A stretch of DNA of 64,000 bases from Haloterrigena salina JCM 13891 (GTDB lineage Archaea > Halobacteriota > Halobacteria > Halobacteriales > Natrialbaceae). Made by a program: the position numbers and the translations under genes. The notes beneath the pieces are model-generated. The model saw nothing but the letters and a program-made list of their open reading frames with translations. It made no database searches and was not told where the DNA came from. The stretch spans positions 1 to 64,000 of the forward strand of contig NZ_AOIS01000031.1 in the NCBI RefSeq assembly GCF_000337495.1, given 5' to 3'. This document shows, piece after piece, positions 1 to 64,000 of the stretch; within the stretch, counting starts at the first letter, position 1, and each line of letters opens with the position of its first letter.

Positions 1-1335
1 ACCGACGATCACGTACCGGGCGCCGAAGAGGAGGAGTTCGAACCCATCCAGGTGTTCCCCGAGGCCGAGGAGATGGACCTCCGGCCGGGAGCTGACAACT
101 GCTACAAGTGCTCGACCTGCGACACCAACTGTCCCGTCGCCGAGGTCGACGACGAGTTCCCCGGCCCGAAGTTCCAAGGCCCCGAGCAATGGCGGCTCAA
201 GCGCCAGGACGACCACGACGTCGACGACTCGGTGATGAAGTGTTCGAACTGCATGCGCTGTGACAGCGCCTGCCCCTCCGAGGTACCTCTCTCGCAGATG
301 CACAACACGGCCCGCGGGGAGTACGTCGAGGAGCAGATGGACAAATTCTCTCGGGAGTACCTTCGAAACCGTATCCTCGCGAACTACCGGCGACTCGCGC
401 CGCTCGCGGCGGCGTTCCCCCGCACGGCGAACTTCGTGATGGGGCTATCCGTCACGAAGTGGATGGGCGAGAAGCTTCTGGGGATCACGAGCGAACGGGA
501 CTTCCCCGAGTTCGCGACCGAGACGTTCCGCGAGTGGTGGACGCAACGCGGCGGCGCGAAGGTCGAAAACCCGGACAAGCGGATCGCCTACTTCCACGGC
601 TGCTACTCGAACTACAACACGCCTGAGGTCGCGAAGGCGCTCGTCCGCGTCTACGAGCACTTCGGCTACGAGATCATGGTCCCCGACCAGTCCTGTTCTG
701 GGACGCCGATGTTCGCCAACGGCATGCTCGAGGACGCCCGGCGGGCCGCCGAGACCAACGTCAGCGAACTCGCCGCGGCCATCGAGGACGGCGCCGATAT
801 CGTCGCCTCCTGTAGCTCCTGTTCGATGTCGCTCCGCCAGGAGTACCCCGAACTGTTCGATTTCGAGAACACCGAGACGGTGGCCGAAAACACCTGGGAC
901 GCCGTCGAATACCTCCGAGTGCACGAGGATCTCGAGAGCGAACTCGAGGGGCGCTCGGTCGAGGGTGACGAGTTTGACGACTTCGCCTATCACGCACCGT
1001 GTCATTCACGTAACCAGGGACTCGACGGACAGACGATCGAAGTGCTCAGCGTGATCGACGGCATCGAGGCCCACGACGTCGGCGACTCCTGCTCGGGGAT
1101 CTCCGGCACCTACGGCTGGAAGGAGGAGAACTACGAGACGTCGATGAAGATCGGCGAGGAGATGTTCGAGCACATGGACGCGGCCGACGCACAGACCGGG
1201 CTGACCGAGTGTCCGACCTGCTCGATGCAGATGGAACACGGCACCGGCTACGAGATCAAACACACGCTCGAGGTCCTCGAGGCGGCGCTGGTTGGGTCCG
1301 GCTCGGCTGCGGGCGGACGCCGGGAGGCCGGGTAG
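1..1335 (+). CDS. glpC: Anaerobic glycerol-3-phosphate dehydrogenase subunit C (5' end outside window)
   Basis: This is the iron-sulfur subunit that passes electrons from the GlpA/GlpB flavoprotein to the membrane quinone pool during glycerol use. Two ferredoxin-type clusters are visible near the N-terminus (CYKCSTCDTNCP and CSNCMRCDSACP). Two cysteine-rich CCG-type halves follow, with CSGTP, CSSCSM, APCHSR, CSGISG and CPTCSM. The frame is open from base 1. A GTG at 52 could start translation, but the residues before it are acidic and read like normal protein, so I take the gene as partial with its start upstream. glpA and glpB would be expected upstream of the window. The TAG stop directly abuts the ATG of the next gene, suggesting co-transcription. 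Confidence 0.88.
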   Translation, partial: TDDHVPGAEEEEFEPIQVFPEAEEMDLRPGADNCYKCSTCDTNCPVAEVDDEFPGPKFQGPEQWRLKRQDDHDVDDSVMKCSNCMRCDSACPSEVPLSQMHNTARGEYVEEQMDKFSREYLRNRILANYRRLAPLAAAFPRTANFVMGLSVTKWMGEKLLGITSERDFPEFATETFREWWTQRGGAKVENPDKRIAYFHGCYSNYNTPEVAKALVRVYEHFGYEIMVPDQSCSGTPMFANGMLEDARRAAETNVSELAAAIEDGADIVASCSSCSMSLRQEYPELFDFENTETVAENTWDAVEYLRVHEDLESELEGRSVEGDEFDDFAYHAPCHSRNQGLDGQTIEVLSVIDGIEAHDVGDSCSGISGTYGWKEENYETSMKIGEEMFEHMDAADAQTGLTECPTCSMQMEHGTGYEIKHTLEVLEAALVGSGSAAGGRREAG

Positions 1336-2550
1336 ATGGAGCTGCGGGAGCGCATCGCCCGGCGACGATCGGCGCGACAGGATCGCGAGATCCTCGTCGA
1401 CCGGGACTACCTCAGTCCGGTGGTCCACCCCGCGGACCCGATCGGTCGCGGCCCCGTCCTGGAACAGTTGCTCGACGCGCTCGAGGCGGTGTTCGACGGC
1501 GAGTTGCCGCCGCCGATCGCTGTGGTCGGCCCGGCGGGCGCGGGCACGTCCGCGATCGTCACCGCCGTCTTCGACGCGTTGAACGAGCAGCTCGGCGAAC
1601 CGTCTCGGTCGATCGGCACGACGACCCGGGCGGGTCGGACCGGGTCCTCGACGTGGTTCGTCTACGTCGACGGCCGCCGCGTCGAGAGCGCCTTCGCCCT
1701 CTACCGGACCGTCCTCTCGGTGCTCTCGAGCGAACCCGTCCCCGAGAGCGGCGTCGGAACCGACGACCTTCGCGACCGGCTTCAGCGACAACTCGCGCGG
1801 CCGGATCGCCACGCGGTCGTCGCGGTCGACCACCACGACGAGCCCGAGACGCTCGCCTACGAGCGGGCCCGCGAGTTGCTCGCGCCCGTCGACGACAGCG
1901 TCTCGACCGTCGCCGTCGGCCGGGAGGCCCCCGACGAACTGGCGGCCGAGCAGCCGACCGTCACCGTCCCGGCCTACCGCGATCACGAACTCGTCGAGGT
2001 GATCTCCGACCGCGCGTCGACCGGGCTCGCCGCCGGCGCGCTCGATCACGAGTCCGTCCGCGGGCTGGCGGCGTGGGCCGACGGGAACGCCCACGACGCG
2101 CTCGCGGCCCTGTTCGGCGCCGCCGTCCTCGCGAGTCGGGACGGGAGCGACAGGATCGCCACGGAGCACCTCGAGCGGGCGAAAGCCGACGTTCCAGACG
2201 ACAGCGTCCACCTCGATCGGGTGCTGGCGCTTTCGGAGACCCGCCAGCGCGTGCTGCTCGATCTCGTCGCCATCGACGCCGCCGACCGCCCGATCCGCGA
2301 TCTCGCGACCGAGATCGCCGACCGATCGTCGCTGACCGCCGGCACCGTCAAACGATTCCTCTACGAACTCGCCGATCACGGCGTCGTCGAACGCGTCCCG
2401 CTCTCGGCGACCGGGAGCGGCCGCCGCCCCAGCACCCTCGCGGTGCGGTTCCCGACGATCGCGTTCCGGACGCTCGGACCGAGCTCCGACGAAACCGACG
2501 GTGGAACCGACGAGCCCGCGGACGGAGACGGGACTGCACCCGCATCCTGA
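1336..2550 (+). CDS. Orc1/Cdc6-like AAA ATPase-related protein with degenerate Walker A
   Basis: A 404-residue protein with the layout of archaeal Orc1/Cdc6: an N-terminal segment ending in a YLSPVVHP-like stretch, an AAA domain (about residues 35-250) and a C-terminal winged helix (about 285-385). The P-loop reads GPAGAGTS at residues 65-72, so the invariant lysine is Thr71. The Walker B region reads VVAVDHHDE rather than a clean hhhhDE. It is therefore probably a non-hydrolysing Orc/Cdc6 relative and not a working origin-licensing initiator. It starts immediately after the glpC stop codon. The acidic C-terminal tail is typical of halophiles. An alternative is a DNA-binding regulator built on the same fold. 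Confidence 0.7.
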   Translation: MELRERIARRRSARQDREILVDRDYLSPVVHPADPIGRGPVLEQLLDALEAVFDGELPPPIAVVGPAGAGTSAIVTAVFDALNEQLGEPSRSIGTTTRAGRTGSSTWFVYVDGRRVESAFALYRTVLSVLSSEPVPESGVGTDDLRDRLQRQLARPDRHAVVAVDHHDEPETLAYERARELLAPVDDSVSTVAVGREAPDELAAEQPTVTVPAYRDHELVEVISDRASTGLAAGALDHESVRGLAAWADGNAHDALAALFGAAVLASRDGSDRIATEHLERAKADVPDDSVHLDRVLALSETRQRVLLDLVAIDAADRPIRDLATEIADRSSLTAGTVKRFLYELADHGVVERVPLSATGSGRRPSTLAVRFPTIAFRTLGPSSDETDGGTDEPADGDGTAPAS

Positions 2551-2632
2551 TCGCTCCGCTCGAGTCTCCGCTGTCGAACCGAATCCTCGCTATCGTCTCG
2601 GACGTTCTCCGTCTCGCGTTCCTCGTCGCCGC

Positions 2633-3559
2633 TCAGTACTCGAGGTCGTCGGTATACCAGTCGACCAGTAACACGGCGCCGGCGCCGACGAACGCCATCG
2701 CGACGGCGATACCCGGCGTTCCGAGCGACGTCTCGCCGAGGTTGCTCAGGACGCGCTCGGCGGGCAGTCGCAACGCGCCTACCATCAAGCTCACCAGCGC
2801 GGCCAGCGTCGCGGCCCGGTAGCGCTCGAGGGCGTAGCCGACCGCGTGAGCCATCGTGAACAGGCCGACGACCGCGCCGACGCCGAAGACGACGACGATC
2901 GTTCCGGTCTCGAGGACGGGCGCCAGCGCGCCGCCGTCGAGCAGGTCGAAGAGGGCGTCGATGAACCCGCGTAACGTTCCCGTCATGTACTCGTACTGGC
3001 CGAGGATCAGGAGGAAGAACGCGCCCGACACGCCGGGGAGGATCATCGCACAGATCGCGACCGCGCCGGCGACGAGGACGATCGGCAGCCCGTGCGGGAC
3101 GTCCCCCGCGGTCGTCCCCGAGACCGCGAACGCGAGCGCGATCGCGCCGACCGAGATCGCCACGCGGCCGACCGTCCACCGGTCGATCTCGCCGTAGAGG
3201 ACGACCGCCGAGGCCGCGATCAGCCCGAAGAAGAAGCCGTACGTCGCCACCGGATACGTCGTCGCCGCCTCGTGCATGAGACTCGAGAGGAGCACGATCG
3301 CCGTCCCGACGCCGAGCCCCAGCGACAGCAGAAACGGAATCTCCATTCGCTCGAGTTCCGTTCGGAGTTGCGCTCGAGCCTCGGGATCGTGCGGCCGCAG
3401 CGCCGGGCGAAAGGCCCGGGGATCGATGGCGGTGATCGCGCGGATCAGCCGGTCGTAGATGCCGACGATGAGCGCGATCGTCCCGCCCGAGACGCCGGGG
3501 ACGACGTCGGCCGCGCCCATCGAGAACCCCTTGCAATACACGGCGAGAAAGTCCCGCAT
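2633..3559 (-). CDS. DUF368 membrane protein (polyprenyl-phosphate carrier flippase candidate)
   Basis: A polytopic membrane protein of the DUF368 family, recognised from the N-terminal signature KGFSMGAADVVPGVSGGT and a second SGAFFL region. Bacterial DUF368 proteins have been reported as undecaprenyl-phosphate translocases that return the lipid carrier across the membrane. An archaeal member would plausibly recycle dolichyl phosphate. I chose the ATG at 3559 (MRDFLAVYCKGF) because family members begin this way and a TATA-like box lies 27 bases upstream, as in leaderless haloarchaeal genes. A GTG at 3598 would add 13 residues. It lies just downstream of aglB on the same strand, which supports a role in protein glycosylation. 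Confidence 0.85.
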   Translation of the reverse strand: MRDFLAVYCKGFSMGAADVVPGVSGGTIALIVGIYDRLIRAITAIDPRAFRPALRPHDPEARAQLRTELERMEIPFLLSLGLGVGTAIVLLSSLMHEAATTYPVATYGFFFGLIAASAVVLYGEIDRWTVGRVAISVGAIALAFAVSGTTAGDVPHGLPIVLVAGAVAICAMILPGVSGAFFLLILGQYEYMTGTLRGFIDALFDLLDGGALAPVLETGTIVVVFGVGAVVGLFTMAHAVGYALERYRAATLAALVSLMVGALRLPAERVLSNLGETSLGTPGIAVAMAFVGAGAVLLVDWYTDDLEY

Positions 3560-3581
3560 TACCGGAGCTATTTCGGACGGG

Positions 3582-3590
3582 GAGAAAAGC
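3582..3590 (-). promoter_or_regulatory. TATA-like box for the DUF368 gene
   Basis: Read on the minus strand, CTTTTCTCC is centred about 27 bases upstream of the ATG at 3559. This is the spacing of leaderless haloarchaeal promoters. It helps choose the downstream start and implies that the gene can be transcribed separately from aglB. Confidence 0.45.
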
Positions 3591-3688
3591 GTTCTCACTT
3601 CCGGAGGTCGCTGTAGGAGGTCGGATTTTGCGACGCGAATTCCGGTCGAAAATCGACTGCGACGGCGGGGATCGGGTCGGGGTCGCCG

Positions 3689-6600
3689 TTAGTTGTCCTC
3701 GGTGTCGGCGCCGTCGTCGGTTTGGTTGCCGTCAGTCTGGTTGCCGCCGTCGGTCTGGTTCCCGTCGGCAGTTTCGTTGCCGCCGTCAGTTTCGTTTCCG
3801 TCAGTCTGATTGCCGTCGTCGGTTTCGTTCCCGCCGGTCTCGTTGCCGTCCGACTCGTCGGGGTCCTCGAGTTCGGTCTGCTCGAAGCCGTCGACGGTGA
3901 TGGTGTTACCTTGGACCACGTCGGTCTCGGGAACCGCCGTCTCCGTTGCGTAGCCGGTTTCGCCCGGCTCGCCGACGGTCACCTCGTACTCGCCGGTCGC
4001 TTCGACGGAACTGTTCGTGTAGCCGTCCTCGACGCCGAGTTCGTCGTTAGTCGCGTAGGGGACGGTTAGTTCGAACGAGCCGTCCTCGGCGACTTCGGTC
4101 TCCTGGGTGTAGTTGAACGTCCGACCGGCGTTCGTCTCGAGTTCGACTTCGACGCTGGCCGTCGTCTCGTTTCCGAGCACGTCGGCGTCGTCGTCGACGG
4201 TGCCGGTGAGCGTCGCGCCCTCGACGCGCTCGAACGTCTTCACCGCGGCGGCGCTTCTGGCACCGAGCAGCTGCTGGGTCGGGCTCTGCTGGATGCTCTG
4301 GATCCGCTGGAAGCCCATCTGCTGTATCGCCACCGACGGGCGACCCTCACCGGGCGCCGCGAACTCGCCGTCCTGGTAGTAGATCACGTCGCCCTCCTGG
4401 TAGCCCAGTTCCTGCAGTTCCTGGCCGGCCTGTCCCTGGATCGCGGGGGTATACACCTGCGCATAGGCGACGATCGTCGCCGTTCCGGCGTCGGCGTTCT
4501 CGTGGACGGTCCGGTAGTGCTCGAGCCCGTCCGCGTCGTCGAAGTACAGCTGGGACTGCATCGTGTTGTAGTAGGGGATGGTCCCATTCTGGTAGTCGTT
4601 GATGTTCACCGGTTGTCCGTCCTCATGGCCCTCGGGCGTCACGTAGTGTTCGTAGTTCGGCCCGGACCACGCGGTGATCGCGGAGAACTTCCCGGACGCC
4701 ATCTCGTAGTCGATCATCACGTACCGCAGTTCCTCGTTGGTGGCGCCCTCGGACAGCGACTCGAGTTCCTCGGTGGACTTATCGGCCGGGTTCTCGCCGG
4801 CGGCGATGGTATCCAGCACCAGTTCGCCGCGTTCCTCGGACTCGGCGGTCAGGAACGACGAGGCGGACGGCGCGTTCTGCTGGAACGGGTTCGCGTGGGG
4901 TATCCGCTCACCCTGCGTCGTTATCAGGTGGCCGTAGTCCCACCACGACATCACGCCGTAGGCCCCGTCCGGATAGTCGTAATCGCCGTCGGCGGGAGCG
5001 CTGTACGTTCCGAAGTACTCGAGCTGATCGGCGTTTTCGTGCTCGCCCCAGTTGCCCGGCGCGGGCGTGTTGTTAGCGAGCCACTCGTTCGATCCCTCCC
5101 AGACCATCGCGTCGCCGGAGGGACCTGTGTTTTCGGCCTGTTCCCAGGAGGACGTGCCATCGGCGGCGATCGGCGGGAGCAGCGGCGCGAACAGCAAGAT
5201 CACGACGAGAAAGAGCACGATCACCTGGTAGGTTTCGATCCCTCGAATCGACTTGAGACTCGCCGTGAGATCTAGGTCGAAGAGGCGAACGAACTCCGCG
5301 ACGAACGCGGCGTTGACGACCGCGATCGCCAACACGAGATAGTACATGAAGCGAACCTGCGTCGCGGCCATGCTGATCAGGAACAGCGACCAGACGACGA
5401 CGAGGGTGTGCTCGGCGCGGATCCGGCGGCCGAACAGCGGCCGAATGACGACGAAGGCGAGGCCGGCGAGCATCGTGTAGAACGCGCTCCCGAACTCGCT
5501 AAAGACGCGATCGAAGAAGTCCTCCGGGGGTTGGGCCTCGGAAATCGTGAGGTCGGTGGCCGTCCCGCCGATCGGGAGCATGCGCCGCGTCGCGTTCCCG
5601 ACGGTCGAATCGAACAGGCTGGGGAGGAGGAGCCACATCGCCAGCAGCGCCGCGGCGATGAGTCCCCCGATGGCAACGGGGTAGTACCGTCGCTCGATAT
5701 CGCGATTATTCCACTGACGGGCGAACCAGGCCATGAAGACGCAGCCGACGGCCACGAGGAAGGCGGCGAGCGGCTGAAGCAGGCCGAAACTCGTCGACCC
5801 CGTACTGCTGGGGTTTTCCATCAGGAGCAACGTCAGGATCGTGGTCACGCCGAGACTCACCGCGCCGACGAAGGCGACGTGGTCCGGAGAGATCCCGCGG
5901 AGGTAGTCCAGACAGAGCTGGACGGCGAAGAAGACGCCGAAGATACCGACCAGAAGGACCGCAGAGGGCCAGACCCAGATGTACAGCGTGAGCGCGACTC
6001 CGGCGAGGACGCTGTAGATAGTCGACGTTCGCAGTGCGTCCCAGTCCCTGTCGACGACCAGTTCGTAGATCGGCTGTTCGCGTTCGGCGACGGTCAGCGC
6101 GACCATCATCGCGACGACGGAAATCGCCATGAACAGCACCTCGCCGATGTGGTGGTCGAGTTGGCCGACCGTCGATCGCGTCAGGAACTGTCCCTTCGCG
6201 AGTGCGAGCACGAGGACGGAAACGATGCCCCCGAGCGTGCCGCCGAGGCGCCGGCCTGCGTAGAAGACCGGGATCGCCACGAGCGCGGCCATCGCCGGGA
6301 TCATTAGCAACGCGACAGTGTAGACGGTCTCCGGCGACGGATCGCCGAGCCCGACGATCATCGCGACCGTGACGATTAGTTGGTCGAACAGGGTGCCGAA
6401 CTGGCCCACGTAATTCCCTTCCGGAAACCCGGTCCATACCTCGTAGGGCATCGTATTCGGGTAGTTCTCCGCCGTCCATTCGATCGTCCGCCACTGATAC
6501 CACGAGTCGATCCCCGCCAGTGCGGGTGATCCGTCTTCGGTGACAAATTGGTCGTACGCCTGGGTCCGCACCCAGAACATAAACAGCATCACAGCCCCGA

Positions 6601-6691
6601 GCACGGGGATGTGATACCAGTTAGACCACGTCTCGAGGAGGGAGGATGACGTCTCGGAGTCCTCCTCGACGTGTTCGGTATCCGTACTCAT
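3689..6691 (-). CDS. aglB: Oligosaccharyltransferase AglB (archaeal STT3)
   Basis: This enzyme transfers lipid-linked glycan to asparagine in N-X-S/T sequons on the outer face of the membrane. The N-terminal half is polytopic, with the acidic external-loop motifs GIDSWYQ and DHHIGE expected to bind metal and lipid-linked sugar. The catalytic signature WWDYG lies at residues 583-587. A globular extracellular domain follows, with Ig-like beta-rich sequence around residues 820-940. The last 58 residues (943-1000) are an unusual Asp/Gly/Asn/Thr tail with eight sequons. At 1000 residues the protein is a normal haloarchaeal AglB apart from this tail. The start at 6691 has a TATA-like box 28 bases upstream. 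A glycosyltransferase gene is divergently placed 156 bases away, as in many agl loci. Confidence 0.95.
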   Translation of the reverse strand: MSTDTEHVEEDSETSSSLLETWSNWYHIPVLGAVMLFMFWVRTQAYDQFVTEDGSPALAGIDSWYQWRTIEWTAENYPNTMPYEVWTGFPEGNYVGQFGTLFDQLIVTVAMIVGLGDPSPETVYTVALLMIPAMAALVAIPVFYAGRRLGGTLGGIVSVLVLALAKGQFLTRSTVGQLDHHIGEVLFMAISVVAMMVALTVAEREQPIYELVVDRDWDALRTSTIYSVLAGVALTLYIWVWPSAVLLVGIFGVFFAVQLCLDYLRGISPDHVAFVGAVSLGVTTILTLLLMENPSSTGSTSFGLLQPLAAFLVAVGCVFMAWFARQWNNRDIERRYYPVAIGGLIAAALLAMWLLLPSLFDSTVGNATRRMLPIGGTATDLTISEAQPPEDFFDRVFSEFGSAFYTMLAGLAFVVIRPLFGRRIRAEHTLVVVWSLFLISMAATQVRFMYYLVLAIAVVNAAFVAEFVRLFDLDLTASLKSIRGIETYQVIVLFLVVILLFAPLLPPIAADGTSSWEQAENTGPSGDAMVWEGSNEWLANNTPAPGNWGEHENADQLEYFGTYSAPADGDYDYPDGAYGVMSWWDYGHLITTQGERIPHANPFQQNAPSASSFLTAESEERGELVLDTIAAGENPADKSTEELESLSEGATNEELRYVMIDYEMASGKFSAITAWSGPNYEHYVTPEGHEDGQPVNINDYQNGTIPYYNTMQSQLYFDDADGLEHYRTVHENADAGTATIVAYAQVYTPAIQGQAGQELQELGYQEGDVIYYQDGEFAAPGEGRPSVAIQQMGFQRIQSIQQSPTQQLLGARSAAAVKTFERVEGATLTGTVDDDADVLGNETTASVEVELETNAGRTFNYTQETEVAEDGSFELTVPYATNDELGVEDGYTNSSVEATGEYEVTVGEPGETGYATETAVPETDVVQGNTITVDGFEQTELEDPDESDGNETGGNETDDGNQTDGNETDGGNETADGNQTDGGNQTDGNQTDDGADTEDN
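3692..3865 (-). repeat. Sequon-rich tandem repeat encoding the AglB C-terminal tail
   Basis: Degenerate 15-18-base units encode repeated D-G-N-E/Q-T-D blocks. Eight N-E-T or N-Q-T sequons occur every 5 or 6 residues across AglB residues 950-989. The DNA is repetitive enough for slippage to change unit number. The tail follows the extracellular domain, so it should be accessible to the oligosaccharyltransferase itself. Confidence 0.9.
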
Positions 6692-6713
6692 TAGGTTGGA
6701 CCAGACCCAAGTG

Positions 6714-6724
6714 GAGAATAAGCC
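6714..6724 (-). promoter_or_regulatory. TATA-like box for aglB
   Basis: On the minus strand the sequence GGCTTATTCTC is centred about 28 bases before the aglB ATG at 6691, which fits a leaderless promoter. Confidence 0.4.
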
Positions 6725-6847
6725 TTGTCATCTACTCGCGGCGGTTTCATGTAGCCGCCTGCGTCGATTCGTATCGTAATCGATGAACGTCGGCACACCG
6801 TGAGTAACGGCGAAACACTGACGGGGATATTTATGGAACCGCCATCA

Positions 6848-7750
6848 ATGGAGGGTAACGCGGACGTGGACGTTTCGGTCGTGCTCTCTACCTACGATAT
6901 GGACGCGTACGACGACTTCGACGACGCCGCGACGAGCGTCCTCGAGCAGACCTACGACGACGTCGAACTCGTGATCGTCGTCGATGGGACCGAGGCCGTC
7001 TACGAGCGCGCTCGCGACGACTACGGCGATCGGGACGACATCGTCGTCCACTGCAACGAGGAGAACCGCGGGCTGCTGGCCAGCCGGAATCGGGGCGCCG
7101 AGCTCGCGAACGGCGACGAGACGTGGATCGAATCGCTCGTCGAGGCTTACGAGTCGGAGCACGCCATCGCCGCCGGGGGGAAGATGACGCCACGATGGGT
7201 CGCCGGGCGACCCGACTTCCTCCCCGACGAGTTCTACTGGCTCGTCGGCGTGACCCACCGCGGGTTCGCCGACGGCGAGGGGGAGGTCCGGAACACGTTC
7301 GGCTCGAACATCTCGTTTCGACGCGACGTCTTCCTGGAGCTCGGGGGGTTCGACCCGGACATCGGCGGTCAAAAGGGCGACAAGAACCTCCAGGGAGGGG
7401 AGACGGAACTGTGCGCCCGGATGCAACGCAAGTACGGCCGCGGAGTGTGGTACGTTCCCGACGCGGAGGTCGAGCACAAGGTCTTCGAGTACCGGACGAA
7501 ACCGACGTGGCTGTTCGAGCGCGCGTTCTGGCAGGGCTACTCGAAGCGAGCGATGGAGACGCTCGTACCCGACTCGAGCGACGAGGAGAGCGAGTACCTC
7601 GGGAGGCTCCTCCTTGAGTTCGCACCCGACCGGGCGCGATCGCTGGCGGCCGATCCCGATCTCGGGCGGGCGAGTCGCTTCCTCGCGCTGTTCACCTTTA
7701 CGGCCGCAGTAGGCTTCGGGTACCTGTACGGACTCGTTCGATACCGATGA
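6848..7750 (+). CDS. Family 2 glycosyltransferase (AglG-like) lacking the DxD segment
   Basis: The protein begins with the GT-A nucleotide-binding strand (VDVSVVLSTYD) and carries RGLLASRNRGAE, the acceptor region (WLVGVTHRGF, NTFGSNISFRR, GGETELCARM) and a C-terminal hydrophobic helix. It resembles haloarchaeal AglG-type enzymes that add a sugar to a lipid-linked glycan. In the family, some 14-16 residues containing the metal-binding DDD/DxD motif separate SRNRG..GD from the WIESLVEAYE helix. Here GD runs straight into ETWIESLV, so the motif is gone by an in-frame deletion near 7113-7120. The product is probably inactive. I chose the ATG at 6848 because a TATA-like ATATTTAT lies just upstream; a GTG at 6800 is possible. 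It overlaps the next gene by ATGA. Confidence 0.75.
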   Translation: MEGNADVDVSVVLSTYDMDAYDDFDDAATSVLEQTYDDVELVIVVDGTEAVYERARDDYGDRDDIVVHCNEENRGLLASRNRGAELANGDETWIESLVEAYESEHAIAAGGKMTPRWVAGRPDFLPDEFYWLVGVTHRGFADGEGEVRNTFGSNISFRRDVFLELGGFDPDIGGQKGDKNLQGGETELCARMQRKYGRGVWYVPDAEVEHKVFEYRTKPTWLFERAFWQGYSKRAMETLVPDSSDEESEYLGRLLLEFAPDRARSLAADPDLGRASRFLALFTFTAAVGFGYLYGLVRYR

Positions 7751-8749
7751 CCGACCCGACCGATTCGACGCGGGTGCTCTGGCTCACGCCGGACAAGCCG
7801 GAAGACATCAGCGTCGGTCGCCGCCAGATCGCCGACCATCTCGCCGACGATGGAGTGTCCGTGACGCTCCGCGGGACCACGCCGCGGACAGTCGCACGGT
7901 CGCTCCGCGAAACGGATCGATACGACGTCGTCATCGGGACGACGCGTGCAGGCGCCATCGCGGACGCAATGCTGAAAGTCGCGACCGGTACACCGCTGAT
8001 CGTCGATCACGTAGACCCGATCCGACAGTTCACAGAGAACAACTCGAGGTGGCTCGCGGCGGCCGTTCGTCGCCTCGAGAACGCGGCGTTTCGCGTCGCC
8101 GATCGAACCCTCTACGTCTACGCGGAGGAAGCCGACCGCGTCGAACGCTTCGGACCGACGACCAAGACGGCCCTCGGCGTCGACTTCGATCGGTTCGCGG
8201 ACCCCGGTCGGTCCCGAGATCGTCTCACGGGGCGAATCCGCCCTCGAGGGGCGCGTCTCGGAGAACGTCGCGATCTACGTCGGCGGGCTCGAACCGATCT
8301 ATCACGTCCTCGAACTGGTGGCCGCGGCGACGGAACTCGACGAGACGTGGACGCTGCTCGTCCTCGGGAAGGGGTCGCTCTCTGACTACGTGGAGCGAGC
8401 GGCGGCGTCTCACGAGAACGTCGTCTACCCGGGGACGGTTCCCCACGAGGATATCCCGGGCTATCTCCACGCGGCCGACGTCGGTGTTTGCCTCGTCGAC
8501 GACCCGCACATGTTGAAGGTCCTCGAGTACGGCGCGGCGGGATTACCGACGGTTCAGGTGCGAGGCCGTGCAGAGGAGCGATTCGACGGACTGGTTGAAT
8601 ACTGTGACACGACGCCGGAGGGCATCGCTCGCGCGATCGAACGCGCCTCGGACTCCGACCGAACGACTGCGTTGCAGTCGTTCGTCCGCGAATTCGACTG
8701 GGCCGATATCGCCGATACGTATAAGAAAACGATCACAACCGTGAAATAA
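7747..8749 (+). pseudogene. Family 4 glycosyltransferase, frameshifted
   Basis: The first part (VLWLTPDKPEDISVGRRQ to GVDFDRFAD) is the N-terminal half of a GT-B glycosyltransferase. The C-terminal half (AIYVGGLEPIYHVLEL to the end at 8749), with the nucleotide-sugar site around KVLEYGAAGLP, continues in another frame. Removing one base from the CCCC run at 8202-8205 joins the halves as RFADPVGPEIVSRGESALEG, which reads as normal protein. The gene was about 333 residues long. It overlaps the preceding glycosyltransferase by ATGA, so the two were one translational unit. A sequencing error in the C run cannot be excluded, but both neighbours are also damaged. Confidence 0.8.
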
Positions 8750-8770
8750 CCCGACGGTGGAATCGTCGAC

Positions 8771-9440
8771 ATGAAGGACGTTCTCCTCGTTACGGTCGAC
8801 TCTCTCCGCGCGGACCACGTCGGATGGCACGGCTACGAGCGGCCGACGACGCCCAATCTCGATCCCCCGCGGCTCGCGGCCACACTTGCACTAACGCCTT
8901 CGCCCACGCCTGCAGCACGCGACCGTCGTTCCCGTCGATTCTCACCTCGTCGTACGCCCTCATGTACGGCGGGTACGAGCGGATCTCCGAGGACCGGACG
9001 CTGATCTCGGAGGCGTTCGACGACGCTGGCTATCGGACGGCCGGCTTCCACTCGAACCTCTATCTCAGCGCCGATTTCGGCTACGACCGCGGCTTCGACG
9101 AGTTCTACGATTCCAAGACCGATCCGTCGGCGACCGCGCGGCTCCGCCAGTTCGTGAAAGACCAGTTGGACTCGGACGGGATCCTCTATCAGACCCTCGC
9201 TCGAGCGTTCGAGACCGCCGAGGAGACTGCTGGGATCAACGTCGGTTCCGCATACGTCAGCGCCGACGAAATCACCGACCGCGCGCTCGAGTGGGCCGAG
9301 TCAGTCGCGACCGACGGTCCGCGGTTCCTGTGGGTCCACTACATGGACGTCCACCACCCGTACGTCCCGCCCGAGCGCCACTAGCGGGCGTTCCGCGACG
9401 AACCGATCGGCGAGCGGCGGGCGATCCAGCTGCTGCGTTT
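8771..9440 (+). pseudogene. Alkaline-phosphatase-superfamily (sulfatase-like) gene, frameshifted, nonsense-mutated and truncated
   Basis: The start [29 protein letters not shown] is a clear sulfatase-family N-terminus. After the CCCCC run at 8864-8868 the family sequence continues in another frame ([25 protein letters not shown]), which one extra base would restore. The frame then meets TAG at 9382-9384 in ERH-stop-RAFRDEPIGERR, where CAG (Gln) would fit, a C-to-T nonsense change. Shortly after, the sequence becomes IS6 transposase. The C-terminal half, including the second metal-binding region and the LGY tail seen in the other sulfatase-like proteins here, is absent. The exact junction with the IS is unclear because both reading frames make sense near 9420-9440. 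Confidence 0.8.
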
Positions 9441-9748
9441 CTGCATGGACTTACCGAGAAACACGATCTCTCCGAGGCTGAGTTTCTCGTCGATAGTGCT
9501 GGCTATCTGACTGCCCTCTCTCGATTAGGATTGAGCGGTCACCTCGACTACGTCGATCGAAACCACATCGAAAAGTGGTTTCAACCCCTCAAAGTGCGGA
9601 TCGACCGCTTCCATAACTCGTGGGTTGGCAGTCGGGCAAGTGTCAGAGATTGGCTTGAACAGTTCGTACACTACTATAACACACAGCGACCACACCTGTC
9701 ACTCAACGGATAGACGCCAGCGGAGGTGCTAAACTAGACGGTGACAGC
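9420..9748 (+). mobile_element. 3' remnant of an IS6-family insertion sequence
   Basis: Bases from about 9420 encode the last third of an IS6-type transposase: AAAFLHGLTEKHDLS, FLVDSAGYLTALSRLG, YVDRNHIEKWFQ (with the DDE glutamate), RIDRFHNSWVGS, QFVHYYNTQRPH. A TAG at 9711-9713 interrupts it where the frame continues as TPAEVLN followed by another TAG; AAG (Lys) is the likely ancestral codon. The N-terminal DNA-binding part, first catalytic Asp and left end are missing, so the copy cannot transpose by itself. It lies exactly at the change from the GC-rich decayed genes to the lower-GC glycan island. Confidence 0.85.
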
Positions 9749-9751
9749 CTA

Positions 9752-11053
9752 TCAGGTCAATCCCTCGTACTCCATGCCGTCGCGGGGCGTGACGGCTCGC
9801 CGGCCGTCGACGACGATTTGCTGGTGCATCGCGTCGAACTCCTCGTCGAGTGCTGCGAACTCGTCCCAGTCAGTACAGACCACACACGCCGTCGACTTAT
9901 GTAACGCGTTGGCCACAGAGGATGCGTAGTCGAGGTTCGGGAAGTATTCGCGCATGTTCTCAGCGGCAACCGGGTCGTAGGCGACGACGTTAGCGCCGCG
10001 CTCGCGGAGCCCCTCGATCATCGAGATAGCGCGCGAGTTCCGTACGTCGTCAGTACCTGGTTTGAACGCGAGACCAAGGACAGCGACGCGTTCGTCAGCA
10101 ACGTCGACGTGGTCGTCAAGTAGTGAGAGCAGTCGCTTCGGCTGGCGATCATTCACCTCGACGGCGGCTTCGAGGACTGCCGGGTCGTACCCTTGTTCGC
10201 TCGTGGCATGGATGATCGCGTGCGTATCTTTTGGGAAGCAACTGCCACCCCATCCCAAGCCGGAGTGTAGGAACTGGCCGCCGATGCGGTCGTCTAGCGC
10301 CATAGCGTCGGCGACTTCGTAGGCGTCGACGCCGAACTCCTTGCAGATGTTCCCGATGTCGTTGATGTGGCTGACTTTCGCCGCGAGGAAGCCGTTGTTC
10401 GCGTACTTGATCATCTCTGCCGTCTTGGTGTTCGTCTCGACGACGGGCGCGCGCGTACGTTCGACCAGCGGGTCGAACACGTCGTGCATGTCTACGAGCG
10501 TGCGGTCGCTGTCCGCGCCGAGCACAACCTTGTCTGGGTTCAGGAAGTCTTGAACGGCCGTCCCCTCCCGGAGGAATTCGGGATTCATTCCAGTACCGAA
10601 CTCTTCTCCGGCAGTTTTGCCGCTCGCGTCTTCGAGTACTGGCGTCACGACATCCTCAGTCGACCCTGGAACAACAGTGCTCTTCACGACGACAGTATGC
10701 CAGTCGTCTTTCCGGGCGAGAGTTTCGCCGAGCTGTTCGGCACCAGCCTCCATAATCGAGAGGTCGATGCTGCCGTCCTCGGACTGCGGGGTGGGGAGGC
10801 ACAGGAACGTCACGTCAGTCTCCAGCACGACGCTATAGTCCGTCGTCGCGCGGAGCCGTCCTGTCCCGCCTTCGCCAGCGTGCTCGGCGACGAGCTCCGG
10901 GAGGCGGTCCTCGTGAATCGGGGACTTCCCAGCGTTGATTGTCTCGACGATGTCTTCGTCAATCTCGACGTTCACGACCTCGTGACCCAAGTCGGCGAAA
11001 CACGTGGCGATGGTGGTTCCGACGTACCCAGAGCCGATGACGGAAATACGCAT
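9752..11053 (-). CDS. UDP-glucose/UDP-sugar 6-dehydrogenase (AglM-type)
   Basis: This is an NAD-dependent four-electron dehydrogenase that converts UDP-glucose, or a related nucleotide sugar, to the uronate. The N-terminal Rossmann motif is GSGYVG; the central part has [21 protein letters not shown] and [14 protein letters not shown]; and the catalytic cysteine lies in [10 protein letters not shown] (about residue 270). The C-terminal UDP-binding domain includes [13 protein letters not shown]. Length (433 residues) is normal. It resembles Haloferax AglM. The start is supported by a TATA-like box about 25 bases upstream. With the nucleotidylyltransferase and the UDP-glucuronate decarboxylase-like gene in this island it would supply UDP-glucuronate and UDP-xylose. 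Its stop lies beside the IS6 remnant. Confidence 0.9.
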
Positions 11054-11072
11054 ACTCGCCGTAGTTGGGTCC

Positions 11073-11082
11073 AGTATAAGAA
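11073..11082 (-). promoter_or_regulatory. TATA-like box for the UDP-sugar dehydrogenase gene
   Basis: TTTCTTATAC on the minus strand is centred about 25 bases before the ATG at 11053, as expected for a leaderless haloarchaeal transcript. Confidence 0.4.
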
Positions 11083-11091
11083 ACGTGCGGG

Positions 11092-12147
11092 CTACCGGTT
11101 CTCGTACCAGTCAACGAACCGTTCGACGCCTTCCTCAAAGTCGACGGTAGGTTCCCAGTCAAGTTCCGCACGAGCACGAGCGATATCCGTAACGTACACC
11201 TTCTGGTCGCCTTCCCGCCACTCGTCGAAAGAGACGTCCGTTCGCTCGCCGGTTTTCTCCTCTAGGAGGTCGATGAATTCCAGCAGGCTCGTCGTGTTGT
11301 CCGGGCCACCACCGACGTTGTACACCGCCGGCTTCCCTTCGGGGTCAGAGAGGAACGCGTCGTAGGCACGAATCAAGTCTTTCACGTAGAGCACGTCCCG
11401 AACCTGCTTGCCATCGCCGAAAATTGTCAACGGCTCGTCGCGGAGCGTGCTGATGGCGAAGTGCGCCACCCAGCCTTGGTCTTCGTTCCCGAACTGACGA
11501 GTTCCGTAGATGCAGCTCATGCGGAACGCCGCCACGTCCACTTCGCCGCGGTCGGCGTAGTCCTGCACGTAGAGGTCTGCAGAGAGCTTCGACACGCCGT
11601 ACGGTGTGTGCTCGCAGTCGTCGATGGACAGTGACTCCGGGATCCCATCCTCGTACTCGGGGTCGTCGTACCAGTACCGCGTCTTCTCTTCGCGAACCGG
11701 AATGTCATTGACGTTGTCACCGTATACTTTATTCGTTGACGCCATCACGACTGCCGGATCACTTTCAGCTTTCCGAGCAGCTTCGAGAACGTTAAACGTT
11801 CCGAGTGCGTTCACCTCAAAATCAGTTCGCGGGTCTTGAATGGAGGCCGTGACGGCAACCTGTCCTGCGGTGTGGACGACGGCATCGTGGCCCTCCACAA
11901 CATCTTCCATCAGCTCCTCGTCGCGGATGTCGCCCTCGACGAGTTCGACGTCCGGGTAGTTCTCGGCGATGTACTCCCAGTTGTAGGCGGCCGTATTCCG
12001 ACTCTCGTCGGCGGTTTCAAGCGTGTCGACGCGGCTGAGGTTGTCGAGTGCCGTGACGTCCGCTCCTTGCTCAGCATAGTACTCTACGGCGTGACTGCCG
12101 ACGAAGCCAGCACCCCCGGTGACGAGGACGCTGTTTAGTTGGGTCAT
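11092..12147 (-). CDS. NAD-dependent nucleotide-sugar epimerase (CDP-paratose 2-epimerase-like)
   Basis: An extended short-chain dehydrogenase: NAD-binding TGGAGFVGS near the N-terminus and catalytic YGVSK with the preceding Ser/Thr in ASTNKVYGD. The STNKVYGD block and the later [19 protein letters not shown] are typical of CDP-paratose/CDP-tyvelose 2-epimerases rather than UDP-glucose 4-epimerases. The exact sugar substrate is not fixed by sequence. I chose the ATG at 12147 ([12 protein letters not shown]), which leaves a normal short N-terminus; an in-frame ATG at 12174 would add nine residues. It lies 38 bases upstream of the dehydrogenase on the same strand and presumably acts in the same glycan pathway. 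Confidence 0.75.
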
Positions 12148-12258
12148 ATCTCGGAGAAATAGGTCAGCATTCATAGTCGTTCCTCATCGGCGTGGCTACT
12201 CAGCCACTTACGATTTGAGTCGTATACTGGGTACTGTCGATAGCGATACATCTCGTGA

Positions 12259-13695
12259 TCAGGACAGTACGTCAGAATATACCGAGCGCAATACGGCCCT
12301 GAGGTTCGAACTAATTGTCACGAGTGTAAGGCCGTAGACAATAGCGCCAGTTCCAATGATCACCAGCAGATCAGTAGAACTCCGAATTGGGAGTCGCGCG
12401 TTCGCAAGTTCGACAACTGCGAACATCACGAGGCCCGCCAAGAACTGCTCAAATAGCGTCCTCGGAAATACGTTGACACCCAATTCGTATTGTTTGACGA
12501 CAGCGATGTAAAGGACGTATCGGAGGAACTCAGCGACGATTGTCGCGATGACAACGCCGAGCGACCCGTATGTAAAGACGAGCGCTATACCGAGGATGAC
12601 GTTCACCGCGAGAGTGGCCATGCTGATTCGAAGGTTCACGTCTGGTAGGTCGATTGCATTCACCGCCCGACCGTACATCGTCGTCTGAGTGTTCAGAATC
12701 TGGTAGAACGCGAGGCCGACGAGTAGTGTTGCGGCCGCACGATACTCACCGCCGTATACGGTGACAACGATACCCTCTGATATTGAGAGCGCACCGAAAA
12801 AGATGGGGATCGCTAACGCACTACTGAACGCGATAGCGTTCGAGATATCCGCCGAAACATCTTCCCCCTTCGAGTGAATCTTCGACACCTTCGGCAACAG
12901 TGCCGGTGCGATGGCCATACTGAGAAGCGTCGCTGGCATAGTCAGTTTATACGCGGTTTCGTATTGGCCCGCCGCACCGGTCGTGATGAAAAACGCGATG
13001 AGAAGGATGTCTAGCCGGGAAAACGCTGTTCCCATCATGGCATTTGGGATACTGTATCTCGCATACCGCCAGACCGATCGTGCAGTTTCTTTCGTTGGGA
13101 ACTTCGGTCGAAGCGGTAACACATATTGGACAACTGGCACCGTGAGTATCGTTGCGGCCGCCAGCCCGTACCCCATCCCTGCGGCGCCCAGTCCGTAGAG
13201 AACGAACGCCAACTGGAGTACTATCGTCAGAACGGACCGCAACGTGTCGGTCCAGATTTGTAGGGCTGGATGTCCGTGTCCAGAGAGATGGTGCTGGGTG
13301 ACCAAAAATAGGTTTATGGAGACAAACAGGGCGAAGAAGACCAGGGGTGCGTTCGCCACGTTCGTCTCCGCCGTTAGCAAGTCACCGAAGGCGAATACGA
13401 GGACCGCTGCACAAGTAAAGACGACGAGTTGAACGAGTAGGACTCCACCGAGTATTTCTCCGCTCGCCGACTCGGCCTCGGAGACACGCTTTTCGAGTGC
13501 GACTGAGAGTCCTCTGAGGGGGTTGTCGAATACATTCACCAGCGATAGGAGAAAGTAAAATCCGCCGAAGGAGGTCGGGCCGAGTATTCGAGCGAACAGA
13601 ACGGTTCCGATGAATCCGAGGATGAACTGCGTAGACTTGCCGAGAAACCCCTTCAGTGATTCGAGACCCAAGCTGATGGTGTCGTCGTCGCTCAT
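12259..13695 (-). CDS. Polysaccharide/lipid-linked oligosaccharide flippase (Wzx/AglR-like)
   Basis: A 478-residue polytopic protein of the MOP exporter fold with about 12-14 hydrophobic helices, starting with a Wzx-like first helix (KGFLGKSTQFILGFIGTVLF, ARILGP) and the motif RYSIPNAMMG. Such proteins move lipid-linked sugars across the cytoplasmic membrane. Haloferax AglR belongs here and is thought to act on dolichol-phosphate mannose. Its ATG overlaps the stop of the upstream sulfatase-like gene by four bases (13692-13695), so the two are translationally coupled. It is the only Wzx-type flippase in the window. Confidence 0.85.
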   Translation of the reverse strand: MSDDDTISLGLESLKGFLGKSTQFILGFIGTVLFARILGPTSFGGFYFLLSLVNVFDNPLRGLSVALEKRVSEAESASGEILGGVLLVQLVVFTCAAVLVFAFGDLLTAETNVANAPLVFFALFVSINLFLVTQHHLSGHGHPALQIWTDTLRSVLTIVLQLAFVLYGLGAAGMGYGLAAATILTVPVVQYVLPLRPKFPTKETARSVWRYARYSIPNAMMGTAFSRLDILLIAFFITTGAAGQYETAYKLTMPATLLSMAIAPALLPKVSKIHSKGEDVSADISNAIAFSSALAIPIFFGALSISEGIVVTVYGGEYRAAATLLVGLAFYQILNTQTTMYGRAVNAIDLPDVNLRISMATLAVNVILGIALVFTYGSLGVVIATIVAEFLRYVLYIAVVKQYELGVNVFPRTLFEQFLAGLVMFAVVELANARLPIRSSTDLLVIIGTGAIVYGLTLVTISSNLRAVLRSVYSDVLS

Positions 13696-15134
13696 CGATA
13701 CCCGAGGTTCTCGAGTCGACGTTCTGTTGCCTCGGTGATAGTGTCTTGGTCAGCCTCGATACGGATTCCAGCGTCTTCAAATCCGTCGAAAACAGATTGA
13801 ATTCGTTCTACCCCTACACCCCGATCGGTAAAGTTCGTCGCCGCATCAATAGAACGTACCGACAGCGTTCTATCATTCCATCTGGCTTGCTTGTAGACGA
13901 AGTCATCGCCACTCTCGTAGAGGACATCAGATTCACCGACTAATGGATCGATATCGATGCCTGCCTGACTGAGTTGGCCCTGCTGGGGCGCTAACATCCC
14001 CTGTGTGCGGGCCACGACAGGTGGTTCTGTGAACGCTCCTAGGTCCCGCTCGCCTTCCACTGCCCGGCGAACAGCACGTGGAATCGCCGTGAGCGTCGCG
14101 GGGGCATCCACCACGCCCCCTTCGTCCTGTTCTGGGTGACTGACGACTAGCGGCACGTGGAGATTTTCCTCCGTCTCACCCACGTTGTGGCCAGCGATAC
14201 GAACGTTTCGCAGTCTGCTTCGCTCCCCGAATCCCTCGCCATGGTCGCTCGTTACTATGAGGAGAGTATTCTCGAAATCACCACGTTCCCTGAGCGCCTT
14301 CACGAGGCGCTGTACTTCCCGGTCCAGTTGTCTAATAGTACCATCATAGAGATATTCGAGCAGTTCGCACTTCCACCACTCGTCGCTCCCGTCGTAGAAC
14401 CCGAGTGGCATCGAATCGATGGACTGCTGGATAGCAGTGATGGCCCCGTCGTTCCACTTGTCGAACTCGGCGTTCGGGAGATATGGATGGTGGGCGTCCA
14501 TGAAGTTGATACACCCCGCCCAGGGTTCGTCGGTGCCCTCGACCCAATCCAAGAACAGGTCAGTGAACGTCGATCCGGGAACCGTTCCGGAGCCAAGTCG
14601 GCGTTCGAGCCTGTCCGGGAGCAGGTCTGGATAGTCCCAGGCGAGTTTCGCGACCATACCGTTCGCGAGGGAACGGGCTGGTCGCCCAGAGCCGAGGGCC
14701 GCTTGGAGGAATCCCCCAACGTCCCCCTTGAACTCGTCTGGGTTGGCACCCTCGAACAGTGGTTCGCGACTCGCCCCCGCCACGGTGTCAAACCCGGAGT
14801 CTAGACCGGTTTCGAGCGACGTCAAGTAGGGGTTCTCAGAGAACAGACCAGTCTCGTAGCCCGCTTCGTTCAGTTCATCGAAGATGGTCTCCCCAGAACG
14901 GATTCCCGCATCGGCAGCAGTCACGCCGTGTTCGGGAACGTGATAGCCCGTGAACATACTTGTGTGACTTGGAAGACTCCACTGTGAGGGCGCACGTGCC
15001 TGCGTGTATTGGGTAGCGGCGTCTGCGGCGAGAGAAGACAAGAAAGGGGTCGTCTCGTGGCGGGCATCATGCAGGGAAGTGTTCTTGGCGCGCACGGAGT
15101 CCAAGATGACGAGAAGAACGTTCGGAGAGCTCAT
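13692..15134 (-). CDS. Sulfatase-like protein of the alkaline phosphatase superfamily (copy 1)
   Basis: The metal-binding start is PNVLLVILDSVRAKN, followed by WSLPSHTSMFTG where sulfatases carry C/S-x-P-x-R; here serine precedes LPSH and the arginine is His. Further metal ligands are MDAHHPY and VTSDHGEGFGE. The block ENPYLTSLETGLDSGFD and the final RRLENLGYR recur in the other sulfatase-like proteins of this window. The activity could be sulfate ester hydrolysis or transfer of a phospho group to a glycan; sequence alone does not decide. I chose the ATG at 15134 (MSSPNVLLVIL) because the family signature begins directly after it; an in-frame ATG at 15221 adds 29 atypical residues. Confidence 0.75.
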   Translation of the reverse strand: MSSPNVLLVILDSVRAKNTSLHDARHETTPFLSSLAADAATQYTQARAPSQWSLPSHTSMFTGYHVPEHGVTAADAGIRSGETIFDELNEAGYETGLFSENPYLTSLETGLDSGFDTVAGASREPLFEGANPDEFKGDVGGFLQAALGSGRPARSLANGMVAKLAWDYPDLLPDRLERRLGSGTVPGSTFTDLFLDWVEGTDEPWAGCINFMDAHHPYLPNAEFDKWNDGAITAIQQSIDSMPLGFYDGSDEWWKCELLEYLYDGTIRQLDREVQRLVKALRERGDFENTLLIVTSDHGEGFGERSRLRNVRIAGHNVGETEENLHVPLVVSHPEQDEGGVVDAPATLTAIPRAVRRAVEGERDLGAFTEPPVVARTQGMLAPQQGQLSQAGIDIDPLVGESDVLYESGDDFVYKQARWNDRTLSVRSIDAATNFTDRGVGVERIQSVFDGFEDAGIRIEADQDTITEATERRLENLGYR

Positions 15135-15268
15135 GCTCGCCCCAAGGAATTGGCGGAATACAGTCTTTTTGTCTTCGAGTGACACAGAATCTTCTGTTTC
15201 GATTTCCCGAAACGCGTTCAAGCATCCACTTCACAAACTCTCTATCCCGGATCACATCTCTAATGTGC

Positions 15269-16414
15269 TTATTTTTGCTCGAACGTGGGATCGCTACCGC
15301 TCCACGGTACGTTGATAGCCGTTCGGTTCCGTGCTTCCTTGACGATGCTCTGGAACTGTCTCTGGTAACGGTCGACGTCGAAGTTTTGTGCGAACTCCCG
15401 AAGTTCCGACTCAGTCCACTTGACGCCGTTGCCCTCGAAGGACTCGACCGCTGAGCGTAAATTTTCGACACCACGGTCGAACTGCACGCCGTTTACGCCA
15501 TCAATAATTTGATACTGAGTGAATCCGTCATTCACTCCGATAACTGGCGTCCCACTCGCGAGGGACTCGATGGGGGTCATCCCGAAGTCTTCGTTTATTG
15601 CGTTGGCAATCATCGCTTTGGCCTCGGCCATGTACGCGGCTTTCTCCTCCCCAGAGATGTAGCCGACGAACTCGACGTTATCGCCGGCCATAGACTCCAG
15701 TCGGGACCGTTCCGGTCCGTCTCCGGCCACGACGAGTCTCTGGTCGAGTTCGTTGAACGCCTCCACGACCGGACCAATTTGCTTCAGTTTCGACAGTCGC
15801 GAAATCGAGAGGTAAAACGGTTCCTCGTCGTTCAGTGGTCCTGCTTTTTCCGGGCCGAATTGGCCAGTATCGACCGGCTCGTAGATGACAGTCACGTCGT
15901 CCTCGGAGACCCCCCAGTACTTGCGAAGTCGATGCTTCACGAGGTCGGAGTTCGCGACCATTGCGTCCGGTGTGACGGTATTCGTTTCGAAGAACGTTCG
16001 CCACCCGGATTTGAGGAGTTTTCGCGGCGTTCGCGGGGATTCGTAGTGGAACAGGTCGTATCTGCCGCTGGCGGGTGAATGAACGTTCCAGACAACCGTC
16101 TGTCGATCCTCCGGGATGAAATACCTTGGTTCGAGTTTGTTTAGGATGAGGGTGTCGAACTCGTATAGTTCCGACGGGTCCTGCCACTGCAATACGCGAT
16201 ACAGTTTATTGTAGAAGTGCCCACCAGACAGTAGCCGCCTCCTGAATCCGTCGGGGCCAATTTTCCGAACATCGACATCATCGGGGACCTTCGCCTGGTC
16301 GACTTCCATCGCGAAGAGTGGACAGTCGAACGTTCGCGCCAATATAAACGCGGCCTCTGCCGCACCGCCAATCGTCGACAATTGGTCGTGTACGACAGCG
16401 ATTTCCTCGTCCAT
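15269..16414 (-). CDS. Family 4 glycosyltransferase
   Basis: A GT-B fold enzyme that starts with EIAVVHDQLSTIGGAAEAAF and has the C-terminal nucleotide-sugar site: SISRLSKLKQ, VVAGDGPERSRLE, VEFVGYISGEEKAAYMAEA and the E-x7-E block NEDFGMTPIES. It probably adds a sugar to a lipid-linked glycan at the inner membrane face. It shares the EDFGM.P.E and TQYQ-like blocks with two other GT4 genes in the island (18003-19163 and 24441-25466), so the three are paralogues. It is divergent from the next sulfatase-like gene, with about 100 bases between the chosen starts. Confidence 0.85.
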   Translation of the reverse strand: MDEEIAVVHDQLSTIGGAAEAAFILARTFDCPLFAMEVDQAKVPDDVDVRKIGPDGFRRRLLSGGHFYNKLYRVLQWQDPSELYEFDTLILNKLEPRYFIPEDRQTVVWNVHSPASGRYDLFHYESPRTPRKLLKSGWRTFFETNTVTPDAMVANSDLVKHRLRKYWGVSEDDVTVIYEPVDTGQFGPEKAGPLNDEEPFYLSISRLSKLKQIGPVVEAFNELDQRLVVAGDGPERSRLESMAGDNVEFVGYISGEEKAAYMAEAKAMIANAINEDFGMTPIESLASGTPVIGVNDGFTQYQIIDGVNGVQFDRGVENLRSAVESFEGNGVKWTESELREFAQNFDVDRYQRQFQSIVKEARNRTAINVPWSGSDPTFEQK

Positions 16415-16484
16415 GTCGGACCCAACACAGACGTACGACTAATCAATTATGACTGGACCTTCGGTGCCGGCTTCGGAGAGAAAA

Positions 16485-16491
16485 CACTTTA
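16485..16491 (+). promoter_or_regulatory. TATA-like box deciding the start of sulfatase-like copy 2
   Basis: ACACTTTA lies about 27 bases upstream of a GTG at 16515. An upstream ATG at 16449 would put the box inside the coding region, so a leaderless start at 16515 is favoured. Confidence 0.45.
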
Positions 16492-16514
16492 TCCGAACTG
16501 GTCCTAGCAAACCC

Positions 16515-17972
16515 GTGAAGCCGAACGTCCTGGTGGTGGTTCTCGACACGGTTCGTGCAGCGAACTGTTCTGTCTACGGTTACGACCGGCAGACGACACC
16601 GAGATTGTCAGCACTTCGCGGTGAGAGCGTTCGATTCGAACACACAATTGCCCCCGCCACTTGGACCGTTCCGAGTCACGCCGCGATGTTCACCGGGCGA
16701 TACCCAAGTGAGCTCGGAGTACACGCACGGAACAAGATTCTCCCGGCTACGGCTGAGACGGCCGCAGACAGGCTTAGTCATGCGGGCTACGAGACAGCCA
16801 TCATGAGTTCGAACCCGTTTCTCACGGAAGGGACTGGTCTCCACCGCGGATTCGACCATCGATATACGTCGGGGATGCGAAGAGCGTTGTTCGAGGATGC
16901 GTTCGACCCGGCAAGATACATCAAGACCCGCGAACACGAGCAGGGGATTCAGAAAATCGCTGAACTCGCCGGAGAACTGAGTTCGCCGCTCCGAGACCTC
17001 CCAAAGAACGTCCTGAACGCATTATATTACAAGTACAGAACGACTTGGGGAACTGGCGATGGCAGCGACAGTCATGACCCAACTCAGGACGACGGTGCGA
17101 CCGAAACCATCTCCGAGTTCAAGCAGTGGGTTCCAGATGACGAACCGTTCTTTGCGTGTCTCAATTTCATGGAGGCACATACGCCATTCCGGTACCGAGA
17201 CCGATTCCTTCCTGAGTGGGCTTCCATGGAGGACGTTCGGGCGTTAAGTCAGGACCGCGAAACCTATTTCAGGGGAGAAGCGACGCTGGACGACCGACAG
17301 AAGGAACTCTTGCAGTCCCTCTACGACGCCGAGATTCGATATCTGGACGAGCAACTGCAGTCTCTATGGACGTATTTGCGGGACAACGACATGTGGGAGG
17401 ACACGCTTCTCGTCGTGACCAGCGACCACGGCGAGAATCTCGGCGAAGACGGTTACATCTTCCACCACTCGAATCTCCTTGGTGAGCACCTCGTACACGT
17501 ACCATTACTGGTGAAGTACCCCGACAACAAGCACGCAGGAGCAACCGTCGAGGAGACAGTTAGCCTCACCAACCTCTATGATACTGTGGTCAATGCCGGA
17601 GAGGAGTCGACGGGTAGGCTGAACCCACTCGAACCCGGCATGGTCACTGATCTGGTGCGTAGCGAGTTCGTCTGTTTGGACCCACAACACTCCACGGAGG
17701 AATACGTGGAACCGTACCGACGCCTCGACGTTCCGTCCCGTGCAGTCTACGAGGGCGGAACGAAGTACGTTCTGTTCGGCGACGGACGTGCGTACACCTT
17801 CGAAGGTTCAGACGACTACGGTTCACTACTCGACATCGAACCAGGGCCTCTCGAGAAAGTGCCAGCACACGTGCGGTCGTTCGCGAATCTAGATGTCGAT
17901 CTCGATTCGGGCGAAGGCATCGAGGTATCCGACTCTGTTGAGAGTCGTCTCGAGGAACTGGGCTACCGCTGA
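16515..17972 (+). CDS. Sulfatase-like protein of the alkaline phosphatase superfamily (copy 2)
   Basis: It starts KPNVLVVVLDTVRAANC with the first metal site. The nucleophile loop is ATWTVPSHAAMFTG, where threonine sits at the usual Cys/Ser position and His at the Arg position. Later ligands are FMEAHTPF and VTSDHGENLGEDG. It shares SSNPFLTEGTGLHRGFDH and the terminal SRLEELGYR with copy 1. A Thr nucleophile is known in phosphotransferases of this superfamily, so a transfer reaction is possible. I prefer the GTG at 16515, where a TATA-like box is 27 bases upstream and the family signature begins; an ATG at 16449 would add 22 residues. This is one of only two plus-strand genes in the island. 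Confidence 0.75.
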   Translation: MKPNVLVVVLDTVRAANCSVYGYDRQTTPRLSALRGESVRFEHTIAPATWTVPSHAAMFTGRYPSELGVHARNKILPATAETAADRLSHAGYETAIMSSNPFLTEGTGLHRGFDHRYTSGMRRALFEDAFDPARYIKTREHEQGIQKIAELAGELSSPLRDLPKNVLNALYYKYRTTWGTGDGSDSHDPTQDDGATETISEFKQWVPDDEPFFACLNFMEAHTPFRYRDRFLPEWASMEDVRALSQDRETYFRGEATLDDRQKELLQSLYDAEIRYLDEQLQSLWTYLRDNDMWEDTLLVVTSDHGENLGEDGYIFHHSNLLGEHLVHVPLLVKYPDNKHAGATVEETVSLTNLYDTVVNAGEESTGRLNPLEPGMVTDLVRSEFVCLDPQHSTEEYVEPYRRLDVPSRAVYEGGTKYVLFGDGRAYTFEGSDDYGSLLDIEPGPLEKVPAHVRSFANLDVDLDSGEGIEVSDSVESRLEELGYR

Positions 17973-18002
17973 TACGGATATCTCAACCGTCACGGACGGC
18001 GG

Positions 18003-19163
18003 TTACTTTGGCTGCTTCGTATCCAGTTCTCGCAGTACTTCCTGCCAAGTGACTCTCGTATTTCGAACGTCGTATGTGCGAGCGGCCGCCTGAATCTGGG
18101 CCTCGTCCCATTCGGCGTCAGTGGTACGTTCGACAGCTGCCACGAGATCCGAGACATCGGGCTTGAACAGCACGCCTGTCTCTCCTGGGTCAACCTGATA
18201 CTTGGTGAACCCTTCGTCGACGCCAACGACTGGTTTACCGGACGCCATGGCCTCCACCGGTGGCATCCCGAAGTCCTCGTGTTTACCCGCGAATATAAGC
18301 CCGCGAGATTGTGCCAGAAGGTCAACTTTCCCCTCGCCTTCTACCCAGCCGAGGAATTCGATGTTGTCGTTCGCAAGTTCCCGACAGGCCTCGGCGTAGT
18401 CCTGTGTCGTCGGTCGGGTGTCACCAGCAATCTTGAGTGGCAGGCCCAGGTCGTTGAACGCCTCGATGACGAGTTTTACGCGCTTCTCGGGAACCAACCG
18501 ATTGACCATAACGTAGTAGTCTTCGCTCTCTTCAGCACGATACTGGTATGTGTCGACGGGACAGTACGCCACCGTCGCATCTTCACCGTAGTAGGCGTCG
18601 ATTCGTCCGGCAACGAGATCGGAGTTACCGACTATGCGGTCAAACCGGCGGATGCTGCTGACGTCGGTATTCCGAATGTGATTCGCGAAGGCCCGCATGA
18701 ACCAACGGATGGGGCCAAATCGGTCGTTCCAGAGATCGTGAGTGAGATCCCACAACCAGCGAGCAGGCGAGTTGAAGAAGTGGATACGGGCCTGTTCCGG
18801 ATGTTGAATCACCTGCTGGGAGAGCGGACCGGTGGTAACGATGACATCGAATTCCCGGGGTGGATTCCAGTCCTGATAAGCCAGCATCTGGTGGAGGTAG
18901 AACAGTCGGTTAAGGCCGCGCCGTCGGATCTGACGCTGGAGCCAAGATTCCCTACTCCCGAACGACCGAACGTCGACGTCTTCGAGCGGTTTCGGTGATT
19001 CGGTCTGCCGGAGGGTGTAAAGCGGCGCGTCGAGAAACTTCGTGATGTTCGCGATGACGTCGATGCCGCCGTTCTTTGACCAGATTGGATCGGTCACCAC
19101 AGCGATTTTTAGGTGGCGAAGATCGTCGGCGAGGCCATATTGGGGGTCAGTCTCAGATACCAT
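18003..19163 (-). CDS. Family 4 glycosyltransferase
   Basis: A GT-B enzyme with IAVVTDPIWSKNGGIDVI at the N-terminus, then HFFNSPARWLWD, IVGNSDLVAGRI, YCPVDTYQY, MVNRLVPEKRV, EFLGWVEGEGKVDLLAQS and the E-x7-E block HEDFGMPPVEA. It is a close relative of the GT4 at 15269-16414. I placed the start at the ATG at 19163 (MVSETDPQYG): a longer frame to 19355 exists, but its first 64 residues do not look like glycosyltransferase and overlap the end of the sulfatase-like gene upstream. It probably extends the same surface glycan. Confidence 0.82.
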   Translation of the reverse strand: MVSETDPQYGLADDLRHLKIAVVTDPIWSKNGGIDVIANITKFLDAPLYTLRQTESPKPLEDVDVRSFGSRESWLQRQIRRRGLNRLFYLHQMLAYQDWNPPREFDVIVTTGPLSQQVIQHPEQARIHFFNSPARWLWDLTHDLWNDRFGPIRWFMRAFANHIRNTDVSSIRRFDRIVGNSDLVAGRIDAYYGEDATVAYCPVDTYQYRAEESEDYYVMVNRLVPEKRVKLVIEAFNDLGLPLKIAGDTRPTTQDYAEACRELANDNIEFLGWVEGEGKVDLLAQSRGLIFAGKHEDFGMPPVEAMASGKPVVGVDEGFTKYQVDPGETGVLFKPDVSDLVAAVERTTDAEWDEAQIQAAARTYDVRNTRVTWQEVLRELDTKQPK

Positions 19164-19248
19164 TGACTGGGTCGCTTGCGATTTCACCACGATTTCGGAA
19201 GTGTCTTTGCATTTTGGAGGACTCAGAACACAGAAGCCGGGTCTTGGG

Positions 19249-20223
19249 TCACTCCTCGGCGTATCCGAGAGCTGCCAGGTGTTCCTTAACCTCTCTTTCG
19301 GTCGCCTCTGTCTCGGAACTAACGTCGCTAGTGTTGATGCCCCTACGTTTTCCATCCACGACAGCCCACGGTACGTCCGTCAGTGCTGAGTGTCGTCGAT
19401 GGCCGGGGTGACCGAACAATCGAACCGGAATCGGCCAGGATCGCTCACCGAAGGCATTCCCGTGGTCGGACGTGACCACCACCCGGCGGTCCGTGGACTC
19501 GAGAAGTGCCGCGACTTCATCCATCACGATTTCGAGATTGTGTTCGTAGGCCTCCCAGACGTCGGCGGCGTCGATGGCACCTGCTTCGAGTGCCTCCCAG
19601 GGATTGTTGTAATCATCGCCAGCGTCGAAGTTCGGGTGTGCTTCGCTGACCTCGAGTCCCCATACGTCCGCATCCCCGCTGAAATTCAGTTCTGGGTAAT
19701 CTATGAACGGCGCGTGGGGCTGCATGTAGTGGACGATGACCCGCTTGTTTGGATGTTCGCGAAGGGCAGTTCTAGCGGCCTCGGTAATCGGCTCTGGCCT
19801 AAGCACACCACTTTCCTCGTCCCAGGCGTCACGCCAGACCTCGATGAGGTCGTGGAAGGCCCCCGGTTTCACGTTGGATACCATCGGGTTCCCGGCCACG
19901 TACACGATGTCTCCGAACGTGCCATCGAAGGTCCGGTTGAGCCACTCTTTCGTTTCCGTCGCCGGACTCCGAACCGTGGTTACGTCGTCGAAATAATCTT
20001 CGTCGACGACGTTCTCGAAGAGGTCGGCACGGCAGGCGTCGAGCACGACCAATACGTTCCAGTCTTCTTCGAGGTAGTTCAGCGTGTTCTCTCGACTCCG
20101 CAGCAATCGCTGGACCGGGCTGTTCACACGTGTTCTGATGCGCTCTGCCCACCAGGCGTCGCTCCGCCAATTTGCTCGCAACTCGGCGATTACGTCCTCG
20201 ATGCGACGTCGCAACCCACTCAT
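19249..20223 (-). CDS. Short alkaline-phosphatase-superfamily protein with divergent nucleophile loop (copy 3)
   Basis: At 324 residues it is about two thirds the length of its relatives. The first metal site is VLVVLDACRADLFE, and the later ligands VHYMQPHAPFIDY and VVVTSDHGNAFGE are intact. The usual P-S-H or C-x-P-x-R loop is replaced by VRSPATETKEWLNRTF, so the nucleophile would be a Thr or Ser in PATET. A basic, possibly amphipathic segment of about 50 residues precedes the domain. The end HLAALGYAEE retains the LGY tail motif. Related archaeal proteins are usually annotated as hypothetical or sulfatase-like. A phosphodiesterase or transferase role is as plausible as a sulfatase one. Confidence 0.65.
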   Translation of the reverse strand: MSGLRRRIEDVIAELRANWRSDAWWAERIRTRVNSPVQRLLRSRENTLNYLEEDWNVLVVLDACRADLFENVVDEDYFDDVTTVRSPATETKEWLNRTFDGTFGDIVYVAGNPMVSNVKPGAFHDLIEVWRDAWDEESGVLRPEPITEAARTALREHPNKRVIVHYMQPHAPFIDYPELNFSGDADVWGLEVSEAHPNFDAGDDYNNPWEALEAGAIDAADVWEAYEHNLEIVMDEVAALLESTDRRVVVTSDHGNAFGERSWPIPVRLFGHPGHRRHSALTDVPWAVVDGKRRGINTSDVSSETEATEREVKEHLAALGYAEE

Positions 20224-20354
20224 TTCCCTTGCGTTAGCGACAACGACGTTTCAATCTCTCGCCTCGTTTCCCGCCCCAGAACGTCGAGTCACTAACACTA
20301 CTACCTGCTGATTGGTCGAAACCTTCAACTTCGGTCATCGCCACCGGACACATC

Positions 20355-21107
20355 ATGACCTCTCTGTTGGGGAGGGCTCGGAATGCTCTCCGGAAGGGCG
20401 GGCTATCATACGTCATTCGCGAGGCCATCCCGCATCTCCACAAGCATTACCTCCGGGACCATCTGCCCAGAACGAAGACGAAACTCAACGGGGTAATCGT
20501 CAAGAGGAATCGTATCTTCGACGGACTCGTCCCCTGGGAAGTGAATCGACCGGACCCGGAAAATTACGAATCGGCCATCGTTTCCAGACTCAAATCCGGG
20601 GTCACTACTGGTGACACCGTCGTCATCGTCGGTGGCGGGTGGGGTGTCTCCACCGTGGTTGCTGCCCAGGCGGTCGGTGAGAGTGGCTCAGTCCATACCT
20701 TTGAGGCGTCACCCGAATACGCGGAATATACCAGAGAAACCGTTCGATTGAACGATGTCGCAAACCGCTGTACAGTGACTACTGCAGTAGTGGCGAAAGC
20801 GGTTTCCACTCAGGGGGATGCCGAGAGTGAGGTCGTTCTGTCGCCGGCAGAACTCCCCGACTGCGAGGTCCTTGAACTGGACTGTGAGGGAGCAGAAATC
20901 GAGATACTCCAAGAACTCCAAAGTCAACCACGAGTCATCATTGTTGAGACTCACGGCGTGTTCGGTGCGCCGACCGAAGCGGTAGCAGAGGCACTAGAAT
21001 CAATGTCATACGAAATTGTTTCAACAGAAATTGCGGATAGGGGACTAGCGGAGATGCACGAAGCACAAGACGTCAGGGTGCTGACCGCGCGAGACGAGAC
21101 TCAATAA
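20355..21107 (+). CDS. FkbM-family SAM-dependent methyltransferase
   Basis: The SAM-binding core is VVIVGGGWGVSTVVAAQ followed by HTFEASPEYAEYTRE; the FkbM-type C-terminal region is VLELDCEGAEIEILQEL and IIVETHGVFG. Proteins of this family methylate sugar hydroxyls in secondary metabolites and surface glycans. A preceding segment (residues 1-65) is basic and may contact the membrane or substrate. It lies on the plus strand between two minus-strand genes of the glycan island, so it needs its own promoter. The likely product is an O-methylated sugar on the glycan; the position cannot be inferred. Confidence 0.8.
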   Translation: MTSLLGRARNALRKGGLSYVIREAIPHLHKHYLRDHLPRTKTKLNGVIVKRNRIFDGLVPWEVNRPDPENYESAIVSRLKSGVTTGDTVVIVGGGWGVSTVVAAQAVGESGSVHTFEASPEYAEYTRETVRLNDVANRCTVTTAVVAKAVSTQGDAESEVVLSPAELPDCEVLELDCEGAEIEILQELQSQPRVIIVETHGVFGAPTEAVAEALESMSYEIVSTEIADRGLAEMHEAQDVRVLTARDETQ

Positions 21108-21138
21108 ACTCAGTTCGTCAACCAGCCTAACCACTTAC

Positions 21139-22050
21139 CTAAGCGTCGGTTAACGAGTACACCTTATCCTCTGTCGCATTGAAGCACGCTTGGTCCACGT
21201 GCTGCGGTGGTGTTAGTCGGATATCCTCGTAGGTTCCCTCTTCACAGCCTTCGTAGAGCTCTTTGTCGATTTCGTACGCGAGCGGATCCCTTTTGTCGAA
21301 CGTCTCGTAGTGTTCCTTATTGAGTCCCCAGAGATACGTGAGAAGAATCGTTCCGGTGTCCAGTAGCTTCCGCCAGATCGGCAGGTTCGATGTGTAGAGA
21401 TGTTCGTAGGCGTATCGAAGGGAGATTCCACACCTAAGCTTTTCCCGGTAGTTGTAAAGGTAGCGGCGAACGGCCGTCTCAAAACCGAATTCAGGATGCA
21501 GATGCTTGGCAACTCGAACGTCCATTAGGCGGAGATACCCGTGACCGAAGAATCGCCGCGTCAGTTCGTTCTCTTGGAACCCATGGGGGAACGGCCGCCA
21601 ACCGCCGAGTTCTTCGTGGAGTTCTTGAGGAGTAATCCGCAGACCCTTAGTATACAATTGGAAAGGTCCCTCGGTTTCGACCGTTTCGAGATAGAACTTG
21701 ACGAGTTCGTCGAAGCAGTCCGCGAACACCATATCGGCGTCAACCTGCTCAAGAAGGTAGTCTCCGCGCGCGTTGTCGACACAAACCTGACGAGCAACTC
21801 CAAGGCCTGGTTCCTCCTGGGTAAAGATTCGAATTGGGACATCCGATTTCGCAGATCGCTCCTTGACGTGTTCCAGCGTCCCGTCTACGGAGCCGCCGTC
21901 CGTCACGACTAGTTCGTAGCGGTGGTCCAACTGGGGAAGAATACTATCTAGACAGGCCTCGATAGTCTCGGCGTCGTTGAACGTACACAGACAGACGCTG
22001 AATATTGGAGTGTCCGAATCAGTCATCGTTGGAGTGTTCTGGGTGATCAT
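21139..22050 (-). CDS. Family 2 glycosyltransferase
   Basis: A GT-A enzyme with FSVCLCTFNDAETIEACLDSI at the N-terminus, VVTDGGSVDGTLEH for nucleotide binding and an intact metal-binding motif QVDADMVF. This contrasts with the decayed GT2 at 6848-7750. Its ATG overlaps the stop of the upstream sulfatase-like gene by four bases (22047-22050), which supports the chosen start; a second ATG eight codons further in is possible. It closes a four-gene coupled operon reading GT4, GT4, sulfatase-like, GT2. Confidence 0.85.
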   Translation of the reverse strand: MITQNTPTMTDSDTPIFSVCLCTFNDAETIEACLDSILPQLDHRYELVVTDGGSVDGTLEHVKERSAKSDVPIRIFTQEEPGLGVARQVCVDNARGDYLLEQVDADMVFADCFDELVKFYLETVETEGPFQLYTKGLRITPQELHEELGGWRPFPHGFQENELTRRFFGHGYLRLMDVRVAKHLHPEFGFETAVRRYLYNYREKLRCGISLRYAYEHLYTSNLPIWRKLLDTGTILLTYLWGLNKEHYETFDKRDPLAYEIDKELYEGCEEGTYEDIRLTPPQHVDQACFNATEDKVYSLTDA

Positions 22051-23402
22051 TCGATGTACCCGAGTTCGCGGAGTCGCTCCTCGGTCGCTTCGTCGAGATC
22101 TTCGTCACCGGAGGAAACCTCAGAGAGGTCCGCATTGAGCTGTTCGACGAGTGCCTCCTCGAGTTCGACTGGGTGGTCTCCCCACCGATTGTCCCGTTCC
22201 ATTGGGTCTTCAGGCCGGTAGTAGGCTTCCCAGCTTTCCTCGTCGAATCGCTTGGCGCCCCAGTCTCCTTCGGGGTGATAGAGGACCTTCCACTCCGCCC
22301 CGACTGCTGCGGCCATGCGTTTGCCGTCTTCCATCACGTTCTGGACGGTCACGTAGTCACGGTCCGAGCGTTCGTCGCCCAGCAGTGACGGTCGATCGCC
22401 GAGGCGCTCCGCGGAACCCGCCAGGTCGAGAATCGTGCTGCCGAGGTCCAGCAGCGACGTCGGTCCCTCAATGCGTCCCGACTCGCCTACATTGTCCATC
22501 ACGAGAGGGACCCTGGTGACGGTGTCGTACATGAGTGGCCGGTGGCCGTAGTTCGCGTGTTCGCCGAACTCGTCTCCGTGGTCACTGTGGACGATGAGAG
22601 GAGCGTCACCGTGGCCTGCCTCCTCGAGGCGCTCGGTGAGTTCGCCGACGAACGTGTCCGCGTACCGAATCGTGTTGTCATAGGCGTTGACGATGCCGTT
22701 TCGTCTCTCACCGACGAGATTCCGATGGCGGCGCATCGCGTAGTTCCAGGCGTACGTCGAGCGGATACCCGGTTGGTCCCACTTATGGTGTTCCTCGGGG
22801 ACGTAGTAGGGGTGATGTGTGTCGATGAGCAGCACCCAGAGGAAAAACGGCTCCGGGGCTTCCTCGATGAACGACTCGATGTCTGCCCACATGTCCTCCC
22901 AGGTTGGTGGCGTTTTCCCTTCGGCTGTCCGTTTGAGATCCACCACGAAGTTCCCCATCCCGGCCTGCTGGAGGGCGTCGTGGGCGCGTTTCTTCCATCC
23001 TGATTCGGTGCTATCGTCGGCATCCCACATGTGATCCTCGTAGACATCCCAGCCCCGATTCCAGCCGAAGGACGAACTCACTAGGGCGTTGTAATGGAAC
23101 CCGCCCGTGTGGTAGCCCTCATCCTGGAGAACTTCCGGAAGGAACGTCCGGTCCGCGTTCGCTTCTCGCCAGTGCTGCGGGTTCGGATACTCCATGCTTC
23201 CCGAAGCGTGTTCGCCCGAGAACATGCCAGTGAAACTGGCCGGTGTTCCGACAGCTGGGACCTGCGGGTCGTTGAACACGAGGCCATCTTCCGCTAACGC
23301 TTCAAGGTTCGGCGTTGTATTGCGGTCGTATCCGTACAGCGGCAAGTGATCGGCCCGGACGCTATCCCACGAAACGAGGACGATATTATCTTTGTCTATC
23401 AT
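22047..23402 (-). CDS. Sulfatase-like protein of the alkaline phosphatase superfamily (copy 4)
   Basis: The first metal site is IVLVSWDSVRADHLPLYGYDR. The nucleophile loop is AVGTPASFTGMFSGEH, where Thr-Pro replaces the C/S-x-P-x-R signature. Other ligands are LIDTHHPYY and HSDHGDEFGE. The block FHYNALVSSSFGWNRGWD corresponds to the ENPYLT...GFD block of copies 1 and 2, and the protein ends ERLRELGYIE. I chose the ATG at 23402 (MIDKDNIVLVSW); a longer frame to 23495 overlaps the stop of the upstream glycosyltransferase. It is 10 bases downstream of that gene and overlaps the next by ATGA. Confidence 0.75.
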   Translation of the reverse strand: MIDKDNIVLVSWDSVRADHLPLYGYDRNTTPNLEALAEDGLVFNDPQVPAVGTPASFTGMFSGEHASGSMEYPNPQHWREANADRTFLPEVLQDEGYHTGGFHYNALVSSSFGWNRGWDVYEDHMWDADDSTESGWKKRAHDALQQAGMGNFVVDLKRTAEGKTPPTWEDMWADIESFIEEAPEPFFLWVLLIDTHHPYYVPEEHHKWDQPGIRSTYAWNYAMRRHRNLVGERRNGIVNAYDNTIRYADTFVGELTERLEEAGHGDAPLIVHSDHGDEFGEHANYGHRPLMYDTVTRVPLVMDNVGESGRIEGPTSLLDLGSTILDLAGSAERLGDRPSLLGDERSDRDYVTVQNVMEDGKRMAAAVGAEWKVLYHPEGDWGAKRFDEESWEAYYRPEDPMERDNRWGDHPVELEEALVEQLNADLSEVSSGDEDLDEATEERLRELGYIE

Positions 23403-23412
23403 TTGTTGGCGG

Positions 23413-24441
23413 TCAGACGTACCCGATGTCTGCCAGTAGGTTTCCGTACTCATAGGCGAATGCTTTGAGGCCGGACGCTTCGTTGAAGCCAGCACCGTAC
23501 CCCGACGCCAGCGTGCTGAATTGCTCTCGTTTATTCTCGGAGAGCGAGAAATACCAGTCTATCGCTACGGCGATGGCAGTCGGGTCTGCATCCGCGACGA
23601 ATCGACCGTGAACGCCACGAACCAACGTTGCAGTCCCGACACCCGGCGTCGTCACGACGGGCAGGCCGGCACAGAGCGCCTCTAACGTCGCGACCGGGAA
23701 TGCCCCGGCAGGCGCTGGAAAGACCATCAATGCGGCCGATTCGAAGAGGTCGACTAGCTTTGCTTCACTTACGAAGCCGTGTGTGTTCACGGCCTCTGGC
23801 CCTTCGATTTGCTCCGTGTCCGGGCCGACGAAATCGACCGTGCAGTCCAACCCTACGTTCGATAGCGCATCGACGAGGACATCTTGGCCGTTCTTTCGCC
23901 GATACTTTCCAAGACACAAAATGCGAGTTCCGTCCAGTGAAGGGTCAAGCGACCTGAGTTCCTCGTACCGGTTTGCCTCGACAAACGGGTGGGTCACTCG
24001 TGTCGGCTCGTTGGTCAACTCTGCGGCAATCGTCGCGATGCGTTCGCTGACAGCGAGCGTCCCGTCAACGAATCGCTGGGCGAAACGGTGGGCCAACCGA
24101 CTCGTCGCCGTACGGCCCGTCATCGGATTGCGGATGTCGTGGTAGGTCGAATCGGCGCCGAGCGCTATTACCGGCCCAGACGACCCCAGAAGTTTCAACG
24201 CGGCCCCTTCGACAAGCGGCACCCCGCCCTCAAGGATTACCGGCCGATTCCCAAAGTCGTGGCTTCGACCGGCCCGAATACGAGCGAACGCACCATCCGT
24301 CTCGCACTGCACCATCTCGGCGTCGAGGTACGACGCCATCTTCTCGTGGACCGGATGCGGGTCGTAGTAGAGAAACACCGGCGGGGGGATGTCCGGACCT
24401 GCAGTGACCATCTCAACACCCGAATGCTGGCGTGACGGCAT
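23413..24441 (-). CDS. Family 4 glycosyltransferase
   Basis: A 342-residue GT-B enzyme. The N-terminal half has FLYYDPHPVHEKMASYL and the C-terminal half LCLGKYRRKNGQDVL, NTHGFVSEAKLVDLFESA, FPAPAGAFPVATLEAL and TTPGVGTATLVRG. The catalytic block AFPVATLEALCAGLPVVT replaces the ED-FG-x-PIE pattern of the neighbouring GT4 paralogues, so its donor may differ. It ends LADIGYV, echoing the LGY ends of the adjacent sulfatase-like proteins. The ATG overlaps the previous stop by one base (TAATG), which supports this start. Confidence 0.8.
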   Translation of the reverse strand: MPSRQHSGVEMVTAGPDIPPPVFLYYDPHPVHEKMASYLDAEMVQCETDGAFARIRAGRSHDFGNRPVILEGGVPLVEGAALKLLGSSGPVIALGADSTYHDIRNPMTGRTATSRLAHRFAQRFVDGTLAVSERIATIAAELTNEPTRVTHPFVEANRYEELRSLDPSLDGTRILCLGKYRRKNGQDVLVDALSNVGLDCTVDFVGPDTEQIEGPEAVNTHGFVSEAKLVDLFESAALMVFPAPAGAFPVATLEALCAGLPVVTTPGVGTATLVRGVHGRFVADADPTAIAVAIDWYFSLSENKREQFSTLASGYGAGFNEASGLKAFAYEYGNLLADIGYV

Positions 24442-25466
24442 TAAAAGTACTCCGCTTCGACGAACCCCTCGACTTGCTCCCTGAACCTGTCGGTGCTATA
24501 CGCCGTCGCACGTTCGCGGATGGCGGCGTGGTCCCATGTCGTCTGTTCGACGCGCCGGACGCCCTCGGTAACTGCGTCAGGTGTCGGGTTGACCAGGACA
24601 CCGGTCTGCTCGTCCACCTGGTTTTTCGTGTTGGGTTCGTCCACCCCGACGACCGGCGTTCCCGCCGCCATATACTCGATGGGGGTGATTCCAAAGTCCT
24701 CGCGTTCGGCGAGGAACAGTCCGGCGACGCTCTGTTCGACCGTCCGCCTGAGTGTCTCGTCGTCGACGTAGCCCTTGAACTCGACGTTGTCTGGCGCATT
24801 CCGCTCCAGCATACCTCGGAGCGGCCCGTCTCCGAGCACCTTCAGAGTGTACTCCGGCAACTGGCGCATCGCATCGACGGCGACTCCTGGTCGCTTCCGC
24901 TCCTCCAGTCGACCCACCAACACCAGTTGCTTGGATCTGCGGTTTCGCGTCGCGTCGAAGGACTCGACGTCGACAGGAGGACAGATAACCTTGTCCACCG
25001 ACTCCCCGTAGTGTCGCTCCGCTCGGGTCGCCGTAAGTTTGCTGTTCGCGATCACAGCAGGTATCGTGAGCGTCTCGAGTCGGTCGAGGGACTTCACGAG
25101 GTACGACAGCAAGCCGCCCTCGAACCACAGCGCCGCTAGCGGAGGGTGATGCAGGTAGTGAACCCGGAGTTGATCGTCGTAGGGCTGGACGAACTTTGCG
25201 GCCGGGCCACTCGTGAACAGTACGTCGTAGTCGTGTAACTCGAGGTTGAGCATGGAATGAGCGGTCCGAATGTCGTTCAATCTGCCGCTCCGTGACGTCC
25301 GGCGGAGAATCGACACGTCGTTTGGCACACGCTGCTGCCACCATTCTCGTTCTTTCCCGGAGAACCCGACGTAGAGGTCGGCATCCAGTGCCCTTGCGGC
25401 CTCGGTGACGACTCGCACCGCACCGCCCGGATTAATGGTGCCATCGTGGACGACAGCGACTCGCAT
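24441..25466 (-). CDS. Family 4 glycosyltransferase
   Basis: A GT-B enzyme beginning RVAVVHDGTINPGGAVRVV, with HYLHHPPLAALWF, VIANSKLTATRAERHYG, CPPVDVESFD, LVGRLEERKRPGVAV, KVLGDGPLRGMLE and the E-x7-E block REDFGITPIEY. The shared DEPNTKNQV-type block links it to the two other GT4 paralogues of the island. I chose the ATG at 25466; one at 25475 adds three residues. A TATA-like GCGTTTAGC lies near 25495-25503, about 30 bases upstream. It heads the four-gene coupled operon ending at 21139. Confidence 0.83.
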   Translation of the reverse strand: MRVAVVHDGTINPGGAVRVVTEAARALDADLYVGFSGKEREWWQQRVPNDVSILRRTSRSGRLNDIRTAHSMLNLELHDYDVLFTSGPAAKFVQPYDDQLRVHYLHHPPLAALWFEGGLLSYLVKSLDRLETLTIPAVIANSKLTATRAERHYGESVDKVICPPVDVESFDATRNRRSKQLVLVGRLEERKRPGVAVDAMRQLPEYTLKVLGDGPLRGMLERNAPDNVEFKGYVDDETLRRTVEQSVAGLFLAEREDFGITPIEYMAAGTPVVGVDEPNTKNQVDEQTGVLVNPTPDAVTEGVRRVEQTTWDHAAIRERATAYSTDRFREQVEGFVEAEYF

Positions 25467-25531
25467 CTGGCCCACTGTTCACGGGCCCCCGTGCTAAACG
25501 CATCGGTCACCGTGGCGGTCTGACGGAGTTC

Positions 25532-26485
25532 CTAGACTCGCTTCCTGAACTCTTCGAGAGTGCGGCGAAGCCCCTCTTCGAGCGTGACCTTCGGCTCCCA
25601 CTCAAGGAGTTCCTTCGCCTTTGTGATGTCTGGACGGCGCTGGGATGGATCGTCCTGAGGTAGTGACTCGTAGGTCAGTGCGGCGTCAGTTTCGACGACG
25701 TTGAGGACGCGGGCTGCCAGCGCTCGAATCTCGATTTCGTCCGTACTCCCGAGGTTGATGGCTTCGCCAGCAACTCGGTCGGGAGGCGCGTCCGCGACGG
25801 CAAGAATTCCACGCACCAGGTCCGAGACGTAACAGAAACTACGAGTCTGGGTTCCGTCGCCGTACACCGTCAGATCCTCATCAGTGAGGGCCTGCGTGAG
25901 GAAGTTCGGGATGACGCGCCCGTCGTCAGTGCGCATCCGTGGCCCGTACGTGTTGAATATCCTTACAGTCCGCACGTCGATTCCGTACTGTTGTTCGTAG
26001 GCGACGGCGAGCGCCTCGGAGAATCGCTTGCCTTCGTCGTAAGGTGCGCGTGGCCCGCGGATGTTGACGTTCCCATTGTACTGTTCGTGCTGGGGATGGA
26101 CGTCTGGGTCACCGTAAATTTCACTGGTCGAGGCGAGAATCGCCTTCGCTTCGTGCTCCCGAGCCGCGTCAAGGATGTTTCGCGTCCCCTCGCTGTTCGT
26201 CAGAGCGATTTCGACGGCGTGGGAGGCAAAGTCCTCGGGACTCGCGCGCGAGGCGAAGTGGTAGAGTTCGTCGACGTCGGTAAACGCTGGAAGCGGGTCA
26301 CAGATGTCGTGTTCCCGGACCTCGAGGTGGTCGCTCTCAACTGATGCGAGGTTCTCCGGTCGGCCGCTCCCGAAGTTGTCGAGGACCGTCACGCGCCGAT
26401 TCGCATCTAGAAGGGATTCGGTGAGATGGCTCCCGACGAAACCGCCACCCCCGGTGACTACCGCGTGTGGTCTGTCCTTACTCAT
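25532..26485 (-). CDS. UDP-glucuronate decarboxylase-like NAD-dependent dehydratase (UDP-xylose synthase type)
   Basis: An extended SDR with TGGGGFVGSHL for NAD and catalytic YDEGK. The block STSEIYGDPDVHPQ, then NGNVNIRGPR and YDEGKRFSE, and RIFNTYGPRM..DDGRVIPNF are the pattern of UDP-xylose synthases, which decarboxylate UDP-glucuronate. A dTDP-glucose 4,6-dehydratase is the main alternative, but that family has a different block before the catalytic Tyr. Its ATG overlaps the stop of the nucleotidylyltransferase by four bases (26482-26485), so the two are coupled. With the UDP-sugar dehydrogenase at 9752-11053 it predicts xylose in the glycan. Confidence 0.8.
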   Translation of the reverse strand: MSKDRPHAVVTGGGGFVGSHLTESLLDANRRVTVLDNFGSGRPENLASVESDHLEVREHDICDPLPAFTDVDELYHFASRASPEDFASHAVEIALTNSEGTRNILDAAREHEAKAILASTSEIYGDPDVHPQHEQYNGNVNIRGPRAPYDEGKRFSEALAVAYEQQYGIDVRTVRIFNTYGPRMRTDDGRVIPNFLTQALTDEDLTVYGDGTQTRSFCYVSDLVRGILAVADAPPDRVAGEAINLGSTDEIEIRALAARVLNVVETDAALTYESLPQDDPSQRRPDITKAKELLEWEPKVTLEEGLRRTLEEFRKRV

Positions 26486-27492
26486 AGTTGAATCGAACTG
26501 TTGGCCCCAATGTCGAGATGATCCGGTTTGCCTCGTACTGTCGTGTTGTCCCCAACGATGCTGACTTCGAGATTCACGCCGAGTAGTTCCGCGTTCCGCC
26601 CGACGATACTGTCTCGGACGAGGCTATTCTCGACCTGCACACCGTCGTCGATGCTTACGTTCGGGCCGACCACGCTGTTCACGATTTCCACGCCCGCGCC
26701 AAAGTCGACAGGTGGAACGACGACAGATTCCTCAAGACCGTTTGACTGGTTCGTCTCGAGGCGGTTGAGGAGTACTCGATTCGCGTCCAGTAGCGTCTCG
26801 GGGCGGCCGCAGTCGTACCAGTTCTCGACGGTGAACGTCGTCAGGTCACAGTCCTGTTCAACCATCCGCTGGAAGGCGTCGGTGAGTTGATACTCGGCGT
26901 CAGCACCCCGGATATCCTCTTCGACGAGCATCTGCAGGGCGTCGAACAGCATCCCGGTGGCTTCAACGATGTAAATGCCACTGATTGCGAGATCCGAGAT
27001 CGGTTCAGACGGCTTCTCGACGAGTTGTTCGATGGTGCCGCGGTCGTTCGTCCCAACGACGCCATAGTGCTCGGGGTTCTCGACTCGCTTGACGCCGATG
27101 CTCCCATCCGTCGGCCGACAGTCGTCGTGGGCATCAAGGAACTGCTTGTAGCCGTTCTCGAACAGCATGTCCCCGAGCGCGATTAACACCGGTTCGCCTC
27201 GGACGGCGGATTCAGCCTGGTAGATACTGTGTCCTAAGCCCTCTGCCCGTTCTTGTTCGACGAAGGTGAATTCGAAGGCGTCGCCGAACAATTCGGTGGC
27301 GTACTCGGTGATTTGGTCCTGCATCGACCCACCGACGACGATGACCACTTCCTCGATGGGGGTCTCGGCAAGCGAGGAGAGGATGTGGCCGAGAATCGGC
27401 TTCCCCGCCAACCGAACCATGGCCTTCGGTTTCGTGTGCGTGTGCGGGTAGAGGCGTGTCCCCTGTCCCGCCGCGGGAATGAGCGCCTTCAT
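26482..27492 (-). CDS. Sugar-1-phosphate nucleotidylyltransferase with left-handed beta-helix tail (AglF-like)
   Basis: It makes a nucleotide sugar, probably UDP-glucose, from NTP and sugar-1-phosphate. The N-terminal signature is IPAAGQGTRLYPHTHTKPK, followed by ALGDMLFENG at the metal site and VEKPSEP. After about residue 245 the sequence becomes hexapeptide repeats (VVGPNVSIDDGVQVENSLV, DSIVGRNAELLGVNLE), giving a beta-helix tail for oligomerisation. At 336 residues the length is usual for archaeal GlmU/RmlA-like enzymes. A TATA-like AGTATTTAATG lies about 30 bases upstream. It is the intact counterpart of the disrupted nucleotidylyltransferase at 29727-30476. Confidence 0.85.
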   Translation of the reverse strand: MKALIPAAGQGTRLYPHTHTKPKAMVRLAGKPILGHILSSLAETPIEEVVIVVGGSMQDQITEYATELFGDAFEFTFVEQERAEGLGHSIYQAESAVRGEPVLIALGDMLFENGYKQFLDAHDDCRPTDGSIGVKRVENPEHYGVVGTNDRGTIEQLVEKPSEPISDLAISGIYIVEATGMLFDALQMLVEEDIRGADAEYQLTDAFQRMVEQDCDLTTFTVENWYDCGRPETLLDANRVLLNRLETNQSNGLEESVVVPPVDFGAGVEIVNSVVGPNVSIDDGVQVENSLVRDSIVGRNAELLGVNLEVSIVGDNTTVRGKPDHLDIGANSSIQL

Positions 27493-27516
27493 GCTCGCAT
27501 CCTCGGATACCGTTCA

Positions 27517-27528
27517 TTAAATACTCCC
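27517..27528 (-). promoter_or_regulatory. TATA-like box for the nucleotidylyltransferase-decarboxylase operon
   Basis: On the minus strand AGTATTTAATGA is centred about 30 bases before the ATG at 27492. It would drive the coupled genes at 27492 and 26485. Confidence 0.45.
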
Positions 27529-27577
27529 GGTTCCCTGCTATCCGATCCCTCGTCACACCGCGAGACTATCCCGCCTT

Positions 27578-28720
27578 TCATTCGAAGGCCTCCCGCAACT
27601 CAGCGTCCACGTCCCACGTCCCATCCGAATCCCCAACCAACAACTCCACACTCGCCCGCAGCAGCGACACCTGCGTGTCGAAAATCGAGTACAGCGCCTG
27701 CACCGGACCGAGCGCGTCTTTCTGTCCGAGGTACGCGAACGCGGTGACCGCAGCAGGCAACACCAGCCCACCTGTTCCGAACAGCGAGAGTGCTGCACCA
27801 GTCCCGACGACGAGCGTCGCCGCCAGCAGCCACGGGGAGATAATCATGAACCACCAGTTGAACGGGAGCACGACCTTGCCGTACTTCCCGTACTTCCCGA
27901 GCGCGTCACGGTGGTGAACCAACAACCGAATCAGCCCCATCCCACGCCTATCTTTCTGCTTGCGGCGCTTCACGAAGTCCGAGAAGCTGGCTTCCATGTA
28001 CTGCACGGCAGGGTCGAAAATCACGCGGCCACCTTGCCGACGAATCTTCAACGCGAGCTCCGTGTCGTCGGCCAGCGAGTTCGGGTCGATTGGCAGCAGC
28101 GCGTCGTTCTCGAATGCGGAGAACGGCCCGTGGAAGATGAGCGTCGAGTCGAGGTGCGACTCCAACTGCTGGATGTGCGACTGCACGCCGCGATATCCGG
28201 ACTCCACTTCACTGCCACCCAAGACTTCTACGTTCCGCCCAGTCACGGCCGCGATGTCGTCGTCTGCGAGATTGGCGGCGGCTTCCCGAAGGACATCGGG
28301 CGCGAGTTTGGAATCGCAGTCGGTCTTCACGACCATCTCGTTCGACGCGGCGGCGTACGCGTCGTTGAGCGCCGGCGCGAGGCCGCGGCGTTCGTCTTCC
28401 TCGAGCAACACCAACTCAGGGGCCTCGAGATCTGCGAAGTACTCCCGAATGATGTCGCGGGTTTCGTCGGTCGACGAGTCGACGACGACGAGCTCGATCT
28501 TCTCCATCGGATAGTCGAGTGCGAGTAAATCGTCGAGTTTCGTCTCGACGATCTGTGCTTCGTTGTACGTCGGGAGTACGATACTGACCGTCGGCTCCGC
28601 GGGCGTTTTCTCGGCGGGCGATCCCTGTGGCCGAATCCACGCGTAGAGTGTGAGATAGCAGAGGTAGGGAAGCGCCGTCACTGTGAGAAGAGAAACGGCA
28701 GCAATTGCAAGCAGGTTCAT
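27578..28720 (-). CDS. Membrane-anchored family 2 glycosyltransferase
   Basis: An N-terminal membrane helix (about residues 5-27) precedes a GT-A domain: VSIVLPTYNEAQIVETKLDDL, VVVDSSTDETRD, the metal-binding motif KTDCDSKL and the acceptor block PNSLADDTELALKIRRQG. R-R-x-Q-x-D-R (KRRKQKDRRG) follows, as in processive or hyaluronan-synthase-like GT2 enzymes. Two or three hydrophobic helices (about 285-345) close the protein. Similar haloarchaeal proteins add the first or later sugars to dolichyl phosphate. It lies at the telomeric-like outer end of the island beside non-coding sequence and then non-glycan genes. Confidence 0.82.
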   Translation of the reverse strand: MNLLAIAAVSLLTVTALPYLCYLTLYAWIRPQGSPAEKTPAEPTVSIVLPTYNEAQIVETKLDDLLALDYPMEKIELVVVDSSTDETRDIIREYFADLEAPELVLLEEDERRGLAPALNDAYAAASNEMVVKTDCDSKLAPDVLREAAANLADDDIAAVTGRNVEVLGGSEVESGYRGVQSHIQQLESHLDSTLIFHGPFSAFENDALLPIDPNSLADDTELALKIRRQGGRVIFDPAVQYMEASFSDFVKRRKQKDRRGMGLIRLLVHHRDALGKYGKYGKVVLPFNWWFMIISPWLLAATLVVGTGAALSLFGTGGLVLPAAVTAFAYLGQKDALGPVQALYSIFDTQVSLLRASVELLVGDSDGTWDVDAELREAFE

Positions 28721-28989
28721 GGAGTTGCCGTTGACAGCGACGGATCAAAACTCCTTCGCTGTCGATATGGACGGGTTAATCCGTTATTATCCAGTCGATC
28801 TAGAAGTCCGACGGGGAGTAGTTGAGACGCCTGTCCGATTCCCGTTGAACTACTCGTTCCGTTCACCTCGGATACCGGCCCTGAGAGGCGTTCGTCAGGT
28901 GGGTGGTAATGCACAGAGCAGATAAGAGGGTCAGAGTCCCGCTATCATTAGTAGAGTCGATTTTTGTGGTGGCGAATGCCCCCCTCTAA

Positions 28990-29163
28990 CTACTCCATAT
29001 CCCAAATTTGCATCATCGGCGTCCTACATTGATCACAGACGACAGCGTCATTTCCCTTGTACTGCCCCCGTACGAGCGATCCCTCATCACAGAACGTACA
29101 GGAACGGTGCTCGAGTCGAGTAAGGAGGTCGGATCCCGAAAGTGACTGTCTAATCGTACTCAT
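28990..29163 (-). CDS. Small zinc-finger protein (HVO_A0556-type)
   Basis: A 57-residue protein with two CxxC pairs: SCTFCDEGSLVRG and VVCDQCRTPMMQIW. The spacing and the G-x-Y-K-G-N-D-A-V-V block match small haloarchaeal zinc fingers of the HVO_A0556 type. The ATG at 29163 (MSTIRQSLSG) and a TAG stop at 28990 define it. The function of this family is not known to me; such micro-proteins are often regulatory. It stands alone between the glycan island and the small gene at 29297. Confidence 0.8.
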   Translation of the reverse strand: MSTIRQSLSGSDLLTRLEHRSCTFCDEGSLVRGQYKGNDAVVCDQCRTPMMQIWDME

Positions 29164-29296
29164 TTAGAGAGGAATTCATCATATGCATCAAGTACTTTTT
29201 GGCTATGTGATCTTTACAGACTCGAGAAACCGGGCTGTGGATCACGCCAAACTGTCATTCCAAATTCGTCGCAGATAGGCTCCCTCGAGAGTTACT

Positions 29297-29551
29297 TCAT
29301 GACTCGAGTCGCTCCGTCGCCCATTTGGACAGTCGCGTCCACCCCGAGTCGCGCTCCGTGCGTTCGATGTAGCGCTCGAGGGTCAGCTCCGAATTCCGAC
29401 GCCACTCGGTCGGGATCGCACCGGCGAGACCGTAGTCGTACTGCGTCTCGGGTTCCCGAAAGACGGTGTCGGTCGTTTCGTCGTAGTAGTCGAGATAGCC
29501 GTCTGCACGAATACCGATAAGTCGGAGTTCGGAGTCGTCGGTCGCGGTCAT
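29297..29551 (-). CDS. Small haloarchaeal protein of unknown function
   Basis: An 84-residue acidic protein. LIGIRADGYLDYYDETTDTVF looks like a beta hairpin, followed by TEWRRNSELTLERYIERTERDSGW and a short amphipathic end. I do not recognise the family. The composition (acidic, GC-rich wobble) supports a real gene. No cysteines, signal peptide or membrane helix are visible. It is divergent from the broken nucleotidylyltransferase at 29727. Confidence 0.55.
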   Translation of the reverse strand: MTATDDSELRLIGIRADGYLDYYDETTDTVFREPETQYDYGLAGAIPTEWRRNSELTLERYIERTERDSGWTRLSKWATERLES

Positions 29552-29726
29552 TTCGGACCACCGTTCCGTCGATTCTGTTCGAGGGATTCCATGAGCGTTG
29601 CCTCCTCACGAGTGTAGTCTGCCAAAGGTTTTCCAGAAGGATGGGTCCGAAAACAGTGTCTCTCCGAAGCTCCGTTCGCTCGATTACTCGAAGAAATATC
29701 CCCGCAGATGAGGAGTTCCTGATCGT

Positions 29727-30476
29727 ATGCAAGCAGTCGTGCTGGCTGTGGGCAAGGGCGATCGCCTCCGGCCGCTGACCGACGACAAGCCGAAGGCGCT
29801 CGTCGAGGTCGACGGGACGCCGCACATCGAGGACGTCTTCGACAACCTCCTCGAGCTCGGCGTCACGAAATTAGTCGTCGTCGTCGGCTACCAGAAGGAA
29901 CAGATCATCGAACGCTACGGCGACGAGTACGAGGGCATTCCCATCACCTACGCCCACCAGCGCGAGCAACTCGGCCTCGCACACGCCATCCTGCAGGCCG
30001 AGCCTCACGTCGACGACGATTTCGTCCTTATGCTCGGCGACAACGTCTTCCGCGCCAATCTCGCGGACTTCGTTAATCGCTAGCGGGAGGACCGCGCCGA
30101 CGCCGCCTTTCTCGTCGAGGAGGTCCCCTACGAGGAGGCTTCCCGCTACGGCGTCCTCGACACCTACGAGTACGGCGAGATCGTCGAGGTCGTCGAGAAG
30201 CCCGACGATCCGCCGTCCAATATCGTCATGACCGGCTTCTACACGTTCACGCCGGCGATCTTCCACGCCTGTCACCTCGTCCAGCCCAGCGACCGCGGTG
30301 AGTACGAACTCCCCGACGCGATCGACCTGCTCATCCAATCGGGTCGAACCATCGACGCAATCCGCATGGACGGCTGGCGGGTCGACGTCGGCTATCCCGA
30401 GGACCGGGAGAAAGTCGAAGAACGATTACAGGAGCAAACCGACGCCGAGAGCGAGGCATTGACGACTGTCGAGTGA
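29727..30476 (+). pseudogene. Sugar-1-phosphate nucleotidylyltransferase (AglF-like) broken by a nonsense codon
   Basis: The N-terminal part starts MQAVVLAVGKGDRLRPLTDDKPK, with AHAILQAEP and LMLGDNVFRANL. At 30081-30083 a TAG interrupts LADFVNR-stop-REDRADAAFLVEE; CAG (Gln) would fit, a C-to-T change. The remainder (YGVLDTYEYGEIVEVVEKP, MTGFYTFTPAIF, DGWRVDVGYPEDREKV) stays in the same frame to 30476, giving a former length of about 249 residues. The nucleotide-binding signature also deviates, reading GKGDR where GxGTR is usual. Its GC-rich character matches the decayed genes at 6.8-9.4 kb, suggesting they belonged to one older glycosylation locus. Confidence 0.85.
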
Positions 30477-30739
30477 GAATGCAAATTTCGTTTCCGTCTC
30501 AAGGCTCGACGCGTTCGGATCACCGCTCGGTCGCTGGGGCTCGTGTGACTGGGACGGTCGGTGTCGTCGCACGAGCGCTCGAAGACGGACTCGATGCGAC
30601 CGACGGGAAAGAGTTCGTCTACCGAATCGATAGTTACGGACTACACGCGACTGGGGAGCTCCGAGAGAAAGAGCTCAATCTCCTAGAAGAGCAGCTGAAA
30701 CGTGGGAATTGTAGTAAAGCCTTCGAGTCCCGGACCGCC

Positions 30740-31285
30740 TCACCATGGTTCGTTCTTCAGACCCAGTTTGTACGCGATCATGTTCGTCGTGACGTGAAGG
30801 ATCGGCGTCAGGATCACGACGACGGCGACGACCGCCCACGTGAAGACGTTAAAGAACCACTCCGGAGCCAACAGCGCGGTCAGGGGGAGCGAGACGACGA
30901 CGAAGTCCAGTTGATCGAGGCCGGGGAACATCGCGCCGCGCTGGCGGCCGGTGCGTCGCTTCAGAAATGACGCGAGGATATCGCCGAGCATGGCCCCGCC
31001 GGCGAGTCCCAGCGCGGCGAGGGGTGCGAACTCGGGAACCTTCATGCCAGTCGCGTCGCTGACGCCGGGCGCGAGCACCGTCAGCAGACCCGCAAGCACG
31101 AGACCGGCGGTGATCCCGGCGGCGGTGCCCCGCCAGGTCTTCCCGTCGCCCAGCATGCGCTTGTCGCCCCACGTCCGGCCGCCGTCGATCGGTCGTCCGC
31201 CGCCGGCCAACACCGCGGCGTTGTTGGGAACGTAAGCGGGCAACATCGCCCAGAACGCGATCACGATTGTCTCGAGGATTGCCAT
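30740..31285 (-). CDS. carS: CDP-archaeol synthase (CarS)
   Basis: It activates digeranylgeranylglyceryl phosphate with CTP, the step before polar head group addition in archaeal membrane lipids. The protein is polytopic with the family signature AYVPNNAAVLAGGG, then DGKTWRGTAAGITAG and GGAMLGDILASFLKRRTGRQRG, and ends in a helix plus NMIAYKLGLKNEPW. Length (181 residues) is normal. I chose the ATG at 31285 (MAILETIVIAFW), directly before the first membrane helix; a longer frame to 31375 adds 30 unrelated residues. Confidence 0.9.
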   Translation of the reverse strand: MAILETIVIAFWAMLPAYVPNNAAVLAGGGRPIDGGRTWGDKRMLGDGKTWRGTAAGITAGLVLAGLLTVLAPGVSDATGMKVPEFAPLAALGLAGGAMLGDILASFLKRRTGRQRGAMFPGLDQLDFVVVSLPLTALLAPEWFFNVFTWAVVAVVVILTPILHVTTNMIAYKLGLKNEPW

Positions 31286-31464
31286 ATCCGCCGGAACGAA
31301 CCCGGGTCTCTTAACCGCCGGTGGTTTGCAGCGAACGGGCGAGTCGACGAGTCCCTGCGGGTCCCGTGACGGCACGGCCCTTCACGGCCTCGTCAACGTG
31401 TCCCAAAATCGCTCCCGTTTTGCCCCATTCATGAACAGTATCCGTATCTACCATACACGAAAAA

Positions 31465-31472
31465 CTTTTAGC
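31465..31472 (+). promoter_or_regulatory. TATA-like box upstream of the ectoine hydrolase gene
   Basis: CTTTTAGC lies about 40 bases before the ATG at 31508, consistent with a transcript having a leader of roughly a dozen bases. The adjacent AT-rich stretch from 31440 contains a CCATACACG segment that could be part of an operator. Confidence 0.35.
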
Positions 31473-31507
31473 ACTCCTCGTCGAGCCTCTTCGTAGGTCC
31501 TGTTACC

Positions 31508-32686
31508 ATGTCCCGAGATATTTTCGACGACGCCGAATACGAACGTCGGGTCTCCCGGACGAAAGAGCGATTGGGCGAGGAGGATCTCGACGCGATCGTC
31601 GTCTCTAATCCGGCCAACATGAACTACCTCACCGGCTACGACGGCTGGTCGTTCTACGTCCACCAGGCGGTCGTCGTCACGCCCGACCGCGACGAGCCGG
31701 TCTGGATCGGCCGCGACATGGACGGCGGCGGCGCTCGAGCGACCACGTCCCTCTCCGACGAGAGCATCCGCGCCTACAGCGACGACCACGTCCACTCGCC
31801 CCACGACCTCCATCCGATGGACTACGTCGCGGGCGTCCTCGAGGAACTCGACGTCGCGGACGGCCGCATCGGCCTCGAGATGGACGCCGCTTACTTCACC
31901 GCGAAGTCCTACACGCGCCTGCAGGAGAACCTCCCCGAGGCCGAGTTCGAGGACGCGACGCTGCTGGTCGGCTGGGTGCGAATCAAGAAGTCCGAACAGG
32001 AGCTCGAGTACATGCGCGAGGCCGCACGCATCTCCGAGAACGCGATGCAGGCGGGACTGGACGCCATCGAGGAGGGCGTCCCGGAGTACGAGGCCGCCAG
32101 GGAGATCTACGACGCCCTCATCGCGGGCACCGACGAGTACGGCGGGGATTACCCGTCGATCGTTCCGCTGATGCCATCCGGCGACCACACCGACACGCCC
32201 CACCTGACCTGGACCGACCGCGAGTTCGAGGACGGCGACCCGGTCATCATCGAACTCTCGGGCTGTCGCCACCGCTACCACTCGCCGCTGGCGCGGACGA
32301 CCTTCGTCGGCGATCCGCCCGCCGAACTCGAGGAGACCGCCGACATCGTCGTCGAGGGGATCGAGGCCGCACTCGACGCCGTCGAACCGGGCGTCACCTG
32401 CGAGTCGGTCGAGAAGGCCTGGCGCGAGACGATCGCCCAGTACGGCCTCGAGAAGGAGGACCGCATCGGCTACTCGATGGGGCTGGGCTACCCGCCGGAC
32501 TGGGGCGAACACACCGCCAGCATCCGCCCCGGCGACGAGACCGTCCTCGAGGAGGACATGACGTTCCACATGATTCCGGGCATCTGGACCGAGGCGGTCG
32601 GCATGGAGATCAGCGAGACGTTCCGCGTCACGAGCAACGGTGCGGAGACGCTGGCGGACTTCCCCCGGCAACTGTTCACGACCTAA
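31508..32686 (+). CDS. doeA: Ectoine hydrolase (DoeA/EutD type, M24 fold)
   Basis: DoeA opens the ectoine ring to N-acetyl-diaminobutyrate. The 392-residue protein has the creatinase-like N-domain (NYLTGYDGWSFYVHQAVVV, HPMDYVAGVLEEL) and the pita-bread C-domain. Family blocks are GGDYPSIVPLMPSGDHTDTP, HLTW, IIELSGCRHRYHSPLARTTF, YSMGLGYPPDWGEHT and FPRQLF at the end. The M24 metal ligands are not conserved: the D-x-G...S-D-x-T-R pattern reads E-L-S...S-P-L-A-R and the GHGIG block reads GLGYPP. This fits DoeA, where the Glu of the IELSG block (Glu249) is the expected nucleophile by analogy with bacterial EutD. Plain Xaa-Pro peptidase is therefore unlikely. Glutamate dehydrogenase follows 63 bases downstream. 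Confidence 0.8.
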   Translation: MSRDIFDDAEYERRVSRTKERLGEEDLDAIVVSNPANMNYLTGYDGWSFYVHQAVVVTPDRDEPVWIGRDMDGGGARATTSLSDESIRAYSDDHVHSPHDLHPMDYVAGVLEELDVADGRIGLEMDAAYFTAKSYTRLQENLPEAEFEDATLLVGWVRIKKSEQELEYMREAARISENAMQAGLDAIEEGVPEYEAAREIYDALIAGTDEYGGDYPSIVPLMPSGDHTDTPHLTWTDREFEDGDPVIIELSGCRHRYHSPLARTTFVGDPPAELEETADIVVEGIEAALDAVEPGVTCESVEKAWRETIAQYGLEKEDRIGYSMGLGYPPDWGEHTASIRPGDETVLEEDMTFHMIPGIWTEAVGMEISETFRVTSNGAETLADFPRQLFTT

Positions 32687-32749
32687 CCCGACCCACACCG
32701 ACCATGGTACCGTCGACATACTACTGTCACCGATCTCACTAGCCGATAG

Positions 32750-34039
32750 ATGACTACGACACCCCCAGAAGAGGCCGAGGCCGGATCGGACAACGCCCCA
32801 GCATCAGCGCTCGTCACGGCGCGCCGCCAACTCGAGCGGGCGGCGACCCACGTCGACGTCGATTCCGGCGTCGTCGAGCGATTAAAACACCCGACCAGGG
32901 TCCAGCAGGTCTCGGTGCCCCTCGAGCGCGAGGACGGCTCCGTCGACGTCTTCACCGGCTACCGGGCCCAACACGACGACGTTCGCGGCCCGTACAAGGG
33001 CGGCCTGCGCTTCCATCCCGAAGTCGACGCCGAGGAGTGCACCGGGCTCTCGATGTGGATGACTTGGAAGTGCGCCGTGATGGACATCCCCTTCGGCGGC
33101 GGGAAGGGCGGCGTCGCCGTCGACCCGAAGCAACTGACCGCGGACGAGACCGAACGGCTCACTCGCCGATTCGCCGAGGAACTGCGCGACGTCGTCGGGC
33201 CGACGAAGGACGTCCCCGCGCCGGACATGGGCACCGACGCCCAGACGATGGCCTGGTTCATGGACGCCTACTCGATGCAGCAAGGCGAGACCATCCCCGG
33301 CGTCGTCACCGGCAAACCGCCCGTCATCGGCGGCTCCTACGGCCGCGAGGAGGCGCCCGGTCGCTCGACCGCCATCGCCGCCCGCGAGGCAGTCAACTAC
33401 TACGACCGCGACCTCGAGGAGACGACCGTCGCCGTGCAGGGCTTCGGTAGCGTCGGCGCGAACGCGGCGCGCCTGCTCGAGGACTGGGACGCGACCGTCG
33501 TCGCCGTGAGCGACGTGAACGGCGCGATCTACGATCCCGACGGGCTCGACACGCACGCGGTTCCGACCCACGAGGAGGAGCCCGAAGCCGTCCTCGAGCA
33601 GGACGCCCCCGAAACCCTCTCCAACGAGGCGATCCTCGAGCTCGACGTCGACGTGCTGATCCCCGCGGCCGTCGGCAACGTCATCACCGCGGACAACGCC
33701 GACGCGATCGACGCGGACATCGTCGTCGAAGGCGCCAACGGCCCGACCACGTTCGCCGCCGACGCCATCCTCGCGGAGCGCGACGTCCACGTCATCCCGG
33801 ACATCCTCGCCAACGCCGGCGGCGTCACCGTGAGCTACTTCGAGTGGCTTCAGGACATCAACCGCCGGCAGTGGTCCCTCGAGCGCGTTAACGAGGAACT
33901 CGAGGAGCACATGCTCGAGGCGTGGGCCGACGTCCGCGAAGAGGTCGAAGAGAAGGACCTGACGTGGCGCGACGCCGCCTACGTCGTCGCGCTCTCGCGG
34001 ATCGCCGAGGCGAAGGCGACGCGCGGACTCTGGCCGTAA
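32750..34039 (+). CDS. gdhB: Glutamate dehydrogenase (Glu/Leu/Phe/Val family)
   Basis: It interconverts glutamate and 2-oxoglutarate plus ammonia. Substrate-binding blocks are [15 protein letters not shown] and the catalytic [18 protein letters not shown], followed by [14 protein letters not shown]. The Rossmann domain begins at [15 protein letters not shown]. Length (429 residues) is standard. It lies 63 bases after the ectoine hydrolase on the same strand. In this setting it could regenerate 2-oxoglutarate, the amino acceptor for the two class III aminotransferases nearby. The cofactor (NAD or NADP) cannot be assigned from what I see. Confidence 0.92.
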
Positions 34040-34711
34040 GTCGTTCGCGTCGGGTTTTCGGATTCCGTTTCAATGCCGTATCGCGCACGATCCGCTTGCA
34101 GCCGCGTCTATCAGTAGACATCACTGAGCTCCCTGTCCCACTTCGGCTACACAACTCCGGATCGAAACGCCGACGTGCGGTGGCGCGCGCTGGGACGTGA
34201 CGAACAGATCGTGAGTCTCGTCACAAAGTCGCGCGAGGGATGAGTGAGCGACTGCAGGGAGTGAACGAATCGGTTGGGGAGGATGTGGTAAACCCTCGCC
34301 GCCAGCCGTAGCAGAACATTTCGTTTTCACGTCCACGTTCGAACGACTCCGTTCAATAACTGAATAGCTGCTCGCAATATGTTGGGATAGAACTCCTGTC
34401 TTGCTACCGTGGCAACGGGGAGTACCACGACCTCCCCAGCCGATTCTCTCACTCCGTTCGCTCATCCACAGACAGAGCAAGCTCTGACAAGCCTTCGCTC
34501 GTGAAACTCGCGAAGACCTCGCACGGTTTCGGGACGCGATTCATCAACGACTCACTGCGTCCCAGCGCGCGCCACCCAGCATCGGATGGGTCGCCAGAAG
34601 CGATGGGGAGGGTTCCGTATGAACCAGACGAACGGTGATTCTACAACACGCCAGTTGTCATACGATTACCGCGAGCGAAAGCGTGATCAGTCCGATGGTT
34701 GAAACTTCGAC
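34040..34711. other. Gene-free stretch containing an inverted-repeat element
   Basis: No convincing protein is encoded here. The stretch holds the palindromic element at 34179-34576 described separately, followed by about 130 bases with an AT-richer segment leading to the small gene at 34712. Confidence 0.6.
34179..34576. repeat. 398-base inverted-repeat element (copies A and B of a dispersed repeat)
   Basis: The ends are a perfect 18-base inverted repeat (GGTGGCGCGCGCTGGGAC at 34179-34196 and its complement at 34559-34576). Imperfect arms extend inward: the left arm, read on the minus strand, and the right arm both contain CCTCCCCA-x-CCGATT, TTCACTC or CTCACTC, and CTCATCC. The right arm also has a small hairpin, CGTGG-loop-CCACG with CAACGGGGAGTA in the loop (about 34408-34429). 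No transposase frame is present. A third, single copy lies at 42055-42208. It may be a MITE-like element or ends left by an IS200/IS605-type element; the family is not identified. Confidence 0.75.
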
Positions 34712-35044
34712 ATGGCCAGCCTCACTGGATACCTCACGAAGGGATTCGAACTCGCCGCCGCGGTCGGCACCCTCGAGGTCGCCCGCCAGACCGACCGAGG
34801 CGTCGACCGCGAGTACCTCGTGCTGGGCTTCAGCCTCGGCATGGCGTACCGAATCCTCGAGGGGGAGTACGTCGGCCGGTTCCGGGAACACCCGCTGCGA
34901 TACCTGACCGTCCTGTCGCTGTGGCTCGCGATCACGCGGGCCGTCCTCCCGATGGACGACGAGTCGGGCAACTACTCGGTCGGGAGCGGCGTCGGCATCG
35001 GCTCGCTGGTCTTCGATGTCGTCGACCGAAAGCGGAAGTCGTAG
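34712..35044 (+). CDS. Small haloarchaeal protein of unknown function
   Basis: A 110-residue protein starting MASLTGYLTKGFELAAAVG, with a helical region and one moderately hydrophobic segment (RYLTVLSLWLAITRAVL). An acidic linker and a basic end (DVVDRKRKS) follow. I do not recognise the family. The GC-rich wobble bias supports a coding gene. It may associate with the membrane. No link to its neighbours is evident. Confidence 0.6.
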   Translation: MASLTGYLTKGFELAAAVGTLEVARQTDRGVDREYLVLGFSLGMAYRILEGEYVGRFREHPLRYLTVLSLWLAITRAVLPMDDESGNYSVGSGVGIGSLVFDVVDRKRKS

Positions 35045-35086
35045 CCAGCCGGAACTGTCCTCGAGTCCCCACGTCACTGACTCGAG

Positions 35087-38000
35087 TCACCTGACTACGG
35101 CCTCGAGCTTCTCGACCGGATGGGCCGGATAGTCGCCCTCGTGGCCCTCCAGTTGGGTTCGACAGGAGGCCCCGGGCGCGACGACTTCGTCGCCGTCGCT
35201 GTCGTCGACCTGTTCGAACAGGATCGAACCGATCTTCTGACTCAGCGAGTAGTGTTCGGCCTCGTAGCCGAAGCTCCCGGCCATTCCGCAGCAGCCCGAA
35301 TCCAGAGCGTCGACCTCGTATCCGGCGGCCTCGAGGACGCTCGCGGCGTGACCGTCCTTCTTCGTCGCCTTCTGGTGGCAGTGGCCGTGGTAGGTCAGCC
35401 GCTCGCGGGCGGCCGACTCGTCGACACCGACCTCAGCGAGCAGATCGAACCGGTCGACGTACTCCATGACGCCGTAGGTGTTCGCCGCCACCCGCTCGAC
35501 CTCGGGCCCGGAGAGCAGGTTCAGGTAGTCCGACTGGAGCATCACGGCGTCGGAGGGCTCGACGAGGACGACCTCCCAGCCGTTCTGGACGAACAGCTCG
35601 AGGGCGTCGACGTTCGTCCGCGCCCGCTCGCGGGAGAGATCGAGGAAGCCCTTCGAATGGGCCGGCCGCCCCGTCGACGTGACCGCGTTCGGGACCGTGA
35701 CGTGCACGCCCGCGGCCTCGAGCACCCGAATCGCGGCCTTCCCGGCGTTGGGATGGTTGTAGTTCGTGTACGTGTCGGGGACGAGCACTACCCGGCGGCT
35801 GGCCGACTCGCGGGGCACCGTCGCACCGCCCCGCGATGTAAACCACTCCTCGAGGCTCTCGCTCGCGAACGTCGGCAGCTCTCGCTCGCGGGCGATCCCG
35901 ACCGTCTTCTCGGCGATGGCACCCGACCCGGGAAGCGACGCCGCCCAGTTCGACAGCGGCGCGAGCGCGCTCCCGACGGCGTTCAGCCGGTCGACGTTCG
36001 CGAACAGCTTGTCGCGCAAGCCGGCGCCGTTCTTCTGGTGGGCAGCGTGCTCCACCTCGGCCTTGAGCTTCGCCATGTCGACCTCGCTCGGGCAGTCCCG
36101 CGCACAGCCCTTGCAGCCGACACAGAGGTCCATGATCTCCGCTAAGAACTCCTCGTCGACGGCGTCGGTCTCGAGGTCGCCGCTCATCGCCTGTCGGAGC
36201 ATGTTCGCCCGCCCGCGGGTGCTCAGGCTCTCCTCCTCGGCGGCGCGGTAGGTCGGACACATTACGCCGCCGGTGGTCTCCTGCTCGCTCCGACAGCCGC
36301 CGCAGCCGTGACAGAGTTCGACCATCCCTTGGAAGCCGTTGTCGTTGTCCCACTCGAGTTCCGGCTCGAAGCCGGCCTCGAACTCGTAGTCCGGGTCGAA
36401 CCGGAGCCGTTCGATCATGCGGTGATCGCCGCAGACGTTGCCCGGGTTCAGGAGCCAGTCGGGGTCGAACGCCGTCTTCAGCTCGCGGAAGAGTTCCCAG
36501 ACGTCGTCGCCGTAGAGCTTGCGATTCCACTGGGTTCGAGCGCGGCCGTCACCGTGCTCGCCCGACACGCTCCCGCCGTACTCGACGACGAGGTCGGTCA
36601 CGCCGTCGGCCAGCGACTCGAACGCCTCGAGGCCGGCCGTGCTCTTGGTGCTGACCAGCGGCCGCATGTGCATACAGCCGGGACCGGCGTGGGCGTAGAA
36701 GCTCGCGAACGTGTCGTACTCCTCGAGGACTTCCCGAAAGTCCGCCACGTAGTCCGCGAGATTCTCGGTCGGGACCGCGGTGTCCTCGATGAAGGAGATG
36801 TGCTTCTCGTCGGAGGTGCGAGAGAGCAGAATGGGCGCCGCGCTCTTGCGGAGCTTCCAGAGTTCGGCGATGCCCGCGGGGTCGTGGGCCTCGAGGGCGT
36901 CGAAGGCACGAACCGGCGCGGAGCTACCGGTCTCGGAACCGCTCGGATCCGGATCCGGCACTTCCCCGTCCGGCAGCCGATCGACCAGCAGCTCCGCGAC
37001 CTGCTCGCGGCCGTGGTCGTCGTTCTCGGCGTAGAACTCCACGAGCAGCGCGGTCTCGGTGCCTTCGGGGAGTCGATCCGCGACGGCGGCGAACTCCTCG
37101 GTGTTCTCCGCGAGCTCGATTAAGACGTCGTCGATCGCCTCGACGGCCGCCGGGTCGTGATTTTTGACGATGGTGTCGACGTCGGCCATCGCCTCGAGCA
37201 GGTCGCGGTAGGTCAACAGCACCACCGAGGTGGTCTCGGGAACGGTCTCGAGCGAGACCGTCGCCTCGGTGACGACGCCGAGGGTCCCCTCGCTGCCGGC
37301 GAAGACGCGGGCGAGGTTGACCGTCGCGCCGGGGGCGGGTTCGGAGTCGGCGTCGATCGCGACCGACTCCGCGGCGTTCTCGTCGAAGGCCTCGGGCGTC
37401 CCGTAGGCCTCCGCGACCAGCCGGTCGAGGTTGTAGCCCGAGACGTTGCGCTTCAGTCGCGGGAAGACCTCGCCGATCGCGGCGGCCTCCTCGTCGATCA
37501 CGCGGCGCAGTGCCTCGTGGATTCGCTCGAGCAGGTTTCCGTCCGGATCGGCCCGCTCGCGAAGCTCCGCCACCGTCACCTCGCCGAAGCGCTCGACGGA
37601 GCCGTCGGCGAGGACGACCTCCACCTCCTCGACGTAGGCGTCGGTCTTCCCGTACTGCAGCGAGTGGGCGCCCGTCGAGTTGTTGCCGACGGCGCCGCCG
37701 ACGGTGCTGCGGTTGCCCGCCGCGGGGTCGGGCGCGAACTTCAGTCCGTGGGACTCGAGGGCGCCGTTCAGGTCGGCGAGGACGGCTCCGCCCTGCACGG
37801 TCGCCCGCCGAGCGTCGGGATCGATCTCGAGGACGTCGCCCATGTGCGCCGTGAAATCGAGGACGACGGCCTCGTTGACCGCCTGGCCGGCGAGACTGGT
37901 GCCGCCGCCCCGCGGGAGCACCGGGATCCCGTGTTCGGCGCAGTAGCCGACGACGCTCGCGACGTCGTCGGTCGATCGCGGGAGGACGACGCCGACGGGC

Positions 38001-38260
38001 GTCATCTCGTAGGCGCTCGCGTCGGTCGCGTACAGCTGTCGGCTGTACTCGTCGAAGCGTACCTCGCCGTCGATCCGCTCGCGCAGCGCCGCCACGAGCG
38101 CGGGGCGGTCGACGTCGCCGCCGACGTAGTCGTAGTTGGCTCGCGGATCCGCCGCCGGGTCTCCCTCGCGGGGATCCGCCGGCGACCCGAGTCGCTTCTC
38201 GTCCGGAGTCGACGTCTGGTCGCTGTGGTCGGTCGTGGACTGCGTCTCTTCTGTGGCCAT
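35087..38260 (-). CDS. FAD-linked oxidase fused to Fe-S/CCG domain (D-lactate/2-hydroxyglutarate dehydrogenase-like)
   Basis: A 1057-residue fusion. The FAD-binding domain carries VLPRGGGTSLAGQ and NNSTGAHSLQYGKT (about residues 60-240), followed by the GlcD-type substrate domain with FYAHAGPGCMHMRP and SGEHGDGRARTQWN (about 500-600). Two ferredoxin motifs follow (CHGCGGCRSEQ..CP near 645 and CVGCKGCARDCP near 711). A GlpC-like CCG half closes the protein (YHGHCHQKA, CCGMAGSFGYE). Such enzymes oxidise D-2-hydroxyacids and feed electrons to the respiratory chain. The neighbouring D-2-hydroxyacid dehydrogenase, seven bases upstream on the same strand, suggests shared substrates. The exact hydroxyacid is not determined. 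Confidence 0.85.
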   Translation of the reverse strand: MATEETQSTTDHSDQTSTPDEKRLGSPADPREGDPAADPRANYDYVGGDVDRPALVAALRERIDGEVRFDEYSRQLYATDASAYEMTPVGVVLPRSTDDVASVVGYCAEHGIPVLPRGGGTSLAGQAVNEAVVLDFTAHMGDVLEIDPDARRATVQGGAVLADLNGALESHGLKFAPDPAAGNRSTVGGAVGNNSTGAHSLQYGKTDAYVEEVEVVLADGSVERFGEVTVAELRERADPDGNLLERIHEALRRVIDEEAAAIGEVFPRLKRNVSGYNLDRLVAEAYGTPEAFDENAAESVAIDADSEPAPGATVNLARVFAGSEGTLGVVTEATVSLETVPETTSVVLLTYRDLLEAMADVDTIVKNHDPAAVEAIDDVLIELAENTEEFAAVADRLPEGTETALLVEFYAENDDHGREQVAELLVDRLPDGEVPDPDPSGSETGSSAPVRAFDALEAHDPAGIAELWKLRKSAAPILLSRTSDEKHISFIEDTAVPTENLADYVADFREVLEEYDTFASFYAHAGPGCMHMRPLVSTKSTAGLEAFESLADGVTDLVVEYGGSVSGEHGDGRARTQWNRKLYGDDVWELFRELKTAFDPDWLLNPGNVCGDHRMIERLRFDPDYEFEAGFEPELEWDNDNGFQGMVELCHGCGGCRSEQETTGGVMCPTYRAAEEESLSTRGRANMLRQAMSGDLETDAVDEEFLAEIMDLCVGCKGCARDCPSEVDMAKLKAEVEHAAHQKNGAGLRDKLFANVDRLNAVGSALAPLSNWAASLPGSGAIAEKTVGIARERELPTFASESLEEWFTSRGGATVPRESASRRVVLVPDTYTNYNHPNAGKAAIRVLEAAGVHVTVPNAVTSTGRPAHSKGFLDLSRERARTNVDALELFVQNGWEVVLVEPSDAVMLQSDYLNLLSGPEVERVAANTYGVMEYVDRFDLLAEVGVDESAARERLTYHGHCHQKATKKDGHAASVLEAAGYEVDALDSGCCGMAGSFGYEAEHYSLSQKIGSILFEQVDDSDGDEVVAPGASCRTQLEGHEGDYPAHPVEKLEAVVR

Positions 38261-38267
38261 CGTGCTG

Positions 38268-39245
38268 TTAGCTCCCCTCGGGCTGATAGACGGCGTTCTC
38301 GAGGTCGTCTCCCTCGCCCGCCTCGAGCGCCCGGAGGTTGGTCGCGACGATGTCGGCCAGCCGATCCCAGTGTTTCGGCGTGTGGCCGCCCGTATGCGGC
38401 GTGATCAGGCAGTTCTCGAGGTCCCAGAGCTCGTGGTCGTTCGGCAGCGGTTCGGGGTCGGTGACGTCCAGCGCGGCCCCGCGGATCCCCTCGTACTGCA
38501 GCGCCGAGACGAGCGCGTCGGTGTCGACGATGCCGCCGCGGGCCGCGTTGACGAGCACGGCCTCGGGCGGCAGCGTCGCCAGCGCGTCCTCGTCGACGAG
38601 ATTGCGGGTCAGATCGTTCAGCGGGCAGGCGAGGACGACGTAGTCGCTGCGCGAGAAGGCCTCGTGGACGTCGTCCTCGTCGAAGCCCAGCACCTCGTCC
38701 GTCGGACCGCCCTTCTCGGGGGTGTACCGGATCCCGATCGTCTCGACCTCGAACCCCTCGAGGCGCTGGACGACCGCCTGGCCGATCGAGCCGAGGCCGA
38801 CGACCGTGACCGTGCTGTCGGTGAATTCGTGGGACTGGAAGTGACGCCACTCGCCGTTCTCCTTGCGGCGCCAGCCCTCGTGGAGGTTCCGCGCGAAGAC
38901 GAGCATGTTGGCGATCGTCTGCTCGGCGATGCCGGGCGCGTGGATCCCGCCCGCGTTCGTGACGGCGACGCCGTGATCTGCCAGCGCGTCCATCGGCACG
39001 TGGTCGGTGCCGGCGAACGTGCAGGCGAACAGCTCGAGGCGGTCGGCCTCGGCGAGCAGGTCCTCGTCGATCGTGATTCCGGTCACGACCCGCGCCTGCG
39101 GGACGCGCTCGCGCTCTTCCTTCGGCGTCCGCGCGAGCGCGACGGCGTGTTCAGGCAACCGCTCGCGGAGGGTCTCGGCGTACGATTCCATCGACAGCCC
39201 TTCCGTTCCCTCTCTCAGAACGACGATGTCTGGATTCGTTCTCAT
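38268..39245 (-). CDS. ddh: D-2-hydroxyacid dehydrogenase (NAD(P)-dependent)
   Basis: A Rossmann enzyme with TVVGLGSIGQAVVQRL for cofactor, the catalytic Arg in NAARGGIVD, Glu in DVTDPEPLP and His in TPHTGGHTP. It resembles the haloarchaeal D-2-hydroxyacid dehydrogenase of Haloferax mediterranei. I chose the ATG at 39245 (MRTNPDIVVLREG); an upstream start would add seven residues that do not fit the family. It is divergently placed from the M20 amidohydrolase, with 148 bases between starts, and co-oriented with the FAD/Fe-S oxidase. Together the pair could interconvert 2-oxo and D-2-hydroxy acids and respire the latter. Confidence 0.88.
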   Translation of the reverse strand: MRTNPDIVVLREGTEGLSMESYAETLRERLPEHAVALARTPKEERERVPQARVVTGITIDEDLLAEADRLELFACTFAGTDHVPMDALADHGVAVTNAGGIHAPGIAEQTIANMLVFARNLHEGWRRKENGEWRHFQSHEFTDSTVTVVGLGSIGQAVVQRLEGFEVETIGIRYTPEKGGPTDEVLGFDEDDVHEAFSRSDYVVLACPLNDLTRNLVDEDALATLPPEAVLVNAARGGIVDTDALVSALQYEGIRGAALDVTDPEPLPNDHELWDLENCLITPHTGGHTPKHWDRLADIVATNLRALEAGEGDDLENAVYQPEGS

Positions 39246-39358
39246 AGTGGTGAGTGTGCGCGCCACACCGGCGCGTCGCCGCTGCAGCGCAACTATACGT
39301 GATGGTTGTCAGCGATTCTCTTATCCCTTTTGTGTAGCCGACGTCAACACTGATTGTG

Positions 39359-39368
39359 TATAATTAAG
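39359..39368 (+). promoter_or_regulatory. TATA-like box for the M20 amidohydrolase-dehydratase operon
   Basis: TATAATTAAG is centred about 30 bases before the ATG at 39394, giving a leaderless transcript. It is preceded by GATTGTG. A similar TTATTGTGTACG occurs, on the minus strand, upstream of the BCCT transporter. Confidence 0.5.
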
Positions 39369-39393
39369 TCGTTGGAGCGCGTCAGTGTCTCGC

Positions 39394-40779
39394 ATGACCG
39401 AGCCGATACGGGACCGCCTCGTCAGCCTCCGCCGGAGCCTGCACCGCCACCCCGAACCCGCGTGGCGCGAGTTCTCCACCACGGCCCGCCTCGTCGAGGA
39501 GATCCGGGCGATCGGCGTCGACGAACTCGCCGTCGGACCGGACGCCTACGACCCCGCCGACCGGATGGCCGTCACCGACGACGACGAACTCGAGCCCTGG
39601 CTCGAGCGGGCCCGCGAGCGCGGCGCGGACCCGGCCCTCTTAGAGCGGATGACCGGCGGCAACACCGGCGCCGTCGCGGTGCTCAAGCGCGGCGAGGGGC
39701 CATCGATCGGGCTGCGCGTCGACATCGACGGGCTGTTCATCGAGGAATCGACCAGTCCGGACCACGACCCCGCAGACGAGGGCTTTCGCTCCGAAATCGA
39801 GGGGACGATGCACGCCTGCGGCCACGACGCCCACATGACCTGGGGGCTGGCCGTCCTCGAGGCGATCGCCGAGAGCGACTTCTCGGGCCGCTTCGTGGTC
39901 TTCTTCCAGCCCGCCGAGGAGACCGGCGGCGGCGGGTGTCCGATGGCGAAGAGCGAGTTCGCGGACGGACTGGACTACCTGCTGGCGGTCCACGTCGGCC
40001 TCGATCACCCGACGGGCGAAGTGGTCGCGGGGATCGAGAAGCCGCTGGCGATGTGCCACGTCGATCTGACGATCGAGGGGACCTCCGCCCACGCGGGGAA
40101 GGCGCCCAACGAGGGCGACAACGCGATGCACGCGATGGGGACGACGATCGAGAACGCCTACGGCATCCCCCGCCACAGCGACGGGATGACCCGGGTGAAC
40201 ATCGGCAAGGCCGAGGCGGGGACGGCGAGCAACGTCATCGCCGAGCGCGCCCACATGGCGGCCGAGGCCCGCGGCGAGACGACCGAGCTGATGGAGTACA
40301 CGAAGGACCGACTCGAGCGGACGGTGAAGAACGCGGCCCGGATGCACGGCTGTCGGGCCGAGTTCGACGTCGTCAGCGAGTCGCCCCGCGCCGACAGCGA
40401 CCCCGAACTGCAGTCGCTGGTCAGCGAGGTGGCGGGCGAGGTGCGGGGGATCGATCACGTGATTCCGGCGGCCGACTTCGGCGCGAGCGAGGACGCGACG
40501 TTCCTGATGGACCGTGTCCAGCGCGACGGCGGGTTGGCGACGTACATGATCGTCGGCACCGACCACCCGACGAGCCACCACACGCCGACGTTCGACGTCG
40601 ACGAGCGCAGTCTCGAGCACGGCGTCGAGGTGCTGGTCGGGACGATCGAGGAACTCGAGCGCCGGCATCCCGTTCCACACGTCGGGGACGGAGCGGACGT
40701 GGCGCACGGGGAAGGGAGGCCGATCGGGGAGAGCGGAGCGATCGGGGAGGACGGAGCGCTCGGGGAGGACGACGGATGA
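39394..40779 (+). CDS. M20 amidohydrolase, AbgA-like (candidate N-acetyl-diaminobutyrate deacetylase)
   Basis: An M20 metallo-amidohydrolase of the p-aminobenzoyl-glutamate hydrolase (AbgA) branch: LRRSLHRHPEPAWREFSTTA at the N-terminus, metal ligands in RVDIDGLF, MHACGHDAHM and FFQPAEETGGGG, and the dimerisation/lid domain with GTSAHAGKAPNEGDNA. The late His ligand is in DHPTSHHTPTFD. The last 35 residues are an acidic GE-rich tail. Because it sits in an operon with a dehydratase near doeA and two aminotransferases, I infer it may deacylate N-acetyl-diaminobutyrate, replacing aspartoacylase-type DoeB. ATG at 39394 is chosen on the TATA box; it overlaps the next gene by ATGA. Confidence 0.75.
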   Translation: MTEPIRDRLVSLRRSLHRHPEPAWREFSTTARLVEEIRAIGVDELAVGPDAYDPADRMAVTDDDELEPWLERARERGADPALLERMTGGNTGAVAVLKRGEGPSIGLRVDIDGLFIEESTSPDHDPADEGFRSEIEGTMHACGHDAHMTWGLAVLEAIAESDFSGRFVVFFQPAEETGGGGCPMAKSEFADGLDYLLAVHVGLDHPTGEVVAGIEKPLAMCHVDLTIEGTSAHAGKAPNEGDNAMHAMGTTIENAYGIPRHSDGMTRVNIGKAEAGTASNVIAERAHMAAEARGETTELMEYTKDRLERTVKNAARMHGCRAEFDVVSESPRADSDPELQSLVSEVAGEVRGIDHVIPAADFGASEDATFLMDRVQRDGGLATYMIVGTDHPTSHHTPTFDVDERSLEHGVEVLVGTIEELERRHPVPHVGDGADVAHGEGRPIGESGAIGEDGALGEDDG

Positions 40780-42026
40780 ACGAGGCGAACGAGATCGACG
40801 AGGAACTGGTCACCCGCGAGGACGTTGAAGACGCCCGCGAGCGCATCGACGACGTCGTCCACCGGACCCCGCTCGATACGTCGCGAACGTTCGCCGAGAT
40901 GGCGGGCGCGGCTTCGGTCGGGCTCAAACTCGAGAACGTCCAGCGGACGGGCTCGTTCAAGATCCGCGGCGCGTACAACAAGATGGCCCAACTCTCCGAG
41001 ACGGATCGAGAGGCCGGCGTCATCTCCTCGAGCGCGGGTAACCACGCTCAGGGCGTGGCGCTCGCCGGCCAGTTGCTCGACATCGACACGACGATCGTCG
41101 TCCCCGAGGTGACGCCTGCAGCGAAGATCGAGGCCACTCGCGGCTACGGCGCCGAGGTCGTCGTCGAGGGCGACATCTACGAGCGCTCCTACGAGCACGC
41201 CATAGAGCGCGCCGCGGAAACGGGCGAGACGTTCGTCCATCCCTTCGACGACGAGGCGATCGTCGCCGGCCAGGGAACGATCGGTCTGGAGTTGCTAGAG
41301 CAGTATTCCGAGATCGACACCGTCCTCGTCGCGATCGGCGGCGGCGGGCTGATCTCGGGGATCGGAACCGTGCTGAAAGCTGCCGAGCACAACGTTCGGG
41401 TAATCGGCGTCCAGCCCGAGGGCGCGGCCCACGCCAAGCCGTCGCTCGAGGCCGGCGAGATCCGGGAACTCTCCGGCGTCGACACCGTCGCCGAGGGGAT
41501 CGCCGACACGCGGATGCTCGAGACCACGTTCGCGATCGCCCGCGAGGTCGTCGACGACGTGGTCAGCGTGACTGATCGCGAGATCGCCGCCGCCGTGACG
41601 CTGCTCGCCGAGCGCGCGAAAACCGTCGCCGAGAGCGCGGGTGCGACCCCGCTGGCCGGCGCGCTGTCGGACGCGGTCGATCTCGAGGGTGAGCACGTCG
41701 GCGTCGTCATCTCCGGCGGGAACGTGAACCTCACCGAGCACGCCGAACTCACCCGGACCGGGCTCCACGAACTCGAGCGCTACGTCGAGGCCAGACTGGC
41801 CGTCGCGGGGTGGCCGACGAGGGTAAGCGAGGTGGTCGAAACGATCGAAGCCGAAGGCGCGGAACTGGACGTCTTAGAGCGCGCCCGGCGAACGTCGCTC
41901 GACGAGCCGAATCGGGTCCCCGTGACCGTCGGCCTCGAGGGCAGCGGCCCGGAGCATCTCGAGGGGGCTCTGGACGGGCTGAACTCGCTCGAGGGCGTTT
42001 CGGTGCTCGAGCGCTCGTTCGACTGA
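40776..42026 (+). CDS. Threonine ammonia-lyase family PLP enzyme (IlvA/EutB-like)
   Basis: A fold-type II PLP enzyme with the PLP lysine in GSFKIRGA, SSAGNHAQGVALA for phosphate binding and the glycine loop IGGGGLISGIG. The catalytic domain spans about residues 15-325, and a C-terminal domain of about 90 residues looks like an ACT-type regulatory part. Its basic role is dehydration of threonine or a beta-hydroxy amino acid. In hydroxyectoine utilisation clusters a relative, EutB, acts in conversion of hydroxyectoine to ectoine. EutB lacks a long ACT-like tail, so plain threonine deaminase is the conservative reading. It is translationally coupled to the M20 gene by ATGA. Confidence 0.8.
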   Translation: MNEANEIDEELVTREDVEDARERIDDVVHRTPLDTSRTFAEMAGAASVGLKLENVQRTGSFKIRGAYNKMAQLSETDREAGVISSSAGNHAQGVALAGQLLDIDTTIVVPEVTPAAKIEATRGYGAEVVVEGDIYERSYEHAIERAAETGETFVHPFDDEAIVAGQGTIGLELLEQYSEIDTVLVAIGGGGLISGIGTVLKAAEHNVRVIGVQPEGAAHAKPSLEAGEIRELSGVDTVAEGIADTRMLETTFAIAREVVDDVVSVTDREIAAAVTLLAERAKTVAESAGATPLAGALSDAVDLEGEHVGVVISGGNVNLTEHAELTRTGLHELERYVEARLAVAGWPTRVSEVVETIEAEGAELDVLERARRTSLDEPNRVPVTVGLEGSGPEHLEGALDGLNSLEGVSVLERSFD

Positions 42027-42330
42027 TCGGTTCGGCGAGGGCTCGGGGAGAACAGTGTCGAAGAGCTGTGTCCTGTTATCGTGGCAACGGGGAATCGCCA
42101 CGTCCTCCCCAACCGACTCGCTCACTTCGTTCGCTCGTCCCTCGCACGTTTCGGCGACCAGCCTCGCAAGTGCTCGGCTGGTCGCCAGCGCGCGCCACCG
42201 CATGGACGGTGTCTCATCACGAGAGATCGAAGAAACGGAAGCGGGAACGAGGACGGTAATCAGTCGCGACGAACCGTTCATCTGCGGTAACCGAGGGGCT
42301 TTGTAGCCCGCGCCGAAAGACGGGAGTAGA
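42027..42330. other. Gap between dehydratase and kinase genes
   Basis: Apart from repeat copy C, nothing coding is convincing here. The last about 100 bases should contain the promoter of the histidine kinase; no clear TATA box was picked out. Confidence 0.5.
42055..42208 (+). repeat. Third copy (C) of the dispersed repeat
   Basis: This copy aligns with the right arm of the 34179-34576 element: TCCTGTTATCGTGGCAACGG, GGAATCGCCACG, CCTCCCCAACCGACT, CTCGCACGTTTCG and the end CCAGCGCGCGCCACC. The small hairpin is kept, here CGTGGC-loop-GCCACG. Base differences in the stem remain paired. It occupies most of the 304-base gap between the dehydratase and the histidine kinase. Confidence 0.7.
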
Positions 42331-44358
42331 ATGGGATCGCCCTCCTCGACCGACCCCGGGGTTCAGGCCCGAATCCGGCAGCAAGAGGTCATCGCGGAAC
42401 TCGGACAGCGAGCGTTGGAGACGGACGACCTCGATCAGTTGATGCACGACGTCTCGGTCGCCGTCGCCGAGACGCTCGACAACGAGTACTGCAAGGTGCT
42501 CGAGCGGTTACCGGGCGGCGACGAAGTCTTCCTGCGACAGGGCGTCGGCTGGCGAGACGGTCTCGTCGGAGCGGTGACGGTGTCTACGGATCTCGATTCG
42601 CAGGCCGGCTACACGCTCATCAGCGAGGAACCGGTCATCGTCGACGACCTCCGCGAGGAGGAGCGTTTCTCCGGCCCTGAATTGCTCACGAACCACGACG
42701 TGGTCAGCGGCGTCAGCGTCATCATCGGTTCGGTCGAGGAGCCGTGGGGCGTGCTCGGCACGCATACGACCGACCGCAAGGAGTTCACCACGCACGAGGC
42801 CAATTTCGTGCAAAGCGCCGCGAATATCCTGGCGGCGGCGATCGAGCGCGCGAACAAGGAAGACCAGCTCCGCGAGCGCGAAGCCCAACTGAGCGTCGCG
42901 ACCGACGCCGCGTCGATCGGACTCTGGCTGTGGGACGTCCAGGAAAACGTCTTCACCGCCGACGAGTTTCTCGCGGAAGCGTACGGAATGGATCCGGAGA
43001 TCGTGACGACGGGCGCGCCGATCGAGGCGTTCTTCGAACCGGTCCCCGAGACCGACGAGGACGGAATTTGGGACCGACTCGACCGAGCGCTGGAGACGGG
43101 CGTGTTCAGCGCCGAATACCGCATCGAGAACGGCGACGGCGACGTCATGTGGATCGTCTCTCGCGGCGAGGTGGAGTACGACGCGAGCGGCGACCCGGTT
43201 CGGATGCACGGCGCCGTCACCGATATCACGGAGCGAAAGCGCCGCGAGCAGCAACTCAGGGAGAGAGAGGCGCGGTATCGGGACCTGTTCACCTCGATGT
43301 CCGAGGGGTACTGCGTCATCGAGCGGGTCGACACGCCGCCGGCGGAGCCGATCGATTTCCGCTATATCGAGGCGAATCCGGCGTTCGAAGAGCACACGGG
43401 ACTGACCGACGTCGTCGGAAAGACGATCCGAGAACTGGTGCCGGAAGAGCGAGAGGAGTGGTTCGAGACCTACGATACCGTCGTGGAGACCGGCGACCCG
43501 GTCAGGTTCGAGCGCGAACTGACGACGCAGGGGCGGTTCCTCGAGTGCTACGCGTTTCCGGTCGGTGACGAAACGGACGCACAAGTGGGGGTTCTCTTCA
43601 CGGACGTCACCGAACGAGTGGAGCGCGAACGGCGGCTGGAGGAGCTCGTCGAACGGCTAGAGACCTCGAACGAGCGCCTGGAGCAGTTCGCCTACGCTGC
43701 CAGCCACGACCTCCAGGAACCCCTGCGGATGGTCTCGAGTTACCTGCAACTCGTCGAGAGGCGGTACGGTGACGAGCTCGACGCCGAGGGGAGAGAGTTT
43801 CTCCAGTTCGCGGTCGACGGCGCTGACCGCATGCGCGAGATGATCGACGGCCTGCTCAAGTACTCTCGCGTCGAGACCGAGGGCGACCCCTTCGAACCGG
43901 TCGATCTGAACGCGGTCCTCGAGGACGTTCTCGACGATCTCCGACTTCGGTTCGAAGAGAGTAACGGTGAGGTGACTACCGAGTCCCTCCCGGCCGTCGA
44001 GGGCGACAGCGGGCAGTTACGACAGATCTTCCAGAATCTGCTGGACAATGCCATCGAGTACAGCGGAGACGGCCCGCCGCGCATTCACGTCTCCGCCGAA
44101 CGCCGTTTCGAAAGCGGCGCCGAGTGGGAAATCTCGGTCAGCGACGACGGAATCGGCATCGATCCGGAGTACAGCGACCAGATCTTCGACGTCTTCCAGA
44201 GCTATCAGGAGGGGGAGGGGTACAACGGAACGGGGATCGGACTCGCGATCTGCGAGCGGATCGTCGAGCGCCACGGCGGCGAAATCTGGGTTACGAGCGA
44301 ACCGGGCGAGGGCTCGACGTTTACGTTCACGCTGCCGGCGGCGAGCGACTTCGACTAG
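42331..44358 (+). CDS. GAF-PAS-PAS sensor histidine kinase
   Basis: A 675-residue soluble sensor. A GAF domain (about residues 20-170) is followed by a first PAS with PAC end (about 185-305, closing GAVTDITERKRRE) and a second PAS (about 318-430, closing VLFTDVTERVERE). A short coiled coil leads to HisKA with phospho-acceptor His459 in AASHDLQEPLRMV. The HATPase has QNLLDNAIEYSG, SVSDDGIGID and GTGIGLAICERIVERHGG. No membrane helix is visible, so it senses an internal cue. No receiver gene is adjacent, which is common in haloarchaea. Its kinase domain is a clear paralogue of the broken kinase at 52327-53621. Confidence 0.9.
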   Translation: MGSPSSTDPGVQARIRQQEVIAELGQRALETDDLDQLMHDVSVAVAETLDNEYCKVLERLPGGDEVFLRQGVGWRDGLVGAVTVSTDLDSQAGYTLISEEPVIVDDLREEERFSGPELLTNHDVVSGVSVIIGSVEEPWGVLGTHTTDRKEFTTHEANFVQSAANILAAAIERANKEDQLREREAQLSVATDAASIGLWLWDVQENVFTADEFLAEAYGMDPEIVTTGAPIEAFFEPVPETDEDGIWDRLDRALETGVFSAEYRIENGDGDVMWIVSRGEVEYDASGDPVRMHGAVTDITERKRREQQLREREARYRDLFTSMSEGYCVIERVDTPPAEPIDFRYIEANPAFEEHTGLTDVVGKTIRELVPEEREEWFETYDTVVETGDPVRFERELTTQGRFLECYAFPVGDETDAQVGVLFTDVTERVERERRLEELVERLETSNERLEQFAYAASHDLQEPLRMVSSYLQLVERRYGDELDAEGREFLQFAVDGADRMREMIDGLLKYSRVETEGDPFEPVDLNAVLEDVLDDLRLRFEESNGEVTTESLPAVEGDSGQLRQIFQNLLDNAIEYSGDGPPRIHVSAERRFESGAEWEISVSDDGIGIDPEYSDQIFDVFQSYQEGEGYNGTGIGLAICERIVERHGGEIWVTSEPGEGSTFTFTLPAASDFD

Positions 44359-44509
44359 GGATCGAATCGACCGCGACTCCCAGGAACCGGCGACGGTCCG
44401 ACGTCACAGGATTCGTTTATCGATCTCCTCGAGACGATCGGCGACCGCGCTCGAGACGGCCGCGAAAACGAAAATCGAAGTAGCGGTGACGCGAAACTCG
44501 GGGATCGTC

Positions 44510-45874
44510 TCAGTCGGCCACTTTCGCGCTCGGGCCGACGGCCTCGATGGCCTCGAGGAAGATGCCGATCCCCAGCTCGATCTCGCGTTCGGTCGAGTCC
44601 AGCGGCGGGAGCAGCCGAATCGTCTTCTTCCCGCACCCGAGGGTGAGCAGGCCGCGCTCGAGGGCAGCCTTGACCACGTCGGACCGACGCTCCGCCGTGT
44701 CGAACTCGACGGCGAGCATCAGGCCCTTGCCGCGGACGTCCTCGACGTACTCGGGTGCGTCGTCGCCCAGGAGTTCCGTGGCCTGTTCGCCGCGTCGGGT
44801 GGCGTTGTCGAGCAGATCGTACTCGTCGATGGCCTCGAGGGTGAACGCGCCCATCATCGACCCCAGCAGGTCGCCGCCGCCGAAGGTCGACCCCAGCCGG
44901 TTCTTTTCGTCGGGGAAGACCTCCGAGCGCGAGATCGTCGCGCCGACGCGAAGCGCCTTCGCGCTGGCGATGACGTCGGGTTCGATCGGGTAGTGATCGG
45001 ACGCCCAGATCTCGCCGGTGCGGCCGACCCCGGACTGGATCTCGTCGACGACCAGCGGGATATCGTACTCGTCGGTGACGTCGGCGACCTCTCGCATGAA
45101 CGCCTCGCTGGGGAACCGGTAGCCGCCGACGCCCTGGATGGGTTCGAGCGCGAGGAATGCGATCTCGTCGGGGTTGACGTGGCCGCCTTCCGGCGAGAGC
45201 ATGTTCCGGAGCTGCGAGCTGCCGCCCGCGAAGAAGCCGCAGTCGCAGCTGTCGGCGTCGCAGCCGCGATCGGCGCAGAACGGGACCGTCTCGATCCCGC
45301 TGATCTCGGGGTAGTGGCGCGTGTAGACCTCCTTGGATTTCGTCAGCGAGAGGGTGCCGAGCGTGCGCCCGTGGAAGCTGCCCGCGAAGGAGATGCCGTA
45401 CTTGGATGGAGCGCGATAGTCGTTCGTGATCTTCATCGCGTTCTCCATCGCCTCGGCGCCGGAGTTCGAGAGGAAGACCGTGTCCATCCCGTACTGACTC
45501 GAGACCTCGGTCAGCTTCTCCATGAGGTGACTCGAGCCGGGGAACTCGGCCTCCTCCGGGCTCGGGCCGGAGCCGAAGTACATGTCCTGGCCCGCGATCT
45601 TCATCGGTTCGACGAGATCGAACTCGCGGACCTTCTCGAGGACCTTCTCGTTGTTGTACCCCAGCGGTGCCGCACCGATGTGACAGGTGAAGTCGAGGAG
45701 GACGTTCCCGTCGACGTCGGTGACGAAGGGGCCGTCGGCCGCCCGCGTCACGTCCCAGACGAACTCGTGGGAGTACTCGCTGGGCGCGGAATACTCCTGG
45801 TGGAAGTCGACCCACTGCTGGGCGTTCGGGCCCGGAAGCGCGTCCGCGTCGGGTTCCGCGGTATCCCTATCCAT
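44510..45874 (-). CDS. Class III aminotransferase with cysteine-rich insertion
   Basis: A fold-type I PLP aminotransferase of the GABA/ornithine/diamino acid group: FLSNSGAEAMENAMKI, FAGSFHGRTLGTLSLTKS, ALEPIQGVGGYRFP, VVDEIQSGVGRTG and the PLP lysine in IASAKALRVG. Between residues about 206 and 222 it has an insertion with four cysteines (CADRGCDADSCDC), which might bind a metal. I chose the ATG at 45874 (MDRDTAEPDADALPGP) because a TATA-like box lies about 30 bases upstream; the open frame extends further but without protein character. In this neighbourhood it may act on diaminobutyrate or a related omega-amino acid. It lies next to the BCCT gene. Confidence 0.82.
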   Translation of the reverse strand: MDRDTAEPDADALPGPNAQQWVDFHQEYSAPSEYSHEFVWDVTRAADGPFVTDVDGNVLLDFTCHIGAAPLGYNNEKVLEKVREFDLVEPMKIAGQDMYFGSGPSPEEAEFPGSSHLMEKLTEVSSQYGMDTVFLSNSGAEAMENAMKITNDYRAPSKYGISFAGSFHGRTLGTLSLTKSKEVYTRHYPEISGIETVPFCADRGCDADSCDCGFFAGGSSQLRNMLSPEGGHVNPDEIAFLALEPIQGVGGYRFPSEAFMREVADVTDEYDIPLVVDEIQSGVGRTGEIWASDHYPIEPDVIASAKALRVGATISRSEVFPDEKNRLGSTFGGGDLLGSMMGAFTLEAIDEYDLLDNATRRGEQATELLGDDAPEYVEDVRGKGLMLAVEFDTAERRSDVVKAALERGLLTLGCGKKTIRLLPPLDSTEREIELGIGIFLEAIEAVGPSAKVAD

Positions 45875-45896
45875 ACACAGTTTATGTATACCTCGT

Positions 45897-45907
45897 ACAT
45901 TAAATCT
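45897..45907 (-). promoter_or_regulatory. TATA-like box for the aminotransferase gene at 44510-45874
   Basis: On the minus strand AGATTTAATGT is centred about 28 bases upstream of the ATG at 45874, implying a leaderless or very short-leader transcript. Confidence 0.45.
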
Positions 45908-46017
45908 TGTTATCGGTTGGCGGGGAGTGCGGCGCGAACCGCGAGCGAATCGCCCGCGAAAATCGAACAACACGACGGCCGCCGCGGATCGATCGGCGCG
46001 GCGGAGGGCCGAAGCGG

Positions 46018-47655
46018 CTAGTCGTCGTCCGTTTCGACGGCACCGCCGGGACCGGACGGCGATTCCGTTTCCGGCTTCCTGCTCGAGCCGATGAGGACGG
46101 TTTCCTCCTGGAGTAACAGCCGACCCTCGGTCGAACTGAAGTGTTTGATCAGCCCGAGCATGGCGATAAAGCAGACGAACGCGAACGGCGCGCCGGTGAT
46201 GATCGCTGCCGACTGCAGGGCGTCGACGCCGCCGAGGATCATGAGGATCGCGGCGGTCATCCCGAGGACCACGCCCCAGAAGATCCGGTTGATGTTCGAG
46301 GGGTGTGCTTTCCCGCCGGTCGTCATCATCGAGACGGCGAGCGTTGAGGAGTCGGCGGACGTGATGAAGAACGTCGTGACGAGGAACATGAACGCGATCA
46401 TGAACACCGTCCCGAGCGGGAACGCGTCGAACATGATGAAGCCGGTCGTTTCGGCGCCGAGTTCGAACGCCATCACCTGACTGAAGTCGGCGACCCCGTT
46501 GTGTTGCATCCAGACGGCCGTTCCGCCAAGCGAAATGAACCACGGAATCGTCGCCGCTGAGGTCGCGACGATACCGGTGAACGCGACCTCGCGAACGCTT
46601 CGACCGCGGGAAATTCGCGCGATGAACAGTCCCGCGAACGGAGACCACGAGAGCGCCCACGCCCAGTAGAAGACGGTCCATGTGTTGGCCCACTCGGTGC
46701 CGCCTTCGACGCCGGCACCGGTAAAGAGGCTCATCGCGACGAAGTCGGTGATCATCCCGCCGATCGCCTGCGTTCCGAGCATGACGAGGAAGATCGACGG
46801 ACCGAGAATGAAGGTCGCGAGCAGCAAGGCGACGAAGAGGATCATGTTGAAGTTCGAGAGCCGCCGGATCCCCTTATCGACCCCGAGCACCATCGACAGC
46901 GTGAACAGGAGCGTCATCGTCGTCACCACGAGGATGATCCCGGCGTTACCCAGGTCGATCCCCCACTGGTAGTTGAGGCCGCTGACGAACTGGCTCCCGA
47001 TGAAGCCGAGCGACGTCGCGACGCCGCCGATCGTCGCGAAGACGGCGAGGATGTCGATGACCTTCGCGGCCGGCCCGTCCAGGTTCTCCTTCCCGAGGAC
47101 CGGCGTGAGCGCCGAGGACACGCGGAGAGGGACGTTCTCGTAGTTGTACGCGAAGTACCCGATCGCGATCCCCATGATCGTGAACACGGCCAGCTGCGGC
47201 AGCGCCCAGTGGAAGAGCGTCTGCTGGATGGCCACGCTCATCGCCGCCCCGGACTGACTGCCGACGTCGAACAGCGGTGACGGGTTGTCGTAGTAGAACA
47301 GCGCCTCGGTCGGCCCCCAGAACACGACGCCCGCCGCGAAGCCTGCGGAGTACAACATCGCGAAGAACGAGAGGAAACTGTACTCGGGTGGATCGTCACC
47401 GAAGCGAAGCTTCCCCCACGGACTGACGATCAGGAACAACAGGAAGACGACGATCGCGAACACGATCGCCAGCAGTGCCCAGTTCAGGTACTCGAGCATC
47501 ACGGTGTTGAGCGTCGAAATCGTGTTCTCGACGAGGCTCTGGTTGATGAAGAACGTCCCGATGACACCGACGGTCAACAACGCTCCGAACGCGAAGACGA
47601 TCGGATCGATCTCCTCGAGGAACGTACCGACCGCCCCCTTCTCGGCGTCGCTCAT
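46018..47655 (-). CDS. BCCT-family transporter (betaine/ectoine-type uptake)
   Basis: A 545-residue carrier with about 12 membrane helices and the family signature: FYYDNPSPLF, FHWALPQLAVF, TWTVFYWAWALSWSPFAGLFIARISRGRS in the centre, and FFITSADSSTLAVSM. BCCT proteins import betaine, choline, carnitine or ectoines with Na+ or H+. The aromatic box is in the YWAWALSWSPF helix. Start ATG at 47655 (MSDAEKGAVG) follows a purine-rich stretch (GGGGGGAAACG) that may serve as an unusual ribosome-binding site after a leader of some 90 bases. Its position among ectoine-type catabolic genes suggests it imports the substrate. Confidence 0.9.
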   Translation of the reverse strand: MSDAEKGAVGTFLEEIDPIVFAFGALLTVGVIGTFFINQSLVENTISTLNTVMLEYLNWALLAIVFAIVVFLLFLIVSPWGKLRFGDDPPEYSFLSFFAMLYSAGFAAGVVFWGPTEALFYYDNPSPLFDVGSQSGAAMSVAIQQTLFHWALPQLAVFTIMGIAIGYFAYNYENVPLRVSSALTPVLGKENLDGPAAKVIDILAVFATIGGVATSLGFIGSQFVSGLNYQWGIDLGNAGIILVVTTMTLLFTLSMVLGVDKGIRRLSNFNMILFVALLLATFILGPSIFLVMLGTQAIGGMITDFVAMSLFTGAGVEGGTEWANTWTVFYWAWALSWSPFAGLFIARISRGRSVREVAFTGIVATSAATIPWFISLGGTAVWMQHNGVADFSQVMAFELGAETTGFIMFDAFPLGTVFMIAFMFLVTTFFITSADSSTLAVSMMTTGGKAHPSNINRIFWGVVLGMTAAILMILGGVDALQSAAIITGAPFAFVCFIAMLGLIKHFSSTEGRLLLQEETVLIGSSRKPETESPSGPGGAVETDDD

Positions 47656-48125
47656 CGTTTCCCCCCCGCGATCGACCGACAGCGTGCTGATTGAGCGTGC
47701 CTCCACCTGCCGATCGCCATGCTGTGTGATGGCATACCGGATCAATCTACTGCGTACACAATAAGTGTTCCTCACATTGCCAGAATATATACAAATTATG
47801 TTTATTAGACGATCGTTCGTGAAGATCGGGCCCGCTCTCGAGATTTTAGATATCCGTCCACCGATGCCGGAATTAGCGTATATTCGTTCCCTGAACGCTC
47901 TCAAAAATACCCTTCACGAGCCTCTGTCGGAGTAGCGGAGCGGATTCGAATCCCCGACCTGCAGAACAGCGGCGGGCGCAGAATTCGGCGCCGCGGTACG
48001 ACGACCGCCGCCAGCGAGGACGTGCCGGCCGACGACCGGACAGACTCGAGGCGGCCGCACGATCGGTAGCCGATTCGGAGATGGGCGGCGTCGATCGGCC
48101 GGCGATCAACGGTGATCGTATTCAG
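47656..48125. other. 470-base gap upstream of the BCCT gene
   Basis: No gene is convincing. The part near 47740-47810 is AT-rich (TTATTGTGTACG and TTTGTATATATTC on the minus strand) and probably holds the BCCT promoter and operator. The rest is GC-rich and featureless to me. Confidence 0.5.
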
Positions 48126-48773
48126 TCAGTTCGTCAGTTCCTCGAGTTTCTCGTCGCGGGCCGCGGCGCTCTCGGCGACTCGCTCGGAGAACTCGTCGAC
48201 CCGGTCCTTGATCTGTTCGCGGGCGGATTCGGGCGAGAACCCGTCTGACATCGTCAGCAGCCGGACGAACGCCCGGAGCTCCTCGTCGGTCAGCTGGGCG
48301 AACTCCTCGTTGTCGAGTTTCTCGACGACCTCGTCGACGTCGATCTGGCCGACCGGTTCGACGTTGAACTCGACGTTGACCATCCGGTAGTTCGAGCCCG
48401 CGAGCCGCTGTTCGGCCTTGCCGACGCCCTCGGAGAGCATGTCCTTGAACGGCGTGTGGTACCCCATCGTCCCGAGGTGCAGAAAGGCGAGCATGTCGGT
48501 GATCCCCTGCGTGTAGGCGTCCCGATCCTCGTCGTCGGGATCGAACACCGTCTCTCGGTCGCGCTCCTCCATGTACTCGAAGAGGATGCTGAAATCGAGG
48601 ATCGCGTTGCGCACCCGCCGCCGGATACGATTTCGCTTCTGTTTCTTCGAGTGGTCCGTGTAGTCGGTCTTCCGACCGAGCAGGAAGTCGCGATCGGAGG
48701 GTGTGAGAATGCCGCGCGGTCGATCTGAGTCCGCCGCCGTCCGCAAGGACTCCGGCACGTCGTCCTGGCTCAT
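48126..48773 (-). CDS. Conserved haloarchaeal protein of unknown function
   Basis: A 215-residue soluble, highly charged, mostly helical protein. Blocks include RGILTPSDRDFLLGRKTDYTDHSKKQKRNRIRRRVRNAILDF, DYT..KK..RNRIR being the basic part, and FLHLGTMGYHTPFKDML. A C-terminal region (ELRAFVRLLTMSDGFSPESA) resembles a helical bundle. I recognise it as a common haloarchaeal protein without a known role. The ATG at 48773 (MSQDDVPESLR) is preferred to one three codons upstream. Its basic middle could bind nucleic acid, but this is speculation. Confidence 0.65.
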   Translation of the reverse strand: MSQDDVPESLRTAADSDRPRGILTPSDRDFLLGRKTDYTDHSKKQKRNRIRRRVRNAILDFSILFEYMEERDRETVFDPDDEDRDAYTQGITDMLAFLHLGTMGYHTPFKDMLSEGVGKAEQRLAGSNYRMVNVEFNVEPVGQIDVDEVVEKLDNEEFAQLTDEELRAFVRLLTMSDGFSPESAREQIKDRVDEFSERVAESAAARDEKLEELTN

Positions 48774-48860
48774 ACAGGACACACAGTCGGCCGCCGAATT
48801 AACGTTTCTGTTGCGAAGAACGTGATGCTGAACTCACAGGGCCGCGGCTCGAGGCGCCGT

Positions 48861-50141
48861 TCACACCGGCCGTTTCGAGAGTTCGATGGCGGTCTCGGCC
48901 AGCACCGAGACGCCGATCTCGAGGCTCGCCTCGTCGATGTCGAACGTCGGCGTGTGGTGGCTCGTCGGGTGATCGGTACCGACGAGCACGTACGACGCGA
49001 GGCCGCCGCCGTCCTGCACGCGATCCATGAGGTAGGTGACGTCCTCGCTGACGCCGAACTCCTCCGTCGGGACGATGCGCTCGACGCCATCGACCTCGCG
49101 GGCGACGCTCCCGACGAGATCGCGGAGGGCGGGGTGGCTGTCCGCCCGGGGCGACTCGCTGATGACTCGCGGCGTCACGTCGCAGTCGTGCATCTCCGCC
49201 GCCGCGTAGCAGACCCGCTCGAGCTCTGTCCGCATGTACTCCATCAGGCCGGTCGTCTCGCCGCGCACCTCGGCCTCGATCGTGACCTCTTCGGCGATGA
49301 CGTTGCTCGCGGTGCCGCCCTCGATACGGCCGACGTTGACCCGAGTCATCCCGTCGCTGTGTCTGGGGATCCCGTACGCGTTCTGGATCGCGGTCGCGGC
49401 CGCCTGCATCGCGTTGCCGCCCTCGTTGGGCGCCTTCCCCGCGTGGGCGCTCGCGCCTTCGAAGGTCGCCGTCAGGTGGGCCATCGCCAGCGGCTTCTCG
49501 ACGCCGGCGACGATCTCGCCGGTGGGGTGGTCGAGGCCGACGTGGACCGCCAGCAGGTAGTCGACGTCGTCGACGTAGCCGCCCTCGGCCATCGCCTTCC
49601 CGCCGCCCGAGATCTCCTCGGCGGGCTGGAAGAACACCTTTAGCGTCCCCGAAAACTCACTGTTCTGGACGGCTTCGATCGTCCCGAGGGCCATCGCGAT
49701 GTGGGCGTCGTGACCGCAGGCGTGCATGTAGCCGTCGTGCTCCGAGCGAAAGCCCTCCGCCACCGGTCGGTGGTCGTCGGCCGACGACTCCGCCATCGAG
49801 ATCGCGTCGAGATCGACTCGCAACCCCACGGTCGGCCCCTCGCCGCGGTCGACGACCGCGACGACGCCGGTGTGGCCCCCCGCGGTTCGCTCGAGGACGT
49901 CCTCGCGAACGCCCGCCTCGCGGGCCCGCTCGAGCCAGGGCTCGAGTTCGTCGTCGTCGGGGACGGCCATGCGGTCGTCGGTCGCCAGCGCCTCCCGCCC
50001 GACGGCGATCTCGTCGACGCCGAGTCGCTCGAGTTCGGCGACGACGCGGGCGGTCGTCTTGAACTCGCGCCACCCCGGTTCGGGGTGGCGGTGAAAGTCC
50101 CGGCGGAGATCGCGCAGTCTGGTTCGCACGTCGTAGGCCAT
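48861..50141 (-). CDS. M20 amidohydrolase, AbgA-like (second copy)
   Basis: A paralogue of the enzyme at 39394-40779 with the same blocks: LRRDFHRHPEPGWREFKTTA, RVDLDAIS, MHACGHDAHIAM, FFQPAEEISGGGKAM, GASAHAGKAPNEGGNAMQ and TDHPTSHHTPTFDIDE. Metal ligands are intact in both copies. It lacks the acidic C-terminal tail. A TATA-like box lies about 30 bases upstream. It is adjacent to ridA and the diaminobutyrate-type aminotransferase on the same strand, which favours an N-acyl diamino acid as substrate. General N-acyl amino acid hydrolase is the alternative. Confidence 0.8.
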   Translation of the reverse strand: MAYDVRTRLRDLRRDFHRHPEPGWREFKTTARVVAELERLGVDEIAVGREALATDDRMAVPDDDELEPWLERAREAGVREDVLERTAGGHTGVVAVVDRGEGPTVGLRVDLDAISMAESSADDHRPVAEGFRSEHDGYMHACGHDAHIAMALGTIEAVQNSEFSGTLKVFFQPAEEISGGGKAMAEGGYVDDVDYLLAVHVGLDHPTGEIVAGVEKPLAMAHLTATFEGASAHAGKAPNEGGNAMQAAATAIQNAYGIPRHSDGMTRVNVGRIEGGTASNVIAEEVTIEAEVRGETTGLMEYMRTELERVCYAAAEMHDCDVTPRVISESPRADSHPALRDLVGSVAREVDGVERIVPTEEFGVSEDVTYLMDRVQDGGGLASYVLVGTDHPTSHHTPTFDIDEASLEIGVSVLAETAIELSKRPV

Positions 50142-50165
50142 TATTGCCGCATCTAGACGGCCGAA

Positions 50166-50177
50166 CTACTTAATCGT
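50166..50177 (-). promoter_or_regulatory. TATA-like box for the second M20 amidohydrolase gene
   Basis: CGATTAAGTAGT on the minus strand is centred about 30 bases before the ATG at 50141. A further AT-rich block (ATATATACGATTATTG) lies directly upstream. Confidence 0.45.
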
Positions 50178-50322
50178 AATCAATAATCGTATATATGCCA
50201 CTCGCAGACGGTGTACGATAGCGAACCAAACCGGGTTCGACGGATCGTCTCGGCAGTTCTCTCCGCGAGCGGTCTCAACGTCCGATCGCTGCCGGCAGCG
50301 ACGAGCGACGGACGCGACCGCC

Positions 50323-50712
50323 TCAGCCGACGTACGCCGTCGCGTCCATCTCGACGCGGACGTCCTCGGGGAGCCGCGAGACCGCCACGCAGACGCGGGC
50401 CGGCAGTTCGTCGCCGAACTGCGCACCGTAGGCCTCGTTGACCCGCTCGTAGTCCTCGAGATCGGTCAGGTAGACGGTCACCTTGACGACGTCCTCGAGA
50501 CCGTTTCCGCCGGCCTCGTCGACCACGTTCTCGATGTTCTCGAGGACGCGGTCGGTCTGGGCTTCGATATCGCCGTCGACGGTCTCGCCCGTCTCGGGAT
50601 CGACCGGGCCGTAGCCGGAGACGTAGCACGTGTCGCCGGCCACCACGCCCTGCGAGTAGGGGTTGTCGTTGCTGGGTGCGCCGTCGGTCTCGATGGGATC
50701 GGTGTCTGCCAT
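50323..50712 (-). CDS. ridA: RidA-family reactive intermediate deaminase
   Basis: A 129-residue protein of the YjgF/YER057c/UK114 family: SNDNPYSQGVVAGDTCYVSG, DGDIEAQTDRVLENIENVV, DVVKVTVYLTDLEDYERVN and the closing PARVCVAVSRLPEDVRVEMDA with the arginine that binds the carboxylate. RidA hydrolyses reactive enamines and imines released by PLP enzymes such as threonine dehydratase. It starts 32 bases after the aminotransferase stop on the same strand, so the two are probably co-transcribed. Its presence fits protection against intermediates from the nearby PLP enzymes. Confidence 0.9.
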   Translation of the reverse strand: MADTDPIETDGAPSNDNPYSQGVVAGDTCYVSGYGPVDPETGETVDGDIEAQTDRVLENIENVVDEAGGNGLEDVVKVTVYLTDLEDYERVNEAYGAQFGDELPARVCVAVSRLPEDVRVEMDATAYVG

Positions 50713-50744
50713 GGTGTCTCGAGTGGGGTGGATCGGATTCGGCT

Positions 50745-52127
50745 TCAGGCGGTCTGCTTCGCTTCCGCGGTCGCGTGCTCGATCGCCTCGACGACGACGT
50801 CCAGCGCGGTCTCCGCGAGGTCGCGAGTGAGCACGAGCGGCGGGAGGAACCGAAGGACGTTGCCCTCCCGGCCGGCCGTCCAGACGAGGACGCCGTGTTC
50901 GAAGCAGTACCGCTGGATCTCGTCGACGAGGTCGCCGTCGGGCTTCCCGTCCGCGTCGACGAACTCGGCGCCGATGAACAGCCCCTTGCCGCGGATGTCG
51001 GCGAGCCGTTCGGTCCCGTCGGCGGCCTCCTGCAGTCGACCTCGGATGTACTCGCCGAGGTCGCGGGCGTGGGCGAGAAGGTCGTGGTCCTGGATGTACT
51101 CGATGGCGCGGGTGCCGGCGCGCATCCCGACGACGTGGCCGCGGTAGGTGCCGGCGTGGTCGCCCGACCCCCACGTGTCCAGTTCCTCCCTGTACATCGT
51201 CGCCGAGAGCGGGAAGCCGACGCCGCCCAGCGCCTTCGCGGAGGTCATCACGTCGGGGGTGACGCCCTCCCAGTCGCTGGCCCACCACTGCCCCGTTCGA
51301 CCGAGACCGCTCTGGATCTCGTCGAAGACGAGCGTGATGTCGTTGTCGTCGGCGATGTCGCGCAGCCCCTGCAGGAAGCCCTCCGGCGGCGTGACGATGC
51401 CGCCCTCGCCCTGGATCGGTTCGACGATCATGCCGGCCGGATTGGCGAGCCCGCCGTAGGGGTCCTCGACGATCGCCTGGACCTCCTCGAGGGCGTGATC
51501 GACCGCCTCCTCGGGCGTCTTGCTCTGGCGGAACGGATGGGGATAGGGCGCGTGAACGACGTCCGAGAGCAGGGGCGTGTAGTGACCCTTGAACTTCTTG
51601 TTCGACGTGACGCTCATCGCCCCCGTCGTCGCGCCGTGGTAGGCGCCGCGGAACGCGATGAGGCCGTCGCCGCCGGTGTTGTACTTGGAGAGTTTGATCG
51701 AGGCCTCGATGGCGTCGCTGCCGGTCGGCCCGCCGAAGACCACCTTCTGGTTACCCTGCAGGCCGTCGGGGGCGATCTCGTCTAACTTCTCGATCAGCTC
51801 GAGTCGGGCCTCCGTCGGGAAGTCGACCGTGTGGACGAACTTGTCGGCCTGCTCGTGGACGGCCTCGAGCACGTACGGGTTCGAGTGGCCGACGTTCAGG
51901 ACTCCGATCCCCGCGAAGAGGTCGATGTAGGTGTTGCCGTCGGCGTCGCGGACCGTCGCTCCCTTCCCCTCCTCGAAGGCGATCGGGATGTCGTCGGGGT
52001 ACGCGACCGCGCTGCTGTCGATCTCGCGCTGCTTCTCGAGCAGCTCTCGGGTGTTCGGTCCCGGGACGGAGTCGACGTTCGGTGCGTCATCGAAGTGGAG
52101 TTCGTCGATCGGCGGTCCGCGCGTCAT
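50745..52127 (-). CDS. Diaminobutyrate-type class III aminotransferase (DoeD candidate)
   Basis: A 460-residue fold-type I PLP enzyme. [37 protein letters not shown] and [10 protein letters not shown] are blocks typical of diaminobutyrate--2-oxoglutarate aminotransferases. The metal-free PLP site is in [27 protein letters not shown] and the lysine in [14 protein letters not shown]. In ectoine catabolism DoeD converts diaminobutyrate to aspartate semialdehyde, and this enzyme is my best candidate. A role in polyamine or diaminobutyrate synthesis is possible. A TATA-like box lies about 28 bases upstream of the ATG at 52127; ridA follows in the same operon. Confidence 0.82.
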
Positions 52128-52148
52128 ACGTAGGCACAGGTGAAACGA

Positions 52149-52161
52149 TCATAAATAGCTT
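52149..52161 (-). promoter_or_regulatory. TATA-like box for the diaminobutyrate aminotransferase-ridA operon
   Basis: GCTATTTATGATC on the minus strand is centred about 28 bases before the ATG at 52127. Upstream lie AT-rich alternating stretches (TATATGGATAC, CTGTATATGTCC) that could form an operator. Confidence 0.5.
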
Positions 52162-52326
52162 GTCCACAGTATCCATATAGGACATATACAGATATTGGGT
52201 ATAGTGGAGGTTTTGAAACCCGTTGCTGCGTATAGTGGTGTCGAATATCGTAGACGGACTGCGACGGGTCGCAGTGGGGTAGCCCCAGTAGAGGAGAGGT
52301 GATCGACGGTCAATCCGTCGGCATTT

Positions 52327-53621
52327 TCAGCCGAACTGCGCCGATTCCGCTCGCTCGACGTCGTCGGGGAGGTCCGATCGCTCGACGTCGTCGGGAGCAG
52401 CCGGCCGTTGGACGGCGACGGGACCGTCCGCCCGTTCGCCGGACGTGAGCGTAAAGGAAAACGTCGAGCCCGTGCCGGACGCCGAGTCGACCCGGATCTC
52501 GCCGCCGTGGCGGTCGACGATCCGGTCGCACAGCGCCAGCCCGATTCCCGAACCGGCCCGTTCGTCGGCCGAGTTGAGACGTTGAAAGACGTCGAAGATC
52601 CGGTCGGCGTCGTCGGAATCGATGCCGACCCCCTCGTCGCGGACCGAAACCGTCCACGTCGCCCCCTCTCGGGTCGCCGACACGCGTATTCGCGGCGGGT
52701 CGTCGCCGCTGTAATCGATCGCGTTCGTCAACAGATTCTGGAAGAGCTGCTGTAACTGTCGCTCGTCGCCCTCGACGGTGGGCAACGGCTCTCGCGTGAG
52801 TTCGGTAGCGGTCTCGTCGATCCTGAACTGCAGGTCGGTGAGCACGTCGTCGAGGACCGGTCCAGATCGACGGCCTCGAACGGTTCCCCCCGCGTGTCGA
52901 CCCGGGAGTACTCGAGTAGGCCGTCGATCATCGCGTGCATCCGCTCGGCGCCGTCGACCGCGTACGCGAGGAACTCTTCGCCGTCGTCGTCGAGTTCGTC
53001 GCCGTACCGATCTTCGATGAGTCCCAGATAGGTTGTCACCATTCGCAGCGGCTCCTGCAAGTCGTGGCTGGCCGCGTGCGCGAACTGCTCGAGTTGCTCG
53101 TTCGACGCCTCCAGTTCCGCCACGACCTCCTCGAGTCGCCGTTCGGTCCGGTTCAGCGTTTCGTTCCGTTTCTCGAGCGTTCTGGCGTGGGCGAGCGCCT
53201 GGGCCTCGTGGATCCCGATCCCCAGCCCCGCGAGCGAGCCGATCGCGAGCAGGACGGCCTGGGTCCCGAACGTGAACCGGACCGTGACTCCGGGGTGGAT
53301 GACCCGCAGGCCCATCACGAACGCCATGACCGCGACCCCGCCGAACACCCACATCACGATACGCGGATAGAACTCGGACGGGATCGTCGTCTCCGGCAAC
53401 CAGCGACCGATATACAGCATCGCGATTCCCGGCGTACTGATCAGCACCAGATCGAGTGTTGCCTCCAGGAGCACGCCGCTGCTCACCAGCGCGAGGGCCG
53501 ATTTAACGATTGCACTGACGAGCAAAACCACGCCGAAGGCTGGAATCACGTACCGCCACCCACCGATCTCGTCTCCCGGAGACTCGAGACCCACGCCGAA
53601 CTCGAAGGAACGCCTGCTCAT
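52327..53621 (-). pseudogene. Membrane sensor histidine kinase, frameshifted
   Basis: The N-terminal part has about five membrane helices (residues 20-155), a coiled coil and a HisKA domain with HAASHDLQEPLRMVTTYLGL. After FEAVDLD the frame fails near 52861. The catalytic HATPase (VLDDVLTDLQFRI, QNLLTNAIDYSG, SVRDEGVGID, GSGIGLALCDRIVDRHGG) continues in another frame to 52327. One extra base at the shift restores VDLD-x-VLDDVL, exactly as in the intact kinase at 42331-44358 (VDLNAVLEDVL). The former product was about 430 residues. Either a recent loss of function or a sequencing error would explain it. Confidence 0.82.
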
Positions 53622-53702
53622 TGGTCGACAGACGGCCGCCGCGCTGTTCAGGCTCTCTTTTTAGTATACAATCCGTTTAAATATGGCCGCGCGAGGGAAA
53701 CC

Positions 53703-53900
53703 TCATTCGGACAGGGCCGTCTCGAGGATCTGATCGGGGCCGCGTCGGAGCCGCGACGCGACGGCCTGCTGTGTGATTCCGAGTTCGTCGCCGAGTTCCG
53801 CCGTCGTCACGTCCCGCGGAGAGTTGAAGTGGCCGCGATCGGAGGCGAGGACGAGGGCGCTACGCCCGATCGCCGGGATCGACGGGATCGCCGGGACGGA
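53703..53900 (-). pseudogene. C-terminal stub of an HTH_10 (bacterio-opsin activator-type) regulator
   Basis: The minus strand encodes RSALVLASDRGHFNSPRDV, TTAELGDELGITQQAVASRLRRG and a short end, TALSE, which is the HTH_10 DNA-binding domain of Bat-type haloarchaeal regulators. No GAF/PAS or other N-terminal domain precedes it: upstream the frame reads low-complexity Ser/Arg/Pro sequence, antisense to the start of the proline dehydrogenase gene. Full-length relatives are usually several hundred residues. I treat it as a truncated remnant; a tiny expressed HTH protein is a less likely alternative. Confidence 0.65.
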
Positions 53901-53958
53901 ACGTCTCACGCTGCGAACCGGAAAAACTCCCTTAGGAACGGCCGTCGAACGGACGATC

Positions 53959-54846
53959 ATGCTCCCGCCGATCGCGAACCGCTTCGTCGCCGGGGAGTCC
54001 CCGGCAACGGCCCTCGAGCGCGTCCGACGGCTCAACGAGCGCGGTATCGCGGGAATCGTCAACCTCCTGGGTGAGCACTACGACGACCGCGAATCCGTTC
54101 GGGCCGACGCCGCCGAGTACCGCGCGCTGGTTCGGGACATCGCCGCGTCGGACCTCGAGGCCTGCATCTCGGTCAAGCCGTCGCAACTGGGACTCGACCT
54201 CGGTGAGGTTCTCTTCCGCGAGACCGTGACGAACGTCGTCGACGCGGCCGCCGCCGAGGACGTCTTCGTCTGGATCGACATGGAGGATCACACGACGACC
54301 GACGCGACCCTCGACGCGTTCGAGGAGCTCGCTCGCGAGCACGAGGGCGGTGAGCGATCCGCTGGATCGCGATCCTCGTCGGATCACGGATCCGACGCTG
54401 GCGTCGGTGTCTGCGTGCAGGCGAACCTCAAGCGCACCCGCGAGGACGTCGAACGACTCGCGGACGTGCCGGGGAAGGTGCGGTTCGTCAAGGGCGCCTA
54501 CGACGAACCGGCCGATATCGCCTACCGCGACGGCGACCGGATCGATCGGGAGTACGAGTCGCTGCTCGAGTACGCCTTCGAGCGGTACGACGGCGGCGTC
54601 GCCGTCGGCAGCCACGACCCGGCGATGATCGAGCACGCGATCGACTGTCACGAGCGGTACGGCACCGACTTCGAGATCCAGATGCTGATGGGCGTCCGCG
54701 AGGACGCCCAGGACGACCTCGCCGCCGAGTATCCCGTCTCCCAGTACGTCCCGTACGGCAACCGGTGGAAATCGTACTTCTACCGGCGGCTGACCGAACG
54801 GACGGGGAACGTTCGGTTCGCGCTCCGCGCGGTTCTCGACCGCTAA
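53959..54846 (+). CDS. putA: Proline dehydrogenase
   Basis: A FAD-dependent TIM-barrel enzyme that oxidises proline to pyrroline-5-carboxylate. Family blocks are RFVAGESPATALERVRRLNERG, CISVKPSQLGLDLG, VFVWIDMEDHTTTDATL, VCVQANLKRTREDVERL, VRFVKGAYDEP, VGSHDPAMIEHA, FEIQMLMGVRED and VPYGNRWKSYFYRRLTER. Between REHEGG and VGVCVQANL, residues about 131-149 (GERSAGSRSSSDHGSDAG) form a Ser-rich insert not usual in the family, encoded by palindromic DNA at 54354-54394. I chose the ATG at 53959 (MLPPIANRFVAG); an open frame extends upstream but overlaps the HTH stub and lacks similarity. Confidence 0.9.
   Translation: MLPPIANRFVAGESPATALERVRRLNERGIAGIVNLLGEHYDDRESVRADAAEYRALVRDIAASDLEACISVKPSQLGLDLGEVLFRETVTNVVDAAAAEDVFVWIDMEDHTTTDATLDAFEELAREHEGGERSAGSRSSSDHGSDAGVGVCVQANLKRTREDVERLADVPGKVRFVKGAYDEPADIAYRDGDRIDREYESLLEYAFERYDGGVAVGSHDPAMIEHAIDCHERYGTDFEIQMLMGVREDAQDDLAAEYPVSQYVPYGNRWKSYFYRRLTERTGNVRFALRAVLDR
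54354..54394. repeat. Nested palindromes inserted in the proline dehydrogenase gene
   Basis: Three inverted repeats follow each other: GCGATCC-GCT-GGATCGC (54354-54370), GATCC-TCGTC-GGATC (54371-54385) and CGGATCCG (54387-54394). All are built on GATCC/GGATC. The block keeps the reading frame and adds about 18 residues in a loop between conserved strands. Confidence 0.75.
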
Positions 54847-54885
54847 AGGGAAGGGCTCATTAGCCCCTAGTGAGAGGTGCTCCAC

Positions 54886-55602
54886 ATGGCTTCGTGGAAG
54901 CGGGATTTCGCGAGCGGGCTGATCGTCCTCGGCCCGATCCTGGTCACTCTCTACGTCATCTACTGGCTCTACGGCCTCGTCGCCGGGCTGACGCCAGGGC
55001 TCATTCTCCAGCCCGAGGCGCTCAAGCCGTTTATTCCCGGCGACGGAGCGCAGGCCATCCAGACCCGCGAGCAACTCGCGCAGTTTCTCCGGGTCATCGT
55101 CGCGCTAACCGTCTTCACGATCCTCACCTTCTCCATCGGCTATCTCATGCGGACGACCGTCGGCGGACTCGTCGAACGGGTCGTCGACAACGTCGCGAAT
55201 CGCGTCCCCGTGATGCGGGTCGTCTACAACGCCTCGAAAATGGCCGCCGAGACCGCCTTCGGCGAACAGGACTCGCTGCAGAAACCGGTCAAGATCGAGA
55301 CCTGGAACGGACTTCGGATGACCGCGTTCAAGACGGGAAAGGTGACCGACGACGGCCGCGAGGTGCTCTTCTTGCCGACGTCGCCGAACATCACGACGGG
55401 GTTCGTCGTCGAGGTCGAATCCGACCGAATCACGGAACTCGACGAGGACGTCGAGGACGCACTGACGCGCGTACTCAGCGCCGGATTCGGCGACGCGAGC
55501 CGCAACCGCGGGATGGACGCCGGCGTCTCGATCGACGTCGTCGACGAGACGAACGCCGGCGCGATAGAGGACGCCGGCACCGAACGAGCTGACGACGACT
55601 GA
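54886..55602 (+). CDS. DUF502 family membrane protein
   Basis: A 238-residue protein with two N-terminal membrane helices (about residues 8-32 and 62-88) and the DUF502 signature: DFASGLIVLGPILVTLYVIYW, NRVPVMRVVYNASKM, VKIETWNGLRMTAFKTGKV and FLPTSPNITTGFVVEV. The C-terminal part is soluble and acidic. I chose the ATG at 54886 (MASWKRDFASG); a GTG three codons upstream is possible. Function of the family is not established; it is linked to the membrane in bacteria and archaea. It starts 39 bases after the proline dehydrogenase stop. Confidence 0.85.
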   Translation: MASWKRDFASGLIVLGPILVTLYVIYWLYGLVAGLTPGLILQPEALKPFIPGDGAQAIQTREQLAQFLRVIVALTVFTILTFSIGYLMRTTVGGLVERVVDNVANRVPVMRVVYNASKMAAETAFGEQDSLQKPVKIETWNGLRMTAFKTGKVTDDGREVLFLPTSPNITTGFVVEVESDRITELDEDVEDALTRVLSAGFGDASRNRGMDAGVSIDVVDETNAGAIEDAGTERADDD

Positions 55603-55697
55603 TGCGCGGCGTCGCCGTTTCGACGATCAGACGCGCGTCGACGTGACGGCCGAACGGCGGTCGGTACGATCTCGGCACGGCGCGGTTCGATCGGCGG

Positions 55698-56891
55698 TTA
55701 GACGCCCTGACTCATCAGGTGGCTGCGAAGCACATCGCCTTCCTTGTTGCCGGCGGTCGTGTTGACGATGACGACCGTCTCCGACCCGTCGAACTCGCCG
55801 CGCTCGGCCAGTTCCCACGCCCCGCTCGCCGCCGCGGCCGGGCTCGGCGCCAGCTCGAGGCCCTCGTGGGTGGCGACGCGGACGCCGGACTCGAGGATGT
55901 CCCGATCCTCGGTCGCGACCGCACCGCCGGCGGTCTCGCGGACGGCCTCGAGGACGCGCGATCCCGCCGGCGGATCGGCGATTTCGATCTCGCCGCAGAT
56001 CGTGTCGGGTCGATCGACCGATTCGTGATCGTCGCGGTCGTTCTCGAGGGCGTCGACGATCGGCGCACAGCCCGCGGCCTGTGCGGCGTACAGCGGCGGG
56101 AGCTCGTCGATGAGCCCGAGTTCGCGAAGCTCCGTCGCTCCCTTGTACGCTCCCACCAGCCCGACGCCGATGCCGGTCGGGTAACAGATCGCGTCGGGAA
56201 CCTCCCACTCGAGGGACTCGACGATCTCGAAGAGGGTCGTCTTCGCGCCCTCGTGGCGGTAGGGCGTCTCGAAGGGCTGCAGCGAGTACCAGTCGTCGTG
56301 TTCGCCCATCCCCTCCTCGTAGGCGCCGACGGCGTCGTCGAACCGGCCGCCGACGACGTTCATGTCGCCGCCGTGGACGTTGATCATCGCCTTGTTCGTG
56401 AAACTCGAGCGCGAGGGGACGTAGACGTGGGACTCGAGGTCGGCCCGGCCGGCGTAGGCCGCGGCCGCCTGGCCGCCGTTGCCCGTCGACGCGAGCGCGA
56501 CGTCGGTCGCGCCGTGCTGGGCGGCGGCCGTCGCGGCGACCGATGCCCCGCGGTCGGTCGTCGACCCCGTCGGATTTCGACTATCGTCCTTGATCAGCAC
56601 GCGTTCGACGCCGAGTTCGTCGGCCAGGTCGGGACAGTCGACCAGCGGCGTCGCCCCCTCGTTGGTCGTCACCGCCGACTCGCGGGGAAACGGGAGCAGC
56701 TCCTCGTAGCGCCACTGCGAGTCGAACGGTCGGTCCGCGAGAGTCTCGCGGTCGAGGTCGATCGCGTCGTACTCGTAGCTCGGATCGAGAAAGCCGTCGC
56801 AGTCGGGACAGCGGTGCGAGACCGCCTCGGCGTCGTAGGTAGCCCCGCAGTCGACACACTCGAGTCCGGCGAAGGCGTCGGTCGTCTCCAT
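55698..56891 (-). CDS. Threonine synthase paralogue lacking the PLP lysine
   Basis: The protein has the haloarchaeal threonine synthase layout: an N-terminal zinc ribbon (CVDCGATYD..CPDCDG), TTNEGATPLVDCPDLADELG, then the PLP-domain blocks ASTGNGGQAAAAYAGRA, YPTGIGVGLVGAYKG and TTAGNKEGDVL. In active enzymes the lysine sits in N-P-T-G-S-F-K-D-R-G. Here the block reads NPTGSTTDRG, so Thr112 replaces the PLP lysine and Thr111 the Phe (codon ACC at 56556-56558). It therefore cannot form the usual internal aldimine and is probably not a threonine synthase. It could be a regulatory or scaffold homologue, or use another amine. Length (397) is otherwise full. Confidence 0.82.
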   Translation of the reverse strand: METTDAFAGLECVDCGATYDAEAVSHRCPDCDGFLDPSYEYDAIDLDRETLADRPFDSQWRYEELLPFPRESAVTTNEGATPLVDCPDLADELGVERVLIKDDSRNPTGSTTDRGASVAATAAAQHGATDVALASTGNGGQAAAAYAGRADLESHVYVPSRSSFTNKAMINVHGGDMNVVGGRFDDAVGAYEEGMGEHDDWYSLQPFETPYRHEGAKTTLFEIVESLEWEVPDAICYPTGIGVGLVGAYKGATELRELGLIDELPPLYAAQAAGCAPIVDALENDRDDHESVDRPDTICGEIEIADPPAGSRVLEAVRETAGGAVATEDRDILESGVRVATHEGLELAPSPAAAASGAWELAERGEFDGSETVVIVNTTAGNKEGDVLRSHLMSQGV

Positions 56892-57008
56892 ACGCGAGTG
56901 TTCGCGGGATCGGACTAATGGCTGTTCATCGGTAGACGACTGTCGTTCGCCGCGGCTGACCGTCGTTTGACGGGGTACTGTATTCGACGACGGAAAAACG
57001 AATTCGGT

Positions 57009-57707
57009 TCAAATCGCCGGGCGTTCGGCCGACGGCTGCTCTCGAGTCTCCTCGAGCGAGACGGAGTGGAGCCGCTCCCAGGTCCGCCCGATGACGTAGT
57101 AGGCGCTCACGAGCGCGTAGAACGACACGACCGCTCCGAGGACGGCCCCGAGAATCGGGATCTCGGTGAGCAGCCCGGAGAGCAACGCGCCCGCGAAGAC
57201 GATCCCGACGGCCTGCAGCCAGCCGACCGCGTACGTCCCGGTCGCGAGACTCGGGCGCAGCGTACCGAACTCGAAGCCGGCGCCGAGTCGGCCCTCCGTC
57301 GCGAAGCGGGCCAGCGCGGCGGGGACGGTGTAGGCGACCGCGAGCATGGCCGCGAGCGTCAGCAGGCTCGCGATGCCGAACGCCATGGTCCCGATCGTTC
57401 CCGGGTCGCCGCCAACCGCCAGCCAGACGCCCCCCAACAGGAGGGCACCGACGACGAACGGTAGCAGGCCGTACGCGAGGAGGATCGCGACGGCTTTCGC
57501 GCCGTCGACCGTCAGCGCCCGCCAGTCGTCGAACCGCGGCGCCTCGTCGTCGCCGCGACTCGTTCGCTCGAGCACTCGGACGACGTAGCCCCAGACGAGA
57601 ACGGCGGGGAGCACCAGAACGCTCGCCAGTACGAGCAGCCCGCCGATGATCGCCGTCTTCCAGACGTCGTCGCTGTTCTTCAAGTAGGTTACCGCGGTAG
57701 TGATCAT
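57009..57707 (-). CDS. DUF4013 family membrane protein
   Basis: A 232-residue polytopic protein with about five or six helices, starting ITTAVTYLKNSDDVWKT, with YVVRVLERTSRGDDEAPRFDDWRALTVDG, FEFG...L and ALVSAYYVIGRTW. This is the haloarchaeal DUF4013 pattern, whose members are often annotated only as membrane proteins. A strong TATA-like box (CGTTTATATAGTT) lies about 60 bases upstream of the ATG at 57707. No functional link to its neighbours is visible. Confidence 0.8.
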   Translation of the reverse strand: MITTAVTYLKNSDDVWKTAIIGGLLVLASVLVLPAVLVWGYVVRVLERTSRGDDEAPRFDDWRALTVDGAKAVAILLAYGLLPFVVGALLLGGVWLAVGGDPGTIGTMAFGIASLLTLAAMLAVAYTVPAALARFATEGRLGAGFEFGTLRPSLATGTYAVGWLQAVGIVFAGALLSGLLTEIPILGAVLGAVVSFYALVSAYYVIGRTWERLHSVSLEETREQPSAERPAI

Positions 57708-57762
57708 GACTCAGCCTCGACCGACTGCCGTCTCCAGCGTGGTCGTCATAGTATACGCTTGA

Positions 57763-57775
57763 CAACTATATAAAC
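57763..57775 (-). promoter_or_regulatory. Strong TATA box for the DUF4013 gene
   Basis: CGTTTATATAGTT on the minus strand is a near-ideal archaeal TATA box about 60 bases before the ATG, predicting a leader of roughly 30 bases. Confidence 0.55.
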
Positions 57776-57990
57776 GTGCGTTAGACACGGAATTAGATAG
57801 ATCTGAGGCGTATAGCGGCGTAATAAGATTGTTAGGAGTGCGGTTCAGTCAGGAAATCAACAGCGTTTGCGAGCGACTCGTTCGCGTCTCGAGTCCAACC
57901 CGTACCATGTTAACCGGCATCGCACCGTGTCGACGGCTCGAGTCGCACCGCTAGGGAACGGACGGTTGGAAGGAGGAAAGAGAAGATCCG

Positions 57991-58167
57991 TCAGTTGTCG
58001 CCGGTCTTCGACTGCCACTCGTAGTCGCGGCGTTTGGCGGACTTGCCGAAGCCACACGACGAGCACTCCTTCTTTCTGGTGTGGTAGGACTTCTCTCCGC
58101 AGCGACGACATTTGGTGTGGGTCGTCTTGTTCTTCTTTCCTTGGCTTGGGGTTCCTGCGCCAGTCAT
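57991..58167 (-). CDS. rpl37e: 50S ribosomal protein L37e
   Basis: A 58-residue zinc-binding ribosomal protein with [34 protein letters not shown], the two CxxC pairs of L37e being CRRC and CSSC. It binds 23S rRNA in the large subunit. The ATG at 58167 overlaps the TGA of the Lsm gene by four bases, so the two are translationally coupled. This lsm-rpl37e pair is a conserved archaeal arrangement. An apparent longer frame to 58413 reads through the Lsm gene in another frame and is not real. Confidence 0.95.
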
Positions 58168-58388
58168 GGAGTGATCGAAACGACGTTGTCGCCGCGTATA
58201 ATCGTTGTGTCTTCGACCGGCGCCTCTTCGTCGACACCGGCTTCGGGAATCGTCACGTCCTCGAGCACGAGGTTCATGTGCTGGTCGTAGCCGGCCAGAT
58301 CGCCGACGTACTCGCCGCCACTCTTGAGTCGTACCGTGACGCGTTCGCCGAGCGACGCCTCGAGGACGTCCAGCGGTCGTCCACTCAT
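58164..58388 (-). CDS. lsm: Sm-like archaeal RNA-binding protein (Lsm)
   Basis: A 74-residue Sm-fold protein with [21 protein letters not shown] as Sm1 and the Sm2 region [14 protein letters not shown], including the I-R-G-D-N-V-V motif. It forms heptameric rings that bind U-rich RNA and small RNAs. The ATG at 58388 is preceded at about 28 bases by a TATA-like box. Coupled by ATGA to rpl37e, as in Haloferax volcanii. Confidence 0.95.
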
Positions 58389-58410
58389 ACGAAAGACCGC
58401 AGGTGACGGA

Positions 58411-58420
58411 CACTTAATCG
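58411..58420 (-). promoter_or_regulatory. TATA-like box for lsm-rpl37e
   Basis: CGATTAAGTG on the minus strand is centred about 28 bases upstream of the lsm ATG, implying a leaderless bicistronic transcript. Confidence 0.5.
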
Positions 58421-58470
58421 TACCGGTCCTGTGTCCACATTTCCGGCCTCGACGGAGATGCGGTCGGGAT

Positions 58471-58722
58471 TTACCGTCGCGAGACGCCACGATCGGGGTG
58501 GCTAGAAACGAGCCAGAGGGTGGCGATACCCGTTCGCAGAGCGAGGGAAGCGAATCCCGATGTCGCCACGCTCGCTCGGCGGTCGTTTCGGAGTCCGTCG
58601 AACCCTCGATCCGAGACCGCAAGCGGCATCGTATCGATCCCGTATATCACGGGTCGGCCTTGCTCGATGCGAATCGTCCCGTCTCCATCGTAGTGCTGTC
58701 GCGAATTGCCTTCGTTCCACAT
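58471..58722 (-). pseudogene. Decayed partial duplicate of the downstream membrane-protein gene
   Basis: The frame reads GTIRIEQGRPVIYGIDTMPLAVSDRGFDGLR and ends TGIATLWLVS, which aligns with FEEGEPVIHGTDTVPLIISDREFDNLR and LVSFWLVILG at the C-terminus of the gene at 58822-59618. Only that C-terminal part (strand, acidic linker and final membrane helix) is present, without the N-terminal helix or the middle domain. I read it as a remnant of a tandem duplication rather than a gene. Confidence 0.65.
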
Positions 58723-58821
58723 TCTAGAGGCGTGGCTTACTGAACGACGGATGTTATCGACACAGCTTCGACCTCAACAACAGTCGTTACATTAATCGAG
58801 TAGAATCTGTTGTGGTGAGGA

Positions 58822-59618
58822 TTACCCCAAAATAACGAGCCAAAAACTGACGAGCATCGTTATCAGAATGACGGAGACGAGTCCTGACTTGAGCATTGTC
58901 GTTCTGAGATCCTGTCGGAGGTTATCAAACTCTCGATCCGAGATAATGAGCGGGACCGTATCGGTCCCGTGGATCACCGGTTCTCCTTCTTCAAACCGAA
59001 CGTTGCCATACACAGAGATCGTTGTCCCCTCACGAATTGGCTTCACGTCGACTTGAAATTGCTTAGAGTCACTTCTGTTATTCGCTGGTTGTGGTTTATC
59101 CACATTGATTAAATCTAGGATCTCGTTGAACGATCGGGTAGTTATCGCACTTGTCAGATGGATATACGGAGACTCACTAAGCGGAATGGCGATGTTCAAA
59201 TTGAAATTCCAGCCGTCAACGGACAACTCTGACAGCCGAGTACAGTTGTCAAGGAACCATGTTGGATCGATAGTGATCGATCTACCGTTGCTGATAACAC
59301 TGAATTGCCCTGATTCGATACCGGATTCAAAGGTTACTCTGTTACCCTCTGTATTGGGATATGTGGCTCGCCATAATATAGCGCAACCGCAGAATTGGTG
59401 TCTTCAACGACTCTATCGGCTTCGTACGCAAATTCATCTACGATGACAGTTCCCCGTACCATTGTCGGCTCGCCATCGGCGAACTCGTGAGACGTAGCTG
59501 CTCCACCCCAGAAGACTGACCGAAACACGTTCGCGCTATGTATTATTCGGTTAGCAGAACGGAGAAAAAACCCACCGATAAATACGGTTCCCAAAATCCC
59601 GACCGTAATTTGAGCCAT
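58822..59618 (-). pseudogene. Two-helix membrane protein (GIDE-like layout), frameshifted
   Basis: The first part starts MAQITVGILGTVFIGGFFL with a membrane helix, then DGEPTMVRGTVIVDEFAYEA and ALYYGEPHIP. The sequence then continues in another frame as NTEGNRVTFESGIESG, DPTWFLDNCTRLSEL, GTTISVYGNVRFEEGEPVIHG and a final helix (LKSGLVSVILITMLVSFWLV). One missing base near 59353-59357 restores one frame of about 265 residues. The layout (helix, extended domain with GEPxxxxG twice, helix) resembles archaeal membrane proteins annotated as GIDE/E3-ligase-like. Its base composition is lower in GC than its neighbours, hinting at transfer. Confidence 0.65.
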
Positions 59619-59810
59619 AAATTCTGGTTGACTTTTCTACGGTGAGTGGCTTGTGATATAGTACTGTTTTCCACGCGTTAGTTTCTGGCTCGGTCATCCT
59701 CTGTCCATTGTCCCAGACTAGTGGTAGAAGGAACAATCGATCGAACTCGGAAAACGATCTACACTCGAGAGCCCGCTGACTCGAGTCCGCTGTGCGACGT
59801 CCGGCAAACA

Positions 59811-59820
59811 CTATAAGTGG
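59811..59820 (+). promoter_or_regulatory. TATA-like box for the gene at 59842
   Basis: CTATAAGTGG is centred about 27 bases before the ATG at 59842, typical of a leaderless promoter. Confidence 0.5.
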
Positions 59821-59841
59821 CTACTCGACGAAACGCTCACT

Positions 59842-60144
59842 ATGGGAGACACGAAGTTCACTCTCGTCGAGTTGCATCTGGACGGCGACACCCAGTTCGG
59901 ACCCGGATCGATCGGCAGCGCACTGCCGTTCGGCTCGAGCACCGAGTCCGAGGAGACGCCGGAGTACGAGACCGAGACCGATATCGACGAATCGGCGGAC
60001 GAGGAGTCCGGCGGTAACAAAGCTATCGGCGCCGTTATCGCACTCGTCGTCCTCGTGGCCATCGCCGCGGCCGCCAAGAAGTTCGGCGGGGACGACGAGG
60101 ACGACCTCAAGGCCGAGGAGGAGCCGGACGTCATCGTCAACTGA
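59842..60144 (+). CDS. Small single-pass membrane protein of unknown function
   Basis: A 100-residue acidic protein beginning GDTKFTLVELHLDGDTQFGP, with an acidic linker, one membrane helix (AIGAVIALVVLVAIAAAAKKF, residues about 61-81) and an acidic tail. The N-terminal block looks like a conserved beta-hairpin. I recall similar small haloarchaeal proteins but no function. The start is supported by the TATA box 27 bases upstream. Confidence 0.75.
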   Translation: MGDTKFTLVELHLDGDTQFGPGSIGSALPFGSSTESEETPEYETETDIDESADEESGGNKAIGAVIALVVLVAIAAAAKKFGGDDEDDLKAEEEPDVIVN

Positions 60145-60243
60145 GTCGACCGATCGCTGACGCCGTGACGTGTCGGGCGACCGACCCACTGTCGGACGCC
60201 GTCCGACAGAACGCTTTTGCGCTTCCTGCCCGTACTCCGCGGT

Positions 60244-61206
60244 GTGAATCTCTATCGTAGCGCCCGGGCCGTTGCCGGGGCGTCCGGTGACGATATGATC
60301 GACTGGCAGTCCGCGGCGGACGCCGCGAAGGCGGTAACCGAGCCCGGCTCCCTCGAGCTCGAGCCGGGCGAACGGGAGGCGTTCGCCCGCGACGTGCGGG
60401 AGGCTCGCGACGGCATCCGCACGGTGTCGGGCGTCGACTTCGACGTTCCCGATTCCATCGAGATTCAGAACCGTCACCACTGGATGGACGCGAACATCGC
60501 GACCTTCGAGCGCGTGATGGGGACCCTCGAGGAGCAGGTGCCGGCCGGCGCCTTCCCCGGCGTCGCCCGAACGATCAACACGGGGACGATGACCGTCCTA
60601 CTGGCCTTCCTCGGACGGAACGTCCTCGGGCAGTACGATCCCCTGCTGCTGGCGAACGACCCTGAGGAGACCCACGCGCTGTACTTCGTCCGGCCGAACA
60701 TCCTCGGTGCCGCCGAGAAACTCGACGTCGATGCCGACCGGTTCCGCCGCTGGATCGCCTTCCACGAGGTGACCCACGCCGCGGAGTTCGGCGCCGCGCC
60801 GTGGCTCTCCGACCACTTAGAGGAGCGCATGGAGGAGGGCATCGCGAAGCTCTCGGATGGTTCGCTGGACCGCGCGTCGTTCCAGGAACTCGACGCCGCG
60901 ATGACCGTCGTCGAGGGGTACGCCGAACTGCTGATGGACCACGCCTTCGACGACGAATACGCGGATCTGCGCCGGAAGCTCGACGCTCGCCGGCAGGGTC
61001 GAGGGCCGCTCCAGAAACTGTTCCGTCGCCTGCTCGGCCTCGGACTCAAGGAACGCCAATACGAGCGCGGGAAGCACTTCTTCGAGACGGTCGTCGAGAA
61101 CCGCGACCTCGAGACCGCGGCGCTCGTCTGGGAGGGCCCCGAGAACCTCCCGACTCAGGACGAACTCGACGCGCCGACGATGTGGCTCCAACGCGTCGAC
61201 CGCTGA
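60244..61206 (+). CDS. Zinc-dependent metalloprotease of the DUF2342 / F420-associated family
   Basis: The protein has FRRWIAFHEVTHAAEFGAAPWL with the HExxH zinc motif, followed by VVEGYAELLMDHAF, where the glutamate is the probable third ligand, and QYERGKHFFETVV near the end. This pattern is the DUF2342 family, often labelled zinc-dependent metalloprotease or coenzyme F420 biosynthesis-associated protein. I chose a GTG at 60244 (NLYRSARAVAGASG) because a TATA-like GCTTTTGC is about 27 bases upstream and the family starts there; a TTG at 60217 adds nine residues. Substrates are unknown. Confidence 0.82.
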   Translation: MNLYRSARAVAGASGDDMIDWQSAADAAKAVTEPGSLELEPGEREAFARDVREARDGIRTVSGVDFDVPDSIEIQNRHHWMDANIATFERVMGTLEEQVPAGAFPGVARTINTGTMTVLLAFLGRNVLGQYDPLLLANDPEETHALYFVRPNILGAAEKLDVDADRFRRWIAFHEVTHAAEFGAAPWLSDHLEERMEEGIAKLSDGSLDRASFQELDAAMTVVEGYAELLMDHAFDDEYADLRRKLDARRQGRGPLQKLFRRLLGLGLKERQYERGKHFFETVVENRDLETAALVWEGPENLPTQDELDAPTMWLQRVDR

Positions 61207-61307
61207 TAGCCAATCGCTACCGGGCCAGCGTGATTGGTGATCGCTGACCGATCGAAACTTCGTTTTCCGCTCGCTGTCCGTCGTCTCGGCTCGAGTCGTT
61301 CCGAGTC

Positions 61308-61541
61308 CTAACCGAGGATCCAGAGCAGATACCAGAGCAACGCACCGCCGGCGACGGCACCGCCGACCGTCAGCAGCCCGACGGTGAGCGGCGACGCGCC
61401 GCCGCCGAGCGCCATCGTTCCGCCGGAGAGGCCGACGAGCAGCACGAACAGGGCCTTGAGTCGGGCCGACGGCTCCGTCAGCGAACTCGAGTCCGCGGCC
61501 CGACGCCTCGGGTCGCGGTCGGGGCCGCGGCCGCGACTCAT
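61308..61541 (-). CDS. Small two-helix membrane protein
   Basis: A 77-residue protein with a basic, Arg-rich N-terminus (MSRGRGPDRDPRRRAADSS) and two membrane helices (about residues 27-47 and 52-76) with many glycines. I do not recognise the family. Its ATG overlaps the stop of the upstream gene by four bases (61538-61541), so it is translationally coupled, which supports it being real. Confidence 0.6.
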   Translation of the reverse strand: MSRGRGPDRDPRRRAADSSSLTEPSARLKALFVLLVGLSGGTMALGGGASPLTVGLLTVGGAVAGGALLWYLLWILG

Positions 61542-61993
61542 AGGTCGTCGGCCGTACTGACGTGCATCGTGGCGAATCGCCACTGTGGCACCGCTTCGTC
61601 CCCGGCCGCGTCCTGTTCGCTGTGCCCCTCCCGGACGAGCGTCCCGCTCCACCGCGTCTCGAACCGCCGGCTCGCGCCGTTCTCGGTGTCCGTCCACGCC
61701 ATCGTCACCTCGTCGGCGAACGTCGCGAACGCGTCGCGCTCCGAGACGACGAGGTTCCCGCTCTCGACGGTCCAGCCCGCGGTCGTCGCGGTCTGTTCTT
61801 GCAGCGCCTCGCGGACCGACTCGAACCCGAACAGGGCCTCGCTGATCCCGAATTTGACGGTCGACTCGTCCTCGAGGAAGTACGGCTCGAGGGGCTCGCC
61901 GCTCCGGAGTGCGTCGTAGTAGTCGTGGACGACGACCTCGGCTCCGTCAGCGTCTCCGTCGCTCATACCAGAGGTCTCGGAAGCCGCTCCCAT
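61538..61993 (-). CDS. NTF2/SnoaL-like fold protein
   Basis: A 151-residue protein with VVVHDYYDALRSGEPLEPYFLEDE, KFGISEALFGFESVREALQEQ, and later strands (GNLVVSERDAFATFADEV, RRFETRWSGTLVRE, WRFATMHVS). This helix-then-curved-sheet order is that of the NTF2-like superfamily, which includes SnoaL cyclases and ketosteroid isomerases, mostly of unknown role in haloarchaea. An ATG at 61966 is an alternative start that removes nine residues. It is coupled to the small membrane protein by ATGA. Confidence 0.75.
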   Translation of the reverse strand: MGAASETSGMSDGDADGAEVVVHDYYDALRSGEPLEPYFLEDESTVKFGISEALFGFESVREALQEQTATTAGWTVESGNLVVSERDAFATFADEVTMAWTDTENGASRRFETRWSGTLVREGHSEQDAAGDEAVPQWRFATMHVSTADDL

Positions 61994-62044
61994 AGAGTCA
62001 CCGGATGCAGTCGCAGGCGCGTTTGGGGATCGAGTTAGGAACTG

Positions 62045-62209
62045 CTCGTCAAGCGACGAGAGCGCTGCGTGAGCGTTCGCGAACGAAGTGAGCGATTACC
62101 CGCCGGAGCGGGGCAACGCCCCGCGGAGGCGGCCTTTTTCATCGAAGTTTTTGGGCCAGCGCGGGACCGGAGGTCCCGCGAGCCGTGCGAACGGGCGCTT
62201 CGCGCCCGT
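62045..62209. repeat. Array of short perfect inverted repeats
   Basis: Perfect stem-loops follow each other: CTCGTC-AAGC-GACGAG (62045-62060), CGTTCGCGAACG (62074-62085), GCGGGGC-AAC-GCCCCGC (62108-62124), GCGGGACC-GGA-GGTCCCGC (62161-62179) and ACGGGCGC-TTC-GCGCCCGT (62191-62209). The last three have three-base loops. A T-run follows the third (62135-62139). They lie between two minus-strand genes, in a 273-base gap. Confidence 0.75.
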
Positions 62210-62266
62210 GAGCAGACGAGTGGTGAGTGAGTGCAGCGAACGAACCCGAAGCGGAAAAAGTTCGGT

Positions 62267-62818
62267 TTACATAAAGCCCCGATCGACCTCGTCGGTCTCG
62301 ATTAGGTCCTCGAGTTCCGCGTTCAGCAGTTCGTCGGCCTCCTCGAACCGCTCCGAGAGGTCCTCGAGTTCGTCGGGGCGGTCGTACTGGTCGTACTCCA
62401 TCGGCCCGAACGCGGGGCTCTCGAGGGCCTCCATGACGTCGTCGAACAGGTCCTGAGGCCGCGTCGGTGCGTCGGCGTGGGTCTCGAGGACGGTCTCGAG
62501 GCGCTTCGAGACCGTTTCGGCCTGCTCCTCGTCCTCGGGAGGAGACTGGACGGCGAACCGCCCGCCGGTGTCCGCCTCGGGGAGGAAGGTGCCGATCTCG
62601 TCGTCGAGGTTGCGGGCGACCCGCGTGCCGACCCCGCGGACCTCGAAGGGGTTCTTCGCGTAGGTCTTCAGGAAGAAGACCCCGGCGCCGGGATGCGCGA
62701 GGTACATGTCTTCGCCGACGCCGGCGGCGCGATCGCCGGCGACCGCGCGCCACTGCTCCGGGTCGACGTCTCGCTCCGTAACGTCCTCGAGTATGTCCTG
62801 CCACTCGCGAATCCGCAT
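62267..62818 (-). CDS. Conserved haloarchaeal protein of unknown function
   Basis: A 183-residue acidic soluble protein: RIREWQDILEDVTERDVDPEQWRAVAGDRA, then YLAHPGAGVFFLKTYAKNPFEVRGVGTRVARNLDD (parts of one block) and a helical C-terminal half. The GVFFLKTYAKNPFEV block looks like a ligand-binding loop. I know similar proteins only as hypothetical haloarchaeal ones. No signal peptide, cysteine motif or membrane helix is seen. Confidence 0.65.
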   Translation of the reverse strand: MRIREWQDILEDVTERDVDPEQWRAVAGDRAAGVGEDMYLAHPGAGVFFLKTYAKNPFEVRGVGTRVARNLDDEIGTFLPEADTGGRFAVQSPPEDEEQAETVSKRLETVLETHADAPTRPQDLFDDVMEALESPAFGPMEYDQYDRPDELEDLSERFEEADELLNAELEDLIETDEVDRGFM

Positions 62819-62977
62819 ACGCGTTGGTTGTGACGCGGACAGAATGAACGTATCGGTCGCGCCGACCGTCGCCGCTGGCGCCGGTCGGGGCCGTTTTCGT
62901 CACCGCCGAGGAGCCGAATCGAACCAAAAGGGATACGATGCCTCCTCTCGGCAAAATGAGTAACCGACGCTTTCCCC

Positions 62978-63241
62978 ATGTCCGTCCGGCAACCACTCTC
63001 GCTCGTCGAACTGTTTCTCGCCACACCGGCGAAGAGTTCCCTCCTCGCGCTCGGCCCGCTCGCCTTAGCGCTCGGTCAACTCGGGAACAGCTACGTCAAC
63101 GGCATCTCTCCCGCCGTCTCGGTCGGCTTCGCCCTCGTTATGATCGGCTTCGCCGTCGTCGCGACGCGCCACCACGCCGCCGAACACCGGCTCCGGCGAC
63201 TCGAGGGCGACCTCGAGTCCGAGTTCCGGTCGACGCGGTAA
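62978..63241 (+). CDS. Small two-helix membrane protein of unknown function
   Basis: An 87-residue protein beginning MSVRQPLSLVELFLATPAKS, with two membrane helices (about residues 22-38 and 46-62) and a charged C-terminal helix (HHAAEHRLRRLEGDLESEF). I do not recognise the family. The GC-rich wobble and halophile composition support coding. Confidence 0.6.
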   Translation: MSVRQPLSLVELFLATPAKSSLLALGPLALALGQLGNSYVNGISPAVSVGFALVMIGFAVVATRHHAAEHRLRRLEGDLESEFRSTR

Positions 63242-63325
63242 TCAGCAGTTAGCGTCGATCCCCGTCCCGTACTTCCGTTTCTACCCCACCACTCGGGCAC
63301 GGGTCCGTGCCCGTACCGCCTGAAT

Positions 63326-63901
63326 TCAGGCGCGCGCGGAGTCCGTCGCGACCGACCGCGCCTCGCGCGCGTCGTAAGCGTTGTAGCCTGCCAGGGCCGC
63401 GATCAGTAGCCCGGAGGCGAGCGTGCTCCAGAACGGGCTCTCCGTCAGCCCGAGTCCGGCCGGCATCTCCAGCAGCGCGGGCGCGACGATCAGCCAGATT
63501 CCGAGCAGCGCGACCAGTCCCGAGACGCCGACGCTGAGCGGGATGTCGTTGGCGAGCCGGTAGTAGTTGTAGGCCCCCGCGGCGAAGACGACGCCCCCGA
63601 CGAGGACGTTGTTCCAGAACGCGGCCGACGAGACGTCGTAGAGGGCGACGACCGACAGAGCGACCCACGCGCCGATGACGGCGATGATCCCGCTGATGAC
63701 CGAGATCTTTCGCCGCCGTTCCTCGTTTGCGACCTGGGTCGTCTCGTCGCGGCGGTCTCGCCCGGGATCGTCCCGGTCTCCGACCCCGGTGCCGGAGTCG
63801 ACGTCGTCGGACGGCGACCGCATCCCCTCGTCGCGGTCGGCTCCCCCCTCGACGCCGTCCGATCGGTCTCGATCGCGGTCGTCGCCGTTCGAGTTGCTCA
63901 T
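63326..63901 (-). CDS. SPW-repeat membrane protein
   Basis: A 191-residue protein. The first 60 residues are a charged, disordered segment (Asp/Arg-rich). Four membrane helices follow, with WNNVLVGGVVFAAGAYNYYRL and ESPFWSTLASGLLIAALAGYNAYDAREA. The paired W-N/S-x-x-x-x-G...Y-N pattern is that of SPW-repeat proteins (DUF of vitamin K epoxide-like length), which are often found in haloarchaea without known role. Confidence 0.78.
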   Translation of the reverse strand: MSNSNGDDRDRDRSDGVEGGADRDEGMRSPSDDVDSGTGVGDRDDPGRDRRDETTQVANEERRRKISVISGIIAVIGAWVALSVVALYDVSSAAFWNNVLVGGVVFAAGAYNYYRLANDIPLSVGVSGLVALLGIWLIVAPALLEMPAGLGLTESPFWSTLASGLLIAALAGYNAYDAREARSVATDSARA

Positions 63902-64000
63902 GTGGGCCGTTGATTCGATCGGCTTGGCAAAAACGGCGACGACCGTTCCGGTGACTGGAACGACTATCCGCCGGTAATAGGATGTTACACCGGCGAGTGA

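Follow-up and report, generated by a model that had tools for sequence, protein, structure and literature searches.

A lower-GC cassette between the decayed ends of an AglG/AglF-type set at the aglB locus of Haloterrigena salina suggests a switch of N-glycan core

When one set of surface-glycan genes takes the place of another, which gene replaces which, and what becomes of the set displaced? The N-glycan of the haloarchaeal S-layer has a role in stability, mating, and virus recognition, and agl clusters are known to vary; to our knowledge, however, no rule is known for which gene replaces which. The question is raised by a 64,000-nucleotide stretch of the genome of Haloterrigena salina JCM 13891 (the window), in which a variable island is bordered on the left by the oligosaccharyltransferase gene aglB (3689–6691, minus strand; Pfam STT3, AglB_L1, and AglB_core-like), whose STT3 is the only one in the genome. 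The conserved right border is a carS-like CDP-archaeol synthase gene (30740–31285, minus strand; named by sequence inspection), with a product showing 91–93% amino acid identity in all five congeners (G001–G005). The island's flanks share 86–95% DNA identity with these same congeners; the filling is different in all six genomes, at 13–21 kb in the congeners. In the source genome, 16 open genes fill 19 kb (9752–28720) of the aglB–carS interval. With aglB at the border and genes for sugar-nucleotide enzymes, glycosyltransferases, and a flippase in a single block, the arrangement is that of an aglB-anchored N-glycosylation cluster; judged from sequence, the aglB–carS region is probably the cell's N-glycosylation island and a hotspot of replacement.

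Base composition sets the block apart, as the original prediction of a lower-GC, mostly one-strand cassette had anticipated. GC falls from 0.64–0.70 to 0.53–0.61 over approximately 9.4–30 kb. In the cassette, the GC3 of the 16 genes runs from 0.59 to 0.79 (mean 0.69); 23 flanking genes span 0.84–0.93 (mean 0.89; Mann-Whitney p=1.6e-7), and the damaged genes at the island edges 0.78–0.88. Measured against the codon usage of the flanks, adaptation is 0.42 for the cassette versus 0.73. Fourteen of the 16 genes lie on the minus strand, and all 16 are open. The window contains no tRNA, and hence no sign of tRNA-linked integration; neither an integrase nor flanking repeats marking insertion of the cassette were found, and a search for RNA elements returned no Rfam match.

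For sugar activation, the cassette encodes AglM, two epimerases, and a nucleotidylyltransferase; its other predicted products are six glycosyltransferases, four sulfatase-superfamily enzymes, a flippase, and a methyltransferase. Its first five genes, all on the minus strand, are aglM (9752–11053), a UDP-glucose 6-dehydrogenase matching NF041297 over its full length (residues 1–429 of 429; 770 bits, cut-off 670); Epi1 (11092–12174; Pfam Epimerase), an NAD-dependent sugar epimerase/dehydratase with 88% and 87% amino acid identity to proteins of G073 and G054, both in other families; a Wzx/MOP-type glycan flippase with a predicted AglR-like role (12259–13695; Pfam Polysacc_synt_3; about 10 hydrophobic segments); alkaline-phosphatase-superfamily enzyme 1 (13692–15221; Pfam Sulfatase), with S-L-P-S-H replacing C-x-P-x-R; and GT4 glycosyltransferase a (15269–16414; Pfam Glycos_transf_1). 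Two genes are on the plus strand, superfamily enzyme 2 (16449–17972; Pfam Sulfatase) and an FkbM-type methyltransferase (20355–21107; Pfam Methyltransf_21). Between these, on the minus strand, are GT4 glycosyltransferase b (18003–19355), its real start probably 3′ of the first start codon, and a sulfatase-like protein without a Pfam match (19249–20223; motifs DACRAD, HYMQPHAPF, and TSDHGNAFGE). The family of this last protein is frequent in aglB–carS islands. The minus strand also carries GT2 glycosyltransferase b (21139–22050; Pfam Glycos_transf_2), superfamily enzyme 3 (22047–23495; Pfam Sulfatase), GT4 glycosyltransferases c (23413–24441) and d (24441–25475; 59% amino acid identity to G066), the sugar epimerase/dehydratase Epi2 (25532–26485; 67–68% to G072, G073, and G020), an RmlA_long/GlmU-like sugar-1-phosphate nucleotidylyltransferase of 336 aa (26482–27492; 62–65% to G020 and G073), and GT2a (27578–28720), a PcManGT-like membrane glycosyltransferase. 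None of the three Pfam Sulfatase genes has the C/S-x-P-x-R site, showing S/T with P-S-H or P-A-S-F in its stead; true, formylglycine-type sulfatases are thereby ruled out, and the assignment is to the superfamily only.

Between aglB and the cassette, three plus-strand genes in a row are damaged, as had been predicted, though aglG by an in-frame deletion rather than by a stop or frameshift. The product of this gene (6848–7750), a GT2 of the glucosyl-dolichyl-phosphate glucuronosyltransferase type, belongs to its family at 471 bits (NF041394, cut-off 440), and its frame is open. A 36-bp gap relative to G029 at 7114/7115 takes out exactly 12 residues, DVVAFIDDDAVA, including the DDD motif that all 30 AglG orthologues examined retain; lacking this catalytic motif, the gene is classified, on its sequence, as a pseudogene. 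The adjacent GT4 glycosyltransferase gene (7747–8749; Pfam Glyco_trans_4_4 and Glyco_trans_1_4, in two frames) is frameshifted by a 4-bp insertion near 8205 in alignment to G029, and what remains of a sulfatase-superfamily gene is its broken 5′ end region (8772–9431), which has lost 1 bp near 8864 and carries a TAG at 9382–9384. Together, these remains give a full-length 79% DNA match to intact genes adjoining aglB in G029. Mismatches in aglG fall at about 0.10, 0.09, and 0.39 for the three codon positions; because third-position bias is still present, decay of the pseudogenes was probably recent.

These left-hand genes had been proposed to end in an IS6 remnant at the GC drop. The remnant is present: the 3′ part of an IS6-family transposase element (9422–9745, plus strand), 93% identical to two other copies in the same genome (C54:23337 and C19:21578 of G000), with its right end, CTAGACGGTGAC, at 9734–9745, abutting the AglM gene. 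However, the sulfatase gene is joined to the transposase interior at a 10-bp microhomology, CGATCCAGCT (9422–9431), and since it ends inside the transposase, the element was not simply inserted into it. An IS26-style composite transposon was likewise ruled out, as a single truncated copy lies on the left, none was seen on the right, and flanking repeats are absent. Comparison of C-termini shows aglM to be one codon short, with TGA in place of the orthologues' final Trp; the IS6 element was rejected as the cause of this lost residue because the sequence fits a change of the Trp codon to TGA before the native TAG.

At the right edge, the plus-strand aglF (29727–30476), a UTP-glucose-1-phosphate uridylyltransferase gene and the only AglF found by genome scans, is stopped by a TAG at 30081, as predicted, and its GxGTRL signature is mutated to GKGDRL. 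Its halves match NF041313 in two pieces of 206 and 197 bits (420 bits for the whole match, with one TAG). The intact cassette nucleotidylyltransferase had been thought to duplicate aglF, but it is only 34–36% identical, longer (336 aa), and at 149 bits falls outside the NF041313 family (cut-off 400). Two small minus-strand frames lie between: a zinc-ribbon protein gene beside GT2a (28990–29163), common to G001, G002, and G023, and an 84-aa open frame (29297–29551) with 94% amino acid identity to a frame of G029 that also adjoins an AglF copy. The earlier set survives only as its two ends, both pseudogenes.

GT2a, the proposed substitute for AglG, gives a full-length match to PcManGT (Pcal_0481, 6yv7; 162 bits with the family profile, approximately 30% identity), retains an invariant D134-x-D136, and has hydrophobic N- and C-terminal helices, as expected of a GT-A membrane enzyme with a DxD motif. 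PcManGT is also its top Foldseek match; because the AlphaFold model is only moderate (pLDDT 67), the fold assignment rests on the profile match. Proteins of G073, G116, and G120, from other families, are 85–91% identical to GT2a in amino acid sequence. Among 292 genomes, GT2a occurs in 49 and AglG in 201, and no genome has both intact: the genome under study alone contains the two, with AglG dead. This mutual exclusion within the order is new here, and both types occur within 10 genera; in G020, G142, G260, and G287, GT2a directly adjoins aglB, the usual place of AglG.

Comparison with relatives bears on where each set came from. AglG beside aglB and AglF beside carS are found in G004 and G005 (AglF is intact beside carS there and in G025), and in G003, the sister species, both AglG and AglF are present without GT2a. 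The AglB, AglG, and GT2a trees conflict. The source AglB is sister to that of G003 (99/99), with G001 and G002 as sisters to each other, yet the broken AglG pairs with its G029 counterpart, from another genus (100/91), and stands well apart from those of congeners G003–G005; the AglF tree gives the aglF pseudogene no firm placement. The view of the old set as the lineage's own therefore fails, and since its AglG is nearest to another genus's, that set was probably itself imported. The remainder of the original prediction, lateral replacement followed by loss, largely stands: flanks are shared around different fillings, close relatives of cassette genes occur in other families, and remains of the displaced set persist at both edges. 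A search of 80 relatives found no donor of the whole cassette, and because matches were to single genes only, the cassette may be a stepwise mosaic.

We consider the best explanation, with a probability of roughly 70%, to be that a lower-GC cassette displaced an AglG/AglF-type set, with GT2a in AglG's place. Under this explanation, the AglG/AglF set would be an earlier import; an IS6 copy would have landed just past aglM, and a deletion running from it into the old sulfatase gene would have taken out the old island's central part. With aglG and aglF then dispensable, both would have decayed recently. GT2a is predicted to act at AglG's step, committing the first sugar, linked to dolichol phosphate, to a single core, so that the glycan transferred by AglB would have an altered core.

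The order of events could instead be reversed, with the GT2a cassette or framework older and the AglG–GT4–sulfatase block and AglF a later partial import or failed invasion. The broken AglG is indeed not of the genus type, and GT2a with a 3′ stump of AglF is common to G001 and G002, sisters in the AglB tree, as well as to G023 of another genus; relatives sharing cassette and damage alike, which would have told against the original prediction, are thus seen at the right edge alone, and that edge may predate the left one. Sharing stops there: the damage on the left is not shared, and no congener has any of the cassette's 15 remaining genes. The absence of those genes, the near-host GC3 of the wreckage (0.84, unlike the cassette), the AglG/AglF layout of G004 and G005, and the gene content of G003 make reversal unlikely. 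We regard with similar doubt the idea that the cassette merely adjoins aglB and makes another surface polymer, such as an exopolysaccharide or other glycoconjugate. A flippase and several sulfatase-superfamily enzymes would also suit a polysaccharide locus, and the GT2a fold search also retrieves hyaluronan and cellulose synthases; however, AglM is an N-glycosylation equivalog, N-glycosylation sets occupy the aglB–carS position in congeners, the closest fold to GT2a is PcManGT, and GT2a both excludes AglG and adjoins aglB elsewhere. A joining of two island haplotypes by misassembly or mixed strains is highly improbable: the 4.84-Mb genome is in draft form, with 71 contigs and contamination estimated at 2.8%, but the IS6 remnant is 7% diverged from other copies and so is not a collapsed repeat, the pseudogenes carry independent lesions of several different kinds, and G001 and G002, from other assemblies, have similar right-edge architecture.

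The Haloferax volcanii and Halobacterium salinarum agl clusters share the aglB border, the AglM, AglF, and AglG families, glycosyltransferases, a flippase, and a methyltransferase, and their variation by lateral transfer is already known (PMC5867893, PMC4335974, PMC8674786); in the source genome, by contrast, AglF and AglG are pseudogenes, with a GT2a set and four sulfatase-superfamily enzymes instead. aglB-linked genes also vary between close strains of Halorubrum lacusprofundi, where this has been connected to virus pressure (PMC6011602), and of Haloquadratum walsbyi (cited there). Those reports concern alleles or gene content, whereas the source genome keeps both edges of the displaced set, with a junction readable base by base. 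PcManGT, a membrane GT2 of Pyrobaculum calidifontis, resembles GT2a in full-length sequence and fold, though at ~30% identity; GT2a occurs in haloarchaea, in AglG's place. PcManGT has been proposed as an AglC homologue, and in M. voltae it is AglC that attaches the second sugar of the N-glycan (PMC8993221). The sugar after the first one is added by AglG and Agl25 (PMC4335974, PMC8674786).

A switch of N-glycan core thus appears to have been caught in this genome. A broader proposal, for which we see even odds, is that haloarchaea have two exclusive N-glycan cores, with AglG or, as its non-orthologous replacement, the PcManGT/AglC-like GT2a at the same committing step, swapped as blocks at aglB, and that the source genome is seen just past such a switch, its AglG set still recognizable. 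That the two exclude each other across 292 genomes points to a defined choice between two glycan cores, and makes the uncharacterized GT2a family, present in 49 of them, a likely alternative to AglG. A single genome in which one type is intact and the other newly inactivated would give both an order of loss and a testable enzyme pair: one chain-building enzyme supplanting another with which, among these genomes, it never coexists intact.

Between aglB (3689-6691) and a carS-like gene named by inspection (30740-31285), the window's genome (4.84 Mb, 71 contigs, 99.3% complete) carries an island in which GC drops to 0.53-0.61 across ~9.4-30 kb, as originally predicted. Measured against the codon usage of the flanks, codon adaptation is 0.42 in the 16-gene cassette (9752-28720) versus 0.73 in the flanks themselves, and mean GC3 is 0.69 versus 0.89, with 0.84 in the broken genes around it. 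No cassette gene is broken, frames being open from one end to the other. The cassette encodes AglM, two epimerases and one nucleotidylyltransferase for sugar activation; four GT4 and two GT2 glycosyltransferases; a flippase; a methyltransferase; and four sulfatase-superfamily proteins (13692-15221, 16449-17972, 19249-20223, and 22047-23495), one without a Pfam match. Because the formylglycine motif is absent from all three with Pfam Sulfatase matches, these proteins may be phospho- or sulfo-transferase-like glycan decorators. A second low-GC patch (0.50-0.57, 58000-60000) adjoins apparent LSm-type and ribosomal L37e-type genes and holds small frames, two of which (58822-59226 and 58471-58722, both minus strand) look related.

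Left of the cassette, aglG (6848-7750), a GT4 gene (7747-8749), and a sulfatase gene (8772-9431) are damaged; lesions were read against a relative, G029, whose intact genes adjoin aglB and share 79% DNA identity across the whole block. Relative to G029, aglG has an in-frame 36-bp deletion removing DVVAFIDDDAVA, at a site where DDD is kept in 30 of 30 orthologues examined; the GT4 gene has a 4-bp insertion, and the sulfatase gene a 1-bp deletion and a truncation. Mismatches by codon position (0.08-0.14, 0.04-0.13, and 0.31-0.41) indicate that almost all of this divergence built up under selection, and that decay is probably recent. The sulfatase reading continues into the inside of the transposase of an IS6 remnant (9422-9745), and CGATCCAGCT at 9422-9431 is common to both presumed parents. 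Since the right end of IS6 (9745) lies 3 bp past the apparent native stop of aglM, the element would already have adjoined the cassette when a deletion fused it to the sulfatase gene; that deletion would have taken away the middle of the old island.

The flanks (window 1-6750 and from ~30740) match at 86-95% in all five congeners (G001-G005), whose islands are filled with 12.9-21.4 kb, none alike. Genus-type AglG and AglF are present in G003, G004, and G005; in G001 and G002, GT2a and a zinc-ribbon gene accompany an AglF reduced to a 3′ stump, broken beside the zinc-ribbon gene at the same base in both. A similar stump occurs in another genus (G023). The loci concerned are L141, L142, and L152, in the stretch that separates GT2a from carS or from the following gene. 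Natronorubrum and Natrinema hold the proteins that best match the window's AglB, which would put the genome in the Natrialbaceae. Gene trees disagree: the window groups with G003 for AglB (99/99), with G029, outside the genus clade, for AglG (100/91), and with G023, G073, G001, and G002 for GT2a (100/99). We infer that the displaced set was itself already foreign to the genus and that at least two exchanges took place.

To the right, aglF (29727-30476) has a TAG at 30081 and GKGDRL in place of GKGTRL. It is the genome's only AglF-type gene above the family cut-off; the five other PF00483 genes comprise two archaeal GlmU types, two above no family cut-off, and the cassette gene. The latter (336 aa, RmlA_long/GlmU-like) does not duplicate the broken gene, contrary to the original prediction, having 34-36% identity to AglF proteins and 149 bits against an AglF cut-off of 400. 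It could, as a guess, provide UDP-glucose for AglM where AglF is absent, slightly helped by G020, a relative with no AglF above cut-off and a 62% relative of the cassette protein. In G029 (L149, C3:1698000-1706000), 1235-2797 holds an intact AglF, then a frame related at 94% to the 84-aa frame of the window, and after it the beginning of another AglF copy, which is truncated.

The cassette's membrane glycosyltransferase GT2a (27578-28720, minus strand) matches PcManGT (6yv7) by profile over 6-325 (2e-46), also the top Foldseek structure for a model of moderate confidence. PcManGT (Pcal_0481) is the proposed homologue of AglC, the enzyme responsible in M. voltae for attaching the second sugar, though the mannosyltransferase activity of PcManGT was not confirmed (PMC8993221). 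The sugar after the first hexose is added by AglG, and in Halobacterium by Agl25 (PMC4335974, PMC8674786). Our best inference is thus that GT2a is a putative substitute for AglG at this step.

AglG was absent from GT2a genomes in a first set of 60 relatives. Among 292 genomes of the order, each at least 90% complete, 49 had GT2a (called at ≥590 bits, about 70% identity, below which the set merges into paralogues), 201 had AglG, and none had both (Fisher 1e-30, which overstates independence, as related genomes are counted singly); lowering the threshold to 560 bits puts both genes in two genomes. The window's genome alone has both, its AglG lacking the active-site motif. AglF, unlike AglG, is found together with GT2a in several genomes (e.g., G002, G011, G051, G064, and G072). 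A second GT2a-like gene (G000:C30:107877-109025, L221; 63-65% aa), with equivalents in G001-G005, is conserved about 30 kb from aglB in congeners and forms a separate clade. Variability and lateral exchange of agl clusters are already known (PMC5867893, PMC6011602); literature searches of open-licence papers found no earlier report of the AglG/GT2a exclusion. In G020, G142, G260, and G287, GT2a directly adjoins aglB, the seat of AglG elsewhere. Both types are found within ten genera, so that the swap between GT2a and AglG has happened repeatedly.

Follow-up and report, generated by a model that had tools for sequence, protein, structure and literature searches.

Within the window, by which we mean the whole stretch of 64,000 nucleotides of Haloterrigena salina DNA analyzed here, an open reading frame that runs on the minus strand from 56891 to 55698 (the first-pass annotation gave no strand) starts with ATG and encodes 397 amino acids without internal stops. 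The features of this gene and of two co-oriented upstream genes used as syntenic probes are as follows.

55698..56891, minus strand: threonine-synthase-like gene without the PLP lysine, 397 aa (open reading frame, domain, relatives, and fold)
56799..56858, minus strand: N-terminal zinc ribbon, Cys12/Cys15...Cys28/Cys31 (sequence)
56547..56576, minus strand: NPTGSTTDRG block, residues 106-115, normally NPTG[ST]FKDRG (sequence and orthologue comparison)
56556..56558, minus strand: Thr112 codon ACC, the position of the PLP lysine (sequence and orthologue comparison)
56478..56480, minus strand: Asn138, predicted contact of PLP O3', retained here and replaced by Asp, Ile, or others in many lysine-less relatives (orthologue columns; role presumed)
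56160..56177, minus strand: presumed one-time PLP phosphate loop TGIGVG, residues 239-244 (orthologue columns)
55752..55763, minus strand: presumed one-time PLP N1-binding strand end N377-T378-T379-A380, Gly379 lost (orthologue columns)
57991..58167, minus strand: upstream gene, presumably of ribosomal protein L37e (sequence, syntenic probe)
58164..58388, minus strand: upstream gene, presumably of an Lsm (Sm-like) protein (sequence, syntenic probe)

The view that this gene encodes a full-length threonine synthase (ThrC) homologue devoid of the PLP lysine, originally proposed from the sequence alone, was borne out. The protein matches PF00291 (PALP, fold type II; E = 7.5e-62) and solved threonine synthases (PDB 2d1f, 2.5e-42; 2zsj, 2e-41), and its predicted structure, confident over the entire length (mean pLDDT 97.3, pTM 0.94), has plant ThrC as the best PDB match (2c2b; Z = 50.0, rmsd 2.1, 390 residues), with bacterial threonine synthases at Z 43-48. 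The references for threonine synthase were TIGR00260, NF006050/PRK08197, and PDB entries 2zsj, 2d1f, 6cgq, 1v7c, and 2c2b. As in the original proposal, STTD stands in place of SFKD: the protein reads RNPTGSTTDRG, with Thr112 at the position occupied by lysine in threonine synthases and in the canonical ThrC of this genome (GSFKDRG). The first-pass annotation also held the zinc ribbon and the phosphate loop to be kept; this is correct for the ribbon, with C12, C15, C28, and C31 all present, but not for the loop, which reads T-G-I-G-V-G as opposed to TGGGVG in lysine-bearing orthologues, and Gly379, adjoining the predicted PLP-N1 residue, is replaced by threonine. Position 241 within the loop is glycine in 64 of the 69 lysine-bearing orthologues in Natrialbaceae and isoleucine in the window protein. 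The PLP-binding roles of N138, residues 239-244, and T378/379 in this protein are assignments that we assume.

The protein shares with ThrC the type II fold, the NPTG and DRG context, Arg212, a zinc-ribbon N-terminus like that of canonical haloarchaeal ThrC, and 32-38% identity with bacterial threonine synthases and the ThrC of its own genome; it differs in the absence of the PLP lysine and in the loop, TGIGVG compared to VGNAGN in the own-genome canonical ThrC (read in L002 and L176). A second, intact thrC, which the first-pass annotation proposed to look for, is present in the same genome (G000:C11), encoding a protein that is 38% identical, contains MNPTGSFKDRG, and scores 291.8 bits against TIGR00260; a further ThrC-like gene with GSFKD lies on C29. 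Because canonical ThrC is encoded elsewhere in this genome, and matches above the TIGR00260 cut-off were found in 123 of the 125 Natrialbaceae genomes, threonine synthesis would be independent of the lysine-less gene.

Orthologues and genomic context in Natrialbaceae

Orthologues (E of 1e-60 or better) were detected in 124 of the 125 Natrialbaceae genomes, the exception being a genome that is 70% complete. Lysine is present at position 112 in 69 of these and absent in 55, where the residue is threonine (27), alanine (15), arginine (7), or, in one protein each, M, D, E, G, V, or L. The loss is conserved among orthologues, an issue raised at the outset: 54 of the 55 lysine-less proteins belong to a single supported clade, and losses occur in other families as well. 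However, since 69 of the 124 orthologues keep the lysine, the loss is lineage-specific. The gene is present in five genomes of the same genus, four of which encode STTD and are 96-98% identical, whereas the fifth (G023) is 77% identical and encodes TFKD. A recent mutation is ruled out by the STTD common to the four near-identical genomes. The same motif is found in Natronolimnohabitans innermongolicus and Natronorubrum texcoconense, with SVRD in Natrinema mahii and SIAD in Natronoglomus mannanivorans; TFKD is retained in Natrialba and Halostagnicola.

In the tree constructed with the motif removed, the clade that unites the 54 lysine-less sequences includes 59 members (SH-aLRT 98); one lysine-less orthologue, L133, is placed outside. 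The other five members are Natrinema-type TSKD sequences (L022, L023, L035, L059, and L071), in which the lysine is embedded in a remodeled pocket that resembles the lysine-less state at positions 111, 136, 139, 216, 241, and 243; we suggest that this lysine was either regained or is the last feature to be lost.

The lysine-bearing and lysine-less genes are orthologues, rather than the products of replacement by an unrelated gene, because they are joined both by the tree and by a common locus. The Lsm probe was detected near the gene in 41 of 49 lysine-less and 31 of 64 lysine-bearing Natrialbaceae loci, and the L37e probe in 41 of 49 and 32 of 64, respectively; these counts include only loci of at least 4 kb and are lower bounds given the differing flank lengths. 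In the second context, a gene for a divergent flavin amine oxidase (PF01593; tblastn) lies upstream: outside Natrialbaceae, this is the case at 15 of 20 loci (11 lysine-less and 4 lysine-bearing), and within Natrialbaceae, at 15 orthologue loci (14 lysine-bearing and 1 lysine-less); in H. salina, this gene resides on a separate contig from the lysine-less gene. Neither of the two conserved contexts, Lsm-L37e and flavin amine oxidase, names a function. Closer to the gene, 57009-57707 and 54877-55602 encode predicted membrane-type proteins, which we take to be DUF4013-like and DUF502-like; their presence beside the gene is limited to some relatives.

Distribution of the lysine across Halobacteriales

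The family extends across the order, with matches at E of 1e-75 or better in 373 of the 392 Halobacteriales genomes. Other families were searched with a codon pattern in which the lysine codon was left free, and among the matches listed, lysine-less motifs appear in several of them (GSLAD, GAVTD, GSVAD, GTFED, GTIDD, GTVAD, GTFRD, GTVLD, GTFLD, GTVYD, and others). In family f5, searched likewise, the pattern yielded at least 89 rows, 66 lysine-less and 23 with lysine, the latter including other paralogues; of the matches from the first search, 53 rows were used. From these families, 79 loci were hand-picked, mostly to sample lysine-less motifs, so that the 47 lysine-less proteins among them do not represent a frequency; their residue 112 is A (15), L (9), T (7), V (5), D (3), R, H, or Y (2 each), N, or E (1 each).

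The order-wide tree includes 136 rows, namely, 49 of the 124 Natrialbaceae orthologues, the 79 loci from other families, and 8 outgroups (L223, a GCLKD paralogue, was left out). Parsimony requires 10 changes of state on this tree, 8 of which are forced by the starred branches alone; if regain of the lysine is disallowed, the number of losses is 17. One ancient loss is ruled out: an AU test on 43 rows, with the motif and pocket columns removed, rejected a single lysine-less clade (lnL difference 303, p = 0.000275), the group being defined by the trait itself and the tree coming from a quick search. At the shallow end, L159 (GTCND) and L207 (GTFRD) are recent lysine-less proteins adjacent to lysine-bearing sisters, the former with a nearly intact pocket and the latter with a few pocket changes.

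Several additional observations pertain to individual lineages. L221 (GTVKD) and L191 (GTFED) are sister sequences with strongly altered pockets, and only L221 has the lysine. At G466:C1:2775289-2776552, the lysine-less motif is matched twice on the same strand, at a distance of about 1.2 kb, which suggests a tandem duplication. Genomes of family f5 can hold a second, lysine-bearing copy beside the lysine-less one (L224, L226, L229, L230, and L237), the two belonging to different clades of the order-wide tree. L150-L155 and L053, with NPTNTFKDRG, constitute a distinct group of lysine-bearing paralogues, and the pocket of L150, the sole member read out, is intact and the same as in lysine-bearing orthologues.

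Constraint on the pocket and on the rest of the protein

The window protein and the lysine-bearing haloarchaeal orthologues (GTFKD/GSFKD) are alike in tree position, synteny, zinc ribbon, and 34 family-specific residues; the full pocket is found only in the latter. Their signature, FK-SANA-K-TGGGVG-NTG, is nearly constant, whereas the window protein has TT-STNG-A-TGIGVG-NTT and another lysine-less protein has VL-SPNG-I-TGTGEV-NTE. Across 16 PLP-site positions (111, 135-139, 239-244, and 377-380), changes in Natrialbaceae number 109/2058 in lysine-less compared to 20/1801 in lysine-bearing proteins (odds 4.98, p = 5e-14). In the other families, the same positions give 147/4063 compared to 26/1726 (odds 2.45, p = 6e-6), which is the fairer test because the positions were fixed once the Natrialbaceae columns were known but ahead of any look at the other families. 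Permutation among sites nearly invariant in lysine-bearing proteins of these other families gave p = 0.007, and in the same families the zinc ribbon does not differ between the two states (p = 0.83). Residues 295-305 are also accelerated in lysine-less Natrialbaceae (26 changes compared to 3), and therefore the pocket is not the sole relaxed region.

Comparison of 102 lysine-less and 101 lysine-bearing proteins (conservation of at least 93% and at least 90%, respectively) identified 47 positions in common with canonical ThrC and, at the same thresholds, the 34 family-specific positions, which are absent from nine canonical ThrC. The latter include D102, R161, F164, K167, N171, R183, C275, D296, E303, and E346, and, at the C-terminus, R389, S390, L392, and M393. 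The zinc-ribbon cysteines are incomplete in L191, L221, L234, and L242, three of which are lysine-less.

Conceivably, the lysine-less proteins could still be enzymes, either with a new PLP-independent chemistry or with K101, K167, or K217 forming the Schiff base. K101 and K167 are present in all 102 lysine-less proteins examined, and there is a precedent for a migrated lysine in pseudokinases, described in the accessible part of PMC10211241. Nevertheless, we deem this unlikely: the three lysines are equally present in the lysine-bearing orthologues and none arrived after the loss, while the phosphate loop and the other PLP contacts degrade in parallel. A search for a compensating lysine found none, no newly conserved lysine having been gained in the 102 lysine-less proteins relative to the lysine-bearing orthologues.

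Slightly more doubtful still is non-covalent binding of PLP or a PLP-amino acid, which would make the protein a dead-end external-aldimine sensor. The laboratory mutant K87T of TrpB has reportedly been crystallized with ligands in its active sites. Threonine at position 112 reproduces the state of this mutant, in which the homologous PLP lysine, also in a fold type II enzyme, is changed to threonine (PDB 2tys, the title of which refers to the ligands), and the window protein keeps both Asn138 and Thr378. N138 is still asparagine in 44, and T378 still threonine in 50, of the 55 lysine-less Natrialbaceae proteins, and therefore non-covalent PLP binding may be possible in these. However, TrpB K87T was engineered by one substitution that left the pocket otherwise intact; in the natural window protein, the pocket is eroding. 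Position 112 is not limited to threonine, and position 241 of the phosphate loop is Ile, Ala, Val, Asp, Ser, Leu, Glu, Thr, or His in relatives, which should disfavor phosphate. Both catalysis via another lysine and loose PLP binding are less likely than a PLP-free pseudoenzyme.

Slow decay of the gene, or its persistence as a relic that canonical ThrC has rendered dispensable, is a far weaker candidate. In its favor, canonical ThrC is present, the lysine-less genes change somewhat faster and form longer branches, and near-invariant columns drop from 44% in lysine-bearing to 32% in lysine-less proteins. Against it, the frame is intact in all 102 lysine-less proteins examined (357-428 aa), and the gene is found in nearly all genomes of the family and the order (124/125 and 373/392). 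The median dN/dS (Nei-Gojobori, pairs more than 88% identical, dS 0.05-1.2) is 0.129 (0.06-0.225) for 53 lysine-less pairs and 0.096 (0.04-0.226) for 91 lysine-bearing pairs; the lysine-less genes are under strong purifying selection, slightly relaxed compared to the lysine-bearing ones, which is hard to reconcile with decay. A pseudogene is ruled out by these values and the intact frames. The early suggestion that the gene has taken on a different function and is not a pseudogene is supported by the full frame, dN/dS far below 1, the loss common to orthologues, and canonical ThrC elsewhere in the genome. Finally, a sequencing or assembly artefact, a negligible prospect to begin with, is ruled out by STTD in four close relatives and the lysine-less state in dozens of independently sequenced species.

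Proposed function, precedents, and annotation

Two marks of a pseudoenzyme are found here: an essential catalytic residue is lost within an intact fold, and the protein is retained by purifying selection. Judging from the comparative data, we consider it probable that the gene encodes a pseudoenzyme with the threonine synthase fold and free of PLP, maintained because it binds, scaffolds, or regulates, as its lysine-bearing ancestor probably did already. A job without a need for PLP is indicated by the repeated loss, the freedom of site 112, the focused loss of PLP contacts, and the selection on the rest of the protein; since the loss recurs, the non-catalytic job probably predates it. Under this pseudoenzyme scenario, PLP binding and catalysis would have been lost from a protein whose lysine-bearing ancestor would have performed a non-catalytic role besides catalysis. 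That role, which presumably depends on the fold, on the zinc ribbon, and on conserved patches at about 161-183, 295-303, and 386-396, would be preserved by selection. Most likely, the protein would work by binding or as a scaffold; it might be a prozyme that regulates an active PLP enzyme (canonical ThrC, for instance) or might sense an amino acid ligand.

A broader reading, to which we give an even chance, is that a one-time PLP enzyme is kept cofactor-free across the order, its lysine lost repeatedly as the enzyme already had a selected non-catalytic function, with the extant proteins forming a natural series from the active enzyme through freshly dead forms (L159 and L207) to the deeply remodeled pseudoenzyme. 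Among fold type II enzymes, the PLP lysine is, to our knowledge, rarely lost in nature. Here it is lost repeatedly within one orthologous family in which close relatives still show either state, so that tractable haloarchaea would offer a direct test of the non-catalytic work of a PLP enzyme.

Regulation of active paralogues by pseudoenzymes is already known, for example by the prozymes of trypanosomatid AdoMet decarboxylase and deoxyhypusine synthase (accessible parts of PMC10211241 and PMC3663545). As in these prozymes, the catalytic residue is lost, the fold and selection are kept, and an active paralogue is present in the same cell; in contrast to them, a regulatory relationship is a candidate here, suggested by genomes that encode canonical ThrC along with the lysine-less protein. 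PLP fold type II also sets the present family apart from the pseudoenzymes of PMC10211241, the accessible part of which does not name it. In the literature searched, beyond whose reach most subscription papers lie, we found no description of the lysine-less family, and the accessible part of a paper on open issues in Haloferax makes no mention of thrC (PMC8305020). An insertion in thrC3 (HVO_2969) of Haloferax volcanii, which may be any of the thrC paralogues, yields a mutant requiring Gly, Ser, and Thr, according to the accessible part of PMC4300041.

The name threonine synthase looks wrong for the lysine-less proteins, and its use for them in databases amounts to mass misannotation. The window protein falls below the cut-off of TIGR00260 (152.6 bits compared to 167.1) but passes that of the NCBI equivalog model NF006050 (314.2 compared to 303), and 57 of 77 aligned members, lysine-bearing and lysine-less mixed, match this model at E of 2e-90 or better.
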